From the IMG/VR virus record IMGVR_UViG_3300042545_000830, positions 1 to 61,354 of that record: a DNA stretch of 61,354 bases, one strand, 5' to 3'. Below the pieces are notes generated by a model that was not told where the DNA came from, did not search any database, and saw nothing but the letters and a program-made list of their open reading frames with translations. A program made the translations under genes and the position numbers. Position 1 is the stretch's first letter. The number at the start of each line of letters is the position of its first letter. Shown piece by piece: positions 1 to 61,354 of this stretch. This DNA is from a virus.

Positions 1-72
1 GCAAACAAAGGAATGGACGGTTTGTTAGAAAGAAGAGAATCGGAAGCCAAATTGGTAGAAACTTGTATATAA
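1..72 (+). CDS. 3' end of an unidentified gene (partial)
   Basis: An open frame enters from the left edge and stops at 70-72. Only 23 residues are visible; they are charged and end in ETCI. There is no motif to identify it. The stop is 2 nt before the next ATG, which suggests cotranscription with the following small gene. Confidence 0.55.
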   Translation, partial: ANKGMDGLLERRESEAKLVETCI

Positions 73-74
73 TT

Positions 75-323
75 ATGGAACTTTCTGAAATATATTCTAA
101 TCAGGTTAAAAAAACAAATATTTCAAACATATCGGTTGGATTGAATGCTCCCACCTTTGAAAGAGATCCAAATATAATGAAATTGGAAAAAAATGTATTC
201 GAACAATTGTTGAAAATTTCTGGACCAGATGAAAAAGAACCAGTAAAAAATTACACAAATATTAAAAATGTATCTTTTGAAGACGCTTTAAAAGAATTAG
301 CAAATATTAAAAATAATTCATAA
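75..323 (+). CDS. Small hypothetical protein (82 aa)
   Basis: I chose the ATG at 75, which follows the previous stop by 2 nt; an in-frame TTG at 63 is less likely. The product is hydrophilic, begins MELSEIYSN, has no cysteines, signal peptide or membrane segment, and ends with a short predicted helix rich in Lys and Asn. No family recognised. It lies at the end of a plus-strand unit that enters from outside the window and faces a minus-strand block. Confidence 0.55.
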   Translation: MELSEIYSNQVKKTNISNISVGLNAPTFERDPNIMKLEKNVFEQLLKISGPDEKEPVKNYTNIKNVSFEDALKELANIKNNS

Positions 324-354
324 TATTTAGTATATTATATTTAAATCTTCTCTC

Positions 355-362
355 TATAAATA
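355..362 (+). promoter_or_regulatory. Perfect T4 late-promoter octamer without an obvious gene
   Basis: TATAAATA at 355-362 is identical to the T4 late consensus. A second copy-like GATAAATA lies at 376-383, 2 nt before an ATG at 386. That ATG opens a 60-codon frame largely antisense to the gene at 427-942, so the target is unclear. Confidence 0.4.
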
Positions 363-426
363 GAATTATAATACAGATAAATAAGATGTCAACTAGTTTT
401 TTTAATCTATTTGGAAAATACCAAAA

Positions 427-942
427 CTACTTATTAATAGTTTTTAATTTGTCAAGTACCTTTAATAAAAATTCTTCATCATCACCGGAAGGTATAAGAC
501 AAGGAATATCTAAAAATTTACCTTTTTTATTTAAAAAAAGTTTTTTTTCTGTTTTTAATTCTTTGTAATTTGGTAAATTTTTTTTACAAATTTTTTTACA
601 AATTTTAATTACTTTTGATGGATCACTGAAAAATGAATGCCATTCTTTCTTTTCACTTGAAATAAAAAGAAAAGATAATATTTTACAATTATTTTCCTTA
701 GCAATTTTTAAAAAGTTATTTAATTCTAATTGTAATTTAGTTTGTATTAATTCTTTTATTAAAATATTACTACAGTTTACTAAACCATCTTTTAAAAGAT
801 CCCAATCATAAACAAAATCTACCACATGAACTGATAATTCATCTATATAATTTGAAATATCAAAAATTAATACATTTTCTTTTAAATAATATAAAAAATA
901 ATTTTTAACTTTTTGATCGTTCACAACTATCCATAATAGCAT
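427..942 (-). CDS. Hypothetical protein (171 aa), C-terminally Lys-rich
   Basis: Not recognised. The likely ATG is at 942, with a TTG immediately upstream and a GTG at 924 as alternatives. With ATG 942 it overlaps the 3' end of the upstream cysteine-rich gene by 38 nt, implying translational coupling. The sequence alternates hydrophobic strands and helices (FDISNYIDEL, KILSFLFISS) with a basic patch of paired Lys and Cys near residue 120, and ends in a short charged helix. It is the last gene of the minus-strand block 427-2114. Confidence 0.6.
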   Translation of the reverse strand: MLLWIVVNDQKVKNYFLYYLKENVLIFDISNYIDELSVHVVDFVYDWDLLKDGLVNCSNILIKELIQTKLQLELNNFLKIAKENNCKILSFLFISSEKKEWHSFFSDPSKVIKICKKICKKNLPNYKELKTEKKLFLNKKGKFLDIPCLIPSGDDEEFLLKVLDKLKTINK

Positions 943-1447
943 CAATTAAAATTTCTTCCACTATTTCATTGGGTAAAAATAAATTTGCTCTGACTATAGT
1001 TTTGTTTATTTCTGAATATTGTTCTACTAATCTATTTTTTATATTATTTGCTTCAATATACTGTTCTTTTGAAATGCCATCAAAGGATGGTTTATTTTGT
1101 AATTCAAAAGCTTCTAGTAATGGTTCACCAGAATTTGAAATTATTTCTGATAATCTTTTATAAAATCTACTTAATGGTGTTAGATATTTAACATTTTTTA
1201 AATTTTTAACTTTTTCATACAAATATGCCAAAACTGATGATTTTTTAGTTTGTTCATGTACTCTATTTAAAAATTCAGGAGATTTTACATGGTTTTTTCC
1301 ATAAGGGTTGTATATACAGCCACCTCCAACATATTTTGAATTGCAATATATACATCTATTGGGATCATCCATATGAACATGTGTATTAGTAGGAGAAAAC
1401 AAACAACCCTTACCATAAGATTTGGAATCACAATAAATACAACTCAT
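905..1447 (-). CDS. Double zinc-knuckle-like protein (180 aa)
   Basis: The first 55 residues contain two tandem copies of a CxYC-SK-x2-GxGC-x-P-x-H pattern: C3, C6, C15 with H23/H25, and C32, C35, C44 with H53. Each repeat could bind one metal ion through three Cys and one His. The remaining 125 residues are helical and charged, with no recognised catalytic motif. The gene starts 1 nt after the stop of the upstream GIY-YIG gene and overlaps the next gene. Function unknown; nucleic-acid or protein binding is an inference from the metal-binding repeats only. Confidence 0.65.
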   Translation of the reverse strand: MSCIYCDSKSYGKGCLFSPTNTHVHMDDPNRCIYCNSKYVGGGCIYNPYGKNHVKSPEFLNRVHEQTKKSSVLAYLYEKVKNLKNVKYLTPLSRFYKRLSEIISNSGEPLLEAFELQNKPSFDGISKEQYIEANNIKNRLVEQYSEINKTIVRANLFLPNEIVEEILIDAIMDSCERSKS

Positions 1448-1448
1448 A

Positions 1449-1889
1449 CTATATAATTACTTTATTTTTATAATTATCCAATTCTTGTTTGGGTGCTTTT
1501 CCAATCCTAACATTTATTATGCCGTTGAAGTACTCGTCTTTAAAAAGAACGTCTCTATCAATTTGTTCTTTTATTTCAAAATATGCTAATGCCCATTTGG
1601 AATCACATGTTCTAATAATTTCAAATGTAAAATTTTCTTTACCGTACTTGATTATGTCTTCGTTCAAGTCATTAGATGAACTTGTATAAGTTTTCCAATC
1701 GGATTGTTTGTAACATATTCTTTTTCTAGTTTTGCCCTTTAATGGTTGTCTTCTAATTTTAGAAATACATTGTTTTTTTCCTACGTATTTTTTATTTGTT
1801 AAATTGTTTGTTATTAAATATAAAAATCCAAATGTTTCATCTGTTATTTCAATACCTTCACATAAAATCCAATGTCCAGTATCTATCAT
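1449..1889 (-). CDS. GIY-YIG family endonuclease, Seg-like (146 aa)
   Basis: A GIY-YIG variant is visible as GFLY (residues 21-24) and KYVG (34-37), followed by a basic stretch, a W-x-x-Y-x-S segment, and a conserved-looking E late in the domain before YFNG. This matches the compact nuclease domain of T4 Seg-type homing endonucleases, which nick or cut DNA to spread their own genes. There is no obvious separate DNA-binding module, so it is a minimal version. It sits in a minus-strand operon of small genes, 3 nt from its upstream neighbour. Confidence 0.75.
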   Translation of the reverse strand: MIDTGHWILCEGIEITDETFGFLYLITNNLTNKKYVGKKQCISKIRRQPLKGKTRKRICYKQSDWKTYTSSSNDLNEDIIKYGKENFTFEIIRTCDSKWALAYFEIKEQIDRDVLFKDEYFNGIINVRIGKAPKQELDNYKNKVII

Positions 1890-1892
1890 TTT

Positions 1893-2114
1893 TTATTTTT
1901 TTTTTGTTTTCTTTGTTATAAGTTCCGGAAATTTTCTTTTTATTACCTTTTTTCCTAATATTTTAGGTGTTCTCATATCTTTAGAAGCGTAACTATCTTT
2001 ATTTGTAATATCAGATGGAGGACTATATAAAGGTTCTAATGATTGACCTAATACACTACCTACTGAATTATTTTCTAATATTTTAATTATAGTTTGTTGA
2101 AATTTATTAAACAT
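1893..2114 (-). CDS. Small basic hypothetical protein (73 aa)
   Basis: A short, Lys-rich protein with a P-x-P-P segment in the middle and a strongly basic C-terminus (KKTKKK). Its start is 27 bp from the divergent uvsY start. It heads the minus-strand block ending at 427. No family recognised. Confidence 0.6.
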   Translation of the reverse strand: MFNKFQQTIIKILENNSVGSVLGQSLEPLYSPPSDITNKDSYASKDMRTPKILGKKVIKRKFPELITKKTKKK

Positions 2115-2141
2115 AGTATATAATTTAATTAATATATACTT
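2115..2141. promoter_or_regulatory. 27-bp divergent intergenic region with inverted repeat
   Basis: The whole spacer between two divergent start codons is an inverted repeat: AGTATATA (2115-2122), a 10-bp centre, TATATACT (2133-2140). On the plus strand a TAATAT hexamer at 2130-2135 ends 6 nt before the uvsY ATG, with a weak -35-like TAAACA at 2108-2113 and a 16-nt spacer. Symmetry makes it a candidate operator as well as a promoter. Confidence 0.4.
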
Positions 2142-2540
2142 ATGGATTTTTTTGAAAAATATAGATTAGAAATAAACGAAGATGTTAAAATCGATCAATT
2201 AAATTTATTGGAGCGTGAAATGCAGCATCCAGCCATACGTCACAAATGGGTTTCTAGGTTAATTCAACATAAAAAAAACAAAACTGAATTAGAAAGAAAG
2301 AAAAAAACTTTAAAACAAGAAGTATTAAAAAATATAACAGAAAAAGGAATTCCAACCGGAATTCCTAAAACTGCTATAGATAATAAAGTAGAATCATCAG
2401 AAGTAATTCAAAAAATAAATCAAGAAATAGAAGATATTACATTGTTAATTGATTATTTAGAAAGAGTGGAAAAGGTATTTTCGTCTATGAGTTATGATTT
2501 TGGGTCTATTAACAATACTATTAAAATGGAAATGACATGA
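2142..2540 (+). CDS. uvsY: UvsY-like recombination mediator
   Basis: At 132 aa it is close to T4 UvsY (137 aa) and shares its layout: a short acidic N-terminus, a basic helix around residues 35-60 containing HKWV and runs of Lys, and a C-terminal helix ending in a short variable tail. UvsY loads the recombinase UvsX onto gp32-covered single-stranded DNA. Position supports the call: in T4 uvsY and uvsW are neighbours, and here uvsW follows after an inserted HNH gene. UvsX and gp32 are both encoded further along the window. Similarity is by eye only. Confidence 0.7.
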   Translation: MDFFEKYRLEINEDVKIDQLNLLEREMQHPAIRHKWVSRLIQHKKNKTELERKKKTLKQEVLKNITEKGIPTGIPKTAIDNKVESSEVIQKINQEIEDITLLIDYLERVEKVFSSMSYDFGSINNTIKMEMT

Positions 2541-3295
2541 TTTTTTTATTAAAAAATATAAATATAAAGAATAACAAGAGTAAGAATATTTTGGCTGAAA
2601 ACAAAATATTCGACTGGAATAATACAGTTTGTCCTCTTGTATTCGGAATAATTATGAAAAATTTAAAAGAAAACAATCAAATTTTATTTTTGGATGAAAT
2701 AAAAAAACAGAAAAAGAAAGAATATTTTCAAAAAAACAAAAAAATAATAAACGAAAAGAAAAAACAATATCGTATTAAAAATAGAGATTTACATTTACAG
2801 CAATGTAAAAAATATAGAGAAAAAAACAAAGAACGTTTAAGAGAATATCATAAAAATTATAGAAAAATACATGGCGAATCTATGTATTTGAGAGAACAAA
2901 AAAATAAAAAAGAAAACTCAGATAGAGTTAAAAAATATTATAAAGAATATGTAAAAAAAAGAATTTTAAACGATGTAAATTTTAAAATTTCTTTAACATT
3001 GAGAAGATCTATAAACAAGGCATTACATAATAAAAAAATAATAAAGTCAAAAAAAACATTAGATTTATTGGGATGTTCTTTACAGGTTTTTAAAAAACAT
3101 ATAGAAACACAGTTTAAAGACGGTATGTCTTGGGATAATCATGGTAAATTTGGTTGGCACATAGATCATATTAAACCAGTATCTTCATTTAATCTTATAA
3201 ATGAAGATAAACAGAAAAAATGTTTTAATTATAAAAATATGCAACCTTTATGGTGGAACGAAAACCTTTCTAAAGGAAACAAAAATATATGGTAA
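2537..3295 (+). CDS. HNH homing-type endonuclease between uvsY and uvsW
   Basis: The C-terminal third carries an HNH signature: W-H-I-D-H near residue 208, then a phage-type continuation with CFNYKNMQPLW and a final N-x-x-K. The preceding 150 residues are extremely Lys-rich and probably form a long DNA-binding helical region. The gene shares ATGA with the uvsY stop and overlaps the uvsW start by 7 nt, so it sits exactly in the junction between two genes that are adjacent in T4. An internal ATG near 2654 could be the real start. Such free-standing HNH genes are typically mobile. Confidence 0.78.
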   Translation: MIFLLKNINIKNNKSKNILAENKIFDWNNTVCPLVFGIIMKNLKENNQILFLDEIKKQKKKEYFQKNKKIINEKKKQYRIKNRDLHLQQCKKYREKNKERLREYHKNYRKIHGESMYLREQKNKKENSDRVKKYYKEYVKKRILNDVNFKISLTLRRSINKALHNKKIIKSKKTLDLLGCSLQVFKKHIETQFKDGMSWDNHGKFGWHIDHIKPVSSFNLINEDKQKKCFNYKNMQPLWWNENLSKGNKNIW

Positions 3296-4716
3296 AAATA
3301 GAATATTCTGGTAAATCTAAACAACAATTACAATTAAATTGTAATACTACTGTTTTGAACAGAATAAGAGAATATTTTTCCGCTCCAAATCCTGCTTTTA
3401 GAAGAAATTCAAGATTCTCACAGCCTAGAATCTATGCCATCACACCATCTGGTAAATTTGATTTCGGTATGTTGGATAACATATTATCCTTCTTACAGGC
3501 AAATCAAATCCAATACAAAATAGACGATGAAGTATCAAAAAATTTAAATTTTAATTTCGTAGACAAAAAGATAGAAACATTTGAACCAGATTATGTTTAT
3601 AGAGATCATCAATTGAAATCTATAGAAAAAGCATTAAAAAAAGGAAGTGGTGTAATATTAATTCCAACCGCTGGTGGAAAAACTCTTATCATGGCAGGTT
3701 TAATAAAGAGTATTCATGCACACATACAAAACAATGACGGAATTACTCTTGTTCTAGTACCAACTATTCAATTGGTCGAACAAACATATAATGATTTTGT
3801 AACATATGGTATAGAAAATATATCAAAATGGTCTGGAAAAAATAAATTAGATCCAACAACAAAAATTATAATAGCAGGAACTCAAATATTGTTATCAGAT
3901 AACACAGATTTATCATTTTTAAATAATGTAAATGTTTTATTAATAGATGAATGTCACGGAATTAAAAAAGAAAATGAAATAAATAAAATTTTTAAATTTA
4001 TAAATACTCCGTATAAATATGGTTTTACTGGAACGATGCCATCTACGAAAATAGATGAATGGAATATCATTGGAAAACTCGGACCGATAGTATATCAGGA
4101 AAAAACAGAAGATTTAAGAAATAAAAAGTATATATCAAATTTTAAAATAGTTATCTTGAATGTTATTCATAAAAATATACCTACATTTTCTTTAAATTTT
4201 AGTAAACCCGCAGAAGCATATCAAAGTGAAATGGACTTTCTTCTACAATCGGAAAGAAGAAATGAAATTATTTGTAAATTAGCGGATAAATTAACAAATA
4301 ATACGATTATAATGGTCGATAGAATAGATCATGGGATCAATATTATTGATATTTTAAGTAAAATAACAAAAAAACAATTCTATTTCATTAGAGGGTCTAC
4401 CGAAATAGAAGAAAGAGAACAAATAAGATCATTGATGGATGTAAAAAATGATGTTATAGTTGTAGCTATATCTAAAATTTTTAGTACTGGTATAAATATA
4501 CCCAATTTACACAATATAATTTTTGCATCTGCTGGAAAAGCTAAAATCAAAATAATGCAATCAATAGGTAGAGCATTGAGATTACATCCAACTAAAACCA
4601 TGGCAAATATATTCGATATTTCGGATAATACCAAATACGGAAAAAAGCATGTAAAAGAAAGAAAAAACCTTTACGATTCGGAGAAATTTAATTATGAAGA
4701 AAAAAATATACAATGA
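3289..4716 (+). CDS. uvsW: UvsW-like SF2 DNA/RNA helicase
   Basis: Superfamily 2 motifs are in order: Walker A PTAGGKT at 126-132, Walker B DECH at 220-223, a TGT-type motif III shortly after, and motif VI QSIGRALR at 424-431. The first 100 residues match the small N-terminal domain of UvsW. T4 UvsW unwinds R-loops and branched DNA, switching replication from origin- to recombination-dependent mode. Length (475 aa) is near the T4 protein (about 500 aa). It overlaps the HNH gene upstream and gene 55 downstream, so the four genes are probably one transcript. Confidence 0.93.
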   Translation: MVKIEYSGKSKQQLQLNCNTTVLNRIREYFSAPNPAFRRNSRFSQPRIYAITPSGKFDFGMLDNILSFLQANQIQYKIDDEVSKNLNFNFVDKKIETFEPDYVYRDHQLKSIEKALKKGSGVILIPTAGGKTLIMAGLIKSIHAHIQNNDGITLVLVPTIQLVEQTYNDFVTYGIENISKWSGKNKLDPTTKIIIAGTQILLSDNTDLSFLNNVNVLLIDECHGIKKENEINKIFKFINTPYKYGFTGTMPSTKIDEWNIIGKLGPIVYQEKTEDLRNKKYISNFKIVILNVIHKNIPTFSLNFSKPAEAYQSEMDFLLQSERRNEIICKLADKLTNNTIIMVDRIDHGINIIDILSKITKKQFYFIRGSTEIEEREQIRSLMDVKNDVIVVAISKIFSTGINIPNLHNIIFASAGKAKIKIMQSIGRALRLHPTKTMANIFDISDNTKYGKKHVKERKNLYDSEKFNYEEKNIQ

Positions 4717-5299
4717 AGAAGATTTAATAGATGATTTAGAAGAAGATTTAGAAGAAGAAATCATTTTGGATGAGAATGATTCCGATGATGATGAATCCGA
4801 TGATGAAATTTCTGATGACATTTTACTGGATGATGATATTATCTCTTTAGATGATGTTATTAAACCAAAAAGAAGAAAAAGAGGAGCAAAAAAAGAAGAA
4901 TTTTACGTCGAACCAAAAAAATTCGATGAAGAAATTTTAAAATATTACGATACTGGAATTTTAACAAACGAATTAGCAGATATGGTTAATAAAATAGCGC
5001 ATAAATTAAGTTATGCTTCAAATTTTATAAATTACACCTATCGTGAAGATATGGTTGGCGATGCTTTAATTAGAATGTTTAAAGCTTTGATGTCAAAAAA
5101 ATATGATAGAGTAAAGGGAACAAATCCATTTTCATATTTTACCAGAATTGCGTTTAATGCTTTTAGAAACAGAATCAAAAAGGAAAAACATATCAATGAA
5201 ACACATTTAAAATACCAAGAAGAGATTATGTTTATGTCAGAAAACCAAAGTCTTTATAAGAATAAAAAAAATATATATAATAATGATCAAAAAAATTAA
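4694..5299 (+). CDS. 55: gp55-like late-transcription sigma factor
   Basis: Residues about 93-175 resemble the core of T4 gp55: an amphipathic helix, YREDMVGDALIRM, then NPFSYFTRIAFNAFRNRIKKEK, which corresponds to the region that recognises the late -10 element. T4 gp55 replaces sigma70 on host RNA polymerase. Two differences stand out. About 55 strongly acidic residues precede the core. The C-terminus ends in Asn/Lys-rich sequence with no SLDFLYE-like clamp-binding motif. The stop overlaps the convergent GIY-YIG gene by 4 bp. RTAARTA motifs upstream of tail genes fit an active factor. Confidence 0.85.
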   Translation: MKKKIYNEEDLIDDLEEDLEEEIILDENDSDDDESDDEISDDILLDDDIISLDDVIKPKRRKRGAKKEEFYVEPKKFDEEILKYYDTGILTNELADMVNKIAHKLSYASNFINYTYREDMVGDALIRMFKALMSKKYDRVKGTNPFSYFTRIAFNAFRNRIKKEKHINETHLKYQEEIMFMSENQSLYKNKKNIYNNDQKN

Positions 5300-6144
5300 A
5301 TTCTTACATAATCATTTACAGTCTTTCCATCATATATTTTTTTAACAAAATGAGTAGTTAAATTTAATTTATTTTTACATTCTGTTAAATTATAAAAATA
5401 AAATTCTTCTTTTGTTTTTATATTCAAAATTTTAAAACTTTTATTTTTATAATGTGATCTACTCATATTTTTTTTACCAATTAAAGATTTCTTTTTTCTA
5501 CAACCAAAAAATAAATTTTTTTTAGTGATATTTTTCATTTTTTCATTTCTACCAATTTTCCATAAATTTTTATCAAAAGTATCTAATAAATTTTTTAAAA
5601 TATACTTTTCTTCTTTGGTTATAGTATTATGAATCCAAATTCTTAATACATTAGATGGTCTACCATATTCCCATTCATTCAAATCTATTATAGAATTAGA
5701 TGGAACCATTTTTGATTCCATTGTTTTTTTATTAAAAATATGTTTATATCCTTTCATCGTATTGCTTCTTTTTATTTTTTCTTCGTTTGACATTTTTTTA
5801 CCACTAGTAGAAAAACCAAAATTTGTTTGTTTGGCTTTATTATAAAACTCATTATTAACATTTATATTATACAAATTATGATAATATATTTCTTTTTCTC
5901 TAACATCTTTTAAATTTCCTATAAAAAGATATTCTCTTTTAAAACCATTCCATCCCAATTCTTTAAAATCTTGTAACAATTCTTTATTTCTAGAACCAAT
6001 ATAATTTTTCCAATTTGATTCTTTTCCATTATATTTAAAAAATGATTTATATCCTATATATTTTTTATTATAATTTTTATGATTTTTATTTATATTTGTA
6101 TGCATATAAACAAATCCATAATCTATTTTTGGTATTATTTTCAT
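5296..6144 (-). CDS. GIY-YIG homing endonuclease with modular DNA-binding tail
   Basis: GFVY (10-13) and KYIG (28-31) begin a GIY-YIG domain of about 100 residues. A NUMOD3-like segment SGKKMSNEEKIKRS follows near residue 115. The C-terminal 50 residues resemble an IENR/NUMOD repeat (a short beta pair followed by a helix). This is the usual architecture of T4 Seg endonucleases and I-TevI relatives. It lies between genes 55 and 47, convergent with 55, and has a perfect TATAAATA late promoter at 6152-6159, so late expression is expected. Confidence 0.85.
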   Translation of the reverse strand: MKIIPKIDYGFVYMHTNINKNHKNYNKKYIGYKSFFKYNGKESNWKNYIGSRNKELLQDFKELGWNGFKREYLFIGNLKDVREKEIYYHNLYNINVNNEFYNKAKQTNFGFSTSGKKMSNEEKIKRSNTMKGYKHIFNKKTMESKMVPSNSIIDLNEWEYGRPSNVLRIWIHNTITKEEKYILKNLLDTFDKNLWKIGRNEKMKNITKKNLFFGCRKKKSLIGKKNMSRSHYKNKSFKILNIKTKEEFYFYNLTECKNKLNLTTHFVKKIYDGKTVNDYVRI

Positions 6145-6151
6145 ACCTTAA

Positions 6152-6159
6152 TATTTATA
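6152..6159 (-). promoter_or_regulatory. Late promoter of GIY-YIG gene, perfect TATAAATA
   Basis: On the minus strand TATAAATA is followed by 7 nt and the ATG at 6144. It is one of only two exact T4-consensus octamers I noted. Confidence 0.75.
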
Positions 6160-6177
6160 ACAGCAATCATGATAAAT

Positions 6178-6206
6178 TTGACTTTTTTTAAAAAGCATGT
6201 TAAATT
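6178..6206 (+). promoter_or_regulatory. Sigma70-like promoter for gp47 gene
   Basis: TTGACT at 6178-6183, 17-nt spacer, TAAATT at 6201-6206, then 8 nt to the ATG at 6215. The predicted start of transcription is about 2 nt before the ATG. Confidence 0.45.
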
Positions 6207-6214
6207 AATTATTA

Positions 6215-7252
6215 ATGGAATTAGATAAAAAAATAGGATTGTTTTCAGATATTCATCTAGGATTAGAACAAGACAGTGAAAAGTGGCATAATATTGTTTT
6301 AAATTTTGCTAAATGGGCTAGTGATATATATTATAAAAAAGGTATTAAACAAATATTAATACCTGGTGATATATTTCACAATAGACGTGAAATAAGTGTT
6401 AATACATTATCTGTTGCTAAACAATTTTTTGATTATTTTAAAAAATTCGATGTGTTTATTTCAACAGGAAACCACTGTTGTTTTTTAAAAAACGATAGCG
6501 TTATAAATTCAATATCTATTTTAGATGGATGGAATAATATTAAAATTTTTGATAAAGATCCAGTAATTTTAACTTATAAAGATAAAAAAATATCAATGGT
6601 TCCATGGGGAGTTGAATTTGACCAAATACCGGAAACTGATATTTGTATTGGACATTTTGAGATTTCATCGTTTTACATGAATACATATAAAGTGTGTGAA
6701 CATGGAATGCAGTCGAGTGATCTTTTTAAGAAGTCTAAAACTATTGTATCTGGACATTTTCACAAAAAAGATCATCGCAAATATGAAAACGGTGAAATAG
6801 TTTATTTGGGAAGTCCATATCAGCAGAATTTTGGAGATACGATGGATGAACGTGGAATCTATATCTATGATATAGACAATAATGAATTTGAATTTATTGA
6901 AAATGATATATCACCAAAATATTTTAAACTATCTGTTAGTAAAATATTGAGTAATTCGGATGATATTAAAAATAAAATAGAAAACAACCATGTCAGTTTA
7001 GTTGTAGATTGTGATATAGACTACGAAAACCTCAATTTATTAAGCTCGAAGCTTCAAAAACACTCGCCAGTAAATTTTAGAATAGATTATCAAGATGTAG
7101 AAACAAAAAATGACACCAAAATAGTGGAAAAAAATTTAGAATTTGTTAATATATTAGATGATATGGAATTTTATATCAATAATATTGATATAAAAAATAA
7201 AAAAGAAGTTTTAGAATATATAAAGGAAATTTACACTCTCAAAAATACATGA
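6215..7252 (+). CDS. 47: gp47-like recombination nuclease subunit (Mre11 family)
   Basis: Calcineurin-type phosphoesterase motifs are present: D12-x-H14 (SDIHLG), GDIFH at 51-55, GNH at 85-87, a GHFE segment and GHFH further on, matching T4 gp47 and SbcD/Mre11. With gp46 it forms the nuclease that resects DNA ends for recombination-dependent replication and degrades host DNA. The residue after GNH is Cys88, whereas Asp or Glu is normal at this position. Length (345 aa) equals the family's usual size. It shares ATGA with the first glycosyltransferase gene; gp46 follows only 6.7 kb later. Confidence 0.92.
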   Translation: MELDKKIGLFSDIHLGLEQDSEKWHNIVLNFAKWASDIYYKKGIKQILIPGDIFHNRREISVNTLSVAKQFFDYFKKFDVFISTGNHCCFLKNDSVINSISILDGWNNIKIFDKDPVILTYKDKKISMVPWGVEFDQIPETDICIGHFEISSFYMNTYKVCEHGMQSSDLFKKSKTIVSGHFHKKDHRKYENGEIVYLGSPYQQNFGDTMDERGIYIYDIDNNEFEFIENDISPKYFKLSVSKILSNSDDIKNKIENNHVSLVVDCDIDYENLNLLSSKLQKHSPVNFRIDYQDVETKNDTKIVEKNLEFVNILDDMEFYINNIDIKNKKEVLEYIKEIYTLKNT

Positions 7253-8034
7253 ACAATAACGAAATAGGAATAGGAATAATTGATGTTTATTCGGATGAAG
7301 ATTTACAAAATTGTATTTCTTCTATACCACAAGAATTTAAAGATAATATTGTAACAGTTTCAAATAAACGGAAACCTTCGATAGTTTGTAATAGACACTA
7401 TTCTAATGATGTACCATTTGCTACACTTAGAAATTATCTATTAACGCAATTAAGAATCAAAGGATTTAAGTATTATTTTATTTTAAATTCAAATATTAAA
7501 ATAAAAAATCCTGATATATTCAATAATACAATAAAACTTGCCAATACCTTTGGCACTTGGTTTATTACTGGACAGGGTGATAAAAATGTAACATTAGAAG
7601 ATGATACAAACAACTTGTCTTTGAATATTAGTCCAACATTGAATACAAATTTTATATTTTTATACTCCGGTATAATTAAAAATTTTGGTTTCTTTGATGA
7701 AAGATTTTTTGATACAAAAGATTTGGATGTTTTAGATTATATATTAAAACTTAGAAGAAAAGATGTGTATCCCCCGAATCATTATAATCCAACAATCGAT
7801 TCTTCTGATGTTGAAGAATCTTCATCAGAAATAGAAAAAATAAATTTTAAAGATTTTAGCACAATTCAAAAAAACAATGGAAAAATGGAAAAATCATTGG
7901 AAATGACTTTTGCATATTTCTATCATGAACACAAATATATACCAAATCAAAATGATCCAGTTGGTGTGACTCAAGATGAATTGTTTAAATTCATGGAAAA
8001 ATTACAAGCGCAATATGGAAACAGTCAAAAATAA
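7249..8034 (+). CDS. GT2-like protein lacking the acidic motif (261 aa)
   Basis: The layout parallels the next two glycosyltransferases: a short N-terminal beta segment, a conserved N-R-Y/N-Y region, then FILNSNIKIKNPDIF around residue 82. In the next two proteins the same position reads as an E-D-D-containing metal and nucleotide-sugar site, whereas here it is N-S-N. It therefore looks like a GT-A fold paralogue that may be catalytically dead. The C-terminal 80 residues are acidic and unrelated. It is translationally coupled to gene 47 through ATGA and overlaps the next gene. Confidence 0.65.
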   Translation: MNNNEIGIGIIDVYSDEDLQNCISSIPQEFKDNIVTVSNKRKPSIVCNRHYSNDVPFATLRNYLLTQLRIKGFKYYFILNSNIKIKNPDIFNNTIKLANTFGTWFITGQGDKNVTLEDDTNNLSLNISPTLNTNFIFLYSGIIKNFGFFDERFFDTKDLDVLDYILKLRRKDVYPPNHYNPTIDSSDVEESSSEIEKINFKDFSTIQKNNGKMEKSLEMTFAYFYHEHKYIPNQNDPVGVTQDELFKFMEKLQAQYGNSQK

Positions 8035-8839
8035 AATTGGTTGCGCTTTAATAACCTGTGACAGATTGGATTTTTATAAAAAATCCTGTGGTTCTTTGTT
8101 AAACTCTATTAAAGATAAAAACATAGAGTGTGTGGTAGTAAATGATGGTATCGAGAAAATAAAAGAATGTGAATGTTCTTATATAGAAACTACTGGAAAG
8201 TGTGGTGTTTCTGTTGCTAAAAATAAAGGATTGGAATTTTTAATTAAAAGAGGATGCGAACATATATTCTTAATGGAAGATGATATTCAAATTACAAATG
8301 GAGAAGTTTTCCAAGCATATATTGATGCATCCAAAAAAACCGGAATAAAACATTTCAACTATGCATTACATGGTAATCACAATTTAAACCGCTTTGGAGA
8401 ATCAGATATAAGAAAAACTGTAAAATACCCAAACGGAATAGAGATTGAACTATATAGTAATGTTTTGGGAGCATTTAGTTATTATCATATCGATGTATTA
8501 AACGATATAGGACTATTTGATGAGGGTTATTATAACGCAATGGAACATGTTAAGCATACCTATGATGCATCGTTAAAGGGTTATACTACGCCTTGGAGAT
8601 GGTTTGTTGATATACATAATTCATCCAACTATTTGAAAGACATTGTACCTGATCATCAGCAATCTAAAATAAGAAACGATTCAGATTTTCAAAATACTTT
8701 TAAAAAAGGGTTGGATAGGTTTATCGAACAAACCGGATTTAGTGTGGTGCATGGATATGGTAAATCGGAACCGATTATATCAGAAGAAGAATGTTTAAAG
8801 AATTTGAGAAAAATATGGAAAAAATATCATCAGGAATAG
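8015..8839 (+). CDS. Family 2 glycosyltransferase (274 aa)
   Basis: GT-A features are CALITCDRLDFY at the N-terminus, a VVNDG segment, then HIFLMEDDIQI with the E-D-D acidic motif, and an F-D-E-G-Y-Y acceptor-region motif later. The enzyme should transfer a sugar from a nucleotide donor. I chose the ATG at 8015 (METVKNK) over one at 7976, because it follows the upstream coding region most closely and starts right at the conserved domain. It is about as similar to its downstream neighbour as expected for a tandem duplicate. Confidence 0.82.
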   Translation: METVKNKIGCALITCDRLDFYKKSCGSLLNSIKDKNIECVVVNDGIEKIKECECSYIETTGKCGVSVAKNKGLEFLIKRGCEHIFLMEDDIQITNGEVFQAYIDASKKTGIKHFNYALHGNHNLNRFGESDIRKTVKYPNGIEIELYSNVLGAFSYYHIDVLNDIGLFDEGYYNAMEHVKHTYDASLKGYTTPWRWFVDIHNSSNYLKDIVPDHQQSKIRNDSDFQNTFKKGLDRFIEQTGFSVVHGYGKSEPIISEEECLKNLRKIWKKYHQE

Positions 8840-10293
8840 GTGTTGCAATTATAACATATAATAGACCCGACTATTATAAAAGGGTATTGGAATCGATACC
8901 TAGAAATATGATAGACTTCTTGGTTGTTGTGAATGACGGTTACGACATTTATACAAAAGATAACGATGCGGAAATTGTAATTCAAACTAACAAGCAAATG
9001 GGTGTTGCCGTTTCAAAGAACTATGCAATCAAAGTGTTGGTGGAGAAATTTAATTGCGAGCATATCTTCTTAATAGAAGATGATATCATAATAAAAAGAC
9101 CTGATGTGTTTGAAGCGTATATAAAAGCTGCTAATTCAACAGGGATTCATCATTTGTGTTATGAAAAGGTTGCAGGAAACGAAAAGTCCTTGAAATATAC
9201 ATTAGAACAACCAGATGGTGTTAAATTGGGCTTTTATCACAATCCTCAAGGTGCATTTATGTATGTAAATGCGAATATTCTTAAAAAAATAGGATATTTT
9301 GATGAAAATTATGTAAATGCGTTTGAACATATAGATTTTGCTTATTCTTTGATACAAAAAAACGTAGCTCCCCCATTTTGGTATTTTCCGGATCTGCTAA
9401 ACAGTGAAGATTATATAACCGATATAGAAGGAAGCAGTCAAAATTCATCAATAACCAATAAAGATGGATATAATCATAATTGGCAAAGATCCGCTCAATA
9501 TTTTGTAAAAAAATGGGGGAAATTTACAAACGAAATTATAGATGAAGGTATAGATAATTTAAAAAACAATATAATTTTCTTACAAACAAATTATAGCAGG
9601 AAGAAAAATGTTAATAAGAATCAAAAATTGACTATAGTAGTTCCATATAGAGACAGAAAAGTTGCATTGGATATATTAATACCCAATTTAATAGGTTATG
9701 TTGGAAAACAAGTGGAAAAATTTGAAATTTTAGTTGTAGAACAAAACGATCAACTTCCATTTAACAAAGGCAGATTGAATAACATTGGATATAAATTAAA
9801 ATCTGATGATTCGACATATGTTTGTTTCCATGATGTTGATTTAATACCAGAATTTTCGGATTATAGTTATCCACACATGCCATCACATATTAGTAGTCAT
9901 TGTAGTCAATTTGCATACATCAATATTCCAGATAAAATAATGGGAGGTGTTATAATTTTCAAGAATGAACACTATGAAAAAGTAAATGGTTTTAGTAATG
10001 ATTATATTGGATGGGGTAAGGAAGACGATGATTTATATTTAAGATGCGAAAAGGAAAATTTGTTTCCATATAAACACGCATTGGGAAGATTTTATAGCGT
10101 ACCTCATCCACTTAGATTAAAAGACGAAAACGAAAAATTGATGCACGTTAAAAACGGAGAAAAATTTAATGATTTTTTAAACGGTAACAAAGATTACAAA
10201 CAAGAGGGATTAAACAAAATATATCTAAACGATTTTTCAATTGAAGTAACCCAAAATCAATTATATCAACATTGTAAAATAAAATCAAAATAA
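8815..10293 (+). CDS. Two-domain GT2-GT7 (beta-1,4-galactosyltransferase-like) fusion
   Basis: The first 250 residues are a GT2 domain with HIFLIEDDII near residue 88. The second half has the signature of animal-type GT7 enzymes: IVVPYRDR near 271, VVEQ-x-PFN-K-x-LN-x-GY, FHDVDLIPE near 341, GGV-IF, and GWGKEDDDL near 401. In that family these are the donor and metal-binding (DVD) and acceptor (GWGxEDDD) motifs. Such a polypeptide could add two successive sugars. I used the ATG at 8815 rather than 8791. It ends in TAATG with the next gene. Confidence 0.85.
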   Translation: MEKISSGIGVAIITYNRPDYYKRVLESIPRNMIDFLVVVNDGYDIYTKDNDAEIVIQTNKQMGVAVSKNYAIKVLVEKFNCEHIFLIEDDIIIKRPDVFEAYIKAANSTGIHHLCYEKVAGNEKSLKYTLEQPDGVKLGFYHNPQGAFMYVNANILKKIGYFDENYVNAFEHIDFAYSLIQKNVAPPFWYFPDLLNSEDYITDIEGSSQNSSITNKDGYNHNWQRSAQYFVKKWGKFTNEIIDEGIDNLKNNIIFLQTNYSRKKNVNKNQKLTIVVPYRDRKVALDILIPNLIGYVGKQVEKFEILVVEQNDQLPFNKGRLNNIGYKLKSDDSTYVCFHDVDLIPEFSDYSYPHMPSHISSHCSQFAYINIPDKIMGGVIIFKNEHYEKVNGFSNDYIGWGKEDDDLYLRCEKENLFPYKHALGRFYSVPHPLRLKDENEKLMHVKNGEKFNDFLNGNKDYKQEGLNKIYLNDFSIEVTQNQLYQHCKIKSK

Positions 10294-11294
10294 TGAAAAA
10301 TATACTTTTTTTAGAAGAAATGTTTCATATGCAGGGTTCTACTAGAGCAATGGTGGATTATGCTCATTTCAATGAAAAATTATTAGGAAATAAATCTATT
10401 TTAGCATTTGGTCAGAGAGAAAATTTTCCTCCTTGGACAGAATCGCCATTCAAAGAGATGGCAGATAAAACGCTAGATTCTTTATCGGAACGATTCTATG
10501 TGTTTTTTTACAAAAATATAAATGATTTAGAAATTTTTATAGATAAAAACAACATACATGGGATGTATAATATTAAATCAGGAGAACCAGTTGGAGTTTT
10601 CCCAAAAAATACTAAAACACTAGTTCACTCAGTTTTTCCACAACCCATATCTAATGTACACGGACACAAATTTGCATTTGTTTCCAAATGGTTGTCTGAT
10701 GTATGCTCTGGTGGTAGAGTGCCTTTCGTTCCTCATCTGATTAATATTCCAAAAATAGATAAACAAGAGTCTAGAAAACACATAAGAAATCATTTTAATA
10801 TACCAGAAAACGCATTTGTATATGGAAGGATAGGTGGATATAACGATTTTAATTTACCTTTTGTTTATAGTGCAATATCAAACGCATTAAACACAAGAAA
10901 AGACCTATATTTTCTTTTAATTTGCACAAAACCTTTTATAAAACATGAAAGAGTTATATATGTAGATCCTATACATGATTTAAAACAAAAATATATTCAT
11001 ATAGCAGCATGTGACGCTATGATTCATGCTAGACATCATGGAGAAACGTTTGGTTTGGCTATAGCAGAGTTTTGTGCTTTGAATAAACCAATTTTAACAT
11101 GGAAACATGGACATGGGAAAGGTTATATTGATATTTTAAAAAATGATGCTATATATTATGAAGACGAAAATGATTTATTTCATCATTTTATAAATTTCAT
11201 ACCTGATACAACAAAGGATTATAATTCTTATAGAGATTATAACCCAGAGAATGTTATGAAACAATTTAATGATGTGTTTTTAAATGACGTATGA
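10293..11294 (+). CDS. GT-B fold glycosyltransferase (family 1/4-like, 333 aa)
   Basis: The C-terminal half shows the usual GT-B pattern: a Y-G-R-I-G segment near residue 177, a strand around YFLLICTKPF, then MIHARHHGETFGLAIAEFCALNKPIL, where the E-x7-E-like donor-binding region lies. The N-terminal half is a more divergent Rossmann-like domain with an S-T-R-A-M-V motif. It is coupled by TAATG to the GT2-GT7 gene and by ATGA to the next gene, so it belongs to the same transcript. Donor and acceptor cannot be read from the sequence. Confidence 0.75.
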   Translation: MKNILFLEEMFHMQGSTRAMVDYAHFNEKLLGNKSILAFGQRENFPPWTESPFKEMADKTLDSLSERFYVFFYKNINDLEIFIDKNNIHGMYNIKSGEPVGVFPKNTKTLVHSVFPQPISNVHGHKFAFVSKWLSDVCSGGRVPFVPHLINIPKIDKQESRKHIRNHFNIPENAFVYGRIGGYNDFNLPFVYSAISNALNTRKDLYFLLICTKPFIKHERVIYVDPIHDLKQKYIHIAACDAMIHARHHGETFGLAIAEFCALNKPILTWKHGHGKGYIDILKNDAIYYEDENDLFHHFINFIPDTTKDYNSYRDYNPENVMKQFNDVFLNDV

Positions 11295-12142
11295 ATATTT
11301 TATATATAACAAAAGGAGATCATGTAGATTATCAAAACGATTGTTTGTTAATTGGTTTAAAAGAATTGTATGGTTCTAGCGTTGTAGACATAAACAAGCA
11401 ATTACATAATTATGAAACTTATGATACATCATTAGTTAACAGTCTTTATGGAAAGGGAATGACAGTTTCTAGGGTATTACCCGACTTAGAAGTGGATAGA
11501 ACCAATTTATCAGCAAAAATAAAAAATAATTTTTTTGATTTAATAGTGTATGGTTCTATATGGAGGTGTGATGACCATTTAGAGAAAGTTTTAGAACATT
11601 ATCCAAAAAACAAAGTAATAGCAATAGATGGAGAGGATCATGTTTTCATACATAAGTCGTATGGTTTGGGAATAAAATATTTTAAAAGAGAATTAACAGA
11701 AAAACACGAAAGACTTTATCCTATATCGTTTGCATTTCCAACAAACAAGTTAAATTTCAAAGGAACAAAAATTAAAAATTTTGCTCATATTACACCATTA
11801 GACACATCGACTTACATATACGACAAAGAAATCGATTATTATAATGATTATAACTCATCTAGATTTGGTGTTACTATGAAAAAAGGAGGTTGGGATTGTT
11901 TGAGACACTATGAAATATTGGCTAATGGATGTATTCCATATTTTATAAGTATAGAAAAGTGTCCAGATTTGACTTTGACTGATTTCCCCAAAAATTTATG
12001 CAAAGAAGTGAATGAATTATTCAAAAATGAGAAACCCGAAAAAATATTCGAAGAATATATAGAGAAATTTCAAACACATTTCATAAATAATAACACAACA
12101 CAAAAATTAGGAGAAAAATTCATATGTACCGTTACGATATAA
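11291..12142 (+). CDS. Glycosyltransferase-like protein (exostosin-like motif, 283 aa)
   Basis: The most telling stretch is near residue 195: a segment reading GGWDCLRHYEILANGCIPYF, similar to the nucleotide-sugar-binding region of GT-B and exostosin-like proteins (usually YE-x-L-x-G-C-x-P). The N-terminal half is a Rossmann-like region with an IDGEDH sequence. I take it to be a divergent glycosyltransferase or an auxiliary subunit. It overlaps the following methyltransferase gene by 19 nt. Confidence 0.6.
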   Translation: MNILYITKGDHVDYQNDCLLIGLKELYGSSVVDINKQLHNYETYDTSLVNSLYGKGMTVSRVLPDLEVDRTNLSAKIKNNFFDLIVYGSIWRCDDHLEKVLEHYPKNKVIAIDGEDHVFIHKSYGLGIKYFKRELTEKHERLYPISFAFPTNKLNFKGTKIKNFAHITPLDTSTYIYDKEIDYYNDYNSSRFGVTMKKGGWDCLRHYEILANGCIPYFISIEKCPDLTLTDFPKNLCKEVNELFKNEKPEKIFEEYIEKFQTHFINNNTTQKLGEKFICTVTI

Positions 12143-12696
12143 TAAACAAACTGATTAAAAAATATGATTACAAGTCCTATTTGGAAATAGGAACACAATT
12201 TGGACAGTGTTTTCAACACATTGACATAGAAAATAAAATATGTGTAGATCCTGTTAAAAATTATGATAAATTAACATACGAAATAACATCAGACGATTTT
12301 TTTCAACAAAACAAAGAAAAGTTTGACATTATTTTTGTTGATGGTTTACATACAGAAGAACAATGCTTAAAAGATATTTTAAACTCTGTTAAAAATTTAA
12401 ATAAAAATGGTTCTATAATCGTACATGATTGTTTACCAAGCGATGAAAAATATACAGATATAAATTGGAACGGAACTGTTTATAGGTCTATAATAGAACT
12501 TCGTTATTGGTATTCGGATGTCGATGTAAAAGTAATTGATACGGATTGTGGATGTGGCTTTATAAGAAAAGGGAAACAAGATCCATATAATAAAGTTCCA
12601 ATTTCGTTATCAAAAACTTTTGATTATTACCATAATCATAAAAAAGAATTAATGAATGTAATAAGCGTTGATGAATTTTTAAAATGTATAGCGTAA
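12124..12696 (+). CDS. Class I SAM-dependent methyltransferase (190 aa)
   Basis: Motif I appears as YLEIGTQFGQC near residue 20 and an acidic-loop residue follows in CVDP. FDIIFVDGLHTEEQ near 75 and IIVHDC near 100 are typical of the Methyltransf_24 group, often found in sugar or antibiotic modification clusters. Its relative at 15760-16293 shares VDGLHT-like and HD motifs. The location among glycosyltransferases suggests methylation of a sugar, but the substrate is unknown. A GGAG lies 10 nt before the ATG, one of the few SD-like sequences seen. Confidence 0.78.
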   Translation: MYRYDIINKLIKKYDYKSYLEIGTQFGQCFQHIDIENKICVDPVKNYDKLTYEITSDDFFQQNKEKFDIIFVDGLHTEEQCLKDILNSVKNLNKNGSIIVHDCLPSDEKYTDINWNGTVYRSIIELRYWYSDVDVKVIDTDCGCGFIRKGKQDPYNKVPISLSKTFDYYHNHKKELMNVISVDEFLKCIA

Positions 12697-13931
12697 TAAT
12701 ACCTACGTTGTGGCGAAGTAAAAGAATTAAAAAACTATTACAGGATTTATTATTGTGTAAATCTGTCGGTGAAGTTATTATTATCGATAATAACTCATCA
12801 GAGAGATGTATTAATGTTGATGGTCACGATAAATTAAAAATAATAGATACTGGCAAAAACGAATATGTAAATCCAAGTTGGAATTTGGGTGTTGCTAATG
12901 CTAACTGTGATTTTGTTGCATTGTGTAACGATGATATTAATTTTAATCCTAATATTTTTGAAAAATTAAAATTGAATAATAATGAATTAGTGGGAATTTC
13001 AACCTCTTGTTATGAAATAACCGAAGATTCTGAATATAAATTAGAGGAATGTAATTCTAGATGTTTTGGATTTGGTTGTTTGATGTTTTTTTCTAAAAAA
13101 AGTTATAAACCAATACCTAACAGGTTTAAAGTATGGTATGGTGATGACTATTTAATGGGTTATTTTCCAAAAAAATACCAACTTAATGGACTATCGATAA
13201 AAACAGAAATGAGTACCACCTCAAAAAGCTATGAATTTTATAAATTAATTTTACAAGATGAAGAAAAATATAAAAGATTAACTACTGGAAAAAATTTAGT
13301 AGTAATAACATCGGTAATCAATCCTTTTGATGTTTCAATTTATAATCCACAACAAAGATTGGAACAATTGATAAAAAATACTATTCCATCTTTAAAAAAG
13401 AAGATACCTAACTGTCACATAGTAATAATTGAAGGTAGTGAATTATCCAAAGAGCAAATTGATGTTGTAAAAACCAGCGGTGCTAATGAATTGTTAAACG
13501 TAAATGTAAAAAATTTTGCAAAAAGTTATGGTGAAGTATTTTTATTGTTAAATTACTTTAAAAGTCCATTTTTTCAAAAATTGATCAATGAAAATAATAT
13601 CAACACTATTAATAAAATATCGGGTAGATATTATTTGACAGATGAATATGATTTTTTGGAGCATAATTTAGATGAATGTGTTATTTTGAAAAAAGATAGT
13701 AATACATGGTCTGGTAAAGGACTTTGTGAAACTAGATATTATAGGTTTCCAACTGAGTATTTAAACCATTATGTTTCAAAACTAGAAAAAATAAGTGTTT
13801 CTGGAATATCTTTAGATATAGAACATTCGTTTTACGAAAACGAAATATTACCATTTGATAAAATTAAAAAATTAGATAGAATAAATGTACAGGGAAATGT
13901 AGCTCCCAATGGAAAATTCGTATCTGATTAA
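12684..13931 (+). CDS. Family 2 glycosyltransferase with unknown C-terminal domain (415 aa)
   Basis: The first 170 residues are a compact GT2 domain: YSVIIPTLWRSKRI at the start, EVIIIDNNSS, SWNLGVANA, then FVALCNDDINF with the N-D-D acidic motif. A second domain of about 220 residues begins at LVVITSVINPF and includes KISGRYYL; I do not recognise its family, though it could be a second transferase. The gene ends in TAATG with gene 46, linking the island to the recombination nuclease. Confidence 0.78.
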   Translation: MYSVIIPTLWRSKRIKKLLQDLLLCKSVGEVIIIDNNSSERCINVDGHDKLKIIDTGKNEYVNPSWNLGVANANCDFVALCNDDINFNPNIFEKLKLNNNELVGISTSCYEITEDSEYKLEECNSRCFGFGCLMFFSKKSYKPIPNRFKVWYGDDYLMGYFPKKYQLNGLSIKTEMSTTSKSYEFYKLILQDEEKYKRLTTGKNLVVITSVINPFDVSIYNPQQRLEQLIKNTIPSLKKKIPNCHIVIIEGSELSKEQIDVVKTSGANELLNVNVKNFAKSYGEVFLLLNYFKSPFFQKLINENNINTINKISGRYYLTDEYDFLEHNLDECVILKKDSNTWSGKGLCETRYYRFPTEYLNHYVSKLEKISVSGISLDIEHSFYENEILPFDKIKKLDRINVQGNVAPNGKFVSD

Positions 13932-15730
13932 TGAAAAACATAAAATTTAAAACTTTAAACATTAAAAACTTTTTATCTGTAGGTGAACAAGAAATAAATT
14001 TAGATTTTAAAACTGGTATAAATTTATTAACTGGTGTAAACAAAGATAATAATACCAGAAATGGAGTAGGGAAATCATCAATAATAGAATCTATATTTTG
14101 GTGCTTGTTTGGGAGTACTATAAGGGACATCAAAAACGATAAGATCATTCACAACCAGCAAAAAAAAGGTTGTGAAGTTCATTTATCTTTTCAGATTAAT
14201 GAATCAGATAACATAGTTTCCAATTATGAAATAAAAAGATTTCTTGGTCCAAGTAAAATAGAAATCTATAAAGATGGTAAGGATGTTACATTATCAACAA
14301 TACCAGCTAATGATGAGTTTATTCAGAAGTTGATTAGAGCGACACCAGAAGTGTTTAATAATGCTGTTATAATGACAGCTAATAATACTCTTCCTTTCAT
14401 GGCTCAGAAAAAAATAGACAAAAGAAAGTTCATAGAAGGAATTTTGAACCTGAATATCTTCACCGATATGCTTTTAAAAGCCAGATCGGATTTTAACGAT
14501 ACAAAAAAAGAGAATGATATACTTTCTAACAATTTTTTAAATCAACAAAAAAATTTAGATATATTTGAAAATCAAATTTTAAAAAATAAACAAAGGAAAA
14601 AGGAAAAGATAGATGTTATAACTGCAAATATTTCTAAAATAGAAAGTGATATAAAAGTTATAGAAGATACTGAAGTATCAATTGATGATATTATCACAAA
14701 AATCAAAGAAAATGATGCAAAACTTTCCAAGTTGGATGATGCTTTATCCAAGTTGGATGATGATATATTAGATTTTTCAAAAAAACAAATAGAATACAAT
14801 ACACATATTCAAAACGAAAAAAATAAACTAAAAGATTATGATAAAAAGAAAGATTTCTGTCCAACTTGTAATAGAAAGTTTGAAAATTCGAATGTAGACA
14901 ATCATTTATGCTTAAAGGAAGAGTGTTTGAATATTATTGAACACAATGAAACATTGTTAATAGACATTAAAGATAAAATCGGAGCTAAAAATTCAAAAAA
15001 ACAAGAAATAAAACAATTTATAACAAGTATAAAAGATAAAAATAAAAAATTACAAGAAGAAAAAACATCAGCAGAATTAAAAAATCAAAAAATATTAAAC
15101 TTAAAAGAAAAAATTAAAGATTATAAAAATCAAATAATAGAAATAAACACGGAAAAAGATGATTCCGATGAACAAATAGAAAAAATTAAAGGAGATATTG
15201 ATAAACTCGAAAAGGAATTGGCAAAGGTTAAAAAGCATTTATCAATTTTAGAAGAAATCAAATTTGTATTATCGGAAGAAGGGGTAAAGACACACATTAT
15301 TAAAAAATTATTATCTCTTTTTAATCAGAAAATTAATTTTTATCTAAAAACTATGGATGCACCATGCACATGTGAATTCGATGAAACATTTGAAGAGAAA
15401 ATTGTTAATACGACAGGAAAGGAATGTTCATATTTCAACTTTAGTGGTGGAGAAAGAAAGAGAATCGATATTTCTATACTGTTTGCATTTCAAGATTTGT
15501 TAAGATTGTATTCTGGCACATCATTTTCTATAAGCATATATGATGAACTATTCGATTCTGCTATAGATGAATCGGGAATCGATAAAATAATGAATATTTT
15601 GAAGAAGAGAGTTGAAGATTATAATGAAAGCATTTACATAGTATCACATAATAAATCTTCTATTAGAAATAACTTTGATAATATACTAGAATTGGAAAAA
15701 AATGATGGAAAAACCGTTTTAAAAATTTGA
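13931..15730 (+). CDS. 46: gp46-like recombination nuclease ATPase (Rad50/SbcC family)
   Basis: The N-terminus resembles T4 gp46 (KFKTLNIKNFLSVG), followed by Walker A NGVGKSS at 44-50. Two coiled-coil arms (about 190-300 and 330-440) surround a zinc hook with C310-P-T-C313. The C-terminal lobe has the ABC signature FSGGERKRIDI and a Walker B region with YDELFDS. Gp46 dimerises through the hook and powers the gp47 nuclease. Length (599 aa) is slightly above T4 gp46 (560 aa). It starts within the stop codon of the preceding glycosyltransferase. Confidence 0.94.
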   Translation: MKNIKFKTLNIKNFLSVGEQEINLDFKTGINLLTGVNKDNNTRNGVGKSSIIESIFWCLFGSTIRDIKNDKIIHNQQKKGCEVHLSFQINESDNIVSNYEIKRFLGPSKIEIYKDGKDVTLSTIPANDEFIQKLIRATPEVFNNAVIMTANNTLPFMAQKKIDKRKFIEGILNLNIFTDMLLKARSDFNDTKKENDILSNNFLNQQKNLDIFENQILKNKQRKKEKIDVITANISKIESDIKVIEDTEVSIDDIITKIKENDAKLSKLDDALSKLDDDILDFSKKQIEYNTHIQNEKNKLKDYDKKKDFCPTCNRKFENSNVDNHLCLKEECLNIIEHNETLLIDIKDKIGAKNSKKQEIKQFITSIKDKNKKLQEEKTSAELKNQKILNLKEKIKDYKNQIIEINTEKDDSDEQIEKIKGDIDKLEKELAKVKKHLSILEEIKFVLSEEGVKTHIIKKLLSLFNQKINFYLKTMDAPCTCEFDETFEEKIVNTTGKECSYFNFSGGERKRIDISILFAFQDLLRLYSGTSFSISIYDELFDSAIDESGIDKIMNILKKRVEDYNESIYIVSHNKSSIRNNFDNILELEKNDGKTVLKI

Positions 15731-15752
15731 CATAGCTCATATAAAATATAAA
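15727..15752 (+). promoter_or_regulatory. Possible promoter upstream of methyltransferase
   Basis: A consensus TTGACA at 15727-15732 overlaps the gp46 stop. The best -10, TATAAA at 15747-15752, has a short 14-nt spacer and lies 7 nt before the ATG at 15760. Confidence 0.3.
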
Positions 15753-15759
15753 TTATAGT

Positions 15760-16293
15760 ATGGTATCAATACCCGATGATAAATGCTCTGGATACGGTTT
15801 AATAGATTTATTAAAACCCAAAAATCAAAAAATAACAGGAATAGAAATAGGAAGCGATAAAGGAAATACTACTAGTTTTTTATTAAAAACTTTACAAAAC
15901 TTGTTTATTTATTGTGTTGATCCTTATGAAAACTACATAGATTGGAATAGTAATCAATTATATGAAAGAGAATCGACATTTCAAAATTTTATAAATAGAA
16001 TGACTGATTATAGTGATAGATATAAATTATACAGAAATAAATCCGATGATGCTTTTAAATTTTTTGAAAAAAAATCTGTTGATTTTATTTTTATAGATGG
16101 TCTTCATACATATGAACAAGTTAAAAATGATTGTCAAAATTACTATTCAATTTTAAAGGATGGTGGTATTTTTTCTGGACATGACTATAATACAATTTTA
16201 GAAGTAAAAAATGCAGTAAATGAATTTGCAAAAAGCGTAAACAAAAAACAAATATTTTTAACTGATTTTGATGTTTGGTATTTTTATAAATAA
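15760..16293 (+). CDS. Class I SAM-dependent methyltransferase (177 aa)
   Basis: ITGIEIGSDKGN near residue 26 is motif I; YCVDPYENY supplies the acidic loop; DFIFIDGLHTYEQ near 108 and GGIFSGHDY near 130 repeat the diagnostic segments of the methyltransferase at 12124-12696. The two look like diverged paralogues lying on either side of gene 46. Probable substrate is a sugar or glycan made by the neighbouring glycosyltransferases (inference from context). Confidence 0.8.
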   Translation: MVSIPDDKCSGYGLIDLLKPKNQKITGIEIGSDKGNTTSFLLKTLQNLFIYCVDPYENYIDWNSNQLYERESTFQNFINRMTDYSDRYKLYRNKSDDAFKFFEKKSVDFIFIDGLHTYEQVKNDCQNYYSILKDGGIFSGHDYNTILEVKNAVNEFAKSVNKKQIFLTDFDVWYFYK

Positions 16294-16297
16294 AAAT

Positions 16298-16325
16298 TTG
16301 ATAATTAATATATTTGTGTTATATA
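16298..16325 (+). promoter_or_regulatory. Sigma70-like promoter for glycosyltransferase gene
   Basis: TTGATA at 16298-16303, 16-nt spacer, TATATA at 16320-16325, 6 nt to ATG 16332. Expected transcription start coincides with the A of the ATG. Confidence 0.45.
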
Positions 16326-16331
16326 TAATAT

Positions 16332-17633
16332 ATGGCATTAAAATTTAAAAACGCACCAGAAAATAATAACAATGTGGTATATGAATACCAACCATTCAAA
16401 GGAGGTTTACCCGCCATGCCAATGGGAACTCCTGTTGGTATGCCCACCTACTCATATGTAGGTTATAAGCCTGTTAGAATACCTTCTGCTCCTCCTATTG
16501 AAATGCCAGAAAGCAATCTACCAAGAGCCTTGAATTACTATGCTGATTATGGTGGTTGTGGATTTTGGAGAATGATATGGCCCGAATATGTTTTAAATGG
16601 ATATCAAAAGGCTTGTATTTCTGGAATGACACAGATGATATTAGATTTGCGTTTTTATGGTTCATTAAAATCCATAAGAATGCAAAGACAGGCAACTCCT
16701 GCGCAAAACTCTTTTATAAAAGAACTGCATAAAGTTAAATCTCAAACCGGATATAGATTAATATACGAAATTGATGATATAGTATTTAAAGACGATATTC
16801 CCGATTATAATAGATGCAAAGATGCATTTGTTGATGAAAACATAGTAAAGAGTATTATGGAAATTATGGGAATGATGGATGAGATTACCGTTACCTGTAA
16901 ATACATGAAGGAATACTATATTTCTAAAACTGGAAATAAAAATGTTACAGTCATTCCCAACTATCCTCCAAAATTTTGGTTAGATAAATTCCATAATAGA
17001 GAAAGATTACAAAAAACATACGAACAAAATAAGAAAAGACCTAGAATTTTATATTCTGGATCAGGAACACACATTGATGTATTGAATAAAACAGGACTCA
17101 ATGATGATTTCAAGCATGTTACCGATGCTATCATTAAAGCCAGAAAGAAATTTAAATTTGTTTGGAAGGGTTGTTATCCATTAGTAATGAAACCATTTAT
17201 TGATAATGGTGAAATGGAATATATTGATTGGTCGCCTCTATTGGAGTATCCACAAGGATTATATGATGCTAATTGTAATGCGGTCTTTGCTTCGTTACAA
17301 GATAATGTGTTTAATAAATCCAAGAGTAACATTAAAATGATAGAATCGGGAGGATTAGGACTACCCGGTGCGTTTCAAGACTTGTGTACATACGAAGAAG
17401 CAGACTTCAAATTTAAATCCGGTGATGATTTAATAAATCAGTTAGAACATTTAACTTCTGACTTTGATCGTTACATGAAATATTCCGATAAATCTAGAAA
17501 ATTCGTAGAAGGATTGTGGTTAGAGGATCATATATTAAAATACGAAGCATTGTATTTTACTGCGTGGGGATCAAAGGAAAGAAACATACTTTGTCCAGAT
17601 TTAATAAAATTAAATCCCGATCAAAAGATATAA
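16332..17633 (+). CDS. Glycosyltransferase, GT-B/GT4-like (433 aa)
   Basis: A Pro- and Met-rich N-terminal 50 residues precede a domain beginning with RALNYYADYGGCGFWRM. YEIDDIVF occurs near 138. The C-terminal half has PRILYSGSGTH near 237, FVWKGCYP, and a donor-binding-like segment IKMIESGGLGLPGAF near 335. This matches GT-B enzymes that I associate with large phages. It has its own promoter and a 39-bp gap to the polymerase gene, so it is separate from the island transcript. The target could be virion protein, DNA or a host polymer; the sequence does not decide. Confidence 0.72.
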   Translation: MALKFKNAPENNNNVVYEYQPFKGGLPAMPMGTPVGMPTYSYVGYKPVRIPSAPPIEMPESNLPRALNYYADYGGCGFWRMIWPEYVLNGYQKACISGMTQMILDLRFYGSLKSIRMQRQATPAQNSFIKELHKVKSQTGYRLIYEIDDIVFKDDIPDYNRCKDAFVDENIVKSIMEIMGMMDEITVTCKYMKEYYISKTGNKNVTVIPNYPPKFWLDKFHNRERLQKTYEQNKKRPRILYSGSGTHIDVLNKTGLNDDFKHVTDAIIKARKKFKFVWKGCYPLVMKPFIDNGEMEYIDWSPLLEYPQGLYDANCNAVFASLQDNVFNKSKSNIKMIESGGLGLPGAFQDLCTYEEADFKFKSGDDLINQLEHLTSDFDRYMKYSDKSRKFVEGLWLEDHILKYEALYFTAWGSKERNILCPDLIKLNPDQKI

Positions 17634-17638
17634 ATTTC

Positions 17639-17666
17639 TTGATTTTTATTCCAAAAACATTAATAT
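17639..17666 (+). promoter_or_regulatory. Sigma70-like promoter for DNA polymerase gene
   Basis: TTGATT at 17639-17644, 16-nt spacer, TAATAT at 17661-17666, 6 nt to ATG 17673. The predicted +1 is the A of the ATG. Confidence 0.5.
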
Positions 17667-17672
17667 AATCTC

Positions 17673-20249
17673 ATGGGTTATCGCAATGTTTATTATAATG
17701 CCAAGGATGAATGTGTTCATCTTTGGACATGGGACGAAAATGGCAATAGAATCAAAACCGAAAGTAGTTTTGAGCCATTTTTATTAGTAGAATCACCAGA
17801 TGGTGTAGATGGCGTATCGGTATTTGATACAAAATTGAAAAAAATAAAGTTCAAGAATCAATTTGAAAGAAGTAAATTTTTAAATAGTACTACTATAACC
17901 AGAATATTTCATAATTTGAATGCGGAACAGCAATTCTTATTAGAAACATTTAAAAAAGATTCTGAAAAAGAAGATTTTAGCAAAAACAAGTTAAAGATTT
18001 TCTATATAGATATCGAGACATATGGTAGAGATGGGTTTTCTACACCAGAAGAGGCTAGAGATCCAATAAATCTTATTACAATATATGATTCTATATCAGA
18101 ACACTATTATACATGGGGTACTGGTGGATCATATACGTCTAAAAATTCAAATGAAACATACGTCAAGTGTTCAAATGAAGAAATTTTACTAAAAAAGTTT
18201 TTAGATTTTTGGGAATCGGATTATCCTGATGTTGTTAGTGGATGGAATATTTGTGGATATGATATTCCATATATTATAAATCGTTTGGCTATTATATTCG
18301 ATGATCAAGAGGCAAAACGATTGTCACCCGTGTCTAAATTGAGATTTGTTGAGAACCTGTCTCTAAACAAAATGGGAAAACGAATGGATAGATGGTATAT
18401 ATGCGGAATAAGCATTCTGGACTATATGGAAGTATATAAAACATTCTCTTTGGGTGACAGAGAATCATATAGTTTAAATTATATTTCTGATTATGAACTA
18501 GGTGATTCGAAAATTGCTTATGTTGCATCGTCTTTAGCCGATTTGGCGGATAATGATTGGAACACATTCGTTGATTATAATATTCAAGACGTAAAACTTC
18601 TAATTAAACTGGAAGACAAGTTAAAATTTTTGAAATTGGTAAGAAATCTTTCATATAGAGGATTCATACCATTTGAAAAATCAATGGGAAAGGTTTCTCT
18701 TATCACCGGAGCAGTTGCAAATCAAGCACAGAAGCAGGGTGTGTATATACCGACCTTTAATATTGAAAATGTTAAACAGAAATTTGCGGGTGGGTTTGTA
18801 ATGGAACCCAAACCGGGTCTGTACGAGGATGTCGTAACATACGATGCAAACAGTCTATACCCAAACACCATTATCACATTAAACATTTCACCAGAAACTA
18901 AAATTGGAAAAATTGTTAAGATTGATGATGAAAAATACACATTAAAATTATCTAATAATAAAAATGTAGTTTTGGAGAAAGAAAAATTTGATAAATTGGT
19001 GCAGAAAGAAAAATTATCAATATCAGAAGCTAATGTTTTATATACACAAAAGATCAAAGGTGTTGTTCCTAACTTGATTGATGGTTTATATCAAGAAAGA
19101 GTTGCAGCAAAAAACAAAATGGGAGATGCTGCTAAAAAGTTGAGTCTTACTAATGATAGTAAAGAGATAGAAAGATTAAAAGAAGAAATAAACGACAATG
19201 ATACATTGTCTAACGTGTATAAAGTAATCTTGAATTCCATATATGGCGTATTTTCACAAATATATTCTCCTCTTTTCGATATTGATCATGCAGAAAGTGT
19301 AACATTGACTGGTCAATCGGTTGTAAAAAAAGGTTCAGAGATAGTTTATGAATATTTAAAAACCAAAGGGTTTGATGGAGGATTAGAAGACGTTTGTGTA
19401 TATCAAGACACCGATAGTGAGTTCTTTTCATTTAAAAAATTCTTTGATAAGAATGGTGTATCATTAAAAGATGAAACCGGAAACATTTCTAAAGAAGCAC
19501 ATTCATTAATCGAAGAATTCGGAAAGGTTTTGAATGTAAAAATTAATGAATGGGCGGCTAATAAATTCAATTCGATAGATACTAGATATTTCTTCAAAAG
19601 AGAAAAGATATGTGATGTTGCAGTTTTGCAAAAAAAGAAATACTACATATTACATATATTGGATAGCGAAGGAACAAAGGTTGATAAATTTTTATACAAG
19701 GGAATTGAGGTTGCAAAATCTATTCTATCCAAAGAAATTAAAGATTTAATTAAAAAGATTATAGAATCCGCTATTATTTCTAAAAACAGAAAGGTTGCCA
19801 ATACATTATTCCAAAATGGGTTTGAAGAGTATTGTAATATGACACCAGAACTAATATCTTCTAGAAAAAAGGTTAATAATTACGAAAAGTATCTAAACAA
19901 TATGGAAAGTGATGGCAAATTTGGAAAAGGAACTCCTAATCATGTCAAGTCTGCTATTAACTATAATAAATTAATTGATATATTAAAAATAACAGATAGA
20001 TATCAACATATTTCTAGTGGGGAAAAGATAAAAACCATATATTGTTTGAAAAACAGTTTGGGATTTGACACATTAGCATTTCCTAATGATTTTCCTAAAG
20101 ACTTTTATCAATATATAAAGCCAGATTATAGAAAGATGTTTGAAAAAAATGTAATACCTCCTATTAGCAGAGTATTTCAAATTATTGGGTGGCCTTTACC
20201 CGCTATAGGATGCGAACATGTTACCGATTTAAACGATCTTTTTTCATAA
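17673..20249 (+). CDS. 43: Family B DNA polymerase with 3'-5' exonuclease (gp43-like)
   Basis: The exonuclease motif FYIDIETYG places catalytic D113 and E115. Polymerase motif A YDANSLYPNTI lies near 389, motif B KVILNSIYG near 513, and motif C YQDTDSEFF near 576 with the two metal-binding Asp. KKKYYIL near 650 matches the region after the palm. At 858 aa it is slightly shorter than T4 gp43 (898 aa). The tail NDLFS is hydrophobic and may contact the sliding clamp, as LFDMFDF does in T4. The 3' end overlaps a convergent small gene by 29 bp. Confidence 0.96.
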   Translation: MGYRNVYYNAKDECVHLWTWDENGNRIKTESSFEPFLLVESPDGVDGVSVFDTKLKKIKFKNQFERSKFLNSTTITRIFHNLNAEQQFLLETFKKDSEKEDFSKNKLKIFYIDIETYGRDGFSTPEEARDPINLITIYDSISEHYYTWGTGGSYTSKNSNETYVKCSNEEILLKKFLDFWESDYPDVVSGWNICGYDIPYIINRLAIIFDDQEAKRLSPVSKLRFVENLSLNKMGKRMDRWYICGISILDYMEVYKTFSLGDRESYSLNYISDYELGDSKIAYVASSLADLADNDWNTFVDYNIQDVKLLIKLEDKLKFLKLVRNLSYRGFIPFEKSMGKVSLITGAVANQAQKQGVYIPTFNIENVKQKFAGGFVMEPKPGLYEDVVTYDANSLYPNTIITLNISPETKIGKIVKIDDEKYTLKLSNNKNVVLEKEKFDKLVQKEKLSISEANVLYTQKIKGVVPNLIDGLYQERVAAKNKMGDAAKKLSLTNDSKEIERLKEEINDNDTLSNVYKVILNSIYGVFSQIYSPLFDIDHAESVTLTGQSVVKKGSEIVYEYLKTKGFDGGLEDVCVYQDTDSEFFSFKKFFDKNGVSLKDETGNISKEAHSLIEEFGKVLNVKINEWAANKFNSIDTRYFFKREKICDVAVLQKKKYYILHILDSEGTKVDKFLYKGIEVAKSILSKEIKDLIKKIIESAIISKNRKVANTLFQNGFEEYCNMTPELISSRKKVNNYEKYLNNMESDGKFGKGTPNHVKSAINYNKLIDILKITDRYQHISSGEKIKTIYCLKNSLGFDTLAFPNDFPKDFYQYIKPDYRKMFEKNVIPPISRVFQIIGWPLPAIGCEHVTDLNDLFS

Positions 20250-20514
20250 AAAAAGATTTGAACGATTCCATAGATAATTGTCTTCTCAATTCTGCAAAAT
20301 GTGATGCTAATTCTTCATCGGTCAAAGGTTTTTCTTCTCTTTTAACAGATGGTATAGTATTAATTTCAGAATTAATTTCATTTAAACGACTATCAATATA
20401 TGATTCTAATTCAGAATCTGTCATTTCATTAAATAAATCATTATCAATAGATATTGGTAATGATTTATGTACCCATTCGTTTTTGGTTCTATCGTATCTA
20501 AAATCTTTTTTCAT
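20221..20514 (-). CDS. Small hypothetical protein (97 aa), convergent with polymerase gene
   Basis: A hydrophilic, charged, mainly helical protein; begins KKDFRYDRTKNEWV and ends with a basic helix. No motif recognised. It overlaps the polymerase 3' end by 29 bp on the opposite strand. It is supported as a real gene by a GATAAATA late-type motif 6 nt upstream of its ATG, so it may be expressed late and antisense to the polymerase transcript end. Confidence 0.6.
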   Translation of the reverse strand: MKKDFRYDRTKNEWVHKSLPISIDNDLFNEMTDSELESYIDSRLNEINSEINTIPSVKREEKPLTDEELASHFAELRRQLSMESFKSFFMKKDRLNR

Positions 20515-20520
20515 TTTTTA

Positions 20521-20528
20521 TATTTATC
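20521..20528 (-). promoter_or_regulatory. Late-type promoter of 97-aa gene
   Basis: GATAAATA on the minus strand, 6 nt before ATG 20514; predicted 5' leader about 1 nt. Confidence 0.55.
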
Positions 20529-20532
20529 ATAG

Positions 20533-20560
20533 TTGACATTTTAATATATCATATTAATAT
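20533..20560 (+). promoter_or_regulatory. Sigma70-like promoter with consensus -35
   Basis: TTGACA at 20533-20538, 16-nt spacer, TAATAT at 20555-20560, 8 nt to ATG 20569. Confidence 0.6.
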
Positions 20561-20568
20561 ATTAATAT

Positions 20569-20964
20569 ATGAGTAACACAACAGAAACAAACAACAACAC
20601 AACACCAATCATCTTCCTAGATGCAGTAGGAAGAACTATCATGGGAACTCCTGCATCATCTACTGATGATAACATTTTAAATGTTAATAATCCGGTAGTA
20701 ATCATGGTGGGTGGAGACAACTCTGGAAAAATGTCGGTTCAACTCTTTCCGTTGTTCTTTAGAGAATTTCTAGGAGATAAAAATTCCGATGTATGCTTTT
20801 CATATAAGAAGAACACGATTACCTTGAGTAATATCGAAGCAATTGACTTTAGATTGCAAGCCCAATACCTACAAATGTTCTCTAAGGCAAATTCTTTTGT
20901 CTCACCAGAACCGCAACAAGAACAAAAATCTGAACAAAAAGTGGTTAACTTATTCGATGAATGA
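20569..20964 (+). CDS. Hypothetical protein (131 aa) with clamp-motif-like tail
   Basis: The N-terminal 20 residues are Thr/Asn-rich; the middle has a compact beta-rich pattern (VVIMVGGDNSGKMSVQLFPLFFREFLG); a Gln/Glu-rich linker leads to the end VVNLFDE. The tail resembles the short hydrophobic-acidic peptides that T4 proteins use to bind the sliding clamp. It lies between polymerase and uvsX, has its own strong promoter and is followed by a strong terminator, so it forms a one-gene transcription unit. Abundant expression is likely. Family unknown. Confidence 0.68.
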   Translation: MSNTTETNNNTTPIIFLDAVGRTIMGTPASSTDDNILNVNNPVVIMVGGDNSGKMSVQLFPLFFREFLGDKNSDVCFSYKKNTITLSNIEAIDFRLQAQYLQMFSKANSFVSPEPQQEQKSEQKVVNLFDE

Positions 20965-20990
20965 TGTTTAGTGTAAATATAGAAAATAAA

Positions 20991-21023
20991 AACCCGAAAA
21001 GTCTTTGACTTTTCGGGTTTTTT
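20991..21023 (+). terminator. Rho-independent terminator after 131-aa gene
   Basis: A perfect 13-bp stem (AACCCGAAAAGTC / GACTTTTCGGGTT) with a TTT loop at 21004-21006 is followed by a T-rich run. It separates the 131-aa gene from uvsX. The loop and 3' arm also contain the probable -35 box of the uvsX promoter. Confidence 0.9.
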
Positions 21024-21032
21024 CTTTATACT
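21005..21032 (+). promoter_or_regulatory. uvsX promoter overlapping the terminator
   Basis: TTGACT at 21005-21010 lies in the terminator loop and 3' arm. A 16-nt spacer leads to TATACT at 21027-21032, 8 nt before ATG 21041. The predicted leader is about 2 nt. Confidence 0.6.
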
Positions 21033-21040
21033 AAAAACAT

Positions 21041-22153
21041 ATGGCTAAAACTAAAAAAGAAAACACAGAAGAACAAGAAGTAACCGGAACAATCGAAGAA
21101 GCATTTAAGATTTTAGATGATTTAAATCCAGAAGCTTCTTTTTTGGATGAAAATAGTTTATCAACAGTAAAAGATTGGATTGATACTGGATCAATGGCAC
21201 TAAATGCAATTATTTCTGGTTCTTTGTATGGTGGAATTCCAATGGGTAGACTTTCTGGATTTATCGGACCAGAATCTTGTGGAAAAACATTAATCGCAAA
21301 TAAGATTATGGCAAATGCACAGAAAAAGGGAATGCACGTTGCATATTTTGATACGGAGGGAGCATTAGACGAAGATACTGCAAAAAGATTGGGTTGTGAT
21401 CCTTCAAAAATTAAACATGCACCAACAGAATTGACCGAACAATGTAGAAATCAAATTGTGAAGTTCTTGGATACTGTTATTGAAAAGAAATTACAAGGAA
21501 AAGTATTAATTGTTATCGATTCACTCGGAAATCTTATTACAACACAGGAAAAAAAGAAGATCGATGAAGGTAGCGATACACCAGACATGGGAAATAGAGC
21601 AAAAGCATTGAAGAGTATGATGAGAGCAATTACACATTCTGCTGCAAAGGCAAATTGTCCTATCGTTTTTACTAATCATATTTACGATGATCCATCACAG
21701 TTGCATCCAACAGCTATTAAAAAGCAAGCAGGAGGATCTGGTCCACTTTATATGGCATCTGTCATTGTTCAAATGGCAAAAAAGATAGAAAGAGCCAGTG
21801 ATAGTAAGAATAAAGATTCTAACGAGACAACAACATCATTAGCAAAGGATATTAATGGATTGACATTGCGAGCATTTACAACAAAAAATCGATTCGTTGT
21901 TCCATTTCTTGAGACTGAGATGTATTTGAACTTCAAAACAGGTTTAAACAAGTATTCTGGACTCCTTGAAATGGCAGAAGGATATGGTGTTTTGGAGAAA
22001 CAAGGTCATCGATATGCATTGAATGGAGAAGTATTAGGGTTCTTTAAAGAATTTAAAGATAATCCAGAAGTTTGGGATAAGATACTTCCATTATTGGAAG
22101 CCAAACTTGTTAATGAGTTGTCATTTAAAAACGAAAAGACCGAAACACTCTAA
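21041..22153 (+). CDS. uvsX: UvsX-like RecA recombinase
   Basis: Walker A GPESCGKT at 76-83, HVAYFDTEGALDE near 105 carrying the catalytic Glu, a Walker B region LIVIDSLGNL near 162, and an L2-like region around KKQAGGSGPLYMAS. This is the RecA/UvsX strand-exchange protein that drives homologous recombination and recombination-dependent replication together with UvsY and gp32. The N-terminus is acidic and the 370-aa length is close to T4 UvsX (391 aa). It probably shares a transcript with the helicase gene 7 nt downstream. Confidence 0.95.
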   Translation: MAKTKKENTEEQEVTGTIEEAFKILDDLNPEASFLDENSLSTVKDWIDTGSMALNAIISGSLYGGIPMGRLSGFIGPESCGKTLIANKIMANAQKKGMHVAYFDTEGALDEDTAKRLGCDPSKIKHAPTELTEQCRNQIVKFLDTVIEKKLQGKVLIVIDSLGNLITTQEKKKIDEGSDTPDMGNRAKALKSMMRAITHSAAKANCPIVFTNHIYDDPSQLHPTAIKKQAGGSGPLYMASVIVQMAKKIERASDSKNKDSNETTTSLAKDINGLTLRAFTTKNRFVVPFLETEMYLNFKTGLNKYSGLLEMAEGYGVLEKQGHRYALNGEVLGFFKEFKDNPEVWDKILPLLEAKLVNELSFKNEKTETL

Positions 22154-22160
22154 TTTTTAA

Positions 22161-23561
22161 ATGTTAAAACAACTTCCTCTTGATTTAGAGTTATATGAAA
22201 ACATTGTAATATACAATGCATTGATGGATCAAGGATATTTAGAGACGATTATTCATTATGTTAAGCCCACATTCTTTAAAAATAAAAATTTAAGGACAGT
22301 TTATGAGTCTATATCGTCTTATTATTCCGAATACAAGAAAGTACCAAATATAACAGAGTTAAAAACACACTTGGTAGATCAAGATAAAAGGGATTCTCTT
22401 AAAGAAACCATTTTATCATTCAAGAATATTGATAAAAAATATGATAAAGATGTTTTATTAAAAAATACCGAACGATTTATTAAAGAAAAGTCGGTACTCA
22501 ATACTGTTTTAAAGACTTCTCTTGATATACAAACTGGTAGTATCAACCCATCAAAGATATTGAAGGAGTTTGAGAGTGCCTGTAACATATCATTGATTGA
22601 TAATAATGGTTTTGATTATCTGGAATCGATTGATAAGCATTGTGAAGATCTACAACAGGTTTTTAATGTCATTCCAACAGGTTGGAAATGGCTTGATGAA
22701 AAGTTTGGTGGTGGATTAATGGCAGAAGGTAGAGCATTATATGTTTTCTTTGGTGTTACTAACGTAGGAAAATCTATATTTCTAGGTAATATGGCAACAA
22801 ATCTTTTAAATCAAGACAAAACAGTTGTATTAATTTCGTTAGAAATGCCAGAACAGATATATGCAAAAAGAATAAGTTCTCAATTATCAAAAATACCATT
22901 CTGTGATTTGAAATTACAGACAGATTCTTTAAAAAAACATCTAAATCAATATAAGGTTACGAATAAAAACTCTAAATTAATAATTAAAGAGTTTCCTCCT
23001 AAAACAGTAAGTCCATTACACATTAAAGCATATCTAGAAAAATTGGTTCGTAGTGGAATTAAGCCAGATGCTATTGTAATAGATTACCTAAACCTAATTG
23101 CACCCAGTAACACGGGTCTGGATTCATACGAATCTGTTAAACAAATAACCGAAGAGATTAGGGCATTGTCATATACATTCAGTTGCCCTATTATTTCTGC
23201 AACACAAGCAAATAGAAGTGCTTTTTCTACTCCAAATCCAGATATGGATATGACAAGCGAATCCATGGGTCTGTCACATACGGTAGATGCACAGATTTCT
23301 ATTTGGACAGAGAAGGAAGATTTTGAATTGGGTATTATTCACATGGGAATTGTCAAAAATCGATTCGGTCCAAGACAATGCCATACTGTTTTAGAGATAG
23401 ATTACGATACTCTCTCATTAAAAGATCCCGATGATGTAGCAAAATCATTCTCTGTTAAAACTCCAAAGAAACAAAACATGTCAATAGATGGAGAATTGAG
23501 TGGTTCTGTAGTTAATACATTAGATTTGATAGAAAGTTTGAGTTTAGATGATGAAAATTAG
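22161..23561 (+). CDS. 41: gp41-like replicative DNA helicase (DnaB family)
   Basis: An N-terminal helical domain (about 1-150) is followed by a RecA-like ATPase: Walker A GVTNVGKS at 198-205, VVLISLEMPEQ near 222 with the catalytic Glu, and a Walker B-like segment DAIVIDYLNLI near 307. SATQANRS follows. Gp41 is the hexameric 5'-3' helicase of the T4 fork and works with the primase, which is not in this window. Length 466 aa matches T4 gp41 (475 aa). Confidence 0.93.
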   Translation: MLKQLPLDLELYENIVIYNALMDQGYLETIIHYVKPTFFKNKNLRTVYESISSYYSEYKKVPNITELKTHLVDQDKRDSLKETILSFKNIDKKYDKDVLLKNTERFIKEKSVLNTVLKTSLDIQTGSINPSKILKEFESACNISLIDNNGFDYLESIDKHCEDLQQVFNVIPTGWKWLDEKFGGGLMAEGRALYVFFGVTNVGKSIFLGNMATNLLNQDKTVVLISLEMPEQIYAKRISSQLSKIPFCDLKLQTDSLKKHLNQYKVTNKNSKLIIKEFPPKTVSPLHIKAYLEKLVRSGIKPDAIVIDYLNLIAPSNTGLDSYESVKQITEEIRALSYTFSCPIISATQANRSAFSTPNPDMDMTSESMGLSHTVDAQISIWTEKEDFELGIIHMGIVKNRFGPRQCHTVLEIDYDTLSLKDPDDVAKSFSVKTPKKQNMSIDGELSGSVVNTLDLIESLSLDDEN

Positions 23562-23570
23562 ACATATGTG

Positions 23571-23578
23571 ATTAAATA
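23571..23578 (+). promoter_or_regulatory. Possible late-type motif before DHH gene
   Basis: ATTAAATA at 23571-23578, 5 nt before ATG 23584. It fits the late-motif spacing, although late expression of this gene is not expected; it could be chance in AT-rich DNA. Confidence 0.3.
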
Positions 23579-23583
23579 GTGAT

Positions 23584-24474
23584 ATGTCAAATGACACATA
23601 TCATGTTTTTACACATAAAGATTTAGATGGTGCGGTTAGTTTATTGACCTTTTTATGGTCTAAACCAAATGATACTGTTTTATTCCATGAAATAACAAAT
23701 CTAGAAATAGATAAAATAAAACAGAACATAAAAAGATTATCAAATCCCAAAAATGTTTATATATTTGATTTGTCATTAAGACAAAATTTTTTACCAGAGT
23801 TAGATGAATCGTTTATAACCATAGTAGATCATCATAAACGCTCAGAAGATTTTTTAAAATTGTTTAAAAAATCAAAAATACTATACAAAGAGTATTCTTC
23901 GAATTGTCTTTTAATAAAAAGGTTAATGTGTGATGATAAAATTGAATTAACCCCATCACAAAAAAAACTTATAGCATTAACCGATGACTATGATTCAAAT
24001 ACTATGAGTTTTAAAGAATCTTATGATTTAAATATTCTGTTTTGGATGGAATATAAAGACAATTTCCCCAAATTTATTGAAGATTATAAAAATGGTTACA
24101 AAGAACCATCTCCGGAACAGAAAAAAAAGATAGATATAGCAAAAGCTTTAGCAAATAAGGAAGCATCAAACGTTCAAATATACAAGGGAACTCTTAATAT
24201 AAAAGGAATCACAAAAACCACTATAGGAATACAGGTAAATTATTTCAATTCCCTAATGTTGGATGCTGTTATGAAAAAATATGATTCCGATTTATACTTT
24301 TTCATAAATACAAAATCAAATAAAGTAAATATAAGACAAAAAAAATCAGATAGTTGTATAGATCTACAAAAATTTTGTGAGAAATTTTGTGATGGTGGTG
24401 GAAATACATATTCTGCATCTGGAACATTGACACCTTTGTTTATGGAATTGACAAAAAATTTAAAACCATTATGA
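23584..24474 (+). CDS. DHH-family phosphoesterase
   Basis: HKDLDGA at 11-17 is motif I, an FDLSLR segment follows, VDHHK near residue 81 is the DHH motif, and a GGG motif occurs near 270 (CDGGGNTYSASG) in the DHHA1-like C-terminal part. The family includes RecJ exonuclease and NrnA nano-RNase/pAp phosphatase; at 296 aa it is nearer the small NrnA-type enzymes. It sits between helicase and the candidate helicase loader. A role in trimming short DNA or RNA oligonucleotides at forks is an inference. Confidence 0.83.
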   Translation: MSNDTYHVFTHKDLDGAVSLLTFLWSKPNDTVLFHEITNLEIDKIKQNIKRLSNPKNVYIFDLSLRQNFLPELDESFITIVDHHKRSEDFLKLFKKSKILYKEYSSNCLLIKRLMCDDKIELTPSQKKLIALTDDYDSNTMSFKESYDLNILFWMEYKDNFPKFIEDYKNGYKEPSPEQKKKIDIAKALANKEASNVQIYKGTLNIKGITKTTIGIQVNYFNSLMLDAVMKKYDSDLYFFINTKSNKVNIRQKKSDSCIDLQKFCEKFCDGGGNTYSASGTLTPLFMELTKNLKPL

Positions 24475-24776
24475 TAATAACATCATCTCAACAACTAGAA
24501 GAAAGATCAAACCCTTCCGATGCATTAAATCTTGAAGAATTTGAAGATATAACATTAAAATTTGGATCATTTGTTTGCATTTCGAAAGGAAAAAAATTAA
24601 ATTACTTGAATCTTTTAAAATTTTTAGTTGATGATGCAAAAACACAAAATATATATTTCCATCTATTAAATGAAGACAATTTACAAACTATAATAACCGC
24701 ATATTTAAAATCAACACCAAACGTATACAAAAAAATATTCAGATCAAAATTAAATCCAAAAAATAAAAAAACTTGA
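24471..24776 (+). CDS. Hypothetical protein (101 aa), in the position of T4 gene 33
   Basis: Linked by ATGA to the DHH gene and by a TTGA junction to the next gene. It has an acidic N-terminal 30 residues, a central NYLNLLKFLVDDAK helix and a basic tail. In T4 the order is 33-59-32, with gp33 being a 112-aa late co-activator; here 101 aa, 223 aa and gp32 follow in the same order. The C-terminus lacks the TLDFLL-like clamp motif of gp33, so identity with gp33 is not supported beyond position. Confidence 0.6.
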   Translation: MIITSSQQLEERSNPSDALNLEEFEDITLKFGSFVCISKGKKLNYLNLLKFLVDDAKTQNIYFHLLNEDNLQTIITAYLKSTPNVYKKIFRSKLNPKNKKT

Positions 24777-25444
24777 ACGATTTACAAAAAAATATATACA
24801 ACTGCTATTTAAAAAATTCTAGATATGGTAAACCTTTTCAACCAAGAAAAGATTTTTCTGACATTTCAGAGGAAATTTTAATATATCTAAAAAAACTGGA
24901 ATTGTTTTTTCAAAAATATTCTCATATTAGAATAGAAGAATATTTCGAAGCACCAAATATCCTTCACCCTGACGAAAAATACCCAACTCTACAGTATTTT
25001 TTTACTAGATGTGCTATAAAAACATATAAAACATATAAAGATTTAAAAGAAGACGAAAATCCGGAAAATCAAATTGATAAAATCAAGGAAAGTATTCTTT
25101 TTATCGGAAAATTTTGTTTAGAACACAATTTGGAATTAAAAAAATATATAAATCATAGAAATGGTTACATGTATTCTTGGATAAATCATTATAGGGAAAA
25201 TAAAGTGAATCCATATTCACTGATGGAACTTGGAAACTTTGAAAAAGTACTTTTTTCTTTGTTAGAAGAAGAACAAGATATATATGCCAGCAATTTGGTG
25301 GAAAAGATTGAATCTTTTAAAGTTAGATATCACAATTCACAAAAAACAAAAAATTTAGTAAAAGAAGCCACAAAAAAAATTGAAAATTTCGTAAAAGAAA
25401 GCTTGCAAAACAAAATACACAGTGCTAATATTAAAACCGTATGA
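24773..25444 (+). CDS. Candidate gp59-like helicase loader (223 aa, TTG start)
   Basis: All-helical and basic, 223 aa against 217 aa for T4 gp59, and directly upstream of gene 32 as in T4. The C-terminal third, with NKVNPYSLMELGNFEKVLF then a Lys-rich helix, resembles the gp59 C-terminal helical domain in pattern only. The start is TTG at 24773, which overlaps the previous stop (TTGA); no nearby ATG would keep the conserved N-terminus. Gp59 places the gp41 helicase on gp32-covered forks. Its end shares ATGA with gene 32. Confidence 0.5.
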   Translation: MNDLQKNIYNCYLKNSRYGKPFQPRKDFSDISEEILIYLKKLELFFQKYSHIRIEEYFEAPNILHPDEKYPTLQYFFTRCAIKTYKTYKDLKEDENPENQIDKIKESILFIGKFCLEHNLELKKYINHRNGYMYSWINHYRENKVNPYSLMELGNFEKVLFSLLEEEQDIYASNLVEKIESFKVRYHNSQKTKNLVKEATKKIENFVKESLQNKIHSANIKTV

Positions 25445-26298
25445 GTAAATACACAACATCACTATTCGAGTCTATCAAAGACGCGATCAACAAAAACAAT
25501 AACACAACATCAGAAAGTTCCTTCAAGGATTTTATGAAGTTGGAAATCGACAAGACTTACATTGTAAGACTTGTTCCACTAGTAACCAATCCAGAAAGGA
25601 CTTTCTTCCATTATTACAGTCATACATGGAAGAGTGTTACGAGTAACAATATCGTATCGGTATTGTGTCCGAACACCTATGGAGAAAAATGCCCAATTGA
25701 CGAATATCGCTCAAAGGTTTATTCTTCCAAGAATGATTCAGAGATCGAGCGCATTCGACCAATCAAGAGGAACGAAAACTGGCTCGTCAATGTGTTGGTA
25801 ATTAAAGATCCAACCAATCCAGAGAATCAAGGTAAGGTAAAGATTCTTCGCTATGGAAAGCAATTGGCAAAGATTATCGATTCGGCTATCACCGGAGACG
25901 ATGCTGATGAATTTGGAGCAAAGGTTTTTGACCTTTCCGATAAAGGATGCAGTCTCAAGATCAAGGTAGAAAAGAATGAGGGTGGATATGCAACATATGT
26001 TGGTTCCAAGTTCATGTCACCATCTAAGGTTGAAGGTATTGATGATTTAGATGAGGTATACAACTCTGCTAACGATCTAGATTCTATTTTTGATCATAAG
26101 TCTTATGATGATATCAAGAAACTCTTGAATACTCATTTCTTGGGTCAATCAGAAGAAGTTAAAAATACCGAAACGGTAACAGAAGAAGAAAACTTTGACA
26201 GCTATGCTGAAATTGTTTCAACTGCTGGAAAAACATCTTCGTCATCTGAAGAATCTGATGAAGATAAGAAAATGCAGGAGATTTTGAACGATCTATAA
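25441..26298 (+). CDS. 32: gp32-like single-stranded DNA-binding protein
   Basis: A basic N-terminal segment is followed by the OB-fold core, including WLVNVLVIKDPTNPENQGKV near 122-141, almost as in T4 gp32. The last 60 residues are Glu/Asp/Ser-rich, the expected acidic tail that contacts partner proteins. In the zinc region I see H57/H61, C76, C84 and D87; T4 has CPxC, so the last Cys ligand appears replaced by Asp. The base composition is visibly less AT-rich than that of its neighbours, which suggests selection for high expression. Confidence 0.92.
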   Translation: MSKYTTSLFESIKDAINKNNNTTSESSFKDFMKLEIDKTYIVRLVPLVTNPERTFFHYYSHTWKSVTSNNIVSVLCPNTYGEKCPIDEYRSKVYSSKNDSEIERIRPIKRNENWLVNVLVIKDPTNPENQGKVKILRYGKQLAKIIDSAITGDDADEFGAKVFDLSDKGCSLKIKVEKNEGGYATYVGSKFMSPSKVEGIDDLDEVYNSANDLDSIFDHKSYDDIKKLLNTHFLGQSEEVKNTETVTEEENFDSYAEIVSTAGKTSSSSEESDEDKKMQEILNDL

Positions 26299-26299
26299 T

Positions 26300-26803
26300 A
26301 TGGATTCCAAAGAAGATGCACTAGAAGCTGCTAAATTAGCAAAAGCTATTAGTTCACAATTGGGATTAATTGATAAATTATCAGTAGATAGACCGGAAAG
26401 ACCAGCTAATCAGATAGATATTAATAGTTTTATCTCAAGAGTTGTAAATCCTTCTCGTCAAATGAATAATAGTTCCTCTGGATATGTTCCAGAGGAACTA
26501 GTTCAGTCTCTAGTTCCAGAACCTAAATACACTTTTGAGCAACCTTTTCAAAATACTAATCAAGTACAACAGAATAATAATCAAATTCAAGAAAATCAAA
26601 TTCCTTTGATTATTCCTAATACAAAAAAGCAAAATATTGTAAAAAATCAAATATCAGAACCTACCAATTTGAATATAGACGATAAAACTATTAAAAAAAT
26701 TGTAAATTCACTAGAAAGAATTGCGAAAAGTTATGAGAAATATGTTGATTGTTACGTTGAATGTAATACAATCAAAAAAGAAAACAATATTTTAAATGGA
26801 TAA
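26300..26803 (+). CDS. Hypothetical protein (167 aa), Gln/Asn-rich linker
   Basis: Starts 1 nt after the gp32 stop and overlaps the clamp gene by 8 nt. It has an N-terminal helix rich in Ala and Lys, a Pro-rich and Gln/Asn-rich middle, and a C-terminal helix with KKIVNSLERIAKSYEKYVDC. The middle is probably disordered. A perfect 12-bp inverted repeat lies inside the gene at 26471-26499. Position between gp32 and the clamp suggests a replication or transcription accessory, but no family is recognised. Confidence 0.6.
   Translation: MDSKEDALEAAKLAKAISSQLGLIDKLSVDRPERPANQIDINSFISRVVNPSRQMNNSSSGYVPEELVQSLVPEPKYTFEQPFQNTNQVQQNNNQIQENQIPLIIPNTKKQNIVKNQISEPTNLNIDDKTIKKIVNSLERIAKSYEKYVDCYVECNTIKKENNILNG
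26471..26499 (+). repeat. Perfect 12-bp inverted repeat inside a coding region
   Basis: AGTTCCTCTGGA (26471-26482), loop TATGT, TCCAGAGGAACT (26488-26499). The arms are half G+C in an otherwise AT-rich gene, and no T-run follows, so it is not a standard terminator. It encodes SSGYVPEEL within the 167-aa protein. Confidence 0.85.
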
Positions 26804-27548
26804 CAATATTTTACCCGTACCTAAAACAATATTAGAAAAAATACTCAAGCCTGTTAGTAAATTAACCGAGAGTTGTATATTAAAAATCTGTAAAGATGAT
26901 TTATATACAGTTTGTACCCCCTCTGATAATTCTTTGATACTATATGCAAAGACAAAACTGCCATTTGAGGTTGAAGATTCAAAATTGAATATTATTAACA
27001 TCAAAAAGTTTCTAACAGGACTTGATTGTTTGGGTGACGATGGTGAATTTTCCATAGTTCTAAATTCTAATAATATAGAATGTAGAAGTAAAGATGTTAA
27101 TACCGGAGATAATACATATTTTAAATACCATCTAATGGATGATGGTATTATAAAAGAATCTACTGTAAATGTTCAAAAAATTTCTAGGTTAAATTTCGAT
27201 ACAGAGTTTGAAATAAAACTAGAAAAGGTTAAAAAAATTGTAAGCGCATATTCCTTTGTTGATGTTACAAAAATTTATTTTTTCACCGAAAATGGTAAGA
27301 TAAATTGCGAGATCAATGACAGAACAATGCAAAATGTAGATAATATGTCTATGGTTTTATCTGAAAATGTTATTGGAGAAGAAATAGTTCGTCCAATACC
27401 TGTTAATATCGAGGTTTTTAAAAATTTAATATCCAGTAAAACAAATATAAAGGTGAAATTGAATAACGAATATAAGGTATTTGTATTTCAAACACAAGAA
27501 GATGAAAATGTAGAGTTGAAATATATTGTTTCTGCACTTGTCAAATAA
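26796..27548 (+). CDS. 45: gp45-like sliding clamp
   Basis: The 250-aa size and strand pattern suit the T4 gp45 trimer subunit (228 aa). Recognisable pieces are an N-terminal MDNNILPVPKTILEKI, YFKYHLMDDGII near residue 108 and a late RPIPVNIEVFKNLI segment, each similar to gp45. The clamp tethers polymerase and, in T4, activates late transcription via gp55 and gp33. The clamp loader genes 44 and 62, which flank 45 in T4, are not next to it here and not found in the window. Confidence 0.82.
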   Translation: MDNNILPVPKTILEKILKPVSKLTESCILKICKDDLYTVCTPSDNSLILYAKTKLPFEVEDSKLNIINIKKFLTGLDCLGDDGEFSIVLNSNNIECRSKDVNTGDNTYFKYHLMDDGIIKESTVNVQKISRLNFDTEFEIKLEKVKKIVSAYSFVDVTKIYFFTENGKINCEINDRTMQNVDNMSMVLSENVIGEEIVRPIPVNIEVFKNLISSKTNIKVKLNNEYKVFVFQTQEDENVELKYIVSALVK

Positions 27549-27572
27549 GATATACTAGGTAAGTTTTTATAT

Positions 27573-27893
27573 ATGGCTAATAATAAAATAACAACCATGA
27601 GTTACTTTATCAAAAGATTACGAGATAGTGGATATATCGCTGATAAGGTTTTCAATGAATATTCGAAAAATGATCCTAGATGTTGGACAGCTGTAGTTGA
27701 CCCAAAGGGAGCAACTATAATGATAACATATTTCAATAATCACAATTATTTGGGTGAAGAGTATTTTAGTATTAGTGATGGTGGTCAGTTTTTTCCAGAA
27801 AACTTCAAACTACAAACAAGTTCTATTGAAGTTGTGATCGAATATTTGGTGAAATTTGGAATCAATAACAAGTCTGAAACATATAACGACTAA
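27573..27893 (+). CDS. Hypothetical protein (106 aa)
   Basis: Begins with an ITTMSYFIKRLRDSGY helix and ends with a regular alpha/beta pattern including ISDGGQFFPENFKL and a final helix. Compact, soluble, no cysteine pair or catalytic motif. A TATACT at 27551-27556 is a possible -10 for it, but no convincing -35 is present. It is followed after 1 nt by the next small gene; both continue the replication transcript. Confidence 0.6.
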   Translation: MANNKITTMSYFIKRLRDSGYIADKVFNEYSKNDPRCWTAVVDPKGATIMITYFNNHNYLGEEYFSISDGGQFFPENFKLQTSSIEVVIEYLVKFGINNKSETYND

Positions 27894-27894
27894 T

Positions 27895-28266
27895 ATGGCA
27901 ATTCCAAAAAAAAGAACCAGAGCAAAGAAAACAATTACCGAAAGTTTATCTGGTACTAATGATGAATTAGTAATGAAACAAGTAGCCGAAAAAATTTTTA
28001 GTGAGATAAACAATAAAGAACTTGAAAAAAGTTTAGATAGATGGCTAAAAGAAAATAGCAATAGAAATGCAATAGCATTAAGAGATTTGGATTTATTAAA
28101 ATCCATAATCACCGAGTATTTAGATACATTTATCGTATTTGGTTATAATGTTGATGGTGAAAGAATCATTCTTCAACATTATACAACCGCAAGAGATAGG
28201 GATGCCATTATGGAATTTCTTAAAACCATTTTTATAAAACAACAACAAGATAATTTTCTAGATTAA
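27895..28266 (+). CDS. Hypothetical protein (123 aa), basic N-terminus
   Basis: I chose ATG 27895 (MAIPKKRTRAKK), immediately after the previous stop, over an upstream in-frame ATG that would overlap 38 nt. The basic first 12 residues suggest nucleic-acid contact. The remainder is helical and ends QQQDNFLD, a weak match to a clamp-binding peptide. No family recognised. Confidence 0.6.
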   Translation: MAIPKKRTRAKKTITESLSGTNDELVMKQVAEKIFSEINNKELEKSLDRWLKENSNRNAIALRDLDLLKSIITEYLDTFIVFGYNVDGERIILQHYTTARDRDAIMEFLKTIFIKQQQDNFLD

Positions 28267-28270
28267 AGAT

Positions 28271-29098
28271 ATGGCTTATTATCAAAATCCGAATTATAAT
28301 CATAAATACACTCCCCCTACCTATGATACAATTACATCATGGTATAAGGCAAATAGTGCAACAAGAAGTTGGGCAAATCCTTTGAATGGATTTGACCCAA
28401 TTCCATTTTTTTGTCAATTATTAAAGGTTGCTAATTTACCAGAAATTGAACCTGTTGTATCAATGCAAAAAGAAGGTGGTTTTGATTATGAAAATTATTT
28501 AGAAACATATTTTGTACAATTAACTGCTATTGGTGATGGTAGAGTTAATTTTTATGAAACATGGAAAGAAATATCAAATGAATATTTACCGAAAATATTA
28601 ACTCAAATAGAACTTGCTCAAAGTGGAGGTTGTCAGATTATAAATGGATATGTTTGTAATGGAGATGGTATTCCCATAAAGGAAGCTTCTAGTACATGTA
28701 AAGAAGGCGAAGAATATACAACACCTGTATTGTATGAAGATATAATAGAAAAAACTAAAAATTTCATACAGGAAAAAAGAGACGAACATGCAGATTATTT
28801 TATACAATATTTAAGTGCTAAATATATATATAATACTGAACAAAAATGGAATGCTACTTTAGTTTTTTATCCAAATATGTATTCATTCATAACAGAATTG
28901 TCTTCATACAAAAATGGTTCTAGTGTAATGGAATATGTAAAATATTATTGGGATGAAAAAGATTATGTTTCTGGTAAATTGAATATTCCTATTACAAATC
29001 GTTATACATTTCCTTTTAATACTGAAAATTATGAAAATGGTGTTAAAATGTTTGAGAATTTTTCAGCACCAATACCAAATTTTAAAGATTTGCTTTAA
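28271..29098 (+). CDS. Hypothetical protein (275 aa), probably structural
   Basis: Tyr-, Asn- and Pro-rich N-terminus (YYQNPNYNHKYTPPTYD), a helical centre, and a C-terminal part rich in aromatic residues. No enzyme motif, signal peptide or membrane segment. It follows the replication cluster by 4 nt and ends in a 4-bp convergent overlap with the tail spike gene. Its composition resembles phage virion proteins more than replication factors, but this is only an impression. Confidence 0.6.
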   Translation: MAYYQNPNYNHKYTPPTYDTITSWYKANSATRSWANPLNGFDPIPFFCQLLKVANLPEIEPVVSMQKEGGFDYENYLETYFVQLTAIGDGRVNFYETWKEISNEYLPKILTQIELAQSGGCQIINGYVCNGDGIPIKEASSTCKEGEEYTTPVLYEDIIEKTKNFIQEKRDEHADYFIQYLSAKYIYNTEQKWNATLVFYPNMYSFITELSSYKNGSSVMEYVKYYWDEKDYVSGKLNIPITNRYTFPFNTENYENGVKMFENFSAPIPNFKDLL

Positions 29099-31215
29099 CA
29101 ATCTTTAGGTTTACCGTCTCCGTTACCATCGTCATCAGTAATTGGTGTATTATCAAATATGTCTGATGGACAATCGAACCCTAAGTTGAAATTTACAATA
29201 TCATATGGTGTGATATTTCCATCGTCATCGTAACCAAAATTTCCACTAACAGGTGTTGTATTAACGAAATCATATTCCCCATAAGCATCGTCTCCAAATA
29301 TACCAAATCTAGCATTTCTATTTCTTCTTGCTTTAGATGCTCTGCTGTTTGGATCATCAAAACCAAATCCTCCACCACCTCCACCGCAAGCACCCGCCAA
29401 TGATTTGGGACCTGGTTTTGTTCCCATACAAGATTCGGTTGCTGGTGTTGGTATACTACTAGGACTTGGTCTTGCACCACCCCAGTCTTCCAATGTATCA
29501 TACATATCTCCTTTATATATGGAATAATCGTGAGTATGTGGTTGATTTGTTATAGTGTGATTATGTTTCCAATTCCAAATACCTCCTGATGGCATAATTC
29601 CCCAACTTATACCAGGTCCCGCTGAATTTAAACACATTCCAACATAAAATCCAGTTTGTGTTGTTTCAACAACCGTTGAGTTCATTATTTGATTGAATGT
29701 TTCACTTGTTAATTTATATAAATTACCAATATCTAACAAAGAATCTGGCATTATATACTGCTGTATTGTTTGTAATACAGTATCAGCACCACACATTGCT
29801 TGAGAAGTAAATAACCAATTAGCATCATTAGTTATAGATTTAGTAGATCCTGATTGTGTAGTTTGCATACGCATAGATCTACCAATAAAATGACTTGCTG
29901 CCACATCACCATCAACTGTTACTCCACCCATACATGCAATATTTCCAACAACATTTAATGCGCCTTGTACTTTCGTGTCTTTAGATTTTAATGTCAATCC
30001 ACCGCTTCCACTTCTATCGTCAGCATCTATTACAACTGCTTTTCCTTTCAAGGTAGTCAAATTTTGAGATGCCAGACAAAGTTCTCCTTCACTAGCTACT
30101 AATGTTATAGATCCACCAGCAATGTGAGTATGACCAGAAGTTAAAAGTTCTATTCCACCGTTCCCAGTTTCTAGAAGTAATTTACTAGCTACATTAACAG
30201 TGAGAAAACCATCTTGTGTAATTGGATTTAAATTTATAACATTTACAATTGTTCCTTCTCCGGTTGCCCATAATGTTTGTGGTAAAGATTTTCCTTTTTT
30301 AAATTTAGCATTTCCGGTATCGTTTTTGGTTCCACATTTAATATATGGACTTTCAGAAGAACTAACTGGTGTACCGATATTGATAGTAACATTTCTGTTT
30401 TTTGTGTGTACTTCGTTTCCTGCTGGTCCAGAAGCTTCTTCTAATTTTGCCATTTCTCCAGATTCTATAGAATTATTTAAAACTTTTTCAGCTGCTTTAT
30501 TTCCAGCTTCTAGTTTTTTTTGTGGAGATTCTATCATTCCATTTTTACAACCTTTATTTCCACATGTACTTTCACCTGATAAAGCTTGTGCTGTTATTAC
30601 ATCTAAAATCGGAGCTACAAAAGTATTCAAAATAAATTCTACTACATCTATAGCATATCCAAAATATGGTAATATACCTGGTCGTCTTAACAATTTCATT
30701 AATCTTGTTATAAATCCACTCTTTTTATTAACTAATTGTTGTTGAGCGCAAGTGTCACAAGGAACCAAATCCCCTTTCGTTGAATTTATAGCATTCTTTT
30801 TTTCCTTTTCTGCTTTATCGTATATAGCTTGTATCTTTTTTATCGCTTGCAATTGTTTGTCTGACATTTCTCCATTTTGATTTATAACATTTCCATTAAT
30901 TGTTTTTACTATATGATCACCATTCGATAAAATTTTTACATCACCTTTAGATCTTATTTCAAAGGAATTTGATTGAAGAAAAGCATGTCCTGTAACAACT
31001 TGTAATCCATGTTGTAAAAAATTTAAAAAGTTTTTACCATTTGTTATAGTACCAACACTTTTATCATTTGGTCCATTTACACCATCCTCTTTATTTTTAA
31101 TACCAAAAATTCTTAATACACCAGACAAATCAAATGCTTGTTTTTCTCTAATACCTTCTGTTTTTGTTTTTTTGTTTTTATATTTTCCTATTGCGGGATT
31201 TATGTTTTTACTCAT
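29095..31215 (-). CDS. Baseplate central spike/beta-helix protein (706 aa)
   Basis: The middle (about 280-430) has short repeating strands such as GGIELLTSGHTHIAGGSITLVAS and GLTLKSKDTKVQGALNVVGN, typical of gp5 C-terminal or VgrG-type triple beta-helices. Near residue 548 KHNH-x6-HTH resembles the His-x-His iron-binding tip of phage spikes. Cysteine pairs (CDTC, CGNKGC) occur earlier and a hydrophobic helix sits near 190. A Gly-rich stretch and an acidic tail end the protein. It follows the gp5-like OB gene by 8 nt, so the two parts of T4 gp5 are likely split between two genes. Confidence 0.7.
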   Translation of the reverse strand: MSKNINPAIGKYKNKKTKTEGIREKQAFDLSGVLRIFGIKNKEDGVNGPNDKSVGTITNGKNFLNFLQHGLQVVTGHAFLQSNSFEIRSKGDVKILSNGDHIVKTINGNVINQNGEMSDKQLQAIKKIQAIYDKAEKEKKNAINSTKGDLVPCDTCAQQQLVNKKSGFITRLMKLLRRPGILPYFGYAIDVVEFILNTFVAPILDVITAQALSGESTCGNKGCKNGMIESPQKKLEAGNKAAEKVLNNSIESGEMAKLEEASGPAGNEVHTKNRNVTINIGTPVSSSESPYIKCGTKNDTGNAKFKKGKSLPQTLWATGEGTIVNVINLNPITQDGFLTVNVASKLLLETGNGGIELLTSGHTHIAGGSITLVASEGELCLASQNLTTLKGKAVVIDADDRSGSGGLTLKSKDTKVQGALNVVGNIACMGGVTVDGDVAASHFIGRSMRMQTTQSGSTKSITNDANWLFTSQAMCGADTVLQTIQQYIMPDSLLDIGNLYKLTSETFNQIMNSTVVETTQTGFYVGMCLNSAGPGISWGIMPSGGIWNWKHNHTITNQPHTHDYSIYKGDMYDTLEDWGGARPSPSSIPTPATESCMGTKPGPKSLAGACGGGGGGFGFDDPNSRASKARRNRNARFGIFGDDAYGEYDFVNTTPVSGNFGYDDDGNITPYDIVNFNLGFDCPSDIFDNTPITDDDGNGDGKPKDC

Positions 31216-31223
31216 TTTTTTAA

Positions 31224-32270
31224 TTATTGAATTGATTGCCCAAAACCACCTTTTCCTTCTATTTCAAAATTTTGGGTTGATGGATTTTGTACGGGTGTAG
31301 TAGTTGTAGTACTAGTTTTATTTTCTGATATAGGTATATCTACTGGTAAATCATTTGCAGCTTGTTCATCCACCTCATCCCATATAGGTTCACCACCTAT
31401 GGGTTTACCTTCTGATTCACCACCTATAGGTTCACCTCCAGATTCACCATTCACAGGTTCATAATTACCATAAAAATTTTTATGATCTGTTGGAACTAAA
31501 GAATAAGCAAAATATACAGGTTTTTGTATATCTCCACCATGAAAAAAAATCCAAACTCTAGATCCACATCTAGGAATTGAAAATGTTCCTTGTGGTGTTC
31601 CTTCACCAAATGGAGGAGGTGGTTCTGATGAAAAATATGGATCGGGTAATATACCGCCCGAATCATTATTTACAGCAACTGAAGATACATCATGTCTAGT
31701 TCCACCGTCTACATCGGTTTCATTTTCAATTAATCCAGAAGCGGATACATTCGATGGAGCAACAGGATTAATATAACTTGTAATATTAGCAACAAATTCA
31801 CCTTCGGAATTTGTGTAAAATTCTTCAGTAGAAATTTCAGAATTTTGAGATTGTACATTATTTTGTGATGTGAAATCCATTTCGGGTAATAATGAAGTGA
31901 AGTCTTTTTTATCATTTGTTAAAGGTGTCTCCTCTACATCTAAATTTACAGGTGTCCCCCCTACATCTAAACTTGTTTGTTGAGCACCACCATCTGATTC
32001 ATTGTAATATAATGAAGTACCGCCACCAATTAAGGGAGATGCACACTCAGCCCAAGGTAATACAGATCTCAATTTATTAACATATAAATCACTTAATTCC
32101 GAATCATTACCAATATAATATATATCTTTATTTTTTATATCATCATTCCAGCCACCATAGAATGTATTTGTTATACCAGGAATCCATACTTGTATACGAC
32201 CTCTTCTTTCAGGATCTCCTCCGTCCTTACTAACAACCATACCTAAATAATTTCCATAGTATTTTTCCAT
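31224..32270 (-). CDS. gp5-like baseplate hub protein with N-terminal OB fold (348 aa)
   Basis: The first 100 residues match gp5/VgrG OB domains: YYGNYLGMVVSKDGGDPERRGRIQVW at the start (split here as YYGNYLGMVV and DPERRGRIQVWIPGI), then LPWAECASPL. Later RCGSRVWIFFHGGDIQKPVYFAY is a second diagnostic piece. A Ser/Thr/Glu-rich linker separates them. The C-terminus has imperfect repeats of GGEPIGGES and a Thr/Gln-rich end. No lysozyme domain like that of T4 gp5 is seen. Lies between a structural gene and the spike gene in one minus-strand transcript. Confidence 0.78.
   Translation of the reverse strand: MEKYYGNYLGMVVSKDGGDPERRGRIQVWIPGITNTFYGGWNDDIKNKDIYYIGNDSELSDLYVNKLRSVLPWAECASPLIGGGTSLYYNESDGGAQQTSLDVGGTPVNLDVEETPLTNDKKDFTSLLPEMDFTSQNNVQSQNSEISTEEFYTNSEGEFVANITSYINPVAPSNVSASGLIENETDVDGGTRHDVSSVAVNNDSGGILPDPYFSSEPPPPFGEGTPQGTFSIPRCGSRVWIFFHGGDIQKPVYFAYSLVPTDHKNFYGNYEPVNGESGGEPIGGESEGKPIGGEPIWDEVDEQAANDLPVDIPISENKTSTTTTTPVQNPSTQNFEIEGKGGFGQSIQ
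31385..31450 (-). repeat. Short imperfect coding repeats in the hub protein tail
   Basis: Repeated units coding for GGEPIGGES / EGKPIGGEP in the C-terminal linker; they probably arose by slippage and give a flexible tether. Confidence 0.6.
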
Positions 32271-32276
32271 AAAAAA

Positions 32277-33758
32277 TTAACAATCAGGATCGTTAAAAGA
32301 TAATAAACTTTCATCTCCACCAAGTCCAGTAGCTTCAACTTCATCTTGGGTTTTAGCAGAACTTATCATATATTTAACAGCATTTTTTGGAGCATCCGCC
32401 AAATAATTAGCCTCGTCTGCTACTTGATTTATACTATCTCCTATACCAATAAATGCATCTTTTAGATTTGATTCAACTTGTTGTTGTGTTCTTTTTATTG
32501 TTCTTAATGATGCTGCTATTGGATTTAAATGATAATCAACATATGGCGTCTCATCCGATCCTACATTTACAGTAGGATTTAAAGGCTGTGAACGATTAGA
32601 ACAATTGTCTATAATCTGTGGACCATATCTATTTAAATAATCAGCAATAGCTGGTATTGATCTATGATTAGCACCAAATTTTTTAATTAATAAAGAGGCA
32701 ATGTTTCCTTGTAACGCATCTGCAACTTGTGACATTCCATAATTTGATAATTGATCAGATAAAAATCCACTAGGATCGGAACCTATTTGATCTACCATAT
32801 CTATAATTTGTTTAACTTCGGGAGGAAGATAAGAAATTATAGTAGACAATGGATTTTGTGCTTGATTAACTAAATTTGAAGCAATATTAATATAACTTTG
32901 AAATTGATTTAAATAATTAAATATTGAACCAGATTGACTGAATAGAGAAGTAAAAAATCCAATATCATCCAATAATACTTGTGCCGCTTCTAAAATTAAA
33001 CATATTAAATCCAATGGAATTATTGATTCTATAATAGAAATCATAAGTTGATTTACCATTCTCATTACACCGTTTATATAAGAATACCATTGCTGTATTA
33101 TTCTTATAGCACCTTGATATACGGCATTAATAGCTCTTTGAAATGCTTTAATTACACCATTTAATTTTGCTATTATTCTTTGCAATGAACCATATGCCAT
33201 AGCAGGTAATGCTAAATATGATCTGGATCTTATCATATTACAAAAACGTTCTATGTTTTTTGTAAATTCCGGATTTATATTATTTAATATGTTTTCACAA
33301 GCAGATGGTGTACTTTTAGCTGGTCCAGATATTGGGCTACCATTAAGAAGTGCTGCTATAGATGCCAAAGAACCAACACCCGACCAACCAACTGGTTCCG
33401 AAAACTCACCATTGTTTGTCATCATCTTCCATCCTGGTGTTTTTTCTAAAACAGGACGCATCAATCTTTGCTTTTGTTCTTTTGTTTTTGGATCAATATA
33501 ATTATAATATAATTTTGGTAATGTTTTTAAAACAAAATCATAATCTTGTTGTGATACATCATGTTGTTTACCATTTTCTAAAGAAAAAACCCACTTATTA
33601 TCTCTTGGTTCATATCCATAAGCCAATATAGATAAATATGAAGCTCGTATATTTAAATTTGCACTATTTTCATATATTGTTAATAGTGCGGGTGGTGCTA
33701 TAGTAGTCAATTTTGTATCAGCTGCCAATTCACCAATATTATTAAATGTTTTTGCCAT
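32277..33758 (-). CDS. Putative baseplate structural protein (493 aa)
   Basis: First gene of the three-gene unit 33758 to 29095. The N-terminal 120 residues are mixed; the centre (about 190-330) is long, helical and hydrophobic with many Ile, Leu and Ala, including IIESIIPLDLICLILEAAQVLLDDIGFF, given here only as a landmark near residue 240. The C-terminus is polar and ends NDPDC. It may line or cap the tail tube interior. Family not recognised; assignment as structural rests on the neighbours and the late promoter. Confidence 0.6.
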   Translation of the reverse strand: MAKTFNNIGELAADTKLTTIAPPALLTIYENSANLNIRASYLSILAYGYEPRDNKWVFSLENGKQHDVSQQDYDFVLKTLPKLYYNYIDPKTKEQKQRLMRPVLEKTPGWKMMTNNGEFSEPVGWSGVGSLASIAALLNGSPISGPAKSTPSACENILNNINPEFTKNIERFCNMIRSRSYLALPAMAYGSLQRIIAKLNGVIKAFQRAINAVYQGAIRIIQQWYSYINGVMRMVNQLMISIIESIIPLDLICLILEAAQVLLDDIGFFTSLFSQSGSIFNYLNQFQSYINIASNLVNQAQNPLSTIISYLPPEVKQIIDMVDQIGSDPSGFLSDQLSNYGMSQVADALQGNIASLLIKKFGANHRSIPAIADYLNRYGPQIIDNCSNRSQPLNPTVNVGSDETPYVDYHLNPIAASLRTIKRTQQQVESNLKDAFIGIGDSINQVADEANYLADAPKNAVKYMISSAKTQDEVEATGLGGDESLLSFNDPDC

Positions 33759-33764
33759 ATTATA

Positions 33765-33772
33765 TATTTACT
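33765..33772 (-). promoter_or_regulatory. Late-type promoter for baseplate unit 33758-29095
   Basis: AGTAAATA on the minus strand, 6 nt before ATG 33758; predicted leader about 1 nt. Confidence 0.6.
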
Positions 33773-33804
33773 TTTGAAGTAAAAATGTTATTATTATATA
33801 ACTT

Positions 33805-34404
33805 ATGCAAAATAATTCAAAATTCCACAAAATCATAGGAATAGCAGGTGCTTCTAGGTCTGGAAAAGATACTTTATGCCGATCATTGATACGAATTTTG
33901 AATGAAAAATACAATATTGAAGCAGAAAGAAGGTCTATAGCAGGAGATTTGATCAAAAAAAACCTGCGAAGTATCATAATGAATAGCGTTGGAATAGATT
34001 CATTTACCGAAAATACAGAAGAAAAGGAATTAATTAGACCATTATTGGTAGAATATGGAAAATTGATGAGAAATAATACAAAAGGTAGATATTTTGTTGA
34101 AAATTTTGAAGTTGTAAAAGAAAAAACTCTAATAATTCCAGATATAAGATATGCCGAATACTTAAAAGACGAAATTCACTGGATTAGAAATGAAGTAAAT
34201 GGATATTTAATCTTTTTAGAAAGAGAAAACATCAAAGATGCGAATGAAACAGAAAAAATTAACAACAAAAAGTTGAAAATTCTTTCAAATTGCTGTATTC
34301 GTTGGGGTAAATTGGACGAAAATGACAAAAGTGATAGAAAAATTATAGATGATTATTCTATAAAAATTTTAAATGATATATTTCAGTCTACCACTTGCCA
34401 ATAG
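33805..34404 (+). CDS. 1: Deoxynucleoside monophosphate kinase-like protein (T4 gp1-like)
   Basis: P-loop GASRSGKDT at 15-23 within IIGIAGASRSGKDT, the arrangement of phage dNMP kinases, followed by a LID-like central region and IIPDIRYAEYLKDE near 111. The enzyme would phosphorylate dNMPs recycled from degraded host DNA. It is a single plus-strand gene placed between two minus-strand tail units. Its 3' end overlaps the minus-strand zinc-protein gene by 17 bp. At 199 aa it is smaller than T4 gp1 (241 aa). Confidence 0.72.
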   Translation: MQNNSKFHKIIGIAGASRSGKDTLCRSLIRILNEKYNIEAERRSIAGDLIKKNLRSIIMNSVGIDSFTENTEEKELIRPLLVEYGKLMRNNTKGRYFVENFEVVKEKTLIIPDIRYAEYLKDEIHWIRNEVNGYLIFLERENIKDANETEKINNKKLKILSNCCIRWGKLDENDKSDRKIIDDYSIKILNDIFQSTTCQ

Positions 34405-34702
34405 GACATTTTTCGGCTTTTAAATATGTCTTAATAGCCATATTACATCCACATTTGGTACATCTCTCCGCTGATTTATTAAAAAATTCGCACCCATTGC
34501 AAATTTCTAATCTTTTTTTTGCTTGTTCGTTGTTTTCGGTTAATGGATTTCCAGCGGCTACGCTTTTTATGTTTCGCACAATAGAATTTCCCAAGTTTTT
34601 TGCCATTTGTGTATTAGAAGGATAGTTATTATCCTTATAACCTTGTAAACTTCTAATTTTAGAAGCGTCCAGTCTTGCTTTTAATTGTTCTTTGTCTATC
34701 AT
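34388..34702 (-). CDS. Small zinc-binding protein (DUF6171-like, 104 aa)
   Basis: The C-terminal 40 residues contain C68-x2-C71, C81-x2-C84-x-C86 and C99-P, with the pattern C-NGC-x-FF then RCTKCGC and KCP-x-x-KW. That is the layout of a small conserved zinc domain I know from phages and their hosts (DUF6171). The first half is charged and helical. The start overlaps the stop of the hub gene by 4 nt (ATGA), so it is translated with baseplate genes; a role in tail assembly is inferred. Confidence 0.72.
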   Translation of the reverse strand: MIDKEQLKARLDASKIRSLQGYKDNNYPSNTQMAKNLGNSIVRNIKSVAAGNPLTENNEQAKKRLEICNGCEFFNKSAERCTKCGCNMAIKTYLKAEKCPIGKW

Positions 34703-36567
34703 AAATTCTTATCCTCTATTTCCCATATTTTATGGAATGCGTCAACTTTGGTCGCAACAACTTCTGTTAAATAATTATCTTTTGTAAACAGATGTACAAC
34801 TTTTGTCATTATCCATTGACCTAAAAATCTATCATTAAAAGCGTTTCTTTCACCGTTTGAACCTGCACTATCGATGAAAATAAACCTACCCGGTGATCTA
34901 ATGGTCAATCCATTAGAAACAAATGATATTGCCTGATTTAAAAACAATAAATTTTTCATCATTTCTACTTGTGGCAAATTATTTGGTACAAATGGTCTAT
35001 ATACCAATGCAGGTTTTGTTGATATTCCTTTTTGTTTTGTTTGATTCAAATTTGCCAATATGTGAGCATCTTTGTTAACCTCAAATGAATATAAATTATC
35101 TTTTGCGGCATCTGTAAATTTATCAATTACATCTTTTGCAGTATTGTTTTCCGGATATATTCTAAATGTACCAGAATTAAAATCATGATAGCACAATGGT
35201 CTATTGACAATTTTCATATCATCTAAACTGACCATCGGTGAAAATTTATATGATCTTATTCTGGATGCAATACCAGAAGTAAAATTTTGAGCCACATAAT
35301 TTTCTATATCTTCACCGTATAAAGGTGCTCTTGGATGATATGGTTTTTTTGAAAGGATACCATCTTCAATAAATAATCTTTCTACTTGTTCTGATTTAGA
35401 TCTATATAATAATGTTTTTAATGATATTAATTCCCATTCTTTATTTTTTTTATTTGTTGATCCGGTACTTCCACCTTCTATATAATCACCAGAGTTTCTT
35501 CCAAATCTTAAAAACACCGGATAACCTTCACTGGAACATGCATTTTGCATAACATAATCCAAATCATCCAATACATTTGAACTAGCAGGAGAGGTATAAA
35601 ATATATGATTGTTGTTTTGGGGATTGTTATCAACATAACCATCATCCCAATTCGAACTATATCTATTTAATGGTATATTTGGTTTATCTATTGTTCCACC
35701 ACCTTCGGTAAATCCAATATTAACAACTTTTCCTCTTTCATTTTCATATTTTGGATCTATTAAAGAAGCAGTATCTATTATAGATTTAATTGCTATATTA
35801 GCAGGAATAGAACTTTGAAAATCATCCAATTCCCAAGGTTCCATATCTCTTAGAGATCTCATTTGTGGATAATCTGAAATATATGAATTCAATCCTTGTA
35901 ATCTAGTTGACCATTCTATATTTCTTTCCAAGAAAAATTGATACCTCTCATCCCAAAAATAATATTTTCTTAATTTATCATGATTATTGCCCACTGGCAT
36001 ATCTTCTATATCATAAATAACACAATCGAATGACATTTCCCACTGTTCTTTTGGTAAAGAATTTGGTTCACTGAAAGTATTATATGAATTTTTTGTATTT
36101 GGAACCGGATATATTTTAAATGATATTTTATTTCTTCCATCTCCTCTAAAAACATAACGAGGATCTACATTTTTAGAATCGGAGTACAATAATTCTTGAT
36201 TGCTTTCTGTTATCGATCCTCTGGATATAGTTTCGTGTTTATCATCAAAGACAATCCATCCTTTAACATTCCAATCACTCAAAGATTCTTCGAATGCCAA
36301 AGAATGTACCAATAAAAATGGAACAGCTACTGGTTTTTGATCTTCCAGTTGATTATACATATATATTTCAATATAATATAATTGATCTCTTATCTGATGT
36401 ATAAAACCAGCTTTTTTAGAATCATTAACCAAAGATTCCATTGGAGATATAACGTTTTCCGGTTGTGGTAATTCTGTTTTGGGACTAAAACTATTAAAAT
36501 TTTGTTCTAGTTCTGGTAGAGAGCCATTAGGTGCTAAAGAAATAGGATTTTCTGTTAATATTCCCAT
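34699..36567 (-). CDS. Putative baseplate hub protein (gp27-like, 622 aa)
   Basis: ATG at 36567 is 2 nt after the stop of the upstream tube-like gene; a TTG at 36576 is less likely. The last 50 residues, with GQWIMTKVVHLFTKDNYLTEVV, follow the pattern closing phage hub proteins of the gp27/gpD type. A hydrophobic N-terminal domain (YYIEIYMYNQL) could be one of the tube-like barrels. The position between a tube-like gene and the gp5-like gene fits a hub subunit that joins tube and spike. Confidence 0.58.
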   Translation of the reverse strand: MGILTENPISLAPNGSLPELEQNFNSFSPKTELPQPENVISPMESLVNDSKKAGFIHQIRDQLYYIEIYMYNQLEDQKPVAVPFLLVHSLAFEESLSDWNVKGWIVFDDKHETISRGSITESNQELLYSDSKNVDPRYVFRGDGRNKISFKIYPVPNTKNSYNTFSEPNSLPKEQWEMSFDCVIYDIEDMPVGNNHDKLRKYYFWDERYQFFLERNIEWSTRLQGLNSYISDYPQMRSLRDMEPWELDDFQSSIPANIAIKSIIDTASLIDPKYENERGKVVNIGFTEGGGTIDKPNIPLNRYSSNWDDGYVDNNPQNNNHIFYTSPASSNVLDDLDYVMQNACSSEGYPVFLRFGRNSGDYIEGGSTGSTNKKNKEWELISLKTLLYRSKSEQVERLFIEDGILSKKPYHPRAPLYGEDIENYVAQNFTSGIASRIRSYKFSPMVSLDDMKIVNRPLCYHDFNSGTFRIYPENNTAKDVIDKFTDAAKDNLYSFEVNKDAHILANLNQTKQKGISTKPALVYRPFVPNNLPQVEMMKNLLFLNQAISFVSNGLTIRSPGRFIFIDSAGSNGERNAFNDRFLGQWIMTKVVHLFTKDNYLTEVVATKVDAFHKIWEIEDKNL

Positions 36568-36569
36568 AA

Positions 36570-37169
36570 TTAACAACTCTCCTCATCTACGTTTTTTAAT
36601 AATTCCACATTCAATTGATTGAATGCAAAAGAAGCAGTACAAGATATTTCACTTGGATCTTGGTGTGAAAAATTTATTTCTGATAAAGAAACCGGAAAAA
36701 CATGATTGTATTTAAATGCTACTATTTTTTTGTTGTATTCATCCAATGCATATATAGTAAATTTCGATACTAATTCTGTCATAGGATTTTCCAATTTTGG
36801 TTTTTTACTAGATGCCATGATTTCCATATGCACATCTGATTTTGATGTTTGAGAATCATTAAAAATATTTAACCATTTCCAAATTATCCAATAGTTTTTA
36901 TAACCATTGTCTATAAAAAATCTAACATTTAAAGGTTGATATGATGGTCTTGATAAAGATGATGCTTTGTAAACCTGATTATCAAATGGAACATCGATAG
37001 AAGGAACACTTACACTAGGAATGGGTGATCCATATGTAGTAAACTGAATTTGATCGGGATGATAATTTTTATCGAGAACATTATCATATTTTGTTTTTAA
37101 AAATTTTGGAAGATCCAAAACCATTAAAAATTTATCATTGCGTGTTTTATTTAAAATTGCCTGATTCAT
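36570..37169 (-). CDS. Tail-tube-fold protein, baseplate-proximal (199 aa)
   Basis: Recognisable as a T4 gp19-type tube fold: a short N-terminal helix with FLMVLDLP, then IQFTTYGSPIPSVSVPSIDVPF, YQPLNVRFFID and W-x2-WKWLN, and a closing beta strand with SEISCTASFAF. The true tube gene is at 45856-46434, so this is a paralogue, perhaps the tube initiator (like T4 gp54) or a hub adaptor. It begins 1 nt after the terminase stop and is followed by the hub gene. Confidence 0.68.
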   Translation of the reverse strand: MNQAILNKTRNDKFLMVLDLPKFLKTKYDNVLDKNYHPDQIQFTTYGSPIPSVSVPSIDVPFDNQVYKASSLSRPSYQPLNVRFFIDNGYKNYWIIWKWLNIFNDSQTSKSDVHMEIMASSKKPKLENPMTELVSKFTIYALDEYNKKIVAFKYNHVFPVSLSEINFSHQDPSEISCTASFAFNQLNVELLKNVDEESC

Positions 37170-37170
37170 A

Positions 37171-39015
37171 TTAAAAAATTATAATTGGTCTATATTCTTC
37201 TGCTTGTTTTTCTTCTACTATTTCTCTTTTTGGTTCTGGTTTATTTCCCCAATTCAAAAGCCAATTTGTTAATTCTGCCTGTTCTTGAGCAAGTGTTATT
37301 GGTTCATTCACATTAAATTTTCCAACGTGTGATATACTTGTATTTATCGATGCATTCTTTTTAAATTGAGAAACAGCACCACTCAATAGAGGACTCTTTT
37401 TCAACAAATCTGAATTGTCGGAAAATGGTTTTATTTTTAAGGGTTTTCCTTGATCATCAGTGTCAGCAATAACATAATATTTTGATGCTATGGATGGTTC
37501 TAATATGAAAATACCCCAAATTAAAGATAATACTCTATCGTCTAAATCATCATCTTTTCTTTTACTGTATGTATAATTCTCATGTCTAACGAAATTATTA
37601 AGTTCCAGTAAAGTATCGATGTCATATAATCTAACCGCATTTAAACTATTGACCCAATATCTAAAATTGGTAACACCTCTATATTTTGTATTGGTGTGGT
37701 TGTGTATACCAAAACGATTTTCATTGTTATAGTGTTTACTGAATCCCTCAAAATGATATGAAACCACCGATTCGTAGTTATGAGTGTGACAAAGAACATC
37801 CAACACCTGTTGTCCGTTATTATTGTTCTCAACAAGTATAGGAGGACGCCCCCAATCCTCCAGAATGCCCATTAAACGTGTTCCAAAATGAAAAGGACTC
37901 ATTGAGTTGGTTGCATATATAGCAACTTGTTTAATACTGGTTAAATCTGATATGTCTAATATCTGAGCAACTGTATTGGAACGACCAATTCCCTCCCCAA
38001 CGTCAACACCAATAGCATAAAAAGATTCTGGATTTGGTTCTTGGAATATTTTGTAGTTTCCATTATCCATTACCAATATAGGTTCCTTACATTGGGCTTT
38101 TAATTCGGCTAAAAGATTAGGATCAATAGCTGTTTTATTTGGATCATGGAATACATTGGCAAATTCTTGATCGAAATCGTCTTGAGAACCCATAGCGGAA
38201 ATGGTTTCTTTCTTCCATTCCTCGTCACGACCGGGCACATCCCACCAGTTAACTACCTCCAAATGCCAATCACTATTTTCTTTTTGTGATTCTTGATACA
38301 ATTCATAAAATTTATTATCCGTACCATTTGGTGTACTAATAATAACCAATTGTGACTTTTTAGATGATGAAATAATAGGAATAGCAGATTTCCACAACTC
38401 ATTCATGAGTTCATTTGGACAATGTGCCATTTCATCAATAATAAGAAGGTTACTTGTAGATCCGCGAGGACCAGCAGAAGAGGTTGTACTAATTTTTATA
38501 GAAGAATCATTTGCCAATTGAAAACCATCTTTTCTCCATGATTTAACACTTGGCTTCATCCAAACCGGAAGTTGTTCAAATGCCATTTTTATTCTTTCGA
38601 ATATTTCTTTAGCGGTAGATTCTTTATTTGCTACGATAGTAATACGTTTATCGTTTTGAAAACATACTATCCACAATGCATAAATTGTTATGGTTGTAGT
38701 TTTTCCAGACTGTCTACTGGAAAGTACAATATTAAATCTTTCGTTTTTAAAAGCTTTTAAAAGTCTTTTTTGATACTTATAAAGTTCTATCTTTTTCTTA
38801 CCTTCATCCAAGGTTGTTATATAAAAATACTGTTCTGCAAAGTGTAGAATGCTTTTGTTACAAAGCTTCAATTCCTCGATCATGGAATCAGTCCATTTAA
38901 ATTGAGAATTTCCTCTTAATAGATTTTCGTTTCCTTTATAAAACGCACCATCTACTAAAATATCTTCTGGATCGATTTCGTCTTCGATTTCTTCTATTTT
39001 TTTCTTTCTTCCCAT
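37171..39015 (-). CDS. 17: Terminase large subunit (gp17-like)
   Basis: ATPase motifs: Walker A SRQSGKT at 100-106 and Walker B LLIIDE ending at D194-E195. Nuclease motifs: GVDVG with D338, LVENNN near 395 and DDLDDRV near 490. This is the packaging motor that translocates and cuts concatemeric DNA. Its length (614 aa) is close to T4 gp17 (610 aa). It is unusual in being placed inside the tail genes, transcribed together with the tube-like and hub genes downstream rather than beside portal or capsid genes. Confidence 0.95.
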   Translation of the reverse strand: MGRKKKIEEIEDEIDPEDILVDGAFYKGNENLLRGNSQFKWTDSMIEELKLCNKSILHFAEQYFYITTLDEGKKKIELYKYQKRLLKAFKNERFNIVLSSRQSGKTTTITIYALWIVCFQNDKRITIVANKESTAKEIFERIKMAFEQLPVWMKPSVKSWRKDGFQLANDSSIKISTTSSAGPRGSTSNLLIIDEMAHCPNELMNELWKSAIPIISSSKKSQLVIISTPNGTDNKFYELYQESQKENSDWHLEVVNWWDVPGRDEEWKKETISAMGSQDDFDQEFANVFHDPNKTAIDPNLLAELKAQCKEPILVMDNGNYKIFQEPNPESFYAIGVDVGEGIGRSNTVAQILDISDLTSIKQVAIYATNSMSPFHFGTRLMGILEDWGRPPILVENNNNGQQVLDVLCHTHNYESVVSYHFEGFSKHYNNENRFGIHNHTNTKYRGVTNFRYWVNSLNAVRLYDIDTLLELNNFVRHENYTYSKRKDDDLDDRVLSLIWGIFILEPSIASKYYVIADTDDQGKPLKIKPFSDNSDLLKKSPLLSGAVSQFKKNASINTSISHVGKFNVNEPITLAQEQAELTNWLLNWGNKPEPKREIVEEKQAEEYRPIIIF

Positions 39016-39019
39016 GTAT

Positions 39020-39027
39020 AATAAATA
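39020..39027 (+). promoter_or_regulatory. Late-type promoter on plus strand
   Basis: AATAAATA, 12 nt before ATG 39040. It overlaps by 2 bp the opposed terminase promoter at 39026-39033. Confidence 0.4.
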
Positions 39028-39033
39028 CTTATG
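39026..39033 (-). promoter_or_regulatory. Late-type promoter for terminase unit
   Basis: CATAAGTA on the minus strand, 10 nt before ATG 39015. Confidence 0.5.
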
Positions 39034-39039
39034 TAAATA

Positions 39040-39429
39040 ATGAAAAAATTAAACACCAAAGATTTTTTTAATAAAATTAAAATAAATAAAAATTATGATT
39101 ATATATTTGAATATCAATCAAATTGGAAATTTTTTGAGTTAAATTTAAATAGTAAAAATGGAATTTGGAATACCTTACAAGACAAAATAGAAGAAGTTTG
39201 TGAAGATTCAATTATATCAGCGGATGATATTGATAAATTTCTAGATGAAAATCCAGATATTGAATTTGAATTTGAATTTTTTTTACATATTATGCCAGAA
39301 ATTTTCTTTTTTAAAAAAGAAGGAAAGTTATACTGTTACACATGCAATATAGTAGAAGCAGAAAATAAAAATTATTCCCATGTGATAATAAGATGCTTTT
39401 TTGATACTAAAGAGTTTTTTAGTTTTTAA
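39040..39429 (+). CDS. Hypothetical acidic protein (129 aa)
   Basis: Starts 24 bp from the divergent terminase gene. The product is acidic and aromatic: a run of Phe, Glu and Asp around IEFEFEFFLHIMPEIFFF and a single YCYTC. No family recognised. It is a lone plus-strand gene inside the minus-strand tail region and overlaps the convergent wedge gene by 11 bp. Confidence 0.55.
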   Translation: MKKLNTKDFFNKIKINKNYDYIFEYQSNWKFFELNLNSKNGIWNTLQDKIEEVCEDSIISADDIDKFLDENPDIEFEFEFFLHIMPEIFFFKKEGKLYCYTCNIVEAENKNYSHVIIRCFFDTKEFFSF

Positions 39430-39781
39430 TTTGATTTTTTATTTCATTTAAAACCACATATATATATTTTGATTTTAAATATTTTATTTTTGTTCCAGCA
39501 TCAGGCATTTTAATAGGGTTTAAAATTTGATTATAAGAACACAACAACCACCATAATTCCATAGTTCCGTATATTTTATATGATATAGAAACCCAAGTGT
39601 CATTATAATCAACTACATATTCACCTTCAAGTTGTGTATTTTCAGATGGAAATATGTTTATATTTCTTAATAAATTATAATAACGCATATCACTTTCTGT
39701 ATCGTTGTAGATATTAAAAAAATTTTCATATCTATAAACAGAAAGTTTGGGTAAATCATTTATATTATTTTGAGTATCCAT
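39419..39781 (-). CDS. 53: LysM/gp53-like baseplate wedge protein (120 aa)
   Basis: Residues 55-110 resemble the LysM-like module of tail proteins and T4 gp53: YNDTWVSISYKIYGTMELWWLLCSYN, split here as DTWVSISYKIYG then MELWWLLCSYN, followed by NP-x-K-x-PDAGTKI. Gp53 links the wedges to the central hub. At 120 aa it is shorter than gp53 (196 aa) and keeps mostly the module. It begins 33 bp downstream of the putative tube-cap gene and is convergent with the 129-aa gene. Confidence 0.72.
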   Translation of the reverse strand: MDTQNNINDLPKLSVYRYENFFNIYNDTESDMRYYNLLRNINIFPSENTQLEGEYVVDYNDTWVSISYKIYGTMELWWLLCSYNQILNPIKMPDAGTKIKYLKSKYIYVVLNEIKNQIKN

Positions 39782-39814
39782 ATATTAACTTTAAGGTTGT
39801 GTTGCTGGTGCTGC

Positions 39815-40834
39815 TCATGATCCTCCATTTGCGGGTACTGCTGCTGCATCGGATGCTCTAATACCATTTACAGTGCTTTGAACTGTATCTTTAGCATATT
39901 GTAGACCATTACCATATAATTCAGTAGCAGTATTTTTAATACTTCCAATAACATTAACAGATTTACTTCCTATTGCTCCTGCAAAAGTATTTGAACTGGT
40001 AGCAACCAATTGTTTTAGTGTTATACTAATTTTATATGCTTCTGGTGTTAATATTGTAGTATTTCCTTTATATTCCGATAATTCTCTAGTAGTTCCTATG
40101 CTTAAAATTTCTAAATTTTCAACATATGCTGCTGGCCAATCAATACCACCTAAACAATTTTGAGTTTTTACTTTGTATATTTTTGGTGGAATGTAGGTTA
40201 AAAACGTATTTCTGGTTTTTAAATTTTGAAAAGTTAAAAGAGAAACCAACAAATAGTTATTATATGCATCATTTATCGAAACTGTATTATATAATGGAAA
40301 AGTTATGGTAATAGTTTCTGGTGAAGTTCCGGTAAACATTTGAACATCTTCAGTACCAAAATCACCAAGAACACCGACCGCTAATCCCATTGCTTTTCCT
40401 GCTATATTACCAAGTGTACTACTAGCTTTTTCTCCACTTCCACCCAATATTTTATTCAAATCAAACTCGGTTTTACCCCAACTATTACTTATAGATCTAA
40501 TTTTATCTCCATCTTTTATTAAAAGTGGTAGATTGTACTCAAATCCTGTTGCATTACCATTATATAAAATAGTATATGGATCTAATCCACCGGAAAAAAA
40601 ATCTATAGCAGTATTAGCCAATCTTGCTAATGCCTGAACCCAAACACCAAATTCTAATTCATATTCGATTAATGTAACAGATGGAACCTCGTCGGTGCTA
40701 CCCGCATTTTTCCATCTGAAATTGTCAACTACATTTATTCTTCCGCTACCATTAGGAACGGCTTTTAATGCAGAATTTGCAATATCTATTCCGGGTATAT
40801 CAATCGGAAATTCTCTTTCAGTTAATCGAAACAT
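39815..40834 (-). CDS. Putative tail tube cap/baseplate protein (gp48-like, 339 aa)
   Basis: The C-terminal half has strands typical of the gp48/gp54 tube-cap group: ITITFPLYNT, then a helix, IPPKIYKVKTQNC and LTPEAYKISITLKQL, where cap proteins usually have a P-x-x-F/Y-x-x-x-x-T-F motif. The middle contains a Gly/Ala-rich loop. The final 60 residues are Ala/Ser/Gly-rich and may be disordered. The position between the tape measure and wedge genes supports a baseplate location. Confidence 0.58.
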   Translation of the reverse strand: MFRLTEREFPIDIPGIDIANSALKAVPNGSGRINVVDNFRWKNAGSTDEVPSVTLIEYELEFGVWVQALARLANTAIDFFSGGLDPYTILYNGNATGFEYNLPLLIKDGDKIRSISNSWGKTEFDLNKILGGSGEKASSTLGNIAGKAMGLAVGVLGDFGTEDVQMFTGTSPETITITFPLYNTVSINDAYNNYLLVSLLTFQNLKTRNTFLTYIPPKIYKVKTQNCLGGIDWPAAYVENLEILSIGTTRELSEYKGNTTILTPEAYKISITLKQLVATSSNTFAGAIGSKSVNVIGSIKNTATELYGNGLQYAKDTVQSTVNGIRASDAAAVPANGGS

Positions 40835-40839
40835 AATAA

Positions 40840-40847
40840 TACTTATT
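40840..40847 (-). promoter_or_regulatory. Late-type promoter of tube-cap gene
   Basis: AATAAGTA on the minus strand, 5 nt before ATG 40834; overlaps the stop codon of the tape measure gene. Confidence 0.6.
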
Positions 40848-43107
40848 ATGTAAACTCTCCTTGGATGGATCTTCTAAAGTTATATATAGAATCCGGTCTG
40901 GTTCCACTCAATATAACATCCAACATATTACCATTAGAACCACCAGAATTGTTAACAACAGAAACATTTGATGGATTTGATTTGTTGTTTTCTAATGATT
41001 CTGGAATTTTATAAATTCCTTTATTTATAGATTGTACCAATAGTGTTAACTCTTTTAATGCTGTGTCAAATACTCCACCAGTTTTATATGCCAACACATT
41101 ATCATCGGGATGTAAAATATTCGCAGTATTTGTATTTTTATCAAAAAGAATAGAGTTACCTTCGGTACTGGTCATTAAACTTTTGAAAGAAAAATCGTCT
41201 TTTCTATCCACTTTAGGTTTTAATTTTCTATATTCTGCCAATCTATTACTTGTCATTGTTAATAAAGCTTGAGACGTTTCCCAATTTTCTCTTGCTTCTC
41301 TTTCTTTTTGATCATCATCAGCAGATGCCCACCACCCCTCGCCATTTGCTTTTGCTATATCATCATATTTTTTCTTTTTTTCTTCTAAATTTTTTCTAGC
41401 ATCTTCTAATTTTGATAATAATAATTTTTCTCGGTCTTCATCATATTTTACTTTATTAGGATCAAAAGGTTTTGCTGAATTTTGAATAGTTCTATTTTCT
41501 ATTGATTTATTATCATCAGAAAAATCAATAGAATCATTTACCTTAATATCTCCTGTATTATCATCATATTCCAATCCATACCATTTCGCTATTGATCCTC
41601 TAAGACCACCTATTTTTGGTACAAAACTTAAAACCCATCTAAACATACTTTTCCTAAGTTGATCTTGAAAGTTATCCCATGAGAAACTTTCATTTCCTTC
41701 TGTTCCAAAAGCATTAGAATTAACCAATGATTGCAATATAGCAGGAAATGGACCTAAGAATGGAGTCTCGGTTAAATAATCTAATGCCCCTCTCCAATTT
41801 CCTTGTCCCAACTCCCAAATACCTCTACCCCATTTAATAAGTCCACCGATAATAGGAATTTCTTGAATGAAATCAACTATCTTATTGACGTAATCCATTT
41901 TTATAGATTGTTTTTCATCCATTGTTGCTCCTCTACCAGCTTTATAATCCAAAAATGCATTTAATGCGGATGCGCCAATAGATAAAGGCAATGCTAATGG
42001 TGCAAGTGGTGTAAATACCAATAAATTTGAAATACCGCCAACCAAATCGATTATACCTGCAATAGTATCTCCCTTTTCAAAACGATCCCAAGCATAGTAA
42101 AAGCTTATTAAACTACCAATAATAGGAATAGTTTTAAAAGCAACAGCACCCATGCCTCTAAATAAACCACCCGCAATTTTAGGTATCAAGGTTTTCCATG
42201 CTGCGGGTGCGGCAGTTGCTCCTGCCTTTACAACATCATCTCCGAATCCTAGTTTGAAAATAGCCTTTAACCCACCTTCTAATAAATCACCAAATGTTGT
42301 AAATGCCTTTCCAGCCAAATTAAACAACCAACCACCACCAATTTTCAATCCACCCATTGTAAAAAATTTTCCAATACCTTCTACGATACCTTCAAATCTA
42401 TCAAATACATCCAGTTTAATTCCTACCCTTTCTTCCAACCAAGGTTTGATATGCTTATCCCAAAATGAAGATATTAACATAGCACCGATACCACCCGCTA
42501 TTAATAAAGATGCTAATGTACCCAATAGTCCATCACCACTACTAGATTCTTCACCTTTAACTGTAGTTCTACCGAATCTTTTTATGTTTTGTTCGTTTAT
42601 TCCGCTTAAAACACCACCCAACTGTTTTATTGTTTCATCTGTAAGAGAAACTTCTGGTGTTTTTTGTGTTAATGTTTGCTGTTCAGCAAATTGATTGACG
42701 GGTTTATTTGAAATTACAGAAGAAATATTTGAATTTGATAAATTTGAAATTTGTGGTTTATCATTTAAATTTAAATTAAGACTATCTAAATTTTTCTTTA
42801 GAATTTCTTCTGTTTTCTTTTTATATTCTTCTCTTAATTCTATTATTCCTAATGGATCGCTATATTGATCTATAATTTCCTTTTTTCCTTTAGTATCTTC
42901 TATTTTTTTCTCTACTTTTGAATAATAATCCTTTGCTTTATTAAAAGTTGGTGTTACATACTTCTCTTTAAACTCTTTTTTTAAATTTTGTAGGTAATCT
43001 ATACCAGTTTCATCAGAAGTGAGTAATAATTTTAATACTTCAGTTGAATCTACCTCATTAGAGATAAATTTTGATAATACATCATCAATAGAAACTGTTC
43101 CTGTCAT
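40846..43107 (-). CDS. Tail tape measure-like protein (753 aa)
   Basis: The N-terminal 110 residues are a charged coiled-coil-like region. A central 200-450 block has hydrophobic, Gly-rich segments (LLGTLASLLIAGGIGAMLI, GTLIPKIAGGLFRGMG-type) as in proteins that insert into membranes during ejection. A second coiled coil lies near 560-620. The end, DDNVLAYKTGGVFD and later SIYNFRRSIQGEF, is close to a C-terminal motif I associate with T4-like tail proteins. At 753 aa it would imply a tail of about 110 nm using the usual 1.5 angstrom per residue rule. Confidence 0.65.
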   Translation of the reverse strand: MTGTVSIDDVLSKFISNEVDSTEVLKLLLTSDETGIDYLQNLKKEFKEKYVTPTFNKAKDYYSKVEKKIEDTKGKKEIIDQYSDPLGIIELREEYKKKTEEILKKNLDSLNLNLNDKPQISNLSNSNISSVISNKPVNQFAEQQTLTQKTPEVSLTDETIKQLGGVLSGINEQNIKRFGRTTVKGEESSSGDGLLGTLASLLIAGGIGAMLISSFWDKHIKPWLEERVGIKLDVFDRFEGIVEGIGKFFTMGGLKIGGGWLFNLAGKAFTTFGDLLEGGLKAIFKLGFGDDVVKAGATAAPAAWKTLIPKIAGGLFRGMGAVAFKTIPIIGSLISFYYAWDRFEKGDTIAGIIDLVGGISNLLVFTPLAPLALPLSIGASALNAFLDYKAGRGATMDEKQSIKMDYVNKIVDFIQEIPIIGGLIKWGRGIWELGQGNWRGALDYLTETPFLGPFPAILQSLVNSNAFGTEGNESFSWDNFQDQLRKSMFRWVLSFVPKIGGLRGSIAKWYGLEYDDNTGDIKVNDSIDFSDDNKSIENRTIQNSAKPFDPNKVKYDEDREKLLLSKLEDARKNLEEKKKKYDDIAKANGEGWWASADDDQKEREARENWETSQALLTMTSNRLAEYRKLKPKVDRKDDFSFKSLMTSTEGNSILFDKNTNTANILHPDDNVLAYKTGGVFDTALKELTLLVQSINKGIYKIPESLENNKSNPSNVSVVNNSGGSNGNMLDVILSGTRPDSIYNFRRSIQGEFT

Positions 43108-43114
43108 ATATTAA

Positions 43115-43122
43115 TACTTAGA
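43115..43122 (-). promoter_or_regulatory. Late-type promoter of tape measure gene
   Basis: TCTAAGTA on the minus strand, 7 nt before ATG 43107. Confidence 0.5.
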
Positions 43123-43135
43123 TTAATATATGTTT

Positions 43136-43969
43136 TTAATTCAAAAATAGTACACTATCAATATTTAATACTTTAGTATATGTTTTTCCATCTTCTACAA
43201 TAGAAAGTGTTAATATAGAATCAATTTCGGCTTTCCATTTTGAAACAATTGCTAATATTTTCTGTAAAATACCACTAGGAAGCTTTTCTACCAATTTAAT
43301 TTTCTTTAAAAAATCTACATTTTCAAAATTTAAATTATTATCATTAATATAAATGGTTTTAATGTATTTTGTTGTTTCTCCTATGAATGCTTCCGATACA
43401 ATTCTTTGTATTTCATCACTATCTTTAATATCATCTACCTTTTTTTCTTTTTTGTGCAATTGTTCTTCATATTGCAATTCATTTTGTATAGTAGGAACAG
43501 ATATTTCCAGTTTTATCTTTACATTTTGATTATCCACTTCTATAAATTCATTATCTGGTGTTTCAAATGTTTTAAATTTTTCAATTATAGGTTTTAAACT
43601 TACTTTTTTGACAATATTGTTTTTTTCATCAAATGTTATAGATGTTTCGTCTGATATTTTATCCTTTAATGAAACAGCAATAGAAAATTTATCAAAAACC
43701 GTAAAATTATTCAAATCTTCAGAGTTTTTTTTGTCTAAAAAGTTGGAATTTAGTATATTATACAAATTTTTTACGAAATTTGTATTGTAAATAGATGAAT
43801 TCATTGCAGTACTCAACATGTTTTTCTGTTGTTTTGCATCAATTTCTTTAAATGTGTACTCTTTTTTCTTAGAAGGTATCCAAACATTTACACTAAATGT
43901 TTCTGATACAGTGTCTAATACCTTTAAAGCATCTTCAAAATTTAAAATATTATTATTTTCTTCTTCCAT
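43136..43969 (-). CDS. Putative baseplate hub assembly/tail chaperone protein (277 aa)
   Basis: ATG 43969 is 2 nt after the upstream stop. The N-terminal domain has WIPSKKKEYTFKEIDAKQQ (WIPS-x-K-x-x-x-F-K-E), a helix and later FTVFDKFSIAVSL. This is the layout of the T4 gp26-like family of baseplate hub proteins. It is placed just before the tape measure, where tail assembly chaperones are also encoded. Its neighbour at 43972-44967 shares a similar beginning, so they may be a diverged pair. No frameshift signal is visible. Confidence 0.5.
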   Translation of the reverse strand: MEEENNNILNFEDALKVLDTVSETFSVNVWIPSKKKEYTFKEIDAKQQKNMLSTAMNSSIYNTNFVKNLYNILNSNFLDKKNSEDLNNFTVFDKFSIAVSLKDKISDETSITFDEKNNIVKKVSLKPIIEKFKTFETPDNEFIEVDNQNVKIKLEISVPTIQNELQYEEQLHKKEKKVDDIKDSDEIQRIVSEAFIGETTKYIKTIYINDNNLNFENVDFLKKIKLVEKLPSGILQKILAIVSKWKAEIDSILTLSIVEDGKTYTKVLNIDSVLFLN

Positions 43970-43971
43970 AA

Positions 43972-44967
43972 TCAATAATTAGGTGGAATATCACCAAATT
44001 CAACGGCTAAATCATCAACAGATTTTGAATTTTTTCTTTCAAACATATCATTTTCTATTATATCGCTATTATCTTGCTTACTTTTCTGCTGTGATTTGAT
44101 AAAAGATATATAAACCTTCCTTTCAGAAGGAGAAATATCCATAACATAATTGGAATTCACATGAAAATTTGATAAAATGTATATTTCTTCATATATACTT
44201 TTAGCATTTTGAGTAAAAAATACTCTTAATAAGTCAACAAAAAACAGATTGTAAAAATTTATTTTCTGATCTTTGAATATATCTATATTAAGAATGTTAT
44301 CAGAACCCAATTTGGTAATACAATCTATTATTATCTTTTCGGTTTTATCTTTTAATGATACTGGAAAAGATTCATATGCTTTTAATTTTTGTTCATATGA
44401 ATATTCTTCAAAATTTATAACTTCATTTTTGATTTTTATGTTTTTTATGAACAATGGCAAAGAAGATAATACCTTTTCTCCAATTTCTTTTTCACTAATC
44501 ATGTTATCGTAAAAGAATTTAACATTAGATAGTTGAGGATAACCAATTGTTATCAACATATCTCGTTTTTCATCATAAATATATGAATTTTCTAGTGAAT
44601 TTATAGAAATATTCAGTAAATTTTGCATTATTTCCTTCAAATCTACCTTAATTTTAACATTATCAACGTCTTCTCTATCAGATTTTATGTTAAATTCAAT
44701 TAAATTGCCAACACTAACGATTCGGAGCTTCAAACAAAACAAAATATACTCTATAATGTCTAATTTTTCAAAATCTTCCTTGTTTTCGACACAATCTTTT
44801 ATGATTTTTGTGAAATTCTCATGATAATCTAAATAAAAATCAGGTGATTGTGGATAATATAGATTTATTTTCTCAATATCTAATTGATTTCTAGTAGAAA
44901 GTTCTTTAAAATTTAATATTCTATTCGAAAAAGGAAAATCTGCTCTATATAAAAACATTTTAGACAT
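43972..44967 (-). CDS. Putative baseplate hub assembly/tail chaperone protein (331 aa)
   Basis: Begins FSNRILNFKELSTRNQLDIEK, then KLDIIEYILFCLKLRIVSVGNLI near residue 75, a helix followed by a strand as in the gp26-like protein next to it. The remainder is charged and helical, ending VEFGDIPPNY. Position between the tube-like gene and the tape measure suggests it acts on tail assembly rather than being a major virion part. Confidence 0.5.
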   Translation of the reverse strand: MSKMFLYRADFPFSNRILNFKELSTRNQLDIEKINLYYPQSPDFYLDYHENFTKIIKDCVENKEDFEKLDIIEYILFCLKLRIVSVGNLIEFNIKSDREDVDNVKIKVDLKEIMQNLLNISINSLENSYIYDEKRDMLITIGYPQLSNVKFFYDNMISEKEIGEKVLSSLPLFIKNIKIKNEVINFEEYSYEQKLKAYESFPVSLKDKTEKIIIDCITKLGSDNILNIDIFKDQKINFYNLFFVDLLRVFFTQNAKSIYEEIYILSNFHVNSNYVMDISPSERKVYISFIKSQQKSKQDNSDIIENDMFERKNSKSVDDLAVEFGDIPPNY

Positions 44968-44972
44968 CCGTA

Positions 44973-44980
44973 TATTTAAA
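44973..44980 (-). promoter_or_regulatory. Late-type promoter of 331-aa gene
   Basis: TTTAAATA on the minus strand, 5 nt before ATG 44967. Confidence 0.45.
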
Positions 44981-45004
44981 AAAATATTTTAAAAATCAAA
45001 TTAT

Positions 45005-45826
45005 TTATACTTTTGATATAAAATCTTTCTCTCTATATTCGTTATATTTATTATTTCCGTTTGTTTTAAGTTTATCAGTAAAGTTTCTAATTATAGAATT
45101 GTCGGTGGATATCATTCTTCTGCTATCCACATCTTGAACAAAATAACCATCATATGCAAATGTAACATTGCTATATTTTAATCCATCTTGAGCATAAGAA
45201 TATTCTTCTCCGTCTATTGATATAGGAGCAAGATTATAAAATCTGTATAATTTTCTTATTAACATAGGTCTTTTAGCACCAGATTTTGCTAACATTATTA
45301 CATCCGCGAATCTACATTTAACAGCCCTTGGTGAATCACTGGCTCTTGCAACTAAACCATTATATCCCACCGATACAACCCAAGGTCTTATTATTAAATC
45401 TAAAAAAGAAGCATTAGTTTCTAAAAAAGTAACTGTCAATGATTGATATTTTTGTCTATTTGATGCTGTGGCAGGTGCTTGAAACCCACCATAATCCAAT
45501 CCGTTGTTTCCAGCATCTATTTTCTCAGATGGTAAATTGACTTGTCTGGCAAAAACGCAACCAGTTAAATTTTGATCTGCATATTGTAACCCACCATCCA
45601 ACAAATGACCAATTGATGTGTTAGAAATAGACCAACCATCTCTACGAAAATTAGATTCTCTGTCTCTTAGTTCACCTGTTATATTGCTATTTAAAGCATT
45701 AACCGAACTAAAATCAAAATAAATAAACCATTGACTAGCTAGTGCTACATTGGTTGACCATTTTCCTAATAAACTTAAATAATAGGAATATGGACTATTT
45801 TCTTGATTAAAATAAGACAAAGACAT
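45005..45826 (-). CDS. Tail-tube-like protein (273 aa)
   Basis: A gp19-related arrangement is visible: VFARQVNLPSEKID near 92, QSLTVTFLETNASFLDLIIRPWVVSVGY near 127 (split as QSLTVTFLET and IIRPWVV), KPMLIRKLYRF-like near 188 and KYSNVTFAYDGY near 222. Longer than the real tube subunit (192 aa). It could be an initiator or terminator ring, or a second tube component. It follows the tube gene and has its own late-type promoter. Confidence 0.6.
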   Translation of the reverse strand: MSLSYFNQENSPYSYYLSLLGKWSTNVALASQWFIYFDFSSVNALNSNITGELRDRESNFRRDGWSISNTSIGHLLDGGLQYADQNLTGCVFARQVNLPSEKIDAGNNGLDYGGFQAPATASNRQKYQSLTVTFLETNASFLDLIIRPWVVSVGYNGLVARASDSPRAVKCRFADVIMLAKSGAKRPMLIRKLYRFYNLAPISIDGEEYSYAQDGLKYSNVTFAYDGYFVQDVDSRRMISTDNSIIRNFTDKLKTNGNNKYNEYREKDFISKV

Positions 45827-45832
45827 ATATAA

Positions 45833-45840
45833 TATTTATG
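45833..45840 (-). promoter_or_regulatory. Late-type promoter of tube-like gene
   Basis: CATAAATA on the minus strand, 6 nt before ATG 45826. Confidence 0.65.
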
Positions 45841-45855
45841 TCTTTGTCTTTATTA

Positions 45856-46434
45856 TTAATTAGAATTTGGTGACAATCTCCAATATTGATATGCTAGTGT
45901 AACTTGTTGTTTCATTATTTCACCAGCAGTTGTGATATCTAAATTAATATCACCGATATTTTGGCAATATACACCATAAAAGGTATAGGTTCTAAGAGCT
46001 TCACCCTTTTTATCAATTAACACCATTTCCATTTGATTTGTAATAGCATTACTTGGAATATTATATTCACCAGAACTATCAATATCATTGAAAATTTCTC
46101 TAGACCATTGTTCAAATTTTCTTCTTACTGATAAACCTTGTGGAATTCTGAATGTTACGCTATATGCTCCACTGTTGTTGTACGTAGCCGTACCGGGAAC
46201 ATTGAACACAAGACCCATAAAAGGTACTGGAATGTTGGTAATCGATCTACCGGGTAGAGTCGTGGACTCTACATACAACAACTCTCCATTTTCAAAACGT
46301 TGATCACCTAATCTAGTAACTCTAAATAAATTGGTTCTAGCAAAATCATTGCTGGCAGCAACATTATAAAAATTTTCTATTCCATATTTATCTAAATATT
46401 TTCCGCCTACTTTTTTAAATTCTGGTATATTCAT
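45856..46434 (-). CDS. 19: Tail tube protein (gp19-like)
   Basis: Size (192 aa) and sequence fit the tube subunit of T4-like phages (gp19, 163 aa): ARTNLFRVTRLG, LYVESTTLPGRSITNIPVPF near 52, YSVTFRIPQGL near 90 and a final TLAYQYWRL strand. It forms the inner rigid tube driven through the cell envelope. It lies 15 bp downstream of the sheath gene, with a late-type promoter exactly in that gap, allowing more tube than sheath message. Confidence 0.88.
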   Translation of the reverse strand: MNIPEFKKVGGKYLDKYGIENFYNVAASNDFARTNLFRVTRLGDQRFENGELLYVESTTLPGRSITNIPVPFMGLVFNVPGTATYNNSGAYSVTFRIPQGLSVRRKFEQWSREIFNDIDSSGEYNIPSNAITNQMEMVLIDKKGEALRTYTFYGVYCQNIGDINLDITTAGEIMKQQVTLAYQYWRLSPNSN

Positions 46435-46441
46435 ATGTTAA

Positions 46442-46449
46442 TATTTATC
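46442..46449 (-). promoter_or_regulatory. Late-type promoter of tube gene
   Basis: GATAAATA on the minus strand, 7 nt before ATG 46434, filling the sheath-tube spacer. Confidence 0.7.
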
Positions 46450-48663
46450 TTAGGAAATCAATTCTTCGAAATTTACTCCGGTTCTGGTTGCAATGAAATC
46501 TGCTAATATAAATTCAGCAGTTCTAACAGGTTGAATGTATATAGAAACTCTCATTTCATTGTTATCAATTGTAGATGGTGGATTATTTCTTTCATCACAA
46601 ACAATTGTGTAATCGTATAAACCATCATTTAATCTTGCTTCATCGAAAAGTGGTGTTAATGCACCAACAACTCTGCTTCTTGTGGTAAATGAATTTGGTT
46701 CGAATACAAAAAGTTTAAGAACTTCTTGAGTAGATTTTTCCAATGTTAAGAACAATCTACGAACATTGATTCTATCGAATGCCGAAGGCTTGCGATATAG
46801 AGTTTTTTGACCAAATATTACATTTCCATCATTTTGGAAGAATGCAATCGGATTTATGTTAACTTTATACAATAAATCTCTTTGTTTTTGAGTTGGATTA
46901 ATAGCCAAATCAATAACATTAGTCAATTTACCTCTATTGAAACCAGCAGGAGCAGACCAAGGATATGCTATCTGTGATGAAGATGCCATTACAGCAGCAA
47001 CATATCCAGATGCAGGAATCCAGCATAAGGTATCAGATTTAGAATCATTGGTTCTAATCCAGTTACCGTATGTTGCAACATAACTTGATTCTATTCCACC
47101 GTAAAGATTTCTCAATGTCCAATATATATCCTTTGAGAAAACAAAGTTTTTATTCTTTGCTGTTTTAGTATTTGAACCTTGTACAAATATATTTCTTAAT
47201 GGATCAGAAATAAATAAATGATCTTTTCTGGTTTGATCGGCAAAGGTATAAAATTGATTTATAACCTTTAAATATTCATCTCTTGCTGTGCATGATGGAT
47301 TACTACCAGTAGTATCTAATAAACCTGTATTTGCCGTTCCATTTGTTAAATCGACATTATATAGATCATCGAAAACAATTGGTTCTGATGAAAAATTAGG
47401 ATCCAATTTTCTTGTTTTAGCACTAGCCCAAATAGTTCCTAAACCAGCTTCGGCAACAATGTCTAAATTTATAATATCATCATTTTCCAAGCATCTTAAA
47501 ACTCTTTCTAATTTTGCTGGTACGTTATCAACAATTTTAGAATTTTTATCTGTGTCAGAAACATATACACCAATTCCGTATAAATTTTTAGCACCGTTTG
47601 ATACTCTAACTTTTTTAGTTGGATTTCCACTACCATCTATCCAATTTCCAGTATTTGAAATATATGGATTTGTTAATATTCTAATATTATTTGAATTTGT
47701 ATTTACGACATTATCTAAGAATGATGTATTAGGTGATCCACCATTTGGATTATTTAATTGTCTTAATGAGTATAATGAACCAGTGTAACCTTCACTTACA
47801 ACATAATCTAATGAAACCGTATCTTGTTTGTAAATGGAAGGTCTTATTTTAAACAACATGGTTGTCAAATAATCATTAAATACATTTGATGAAAATTCAT
47901 ATCCAGTAGGATAATTTTCAATAATTTCTGATATAGAATCTTTTGCTAAAGTATTAGCATCTCCCGATAATTGAAAATTTAATCTATTCGCTGGAATAGA
48001 TACAAATGTTTGTTTTGTATCAGTAGAACTAGAATAAGCTTGCATTCCTGTTATGGAATCGAATTTTGTATATGGGTTATTATTACTGTTATCAGCAAAC
48101 CCCATATAATATCCTTCAAAAACATTATTTATAGATGTTTTTGCATCATTGACCACAACTATACCACCATAACCAATATTACTAAAATCATTAATTGGTA
48201 AATTTCTATATGAACTGAGCCATGCAACATCATTTGTTACTAATTTTTCATATTCATCATCTGATAAAAGAATAGATACAGGAGGAAGAATTTGATATTC
48301 GGTAGCTGTTTCATAACCATTGTTACTATTTGATGATATAGGAAATACTAATGCACTATATTTATTAGAAAAACCATCTCCCAAATTATTACCATATGGC
48401 ATTCTTGTTACTAATAAATTAGCAGGAGAGGTTGTTAAAATTTGTTTTGCAGAATGATACAAATATCTTTCTGCTGCATTAGTAGGAAGACCGTAAACTG
48501 ATTCAAATTCAGAAACGCTTGTAATATTGATGACTTCATCTGTTGGACCTTGTGGGGCAAAACCTGTTATGAAAACATTAGTTTCTCCACTGGGTCTTGT
48601 TATTGCGCTTAAATCAATTTCGTTAATTTGTACTCCGGGTGATGATATAGTTCTTGCTGCCAT
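46450..48663 (-). CDS. 18: Tail sheath protein (gp18-like)
   Basis: The chosen ATG at 48663 gives MAARTISSPGVQINEIDLSA, an N-terminus characteristic of T4-type sheath proteins; an upstream in-frame start at 48699 would add 12 basic residues with no support. Further landmarks are VFITGFAPQGPTDE near 30, a large variable middle domain, and a conserved C-terminal part with SFTTRSRVVG and YTIVCDERNNP then VSIYIQPVRTAEFI. The length (737 aa) exceeds T4 gp18 (659 aa), so the protruding domain is probably larger. Confidence 0.92.
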   Translation of the reverse strand: MAARTISSPGVQINEIDLSAITRPSGETNVFITGFAPQGPTDEVINITSVSEFESVYGLPTNAAERYLYHSAKQILTTSPANLLVTRMPYGNNLGDGFSNKYSALVFPISSNSNNGYETATEYQILPPVSILLSDDEYEKLVTNDVAWLSSYRNLPINDFSNIGYGGIVVVNDAKTSINNVFEGYYMGFADNSNNNPYTKFDSITGMQAYSSSTDTKQTFVSIPANRLNFQLSGDANTLAKDSISEIIENYPTGYEFSSNVFNDYLTTMLFKIRPSIYKQDTVSLDYVVSEGYTGSLYSLRQLNNPNGGSPNTSFLDNVVNTNSNNIRILTNPYISNTGNWIDGSGNPTKKVRVSNGAKNLYGIGVYVSDTDKNSKIVDNVPAKLERVLRCLENDDIINLDIVAEAGLGTIWASAKTRKLDPNFSSEPIVFDDLYNVDLTNGTANTGLLDTTGSNPSCTARDEYLKVINQFYTFADQTRKDHLFISDPLRNIFVQGSNTKTAKNKNFVFSKDIYWTLRNLYGGIESSYVATYGNWIRTNDSKSDTLCWIPASGYVAAVMASSSQIAYPWSAPAGFNRGKLTNVIDLAINPTQKQRDLLYKVNINPIAFFQNDGNVIFGQKTLYRKPSAFDRINVRRLFLTLEKSTQEVLKLFVFEPNSFTTRSRVVGALTPLFDEARLNDGLYDYTIVCDERNNPPSTIDNNEMRVSIYIQPVRTAEFILADFIATRTGVNFEELIS

Positions 48664-48676
48664 AATTGTATATCTA

Positions 48677-48684
48677 TATTTATC
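48677..48684 (-). promoter_or_regulatory. Late-type promoter of sheath gene
   Basis: GATAAATA on the minus strand, 13 nt before ATG 48663; predicted leader about 8 nt, the longer end of the range seen. Confidence 0.6.
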
Positions 48685-48731
48685 TTTAATTTTTACCACT
48701 TTCCCAATAAATGTTTTTAATCGTATTGTAG

Positions 48732-48739
48732 AGTAAGTA
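48732..48739 (+). promoter_or_regulatory. Late-type promoter of 93-aa gene
   Basis: AGTAAGTA, 5 nt before ATG 48745. Confidence 0.6.
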
Positions 48740-48744
48740 ATAAT

Positions 48745-49026
48745 ATGAATAAATTCGATTTGTGTGTATCAAAAATTTTAGAAGAAGCTGCAAAATGCAC
48801 TGGACCTACTAAGAAAGCATCATCTGATCGTAAAGGTAAGAAATGGACTAAATGTGCTAAACAATCTGATGGTTCTTATAAACGAATCCACTGGGGTCAA
48901 GCTGGCGTTAGAGTAACAGGAAAATCCGGAAACACAAAACGTAAAAAATCGTTTAAGGCGAGGCATAACTGTAGTAATGCTAAAAAAGGATCTCCCCAAG
49001 CAGCTGCTTGCTCAGATTGGCGATAG
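48745..49026 (+). CDS. Small basic Cys-containing protein (93 aa)
   Basis: Strongly basic, with a GKSGNTKRKKSFKARHNCSNAKKG segment (landmarks KKSFKARHNC near 69 and CSDW at the end). The KSFRARHxC pattern followed by CxxW recurs, as I remember it, in small proteins of marine T4-like phages, but the function is unknown. Divergent from the sheath gene and with its own late-type promoter, so probably a late or virion-associated DNA-binding protein (inference). Confidence 0.68.
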   Translation: MNKFDLCVSKILEEAAKCTGPTKKASSDRKGKKWTKCAKQSDGSYKRIHWGQAGVRVTGKSGNTKRKKSFKARHNCSNAKKGSPQAAACSDWR

Positions 49027-49035
49027 CATTTGACG

Positions 49036-49842
49036 TTAAATAGGATTTATTTGTTTTGATATAAAAAATCCTTTATGTTTACATTGATTTCCTTTTTTAT
49101 TAAATTTATTAAAAGTGTTTCTTAAATTTTTATAATCTATATCATTTTCTTTACAAAAAATAATTAATTTTCTAACCTCCACCAAACTTCCATCCGGTTT
49201 ACAAACAGTGTAATATTTTGATCTAGAATTTGTTTTTTTTCTATTTTTTTCTCGTAATTCGTTTAAATGCTCCTTTATTCTTTTTTGTTTTCCACTATAA
49301 TTCATTTTTAAATTATATTTTTTAATCCATTCCCTTAAAGTATTAGTAGTTAAGTTTAAGTTATCTGCTATATGTTTTAACATTACACCTTGATTTAGTT
49401 GATCTTCTAAAATTTTTATTTTATTTTCATTTTTTTTATATGTAGTTTTTATCATAGTTTTTGCTTGTCTATCTTTCATATCTTTATAAAAATCTTCTCC
49501 GTATATTTTTTTTATTTCTTCTACATTTAATGGCTGAGTTCCACCATCCAATAAATTACATAATGTTCCCTTTCCTTCTATTCTTTTACCATACGAATTT
49601 ATTAATTCTAATTCCTTTTTTAATGCTTCTTGTTCTGTTAAATCATTTATTATTATTTTTTCAGTAAAATCGAAACCATTATTAAAAATAGATTTTATTT
49701 TACAATATAAAAAGTAATTTGTAACCTTTCCCATTTTATAATTTTTTCTATGATTTTTATATCTTTTATCTGTTCCTTTACCTATATAAAAAATTACACC
49801 ATTTTCATCAAAAAGACCATACACATAATATTTTTTGTTCAT
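49036..49842 (-). CDS. GIY-YIG homing endonuclease with helix-turn-helix tail (268 aa)
   Basis: YVYGL and FYIGKG (FYIG 18-21) with an Arg at 27 form the GIY-YIG core, and an EQEALKKE-E segment follows. A helix-turn-helix reading LKHIADNLNLTTNTLREWIKK near 150 and a NUMOD/IENR-like end (SLVEVRKLIIFCKEN) give DNA binding. Start ATG 49842 keeps the motif at the N-terminus; a TTG at 49857 is upstream. It lies between the basic 93-aa gene and a plus-strand operon and carries a late-type promoter. Confidence 0.83.
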   Translation of the reverse strand: MNKKYYVYGLFDENGVIFYIGKGTDKRYKNHRKNYKMGKVTNYFLYCKIKSIFNNGFDFTEKIIINDLTEQEALKKELELINSYGKRIEGKGTLCNLLDGGTQPLNVEEIKKIYGEDFYKDMKDRQAKTMIKTTYKKNENKIKILEDQLNQGVMLKHIADNLNLTTNTLREWIKKYNLKMNYSGKQKRIKEHLNELREKNRKKTNSRSKYYTVCKPDGSLVEVRKLIIFCKENDIDYKNLRNTFNKFNKKGNQCKHKGFFISKQINPI

Positions 49843-49847
49843 GAAAA

Positions 49848-49855
49848 TACTTACC
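49848..49855 (-). promoter_or_regulatory. Late-type promoter of GIY-YIG gene
   Basis: GGTAAGTA on the minus strand, 5 nt before ATG 49842. Confidence 0.55.
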
Positions 49856-49912
49856 AATCTTTACAGGCAATATTTTATTTTTTTTAAAAAAATGGAAATA
49901 TAACATATAAAC

Positions 49913-49920
49913 GATAAATA
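49913..49920 (+). promoter_or_regulatory. Late-type promoter of PhoH operon
   Basis: GATAAATA, 5 nt before ATG 49926; predicted +1 is the A of the ATG. Confidence 0.65.
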
Positions 49921-49925
49921 ATATC

Positions 49926-50306
49926 ATGAATATGTTCGATTCAATTTTGGAAAAATATTTAAATGAAAATAATATTTTACAACAAATAGATGATTTAAAA
50001 AAAAGAGTATCACAAGCTCCACCATTACAACAAAACGTGATTGGTGCTGCTGCTGAAGCAATGTCGGATGCTTCATCTAAAAAAGATCCAAAATTATTAG
50101 AACTAGCAAATAGCATTCAGGATAAAATTTTAAATAATAAACAAATCACACCAGAAGAATTAGAAGTTTTAAGTAAAATTTTTCCAAAGGACGAAGAACA
50201 AACAGAAGATGAAAACGAAGAAGAAAATTCATCAGTAATTAAATCTACCCCAAACATAAAAACATCTCCAACATCTATTACAAATTCGACTAGTTATAAA
50301 GTATAA
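49926..50306 (+). CDS. Hypothetical acidic-tailed protein (126 aa)
   Basis: An N-terminal helix with FDSILEKYLNENN, Ala-rich middle (VIGAAAEAMSDASSKKDPKLLELA) and acidic then Ser/Thr-rich tail. No catalytic motif. The pattern resembles small head-core or capsid-associated phage proteins. It precedes phoH by 5 nt. Confidence 0.55.
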   Translation: MNMFDSILEKYLNENNILQQIDDLKKRVSQAPPLQQNVIGAAAEAMSDASSKKDPKLLELANSIQDKILNNKQITPEELEVLSKIFPKDEEQTEDENEEENSSVIKSTPNIKTSPTSITNSTSYKV

Positions 50307-50311
50307 ATTTT

Positions 50312-51118
50312 ATGAGTAAAAAACGCCCCGTTAAAGGGAGAGGAACAGCTGAAACGACTGCTGTTCAAAACGAAGATAATTCACCTTATGTTTTTCAAAA
50401 AGAAAAAATAAATTATGAATTACAAATTAAAGATTTGCCTTGGACAGACAAGCAAAAAGAAATCATAACTACTTTTCTAGATAAAAAAACCAAAGTTTTA
50501 TTATTAAAGGGTCCAGCAGGTACAAGTAAAACAACATTAGCAATGTATTGTGGGTTGACTCTTTTAAACAAAAAAAGAATTTCTGATCTTGTATTGGTTC
50601 GTTCGGCAGTAGAATCTTCGGATTCTAAACTTGGGTTTTTACCCGGTGACATCATGGACAAGTTTAATGTTTATCTAACACCATTTCACGATAAATTTTC
50701 AGAATTATTGAATAAATCTCAAGTCGATAGATTACAAAAAGACAATAGGATTACTATTTGTCCTATCAATTTCGCAAGAGGTTTACATTTTTCTGCAAAA
50801 TTTGTGTGCGCGGATGAGATTCAAAATTTTTCAAAAAGAGAAATTCATACAATAATGAGCCGTATAGGAGAATTTTCTAAAGTTTTTCTATGTGGAGATC
50901 CAGAACAAAGTGATTTACCAGCAGGTAAATCGGGATTTAACAAAGTATATGATCTTTTTAACAATGAAGAGGGAAGAGAACATGGTATTTTTTGTATGGA
51001 ATTGACAGAGGAAGATATTGTTCGTTCTGAACTTTGTAGGTACATTACCCATAAATTTAAAGAATTACAAACAAATGAACAACCAAAATATGATTGGAAA
51101 CCATCAGAAGGAAAGTAA
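50312..51118 (+). CDS. phoH: PhoH-like P-loop ATPase
   Basis: Walker A GPAGTSKT at 67-74, LVLVRSAVES and LGFLPGD after it, VCADEIQNF as Walker B near 168, and LCGDPEQSDLP near 192. This is the classic PhoH layout. PhoH-like ATPases are common in marine phages; suggested roles include RNA-related activity under phosphate stress, but the phage function is unsettled. It is in one operon with the preceding acidic protein and perhaps the following zinc ribbon. Confidence 0.93.
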   Translation: MSKKRPVKGRGTAETTAVQNEDNSPYVFQKEKINYELQIKDLPWTDKQKEIITTFLDKKTKVLLLKGPAGTSKTTLAMYCGLTLLNKKRISDLVLVRSAVESSDSKLGFLPGDIMDKFNVYLTPFHDKFSELLNKSQVDRLQKDNRITICPINFARGLHFSAKFVCADEIQNFSKREIHTIMSRIGEFSKVFLCGDPEQSDLPAGKSGFNKVYDLFNNEEGREHGIFCMELTEEDIVRSELCRYITHKFKELQTNEQPKYDWKPSEGK

Positions 51119-51121
51119 ATA
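51114..51121 (+). promoter_or_regulatory. Late-type promoter of zinc-ribbon gene
   Basis: AGTAAATA, 5 nt before ATG 51127; overlaps the phoH stop. Confidence 0.6.
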
Positions 51122-51126
51122 TTGAT

Positions 51127-51279
51127 ATGAATAATAAACCAGAATACAAACAAGTAACAAATATACCAATCGGATGTACCTTTTGTGGTTCTACCGTACA
51201 TGGAAAAGTAGTCGGAGAACAAGTTAGATGGGTATGTCCCAGATGTTCAAATTTAGTTAAAGTTGGAAAATCAAGTTAA
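51127..51279 (+). CDS. Zinc-ribbon mini-protein (50 aa)
   Basis: Two CxxC knuckles, C17-C20 and C37-C40, separated by a short beta hairpin, form a rubredoxin-like zinc ribbon. I chose ATG 51127 because a late-type promoter ends 5 nt upstream. An in-frame ATG at 51094 lies inside phoH. It shares TAATG with the following gene. Confidence 0.65.
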   Translation: MNNKPEYKQVTNIPIGCTFCGSTVHGKVVGEQVRWVCPRCSNLVKVGKSS

Positions 51280-51803
51280 TGATAAATTTGAAGAAAATAT
51301 TGAACGAAGATGTTGGTAGTATCTGGTCGCCTAGACAATACCAAGCCAGTAGCATGGCTCCAAGAAAAGATCAAGGTCCATTATTTTCTCAAAGAGATGG
51401 TAAAAACTTTCCATATCAACAGAATGCGCCCGGTGTGTCGCAATCTACTACAAATGAGCCACAAAAACCAGAAACTTTTCCTTGGCCATTACAAAATATA
51501 AATAGCGATTTAGCAGATGGTTTAATTTTCATATTAGAAGCTGCTAAAAAAATAAGCATTTGCGGTAAGATTAATAAATCGTTAACAAAAAAACAAAAAA
51601 ACAATTTAGTTCAAGTTTATAAAAAACTTATCGTTGTATCAAAAGAGATTGAAAAAATTGGTATTACTTTACCAAGTATGATTAATATGTCATCAGAAAC
51701 AACCGAACAAATTCCACCTCAACCGTTCCAATCTCCTTATATACCATCTTCTGTACCAGTTTCTAGTCAAGAGACATCAAATTTACAATCACAAAAGTTG
51801 TAA
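51279..51803 (+). CDS. Hypothetical Pro/Gln/Ser-rich protein (174 aa)
   Basis: Begins MINLKKILNEDVGSIW, a short amphipathic start often found on phage virion-associated proteins, followed by a Pro- and Gln-rich segment, a helix around DGLIFILEAAKKI, and a second Pro/Ser-rich end. Likely largely disordered with one helical hairpin. Coupled to the zinc-ribbon gene. Family unknown. Confidence 0.55.
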   Translation: MINLKKILNEDVGSIWSPRQYQASSMAPRKDQGPLFSQRDGKNFPYQQNAPGVSQSTTNEPQKPETFPWPLQNINSDLADGLIFILEAAKKISICGKINKSLTKKQKNNLVQVYKKLIVVSKEIEKIGITLPSMINMSSETTEQIPPQPFQSPYIPSSVPVSSQETSNLQSQKL

Positions 51804-51808
51804 ATTGC

Positions 51809-51837
51809 TTGACAATATTTTAAATTTAACATAATAT
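51809..51837 (+). promoter_or_regulatory. Sigma70-like promoter with consensus -35
   Basis: TTGACA at 51809-51814, 17-nt spacer, TAATAT at 51832-51837, 6 nt to ATG 51844; predicted +1 is the A of the ATG. Confidence 0.65.
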
Positions 51838-51843
51838 ATATTC

Positions 51844-52269
51844 ATGTTAATAAATAAAATTCTTTTTAAGAATGTATTAAAATCAACAATCACGGTATTG
51901 TTTATTTCTTTACTTGGTGCTTATGGTGGACATCTTTTTGGTTTAAGTTTCTTTGGAATCTTTTATATACTTTTGTGTATTCAATATGTTTTGTTTTATT
52001 CAATATCAAAAGTAATAAATTCATTTTTTATAGAAAAAACAAAACAAAAACAACTGGAAAAATTAGAAAATCTTTCCACAATTTTAAATTGTGCATATTG
52101 CAATAAAGAAAATATTATGACATTTTCTCCAGATGATAATTCTAGAGTAGAATTTACTTGTAATCATTGTGATAAAAAAAATATGGTGACTATTCAATTT
52201 TTAGTAGCAAGAATTACAGAATCTGTAAACATACCAAAAGTTACAGGTGTTCAATTAGAAGATATTTAA
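51844..52269 (+). CDS. Membrane protein with cytoplasmic zinc ribbon (141 aa)
   Basis: Two hydrophobic segments (about 12-32 and 36-57) form a likely helical hairpin in the inner membrane. A charged linker leads to a ribbon with C83-x2-C86 and C106-x2-C109. There is no signal peptide. With its own early-type promoter it may act soon after infection, for example at the membrane; function unknown. Confidence 0.65.
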   Translation: MLINKILFKNVLKSTITVLFISLLGAYGGHLFGLSFFGIFYILLCIQYVLFYSISKVINSFFIEKTKQKQLEKLENLSTILNCAYCNKENIMTFSPDDNSRVEFTCNHCDKKNMVTIQFLVARITESVNIPKVTGVQLEDI

Positions 52270-52270
52270 A

Positions 52271-52576
52271 ATGAAAAATAAATCATTAAAATGGTGGGAA
52301 ACTGTACACGCAGAAGCATCGGAATTAGCTAGATGGATAGCATTATACGAGGCGGTTAATACAATTGCCGATAAAGCAGAAGAAAAAAATATACCTTTTG
52401 ATAAGGTAGAATTAAAACCTATAGCTATTCACAAATACATGGATGCAACAGAAAATAATATCTTGAAAAAGGTATTACGACAAATTTATAAAGTTGATGT
52501 TTGTTATAATGGAGATGCACCAAAAGAATATTTAGAAATTCTACCAGAGCCTAAAAACGAATACTCAGTATATTAG
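52271..52576 (+). CDS. Hypothetical protein (101 aa)
   Basis: Starts 1 nt after the membrane-protein gene. Contains SLKWWETVHAEASELARWIALYEAVN, seen as an amphipathic helix with Trp pairs, then a basic helix and a CYNGDAPKEYLEILP end. Soluble, no recognised family. It overlaps the convergent neck gene by 4 bp. Confidence 0.58.
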   Translation: MKNKSLKWWETVHAEASELARWIALYEAVNTIADKAEEKNIPFDKVELKPIAIHKYMDATENNILKKVLRQIYKVDVCYNGDAPKEYLEILPEPKNEYSVY

Positions 52577-53202
52577 TAATCACCATATACTGATGTATCA
52601 CTGCAAGGATTTTCTATCAAGTAATCAAAATTTTTCTTTGATGCTTGCTCTATAATATCATTGTCATTATTTGGATTATTCCCATCACCAGAACCAGCAC
52701 TGCCTGTTTCGTGACTATAATCATTACGTTTAGCCTTAAAAAACCAAACATAATGTCCTGCTATGGCATTTAATTGAAATTCATCAATTACTTCTGTTAT
52801 TTCATAAACAGTTGGTCCTCTTTTTGGAAAATTTAAACGATCACTTCCAAATTCAGACATTTTTATTAAATCTCCCGCTTTTGGTTCAGAACTAACTCCA
52901 AAATTTTCTGTAAAATGATATGGATGAATAACACCATTCATATCACTATCTGCTACTATACCAAATTTGGATAACATATAAGAATCATTATTCAAATTTA
53001 AAAGAACAACCATTGATTTTGGTGTTTGAAATGATGTATTTGGTTGTTCTCCGTATATAGGGTTCATTTCATCTATGGAGGCATTATTAAAATAGTATTC
53101 TATTTCTTGACCATTTATTTCAATTTGCTCTTTCCACCAACGAGAAAAATTATTTCTTTCATTGGCATTTATTTGTTTATTTAAAAATCTTAATTTTTCC
53201 AT
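52573..53202 (-). CDS. 14: Putative neck/head-completion protein (gp14-like, 209 aa)
   Basis: The arrangement resembles T4 gp14: a G-x-E-x-x-YY segment near residue 31 (INGQEIEYY), then DEMNPIYGE, a strand-helix-strand with FGI, a P-x-x-GDLI motif near 109 (EPKAGDLIKM), YEITEVIDEF and a final FFKAKRNDY strand. Gp14 with gp13 closes the filled head and joins the tail. The Gly/Asn/Asp-rich C-terminal 50 residues are likely flexible. It is 2 nt after its upstream neighbour. Confidence 0.55.
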   Translation of the reverse strand: MEKLRFLNKQINANERNNFSRWWKEQIEINGQEIEYYFNNASIDEMNPIYGEQPNTSFQTPKSMVVLLNLNNDSYMLSKFGIVADSDMNGVIHPYHFTENFGVSSEPKAGDLIKMSEFGSDRLNFPKRGPTVYEITEVIDEFQLNAIAGHYVWFFKAKRNDYSHETGSAGSGDGNNPNNDNDIIEQASKKNFDYLIENPCSDTSVYGDY

Positions 53203-53204
53203 AA

Positions 53205-53570
53205 TTAAGCCTTTTTCATTTGAATAGAATAACCTTTTTGTGGATCATATACCAAAAATCTACCAATTCCGGTTTGTTCATTTTTTTGTTTTAATGCTAT
53301 TTCAAAGGGTTGTGTTTTGTCTCTTTTGTCTAAATTAAGACTGTAATCATTTATTATTTTTTGTAATTCTACTTCTGATATTTTTTTAAATCCGGTATTA
53401 TAAGATGCTTTAACTACGCTTTGATTATTATAATCATTATGTGGAGAATGGTATCTAGCAACTATGTTTGTTTTCTGATTTGTTATACCAGCTTCGGTTC
53501 TATGTCTAGGATTTGATGCCAATTTAATATTTGCTATACCATTATTTTCAAAAAAAGTTTTAAAGTTCAT
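53205..53570 (-). CDS. Hypothetical protein (121 aa)
   Basis: Of two adjacent ATGs (53573 and 53570), the second is 6 nt from the TATAAGTA motif, matching the spacing elsewhere, so I start at 53570 (MNFKTFF). The protein is basic, with a SNPRHRTEAG region and FKKISEVELQKIINDYSLN as the main helix; it ends in a short beta hairpin. No family recognised. In one unit with the neck gene. Confidence 0.58.
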   Translation of the reverse strand: MNFKTFFENNGIANIKLASNPRHRTEAGITNQKTNIVARYHSPHNDYNNQSVVKASYNTGFKKISEVELQKIINDYSLNLDKRDKTQPFEIALKQKNEQTGIGRFLVYDPQKGYSIQMKKA

Positions 53571-53576
53571 CATATA

Positions 53577-53584
53577 TACTTATA
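53577..53584 (-). promoter_or_regulatory. Late-type promoter for neck unit
   Basis: TATAAGTA on the minus strand, 6 nt before ATG 53570; it lies directly beside the terminator at 53587-53620. Confidence 0.6.
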
Positions 53585-53586
53585 AC

Positions 53587-53620
53587 AAAAAAAGCCCTGC
53601 TTTAATAAGCAGGGCTTTTT
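53587..53620 (-). terminator. Rho-independent terminator after acidic core-protein gene
   Basis: GCCCTGCTT (53594-53602), loop TAAT, AAGCAGGGC (53607-53615), flanked by A-run and T-run so it can act in both directions. It ends the minus-strand transcript from 54495 and precedes the neck-unit promoter. Confidence 0.88.
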
Positions 53621-53637
53621 ATTTAATTTATATTTTT

Positions 53638-54495
53638 TTATTGATCAAAAAGACCTTTTCCAACTTTTACACCACCAACATTGTTGTTTTTTCCGGTTAG
53701 TTTGGAAATAGCACTGTCAGTTGAGTGTTTTTCAATCTTTCCATCCGCACCTTTAATTGCAGATGAGGTTGCAGACTTCTTTGAAACTGGTACTGCACCC
53801 TTTACGACTTTATTTTTCTTGCTGGTTAGATGACCTTTATCTAAATCTTTAACCAAAGCATGTCCTAATTCTTTGGCATCTACGGATTCTTTGAATGGAT
53901 CTTCTTCTTCGTCTTCACCATCAACAGAAGAATCTTCTTCGGAATCATCAAACATTTCATCTTCGGTTTGATCTTCGCTATCGGTTTCTTCTTCGGTTTC
54001 GCCTAAAACTGATTGTAAAACATCAACCAATTTTTGTGCGGTTTCTCTATCTAATGTGAAAGATACTTCTTCGGAACCTTCTTCGGAACCTTCTTCGGAA
54101 CCTTCTTCGTCTTCTATTCCTTCTTCGGAACCTTCTTCACCAAATCCAGAACCAAACTCATCAGATGATTCGAGTTCGTTATCTTGGTCGGTAGAGAAGT
54201 TAAATTGTCCTTCTTCACTTAATACTCTATTATAAAGAGCATCAAATGGATTTAATGATTCATTTTTAGTTTTTTTCATAAGTTTTGGTTCACCCGTAGC
54301 ACCTTTAGTTGTTAATTCTGCTGGAGCTTCTTCTGGAGTTTCTAAATCAACATTATCAAGTGTACAATCAGAATCTGGTACGGAAGATTCGTCACCGAAA
54401 ACTTTACCTACTTGAGATTTGGTTGATCCTACTATACCAGAAGATTTATCTGATTCTTCTAACATTGTTAAATATGCTTTTGTGATTGGGTCCAT
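53638..54495 (-). CDS. Very acidic protein, head-core/scaffold-like (285 aa)
   Basis: About residues 105-200 are dominated by Glu, Asp, Ser and Gly, including the tandem EEGS repeats. The C-terminal 80 residues are Lys-rich (KKNKVVKGAVPVSKK). Acidic middle and basic ends recall T4 prohead core proteins, which fill the procapsid and are later degraded. The end GKGLFDQ is short and hydrophobic. It has its own terminator, pointing to high expression. Family not proven; an internal or decoration protein is the main alternative. Confidence 0.6.
   Translation of the reverse strand: MDPITKAYLTMLEESDKSSGIVGSTKSQVGKVFGDESSVPDSDCTLDNVDLETPEEAPAELTTKGATGEPKLMKKTKNESLNPFDALYNRVLSEEGQFNFSTDQDNELESSDEFGSGFGEEGSEEGIEDEEGSEEGSEEGSEEVSFTLDRETAQKLVDVLQSVLGETEEETDSEDQTEDEMFDDSEEDSSVDGEDEEEDPFKESVDAKELGHALVKDLDKGHLTSKKNKVVKGAVPVSKKSATSSAIKGADGKIEKHSTDSAISKLTGKNNNVGGVKVGKGLFDQ
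54066..54109 (-). repeat. 12-bp tandem repeat coding EEGS
   Basis: CTTCTTCGGAAC is repeated perfectly three times, then partially (plus-strand reading). Unit length keeps the frame, so copy-number change would alter protein length without disrupting it. Confidence 0.85.
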
Positions 54496-54509
54496 AATAT
54501 TTGTATGAA

Positions 54510-54517
54510 TATTTACA
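54510..54517 (-). promoter_or_regulatory. Late-type promoter of acidic core gene
   Basis: TGTAAATA on the minus strand, 14 nt before ATG 54495. Confidence 0.45.
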
Positions 54518-54543
54518 CTAGTTATATTACAAATCTATAAAAA

Positions 54544-54951
54544 TTATTTCTTTTTTGGTTTAACTTTATCAGAAGTAATTTTTTTACCGGATTTTTTTGC
54601 TGACTTTTTAATTCCTTTAACTATTTCTTCTTTATGTTTTTTACCAAATTTTTTACCAGTTTTCTTTTCCATGGATTTTTCAATCGCCCAAGGATTTACT
54701 TTCTTTTTTGCTTCAACGATTGGTTGAATACCATGTACAAAATTTTCAGATTTTACTATTTTTTTTATATAATTCTTTTTTTCTTCATCCTCATCCTCTT
54801 CATCATCTTCAGAAACGGTTTCTGTTTCAGATGTCATATCTTCTTCATCGGTTTCAGATTCTTTTTTATCAGTTTCAGATTCTTTTATTACATTATTTAA
54901 TAAAATTTTTTGATACGCTTCTTCCAATAATAATTGATCTTTTGTTCTCAT
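54544..54951 (-). CDS. Charged bipartite protein, prohead-core/internal-like (135 aa)
   Basis: Starts MRTKDQLLLEEAYQKIL, a helix resembling starts of several phage head-associated proteins. Residues 22-58 are acidic, with a duplicated KKESETD unit; the C-terminal half is very basic, with NPWAIEKSMEKKTGKKFGKKHKEE around residues 86-110. Such bipolar charge is usual for internal or core proteins packed with DNA. In the same late region as the acidic gene at 53638-54495, 48 bp apart. Confidence 0.58.
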   Translation of the reverse strand: MRTKDQLLLEEAYQKILLNNVIKESETDKKESETDEEDMTSETETVSEDDEEDEDEEKKNYIKKIVKSENFVHGIQPIVEAKKKVNPWAIEKSMEKKTGKKFGKKHKEEIVKGIKKSAKKSGKKITSDKVKPKKK

Positions 54952-54956
54952 GTTAA

Positions 54957-54964
54957 TATTTACT
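54957..54964 (-). promoter_or_regulatory. Late-type promoter of bipartite protein gene
   Basis: AGTAAATA on the minus strand, 5 nt before ATG 54951. A second GATAAATA at 54967-54974 is 15 nt upstream, so the promoter is doubled. Confidence 0.6.
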
Positions 54965-55763
54965 TATATTTATCTAATATAATATTAGATTCTTTTTTCA
55001 AATCCAAACATTCTATCAATTCGTAATCATTTTCACCATTAACCCAAACAATATATGATTTAGGAACTTTGAATGATGTTACCTTTTCAATTATTGTAGA
55101 ATATAAAGATAATTGTAGACTATATTTTGCATATTCACATTGTTGTAAGTGTTTTAATTCTTTTAAAAGAGTTTCTTTTCTTGGATTTTTTCTTTTAATT
55201 TCTTTATTTGTTTTATAATCAAACATAACCAATTCATTAGTTTTAAAATTATAAGAAAGGTTATCTATACTACCACATATACCCGATTCTTTATCACCAA
55301 TAACAAATTCACATTTGATTAGAATATGATCTTGTTTCCACCAGTTATAAAAATTTATAAAATTTTTAATTAATTTTGCAACTTCATTATAATAGTTTTC
55401 CACCGAATTATTAGATTTGAAATCTTTTCTTTTATTAAAAAACAAATTTATAGAGTCTCTATCCAAACTGGTTTGTTTCCTATTAAAATAGTTTTCGACA
55501 TATTTGTGAAACTCTGATCCTTTATGACAAGAATAATCTTTCGTAAATTCCCATTGATTCAATATTTCATCAACACTAAAACCATCTCTTTGAGCAACAA
55601 ACGATGCCGCTTTTTGAGAATCGAAAGGTTTTTCGTAATTTTTAATCAATTGAGAAACTGACATTTTAGCAGGTTCTCCTGCTATCGTATACTTGTGATT
55701 TTTTTCTATAAATAAAATATCAGAAAAACTATTTTCTAAACTAACAAGAGTATCGAAATTCAT
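54960..55763 (-). CDS. PD-(D/E)XK nuclease, Cas4/RecB-like (267 aa)
   Basis: Start ATG 55763 is 1 nt after the AAA+ stop; a TTG at 55781 is upstream. An N-terminal motif GEPAKMSVSQLIKNYEKPFD, KGSEFHKYVE near 84, CGSIDNL with the first catalytic Asp, MFDYKTNK near 195 (D-x-K) and CEYAKYSLQLSLYSTII (QLSLY) follow the RecB-type exonuclease order. It probably degrades or trims DNA ends, with possible roles in recombination or attack on host DNA. It appears cotranscribed with the ATPase. Confidence 0.78.
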   Translation of the reverse strand: MNFDTLVSLENSFSDILFIEKNHKYTIAGEPAKMSVSQLIKNYEKPFDSQKAASFVAQRDGFSVDEILNQWEFTKDYSCHKGSEFHKYVENYFNRKQTSLDRDSINLFFNKRKDFKSNNSVENYYNEVAKLIKNFINFYNWWKQDHILIKCEFVIGDKESGICGSIDNLSYNFKTNELVMFDYKTNKEIKRKNPRKETLLKELKHLQQCEYAKYSLQLSLYSTIIEKVTSFKVPKSYIVWVNGENDYELIECLDLKKESNIILDKYK

Positions 55764-55764
55764 A

Positions 55765-56970
55765 TTAAAATCCGAATCCAATTTTCTTTTCTTCTTTTTT
55801 AGTTTCTCCCATTTCGGTTTTCTTTGTTAGATTATAAATCTCAGCAATTACCATCTTTTTTGTAATATTTTCTTCTATTTCTTTTTTGGAGAATCCAAGA
55901 TGCTTTGCGAGTTTTTTGGCATCCTCTATTTCCAGAGGTCCAAATTCATAATCAACTTGCAATCTACCTTTTCTACGCAATGCTTCATCGATATCTTGTT
56001 TTGCACAATTATATGTGATGATCAATGGACATCTCAATACATCCCCTAAAATACCATCAGATAAGTTTAGAAGAGATGTTACAGCAGAAGAATCGTAATT
56101 ATCCCCCATTCTTTTTACTATTGCTTTTTCGGCATCTTCTAGAATCAATATTGAATTTTTCTTTTTCAGAAGACTAGAGAAAGTAGTTGGATCATTAATA
56201 AAAGATTCTATCATTGTTGCTGGAATATAAATAAAATCTTTGTTTACTTTAGTAGTAAGATACTTTAGGAAGGTGCTCTTTCCCGCACCCGGTGCACCAT
56301 GAAACATATACAAACCATTATCGTTTTTGTTTAGTCTATCGATAATTTCTTTTTCAATACCCAAAAACTTTTTACCATAGTTTAATTCTATGTTAATATC
56401 TTCTGGTATCTTTATATCAATAGGATCAAAAACATATTCATCATATCTATTTTTTACATACATATGAATTTTAGTAGATTCGTGTTTTGCTATAAATGAT
56501 TCAAAATCATTTAAATGTAAATTGGTAATATTTGATGTGTAAATTATAAGCATCTCATATGTTTTTTTAGAATCTTCTTTTTGTTTTTCTTCTTTAGATT
56601 TCGTTTGAAAATCGATATATTCTCCCTCGGTTGAAACAAATCCTAGAGAATTTGAATCATCGACTTCATCCTTTACCATCAATTTTACAAAAATATCTTT
56701 ATATTCAAAAATTAGAGTTCCGCTTTTAAATGAAAAGGTATCTTTAATCAAGGATTTTAAATTTCCTGTACATGAACTATACATTAAACTACCGTTTTCT
56801 AATAAAAAATTCAAAATATCGGATTTGAATGCTTCGCTTATATACAAAAAACAAGGAGGATAATCGGAATATGTTGTAATGTATTTATTAATAGGAAAAA
56901 GGTTTCCACTATCATGAATATCGTAATAGCCCTTTAGATCTGTTTTGAATTTGTTTTTTGAATTGAACAT
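55765..56970 (-). CDS. AAA+ ATPase (Bcs1/FtsH-like core, 401 aa)
   Basis: Residues 1-190 form a separate, mostly beta N-terminal domain. Then GIEKEIIDRL, Walker A GAPGAGKST at 225-233, Walker B LILEDAE at 275-281, sensor-1-like TYN near 320 and an arginine-finger region RRKGR at 332-336. Sensor 2 is less clear. This is a protein-remodelling type of AAA+, not the clamp loader (the gp44 pattern with SRC is absent). Directly followed by a PD-(D/E)XK nuclease, which may be its partner. The C-terminus is Lys/Glu-rich. Confidence 0.8.
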   Translation of the reverse strand: MFNSKNKFKTDLKGYYDIHDSGNLFPINKYITTYSDYPPCFLYISEAFKSDILNFLLENGSLMYSSCTGNLKSLIKDTFSFKSGTLIFEYKDIFVKLMVKDEVDDSNSLGFVSTEGEYIDFQTKSKEEKQKEDSKKTYEMLIIYTSNITNLHLNDFESFIAKHESTKIHMYVKNRYDEYVFDPIDIKIPEDINIELNYGKKFLGIEKEIIDRLNKNDNGLYMFHGAPGAGKSTFLKYLTTKVNKDFIYIPATMIESFINDPTTFSSLLKKKNSILILEDAEKAIVKRMGDNYDSSAVTSLLNLSDGILGDVLRCPLIITYNCAKQDIDEALRRKGRLQVDYEFGPLEIEDAKKLAKHLGFSKKEIEENITKKMVIAEIYNLTKKTEMGETKKEEKKIGFGF

Positions 56971-57014
56971 AAAAATATGATACTATATTATAAAAACTAT
57001 TAATGCAATAAAAA

Positions 57015-57022
57015 AATAAATA
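57015..57022 (+). promoter_or_regulatory. Late-type promoter of HExxH gene
   Basis: AATAAATA, 5 nt before ATG 57028. Confidence 0.5.
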
Positions 57023-57027
57023 TATAT

Positions 57028-57396
57028 ATGAAATCTTTAACCAAAAAACAAATTTACGAAATACACGAAAAATGTGTAAATTTGGTTAAAAGAAAACCCG
57101 CAGAATTTTTTTCATTTAGAAAAATGAGAGCATCGGTAGGATTGTGTAATTGGACAGACATTGAATTGGATTATAGGAGAGATTTATTATCAACTGCGTA
57201 TCATGAATGCGTTCATTACTTATTTCCCGATTATTCTGAAAGTATGGTAAAATATATAGAAAGTAGAATAGTAAATGTTTGTGATCCATTGGATTTAGCA
57301 TATTTTCTAAAAATACTATCCAACAAGTTATACAAATCCGAACTGCAAAAGTATAATTCTAAAACAAAAAATGCTTTGACTTCTAGAAAAAAATAG
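57028..57396 (+). CDS. Small HExxH metallopeptidase-like protein (122 aa)
   Basis: H59-E60-x2-H63 with a Glu at about 78 (MVKYIESRI) forms a plausible zinc site of gluzincin type. The protein is one domain with no signal peptide, transmembrane segment or propeptide, and ends in a basic tail. The size is very small for a metallopeptidase. Whether it cleaves protein (for example during head maturation) or is a non-enzymatic zinc protein is unknown. It is divergent to the AAA+ gene and followed by nrdB 35 bp later. Confidence 0.62.
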   Translation: MKSLTKKQIYEIHEKCVNLVKRKPAEFFSFRKMRASVGLCNWTDIELDYRRDLLSTAYHECVHYLFPDYSESMVKYIESRIVNVCDPLDLAYFLKILSNKLYKSELQKYNSKTKNALTSRKK

Positions 57397-57431
57397 AAGA
57401 TAATTGGAGAACATTCATTAAATATAATACT

Positions 57432-58406
57432 ATGATTTTCGAAGAACAAATTTCACGCAAACCAAACAAATATCCATGGACAGAAAAATTTATCGAAAGT
57501 ATGCACAATGGATTTTGGACCGATAAAGAATTTTCATTTAAGTCTGATGTTCAACAATTTAAAGTAAATTTAACCGATCAAGAAAGAGAAATTGTTATAC
57601 GTACATTGTCAGCTATCGGACAAATCGAAATAGCAGTAAAAACCTTTTGGGCAAAGCTTGGTGAAAACCTTCCCCATCCCGCATTACAAGATTTAGGATA
57701 CGTTATGGCTAACACAGAAGTCATTCATAACAATGCTTACGAGCGTCTTATTTCCACGCTTGGATTGGAAGATGTTTTTGAAAAGAATTTGAAACTCGAC
57801 TGGATTCAAGGAAGGGTAAAATATTTAAAAAAATATACACATAGATACTATAAAGATTCTAAGAAGCAATATGTATATGCTTTAACTCTTTTTACATTGT
57901 TTGTTGAAAATGTTTCTTTGTTTTCTCAATTTTACGTAATCAATTGGTTTGCTCGTTTTAAAAACGTTCTTAAAGACACCGATCAACAAGTAAAATATAC
58001 TCGTAATGAAGAAAATATTCATGGTATGGTTGGTGCTCAAATCATCAATACTATCAGAGAAGAATATCCGGAATTGTTTGATGACGAATTTGTAGATAAA
58101 ATTCTTACTGAAGCTAAAGAAGCATATGAATCAGAAGCAAAAATTATTGATTGGATGATAAATGGAATTAAAGAAGATGGTCTTAGTGCTGTTATACTTA
58201 AAGAGTTTGTTAAGAATAGAATAAATGAATCCCTTAAAATGATTGGTTTTCCTCCTGCTTTTGAGATTGACAAAGATATTATTTCTTCTACAATGTGGTT
58301 TACGGAGGAATTATTGGGTAATAATATGGTTGATTTTTTCAGTTCCAGACCCACAGAGTACTCTAAAAAATCACAATGCTTTGACGAAGATGCATTATTT
58401 GGTTAA
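57432..58406 (+). CDS. nrdB: Ribonucleotide reductase class Ia small subunit (NrdB)
   Basis: Iron ligands and radical site are present: E66, E96 and H99 in NTEVIHNNAY, with Tyr103 four residues after the His as in E. coli Tyr122, and later E-x2-H in NEENIHGM. At 324 aa it is shorter than E. coli NrdB (376 aa), typical of phage versions. With NrdA it makes dNDPs for phage DNA. The upstream region has a late-type ATTAAATA motif (57417-57424, 7 nt before the ATG) and a TATAAT just before the start. Confidence 0.95.
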   Translation: MIFEEQISRKPNKYPWTEKFIESMHNGFWTDKEFSFKSDVQQFKVNLTDQEREIVIRTLSAIGQIEIAVKTFWAKLGENLPHPALQDLGYVMANTEVIHNNAYERLISTLGLEDVFEKNLKLDWIQGRVKYLKKYTHRYYKDSKKQYVYALTLFTLFVENVSLFSQFYVINWFARFKNVLKDTDQQVKYTRNEENIHGMVGAQIINTIREEYPELFDDEFVDKILTEAKEAYESEAKIIDWMINGIKEDGLSAVILKEFVKNRINESLKMIGFPPAFEIDKDIISSTMWFTEELLGNNMVDFFSSRPTEYSKKSQCFDEDALFG

Positions 58407-58421
58407 AATTAATAAAAATAT

Positions 58422-60086
58422 ATGACAAACAAATACGAATGGCTAAACAAAGACTCACGAAAATTTCTCGAAAGAGGTTATTTGTTAGAGGGAGAAACAG
58501 CAGAACATAGAATTAGAGATATTGCAGAAGCAGCAGAAAAATATCTCGGAATTAAAGGTTTCGCTGATAAGTTTGAGGGGTATATGCAGATAGGCGCATA
58601 TAGTTTAAGTTCTCCCATCTGGTCAAATTTTGGAAGAAAAAGAGGATTGCCAATTTCATGCTTCGGTTCTTATATTCCCGATACAATGGAAGGAATCATG
58701 GAGAAGGTTTCGGAGACTGCCGTGATGACAAAACATGGGGGCGGTACATCGGCATATTTTGGTAGTGTAAGAGGAAGAGGAACTCCAATTTCATCCGGTG
58801 GAGAATCTACAGGTTCTGTACATTTCATGGAATTGTTCGATAAGCTAATGAATGTTGTTTCGCAAGGAAATGTTCGTAGAGGATCATTTGCCGCATATAT
58901 TCCAATTGATCATCCAGACATTGAAGAATTTCTAAAAATCAAATCAGACGGTTGTGAAATTCAAGATCTCTCGATAGGTGTTTGTGTTTCTGATGAATGG
59001 ATGAAAAAAATGATTGATGGTGACAAAGATGCTCGAAAAATTTGGGGTCTTGTTATCAAGAAAAGATTTGAATCTGGTTATCCATATATTTTCTTTAGTG
59101 ATAATGCTAATAATCAAGCACCGCAAATATATAAAGACAAAGGAATTAAAATTAATAATTCCAATTTGTGTAGTGAAATTTTTTTGAGCAATTCTGAGGA
59201 TGAATCATTTGTTTGTGATCTTTCTTCATTGAATTTAGAAACATGGGAAGAATGGAAAGATACTGATGCGGTAGAAGTTTTGGTTTATTTCTTGGATGCT
59301 GTAATGTCAGAGTTCATCGAAAAAACCGAAGGGATGAAGTTCATGGAAGCTCCTAGAAAGTTTGCCATGAATCAGAGAGCATTGGGAGTAGGTGTTCTTG
59401 GTTGGCATTCCTTACTGCAATCCAAGATGATTGGATTTGAATCAATGGAAGCAAAGATACTAAACAATCAAATTTGGTCTTTTATTAGAAAAAAATCAGA
59501 TATGGCAACTATCAAATTAGCAGGTATTTTGGGGTCTGCACCAATTTATGATGACAGTAATAAATTAGAATATTATAGACGCAATGTTACTACATTAGCT
59601 GTCGCTCCTACAACATCATCCAGTTTTATTCTCGGACAGGTATCACCAAGTATAGAACCTCTTAATAGTAATTATTTTGTAAAGGATCTTGCTAAGGGTA
59701 AATTTACATTCAAAAATCCATATCTTAAAACTCTTTTAAAAGAAAAAGGTAAGGATGATGATGAAACGTGGAAATCTATTCTTGTTAAAGGTGGAAGTGT
59801 TCAGCATTTGGAATTTCTTTCTACAAATGAAAAGGATGTATTTAAAACATTTGGTGAAATTTCACAAAAAGAAATTATTATTCAAGCTGCTCAACGTCAA
59901 AAATATATCGATCAAGGACAATCATTAAACATCATGATTCCTCCAAATACAAAACCAAAAGAAGTAAATGAACTTATGATATTTGCATGGGAACAAGGTA
60001 TTAAATCATTGTATTATCAACGTAGTGCAAATCCAGCGCAGGAGCTTGCCAGAAGTATAATTACCTGTCAGTCCTGTCAAGGATAA
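58422..60086 (+). CDS. nrdA: Ribonucleotide reductase class Ia large subunit, compact (NrdA)
   Basis: Active-site residues align with E. coli NrdA: C80 (C225), N248/C250/E252 in NSNLCSE (N437/C439/E441), C265 (C462), Y531-Y532 (Y730/Y731), and C549-x2-C552 for reduction by thioredoxin or glutaredoxin. At 554 aa it lacks the N-terminal ATP cone and other parts of the 761-aa E. coli enzyme. Loss of the cone should remove overall activity inhibition by dATP. It follows nrdB by 15 bp. Confidence 0.94.
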   Translation: MTNKYEWLNKDSRKFLERGYLLEGETAEHRIRDIAEAAEKYLGIKGFADKFEGYMQIGAYSLSSPIWSNFGRKRGLPISCFGSYIPDTMEGIMEKVSETAVMTKHGGGTSAYFGSVRGRGTPISSGGESTGSVHFMELFDKLMNVVSQGNVRRGSFAAYIPIDHPDIEEFLKIKSDGCEIQDLSIGVCVSDEWMKKMIDGDKDARKIWGLVIKKRFESGYPYIFFSDNANNQAPQIYKDKGIKINNSNLCSEIFLSNSEDESFVCDLSSLNLETWEEWKDTDAVEVLVYFLDAVMSEFIEKTEGMKFMEAPRKFAMNQRALGVGVLGWHSLLQSKMIGFESMEAKILNNQIWSFIRKKSDMATIKLAGILGSAPIYDDSNKLEYYRRNVTTLAVAPTTSSSFILGQVSPSIEPLNSNYFVKDLAKGKFTFKNPYLKTLLKEKGKDDDETWKSILVKGGSVQHLEFLSTNEKDVFKTFGEISQKEIIIQAAQRQKYIDQGQSLNIMIPPNTKPKEVNELMIFAWEQGIKSLYYQRSANPAQELARSIITCQSCQG

Positions 60087-60091
60087 GATTA

Positions 60092-61171
60092 ATGTTTACA
60101 ATATACAATCAATCAGAATGGTCGAATATATTAAAAAATAATTCAAAATTCGACCTTTCAATAAAAGAAGAGATATGGGAAAGAACAAGGTGTTATGACG
60201 TTCCTTTGGTTGAAATTAATAAAACAGATGCGGAATCAGACTTTCAATCACTGAAAAATTTAAACACAATTCCTCTAATTAAAGAAGGAGATTTGTTCAG
60301 TAGATATGATTATAAGTGGGAATTGGGTAAGAAATACATAGATTCGTGTAACATCGGAAATAAATCATCAAATTTCTTTCATCAAGATTTAAGATATAAA
60401 TGTGATTCTATAAATTCTCCTTCTCCATATAGAACATGGCACACCAAAAAGTTCTTCATAACTTTATTAAATGCTCTCTGGACGCTAAAAGTTAAGGAAG
60501 TCACTTCTGATACACTAAGAACCTGTATTGCTATGAGAAAGTATATTGCAAGTCAATTTCGTCCATCTGCCGCGAAAGCAATATACGATCATTTTAATGC
60601 CGAAAATGTGTTGGATTTTAGTTCTGGATGGGGAGATAGACTTAATGGTGCAATGGCATCACAAAGCATTAAAACCTATGTAGGAATTGATCCAAATGAT
60701 AGTCTATATGATTCTTATGAAGAGCAAATAGAGTTATTTAATAGTGGAAAAAACATTAAAATGAATTGTTTTCCTGCCGAAGATTTTTTACCTTCATATA
60801 ATGAAACAGAATTTGATTTTATATTCACAAGTCCACCATATTTCATAATAGAAAGATATTCAAAAGAAAATAATCAATCATGGCAAAGATATAAAAAGAT
60901 AGATAAATGGCTTTCTTCTTTTCTTTTTCCGGTTATTGAAAGTTCTTGGAGATTATTAAAATCTGGAGGACATTTAGCAATAAACATAAGCGATGTTTAT
61001 TGTAATCATACCATAAACAGAATATGTGATCCCATGAACGATTATATTTCATCACTAACAGGATCAACTAAAGTTGAAAATATAAATTATAGAATGGCAA
61101 AAAGAATGGGTAGTAAATCTGACAAGAGTGGAATCTTTGTAGAACCTGTTTGGATATGGAAAAAAATATGA
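60092..61171 (+). CDS. DNA (N4-cytosine/N6-adenine)-type methyltransferase (359 aa)
   Basis: The catalytic motif TSPPYF lies at about 246-251 and the SAM-binding motif I LDFSSGWGDRLNGA near 173, in the order motif I then SPPY, as in alpha-type amino methyltransferases. FDFIFTSPPY and HLAINISDVY are further matches. The N-terminal 170 residues have no clear restriction domain. Modification of phage DNA against restriction is likely but the target is unreadable. It is 5 nt after nrdA and overlaps the next gene, so it is in the nucleotide-metabolism transcript. Confidence 0.78.
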   Translation: MFTIYNQSEWSNILKNNSKFDLSIKEEIWERTRCYDVPLVEINKTDAESDFQSLKNLNTIPLIKEGDLFSRYDYKWELGKKYIDSCNIGNKSSNFFHQDLRYKCDSINSPSPYRTWHTKKFFITLLNALWTLKVKEVTSDTLRTCIAMRKYIASQFRPSAAKAIYDHFNAENVLDFSSGWGDRLNGAMASQSIKTYVGIDPNDSLYDSYEEQIELFNSGKNIKMNCFPAEDFLPSYNETEFDFIFTSPPYFIIERYSKENNQSWQRYKKIDKWLSSFLFPVIESSWRLLKSGGHLAINISDVYCNHTINRICDPMNDYISSLTGSTKVENINYRMAKRMGSKSDKSGIFVEPVWIWKKI

Positions 61172-61354
61172 GAAAAACTTGGTATAAACATGCTATGGAT
61201 ATAGCAGAAACTGCTATGCAAAGATCAGAGGATGTGTATAGAAAGGTTGGAGCTTGTATTTTAGGTAAAGAAAATGAAGTTTTAGCAGTTTCTTATAATG
61301 GATTAGGATCTGGTAAAAATGTTGATGAATCATTTTGGGAGGATAGGAATAATA
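61156..61354 (+). CDS. dCMP/cytidine deaminase-like protein (5' part only)
   Basis: Open to the right edge. Two in-frame ATGs, 61156 and 61168; the second shares ATGA with the methyltransferase stop. Visible residues TWYKHAMDIAETAMQRS, KVGACIL and SYNGLGSG match the beginning of dCMP deaminases (A-x-RSxD-x-KVGA, then YNG). The zinc motif HAE would lie beyond the window. With NrdA/B it would supply dUMP for thymidylate synthesis. Confidence 0.75.
   Translation, partial: MEKNMRKTWYKHAMDIAETAMQRSEDVYRKVGACILGKENEVLAVSYNGLGSGKNVDESFWEDRNN

Follow-up and report, generated by a model that had tools for sequence, protein, structure and literature searches.

Late and early promoter elements in a clade of uncultured T4-like phages are located immediately upstream of start codons, and these putatively gp55-dependent late and sigma70 early promoters are in all likelihood placed so that the predicted mRNAs are leaderless or nearly so. 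It is proposed that the late motif serves as the -10-like element in late promoters of the T4 type, which depend on gp55, and that RNA synthesis in both temporal classes begins with the A of the initiating ATG or at most about 8 nucleotides before it. Late and sigma70-type early mRNAs would both be translated without Shine-Dalgarno contact, with ribosomes presumably binding to the 5'-terminal AUG as the initiation route on mRNAs of the clade, while genes inside operons would probably depend on coupling to the gene upstream.

Late elements in the window

The window, that is the whole stretch of DNA analysed here, is a linear IMG/VR virus record of 61,354 bases with a GC content of 28.8% in which no tRNA genes were found. 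Profile searches identify it as part of the genome of an uncultured, T4-like myovirus (T4 superfamily), with matches to replication and recombination proteins (gp43 DNA polymerase, a DnaB-like helicase, UvsX, UvsY and gp32), nuclease-type proteins resembling SbcC/SbcD (gp46/47) and endonuclease VII (gp49), and virion and packaging proteins that include the terminase large subunit, the tail sheath and tail tubes, among others. No DNA-level relative was found among 50,697 phage records (megablast, window 40000-58000), and the terminase, sheath, polymerase and gp55 of the window each share less than 60% protein identity with every record matched. The tail tube family phrog_45 is matched by three separate genes (36570-37169, 45005-45826 and 45856-46434). 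Two short ORFs (12124-12696 and 15760-16293) match overlapping parts of DNA methyltransferase profiles with phrog_2675 in common, and are possibly duplicated or fragmented methyltransferase genes.

The window encodes a gp55-like late sigma factor which consists of sigma region 2 only and scores slightly under the cut-off against Pfam Sigma70_r2 (5e-05); this gp55 homologue would be the reader of the late element. A late sigma of the gp55 type is present in 10/10 clade contigs tested and also in HTVC008M, a cultured Pelagibacter phage. The gp45-like sliding clamp, the activator of late transcription in T4, has orthologues in all six larger relatives. Among the proteins scanned there was no PHROG match for the coactivator gp33, a small protein of divergent sequence, the window being only a fragment.

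The initial annotation had listed 14 start codons on both strands that are preceded by a variant of the T4 late octamer with the core RTAARTA, at a distance of 5-7 nucleotides between motif end and ATG (hereafter the gap). Reading out the 50 bases upstream of each of these ATGs showed all 14 distances to be correct, and the core to be exact at 12 of them, the elements at 44967 (TTAAATA) and 43107 (CTAAGTA) being mismatched at the first base only. Several elements are additional to that list (Table 1), including TTAAATA before 57432(+) and 23584(+) at gaps 7 and 5, respectively, and elements at the longer gaps of 10, 13 and 14 before 39015(-), 48663(-) and 54495(-). For the sheath gene, ATG 48663 is a more likely start than GTG 48699, which would give the longest ORF. 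The late element is kept across orthologues while the surrounding sequence diverges. Overlapping late elements on opposite strands occupy the space between divergent genes 24 nucleotides apart (39015-39040), and similar divergent pairs are located at 48663/48745 and 49842/49926.

Table 1. Promoter elements and related features of the window (positions in nucleotides; gap, nucleotides between the end of the motif and the ATG)
Feature	Position	Strand	Remarks
Late element ATAAATA	6152..6158	-	gap 7 to ATG 6144; not in initial annotation
Late element ATAAATA	20521..20527	-	gap 6 to ATG 20514
Late element GTAAATA	33765..33771	-	gap 6 to ATG 33758; conserved in L096, L102
Late element ATAAGTA	39026..39032	-	gap 10 to ATG 39015 (gp17 terminase); predicted leader ~5 nt; not in initial annotation
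Late element ATAAGTA	40840..40846	-	gap 5 to ATG 40834; conserved in L003, L004, L097, L011
Late element CTAAGTA (1 mismatch)	43115..43121	-	gap 7 to ATG 43107; gap 7 in 4/4 orthologues
Late element TTAAATA (1 mismatch)	44973..44979	-	gap 5 to ATG 44967; weakest of set; not found in 12/18 orthologues
Late element ATAAATA	45833..45839	-	gap 6 to ATG 45826 (tail tube-like); gap 5-7 in 28/52 orthologues
Late element ATAAATA	46442..46448	-	gap 7 to ATG 46434 (tail tube)
Late element ATAAATA	48677..48683	-	gap 13 to ATG 48663 (sheath); predicted leader ~8 nt; not in initial annotation
Late element GTAAGTA	48733..48739	+	gap 5 to ATG 48745; gap 5 in 18/28 orthologues
Late element GTAAGTA	49848..49854	-	gap 5 to ATG 49842
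Late element ATAAATA	49914..49920	+	gap 5 to ATG 49926; gap 5 in 5/5 orthologues
Late element GTAAATA	51115..51121	+	gap 5 to ATG 51127; at gap 4-9 in 26/26 orthologues; overlaps stop codon of upstream phoH-like gene
Late element ATAAGTA	53577..53583	-	gap 6 to ATG 53570; second in-frame ATG 53573 directly upstream, at gap 3
Late element GTAAATA	54957..54963	-	gap 5 to ATG 54951
Late element ATAAATA	57016..57022	+	gap 5 to ATG 57028; gap 5 in 10/14 orthologues
Probable early promoter TTGATT-N16-TAATAT	17639..17666	+	6 nt before gp43 ATG 17673
Early sigma70 promoter TTGACT-N16-TATACT	21005..21032	+	8 nt before uvsX ATG 21041
Intrinsic terminator hairpin	53589..53620	-	directly upstream of 53573/53570 promoter; stem of 14 bp, -21.2 kcal/mol, z -5.5
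gp55-like late sigma factor, sigma region 2 only	4694..5299	+	phrog_234 late sigma, 1.3e-24
gp45-like sliding clamp	26796..27548	+	phrog_223, 1.4e-09
Terminase large subunit gp17	37171-39015	-	profile search
Tail sheath	46450-48663	-	profile search

Over the window as a whole RTAARTA is rarer than chance, with 71 occurrences compared to 115 expected from shuffles. At gap 5-7 it precedes 12 of 69 gene starts, whereas 2,000 dinucleotide shuffles of the upstream sequences gave 0.67 on average and never more than 5, and among late-region genes the count is 10/32 with 0.38 expected. The degenerate form NTAARTA is found 14 times at gap 5-7 where 0.31 are expected (Poisson p ~5e-19). When all 6-mers were searched without bias, TAAATA at gap 5-7 came out on top in the window as well as in the two groups of relatives.

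Position of the element across the clade and predicted start sites

A scan of uncultured relatives in IMG/VR with a sheath alignment gave at least 581 encoding stretches, and several of the relatives are contigs of 114-226 kb. The initial annotation had proposed that positional enrichment be sought over the full genome, and with genes called by one simple rule blind to the motif the element does peak at gap 5-7 in all six larger relatives. It occupies this position in 17/112, 28/227, 33/269, 22/178 and 30/266 genes of five of them and in 19/142 genes of the distant relative G011 (46% terminase identity, 37% GC), and Poisson p-values across the seven genomes range from 5e-19 to 4e-49. At gap 5-7 the close relatives have TAAATA and TAAGTA as their top 6-mers, and G011 has TAAATA. 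In another relative, G001, the gene for the large terminase subunit (L097, G001:80655-83552) contains two matching pieces about 1 kb apart in one 977-codon frame and holds an in-frame insertion that may be an intein.

With further sheath loci included, the pooled set comprises 2,095 unique gene-start upstreams of the clade. The late element is counted 9, 12, 8, 11 and 15 times at gaps 0-4, 172, 164, 75, 62, 54, 49, 41, 51 and 35 times at gaps 5-13 and 11 times at gap 14, over a far background of 2.4, although pooling exaggerates how many separate events there are, because related contigs are not statistically independent; the independent weight comes from G011, which is distant, from HTVC008M and from the two promoter classes. 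There is no motif peak at 70,198 non-start ATGs. For several gene products the alignment with distant orthologues extends to residue 1 at the N-terminus, and those ATGs are therefore real starts. In the clade the core reads TAARTA, the fourth base may be G and the first two octamer positions are weak, unlike in TATAAATA of T4.

The 8-bp late box of T4 spans -13 to -6 (PMC2988020), which bears out the earlier reckoning that at a gap of 5 a T4-type +1 coincides with the A of the ATG; we infer that the T4 octamer-to-+1 distance holds in the clade. The sharp lower edge at gap 5 would result from selection if transcripts made at shorter gaps lacked the start codon. A pyrimidine (T or C) occupies position -1 in 90% of the starts at gap 5 compared to 57% of those that lack a promoter motif, a bias which is expected of an initiation site. 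Predicted leaders are 0-8 nucleotides long with a mode of 0-1, and since most late elements lie at gap 6-13, leaders of 1-8 nucleotides would be no less common than strictly leaderless transcripts.

A possible alternative is that the mRNAs have short leaders and are not leaderless, with start-site choice being loose, leaders of 1-10 nucleotides and initiation by a non-Shine-Dalgarno 30S route. This would account for late gaps that reach 13, for the A-rich short leaders at gaps 9-13 and for the orthologue gaps of the sheath (clustering at 6 and 12) and the tube (5-7 and 9-11), but it is at odds with the modal gap of 5-6, the drop in counts under gap 5 and the pyrimidine at -1 of gap-5 starts, and is considered unlikely. 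Taken together, the sheath and tube gaps form two groups of about 5-7 and 9-13, which suggests two leader classes for abundant virion proteins, of 0-2 nucleotides and of 4-8 nucleotides, the latter A-rich.

Early promoters, temporal class and terminators

Promoters set directly at the start codon, the preferred reading, would also serve early genes. In the unbiased 6-mer search TTGACA surfaced at gap 28-30, and the starts that contain it carry full sigma70 promoters of the form TTGACA-N17-TATAAT-N6-ATG. Counts of TTGAC-N16-18-TANNNT by distance from the -10 element to the start are at most 5 per gap at 0-5 and then 31 at gap 6. The sigma70 -10 hexamer ends at -7, and the predicted edge is therefore at 6, one above that of the late box, as is seen, which would again put +1 on the A. 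Leaderlessness consequently looks genome-wide, because the early sigma70-type promoters are placed in the same way as the late ones, and it probably reflects the way in which the host starts translation. Runs of small same-strand genes, most of which follow a near-identical promoter TTGACACCTCCTCCTAAAGCATATAGAAT ending about 6 nucleotides before the ATG, form a repeated promoter cassette in G003 and G004 (L109:876-2093, L120:5233-5451 and L121:397-2447).

Judged by orthologue class, the late element is placed at late (virion) genes and not at replication genes. It is located at gap 5-13 before 63/67 orthologues of the tube gene and at gap 5-12 before 25/28 of gp17, and is found in 0/8 orthologues of the clamp, 0/6 of gp43 and 0/6 of uvsX. 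Sigma70-like promoters near the ATG take its place in 4/6 uvsX and 3/6 gp43 orthologues, while TTGAC occurs in the -35 region of 6/473 late-type starts, as expected of gp55-type promoters. Shine-Dalgarno 4-mers precede 167 of the 2,095 starts in comparison with 117-148 in control windows, leaving a small residual excess (8.0% vs about 6.4%).

An intrinsic terminator lies just before the promoter at 33 clade starts (e.g. L097:18168 and L101:16281), its stem ending 18-38 nucleotides before the ATG and in 31/33 cases 18-31 nucleotides before it. Because the terminator adjoins the promoter, no long leader is possible for such transcripts without read-through. At uvsX of the window the -35 hexamer is situated inside a terminator hairpin (20988-21022). 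The stem sequences of these compact terminator-promoter-ATG units differ between homologues.

Were the motif instead an A/T-rich translation-initiation element that supports ribosome binding without Shine-Dalgarno sites, and not a promoter, its fixed distance to the ATG and the scarcity of Shine-Dalgarno sites would be explained, and some bacterial groups do have neither Shine-Dalgarno nor leaderless signals (PMC3160421). Such a signal should not vary by temporal class, however, and the late element is present at virion genes and absent from the clamp, gp43 and uvsX, the latter two often having sigma70 promoters whose +1 again falls at or near the ATG. The meeting of two promoter classes at the same start position argues against a sequence-based translation signal, all the more as their edges are offset by the exact difference of the two promoter geometries; in T4, moreover, the same octamer peaks 20-29 nucleotides from the ATG with Shine-Dalgarno sites downstream. 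This explanation is thus highly improbable. Chance or a gene-calling artefact in AT-rich DNA, conceivable at the low GC content of the window for a motif that is AT-only except at its R positions, is refuted by the shuffles, the non-start ATGs, the p-values from seven genomes and the persistence of the signal in the 37% GC relative.

Other phages, the host and implications

The preferred reading, in which promoters of both classes abut the start codon, can be compared with T4, whose late promoters (TATAAATA, gp55/gp33/gp45-dependent) likewise consist of a -10-like element without a -35, followed by an AT-rich segment and used on both strands for virion genes, and which like the clade encodes gp55 and gp45. 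In T4, however, the element is mostly found 20-29 nucleotides before the ATG with a Shine-Dalgarno leader in between, and Shine-Dalgarno 4-mers precede 126/244 starts as compared to 13 in the control; the initial annotation had likewise called the T4 arrangement a different one. None of the computational tests applied here contradicted its prediction that late mRNAs are leaderless, with the qualifications that the arrangement is not confined to late genes, that the leader is not uniformly zero and that this phage is not unique. With the same gene caller, the late element of T4 peaks at gap 25-29 and that of S-PM2 at gap 20-39, and Cr30 and phiM9 show no element peak at gap 5-7.

HTVC008M shares the geometry of the clade, with NTAAATA at a gap of exactly 5 before 10 genes (p ~4e-12) that include those for the tape measure, the DNA end protector (gp2) and head closure, for which the deposited starts agree. 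The ten genes start at 6280, 7562, 11972, 16007(-), 18916(-), 18943, 31132, 49760, 75830 and 142360. Only 2/10 of these genes have Shine-Dalgarno sites, whereas 81/164 of its other genes keep them, unlike in the clade. In Rhodothermus phage RM378 (L197-L203), which has little Shine-Dalgarno signal, TATTTAA(N) is found at an octamer gap of 5 before 11 genes and at nearby gaps before more; the p-value of ~9e-18 is uncorrected for motif choice because the motif was picked from the upstream regions of RM378 itself. A gp55 profile found no match in RM378, and TATTTAA(N) is perhaps a candidate late-type promoter with a leaderless geometry like that of the clade.

In bacteria, -10 signals about 10-12 nucleotides from start codons indicate leaderless genes (PMC3160421), and -10-type signals lie at this distance in the clade. 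The TA-led leaderless genes described there (TANNNT about 10-12 nucleotides upstream, no Shine-Dalgarno) follow the same logic and match the early promoters of the clade, but they are cellular, whereas the clade consists of phages that mainly use a phage-specific late sigma element. Late promoters of phiKZ contain TATG with +1 on the G (PMC7598289), and as predicted for the clade the late transcription start overlaps a TATG sequence; unlike the clade, phiKZ uses a phage multisubunit RNA polymerase and no octamer, and its +1 is G and not A. Searches of the open-access literature turned up no account of T4-like late mRNAs that are leaderless, and the nearest match is AR9 with leaders of 26-491 nucleotides (PMC5312081).

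Two scans of genome contigs with sheath and gp43 alignments found neither a host nor a provirus, and WhiB, an actinobacterial signature gene, was not found in the ten contigs searched. A Bacteroidota host is thought unlikely, as the TTGACA/TATAAT early promoters differ from the Bacteroidota promoter type.

Late transcription in T4 is a textbook example, and T4 mRNAs carry Shine-Dalgarno leaders. If the present reading is true, a large environmental clade with T4 machinery but no leaders shows that the leader part of this system is not fixed, and suggests that phages tune the promoter-to-start distance to the host ribosome. We lean, with some reserve, towards the wider view that in a broad clade of the T4 superfamily most early and late units are leaderless because the host lineage starts mainly on 5'-terminal AUGs; the promoter-to-start distance would be the organising rule, with compact terminator-promoter-ATG units, and leader length would have tracked host ribosomes within the superfamily. 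The genomes yield a quantitative prediction, namely +1 on the A of the ATG for late promoters at gap 5 and early promoters at gap 6, and HTVC008M, where 10 such genes stand beside Shine-Dalgarno genes, is cultured and thus directly testable in the laboratory. Abutting promoters would help to assign start codons and temporal classes to the genes of uncultured phages and may provide a clue to the hosts.
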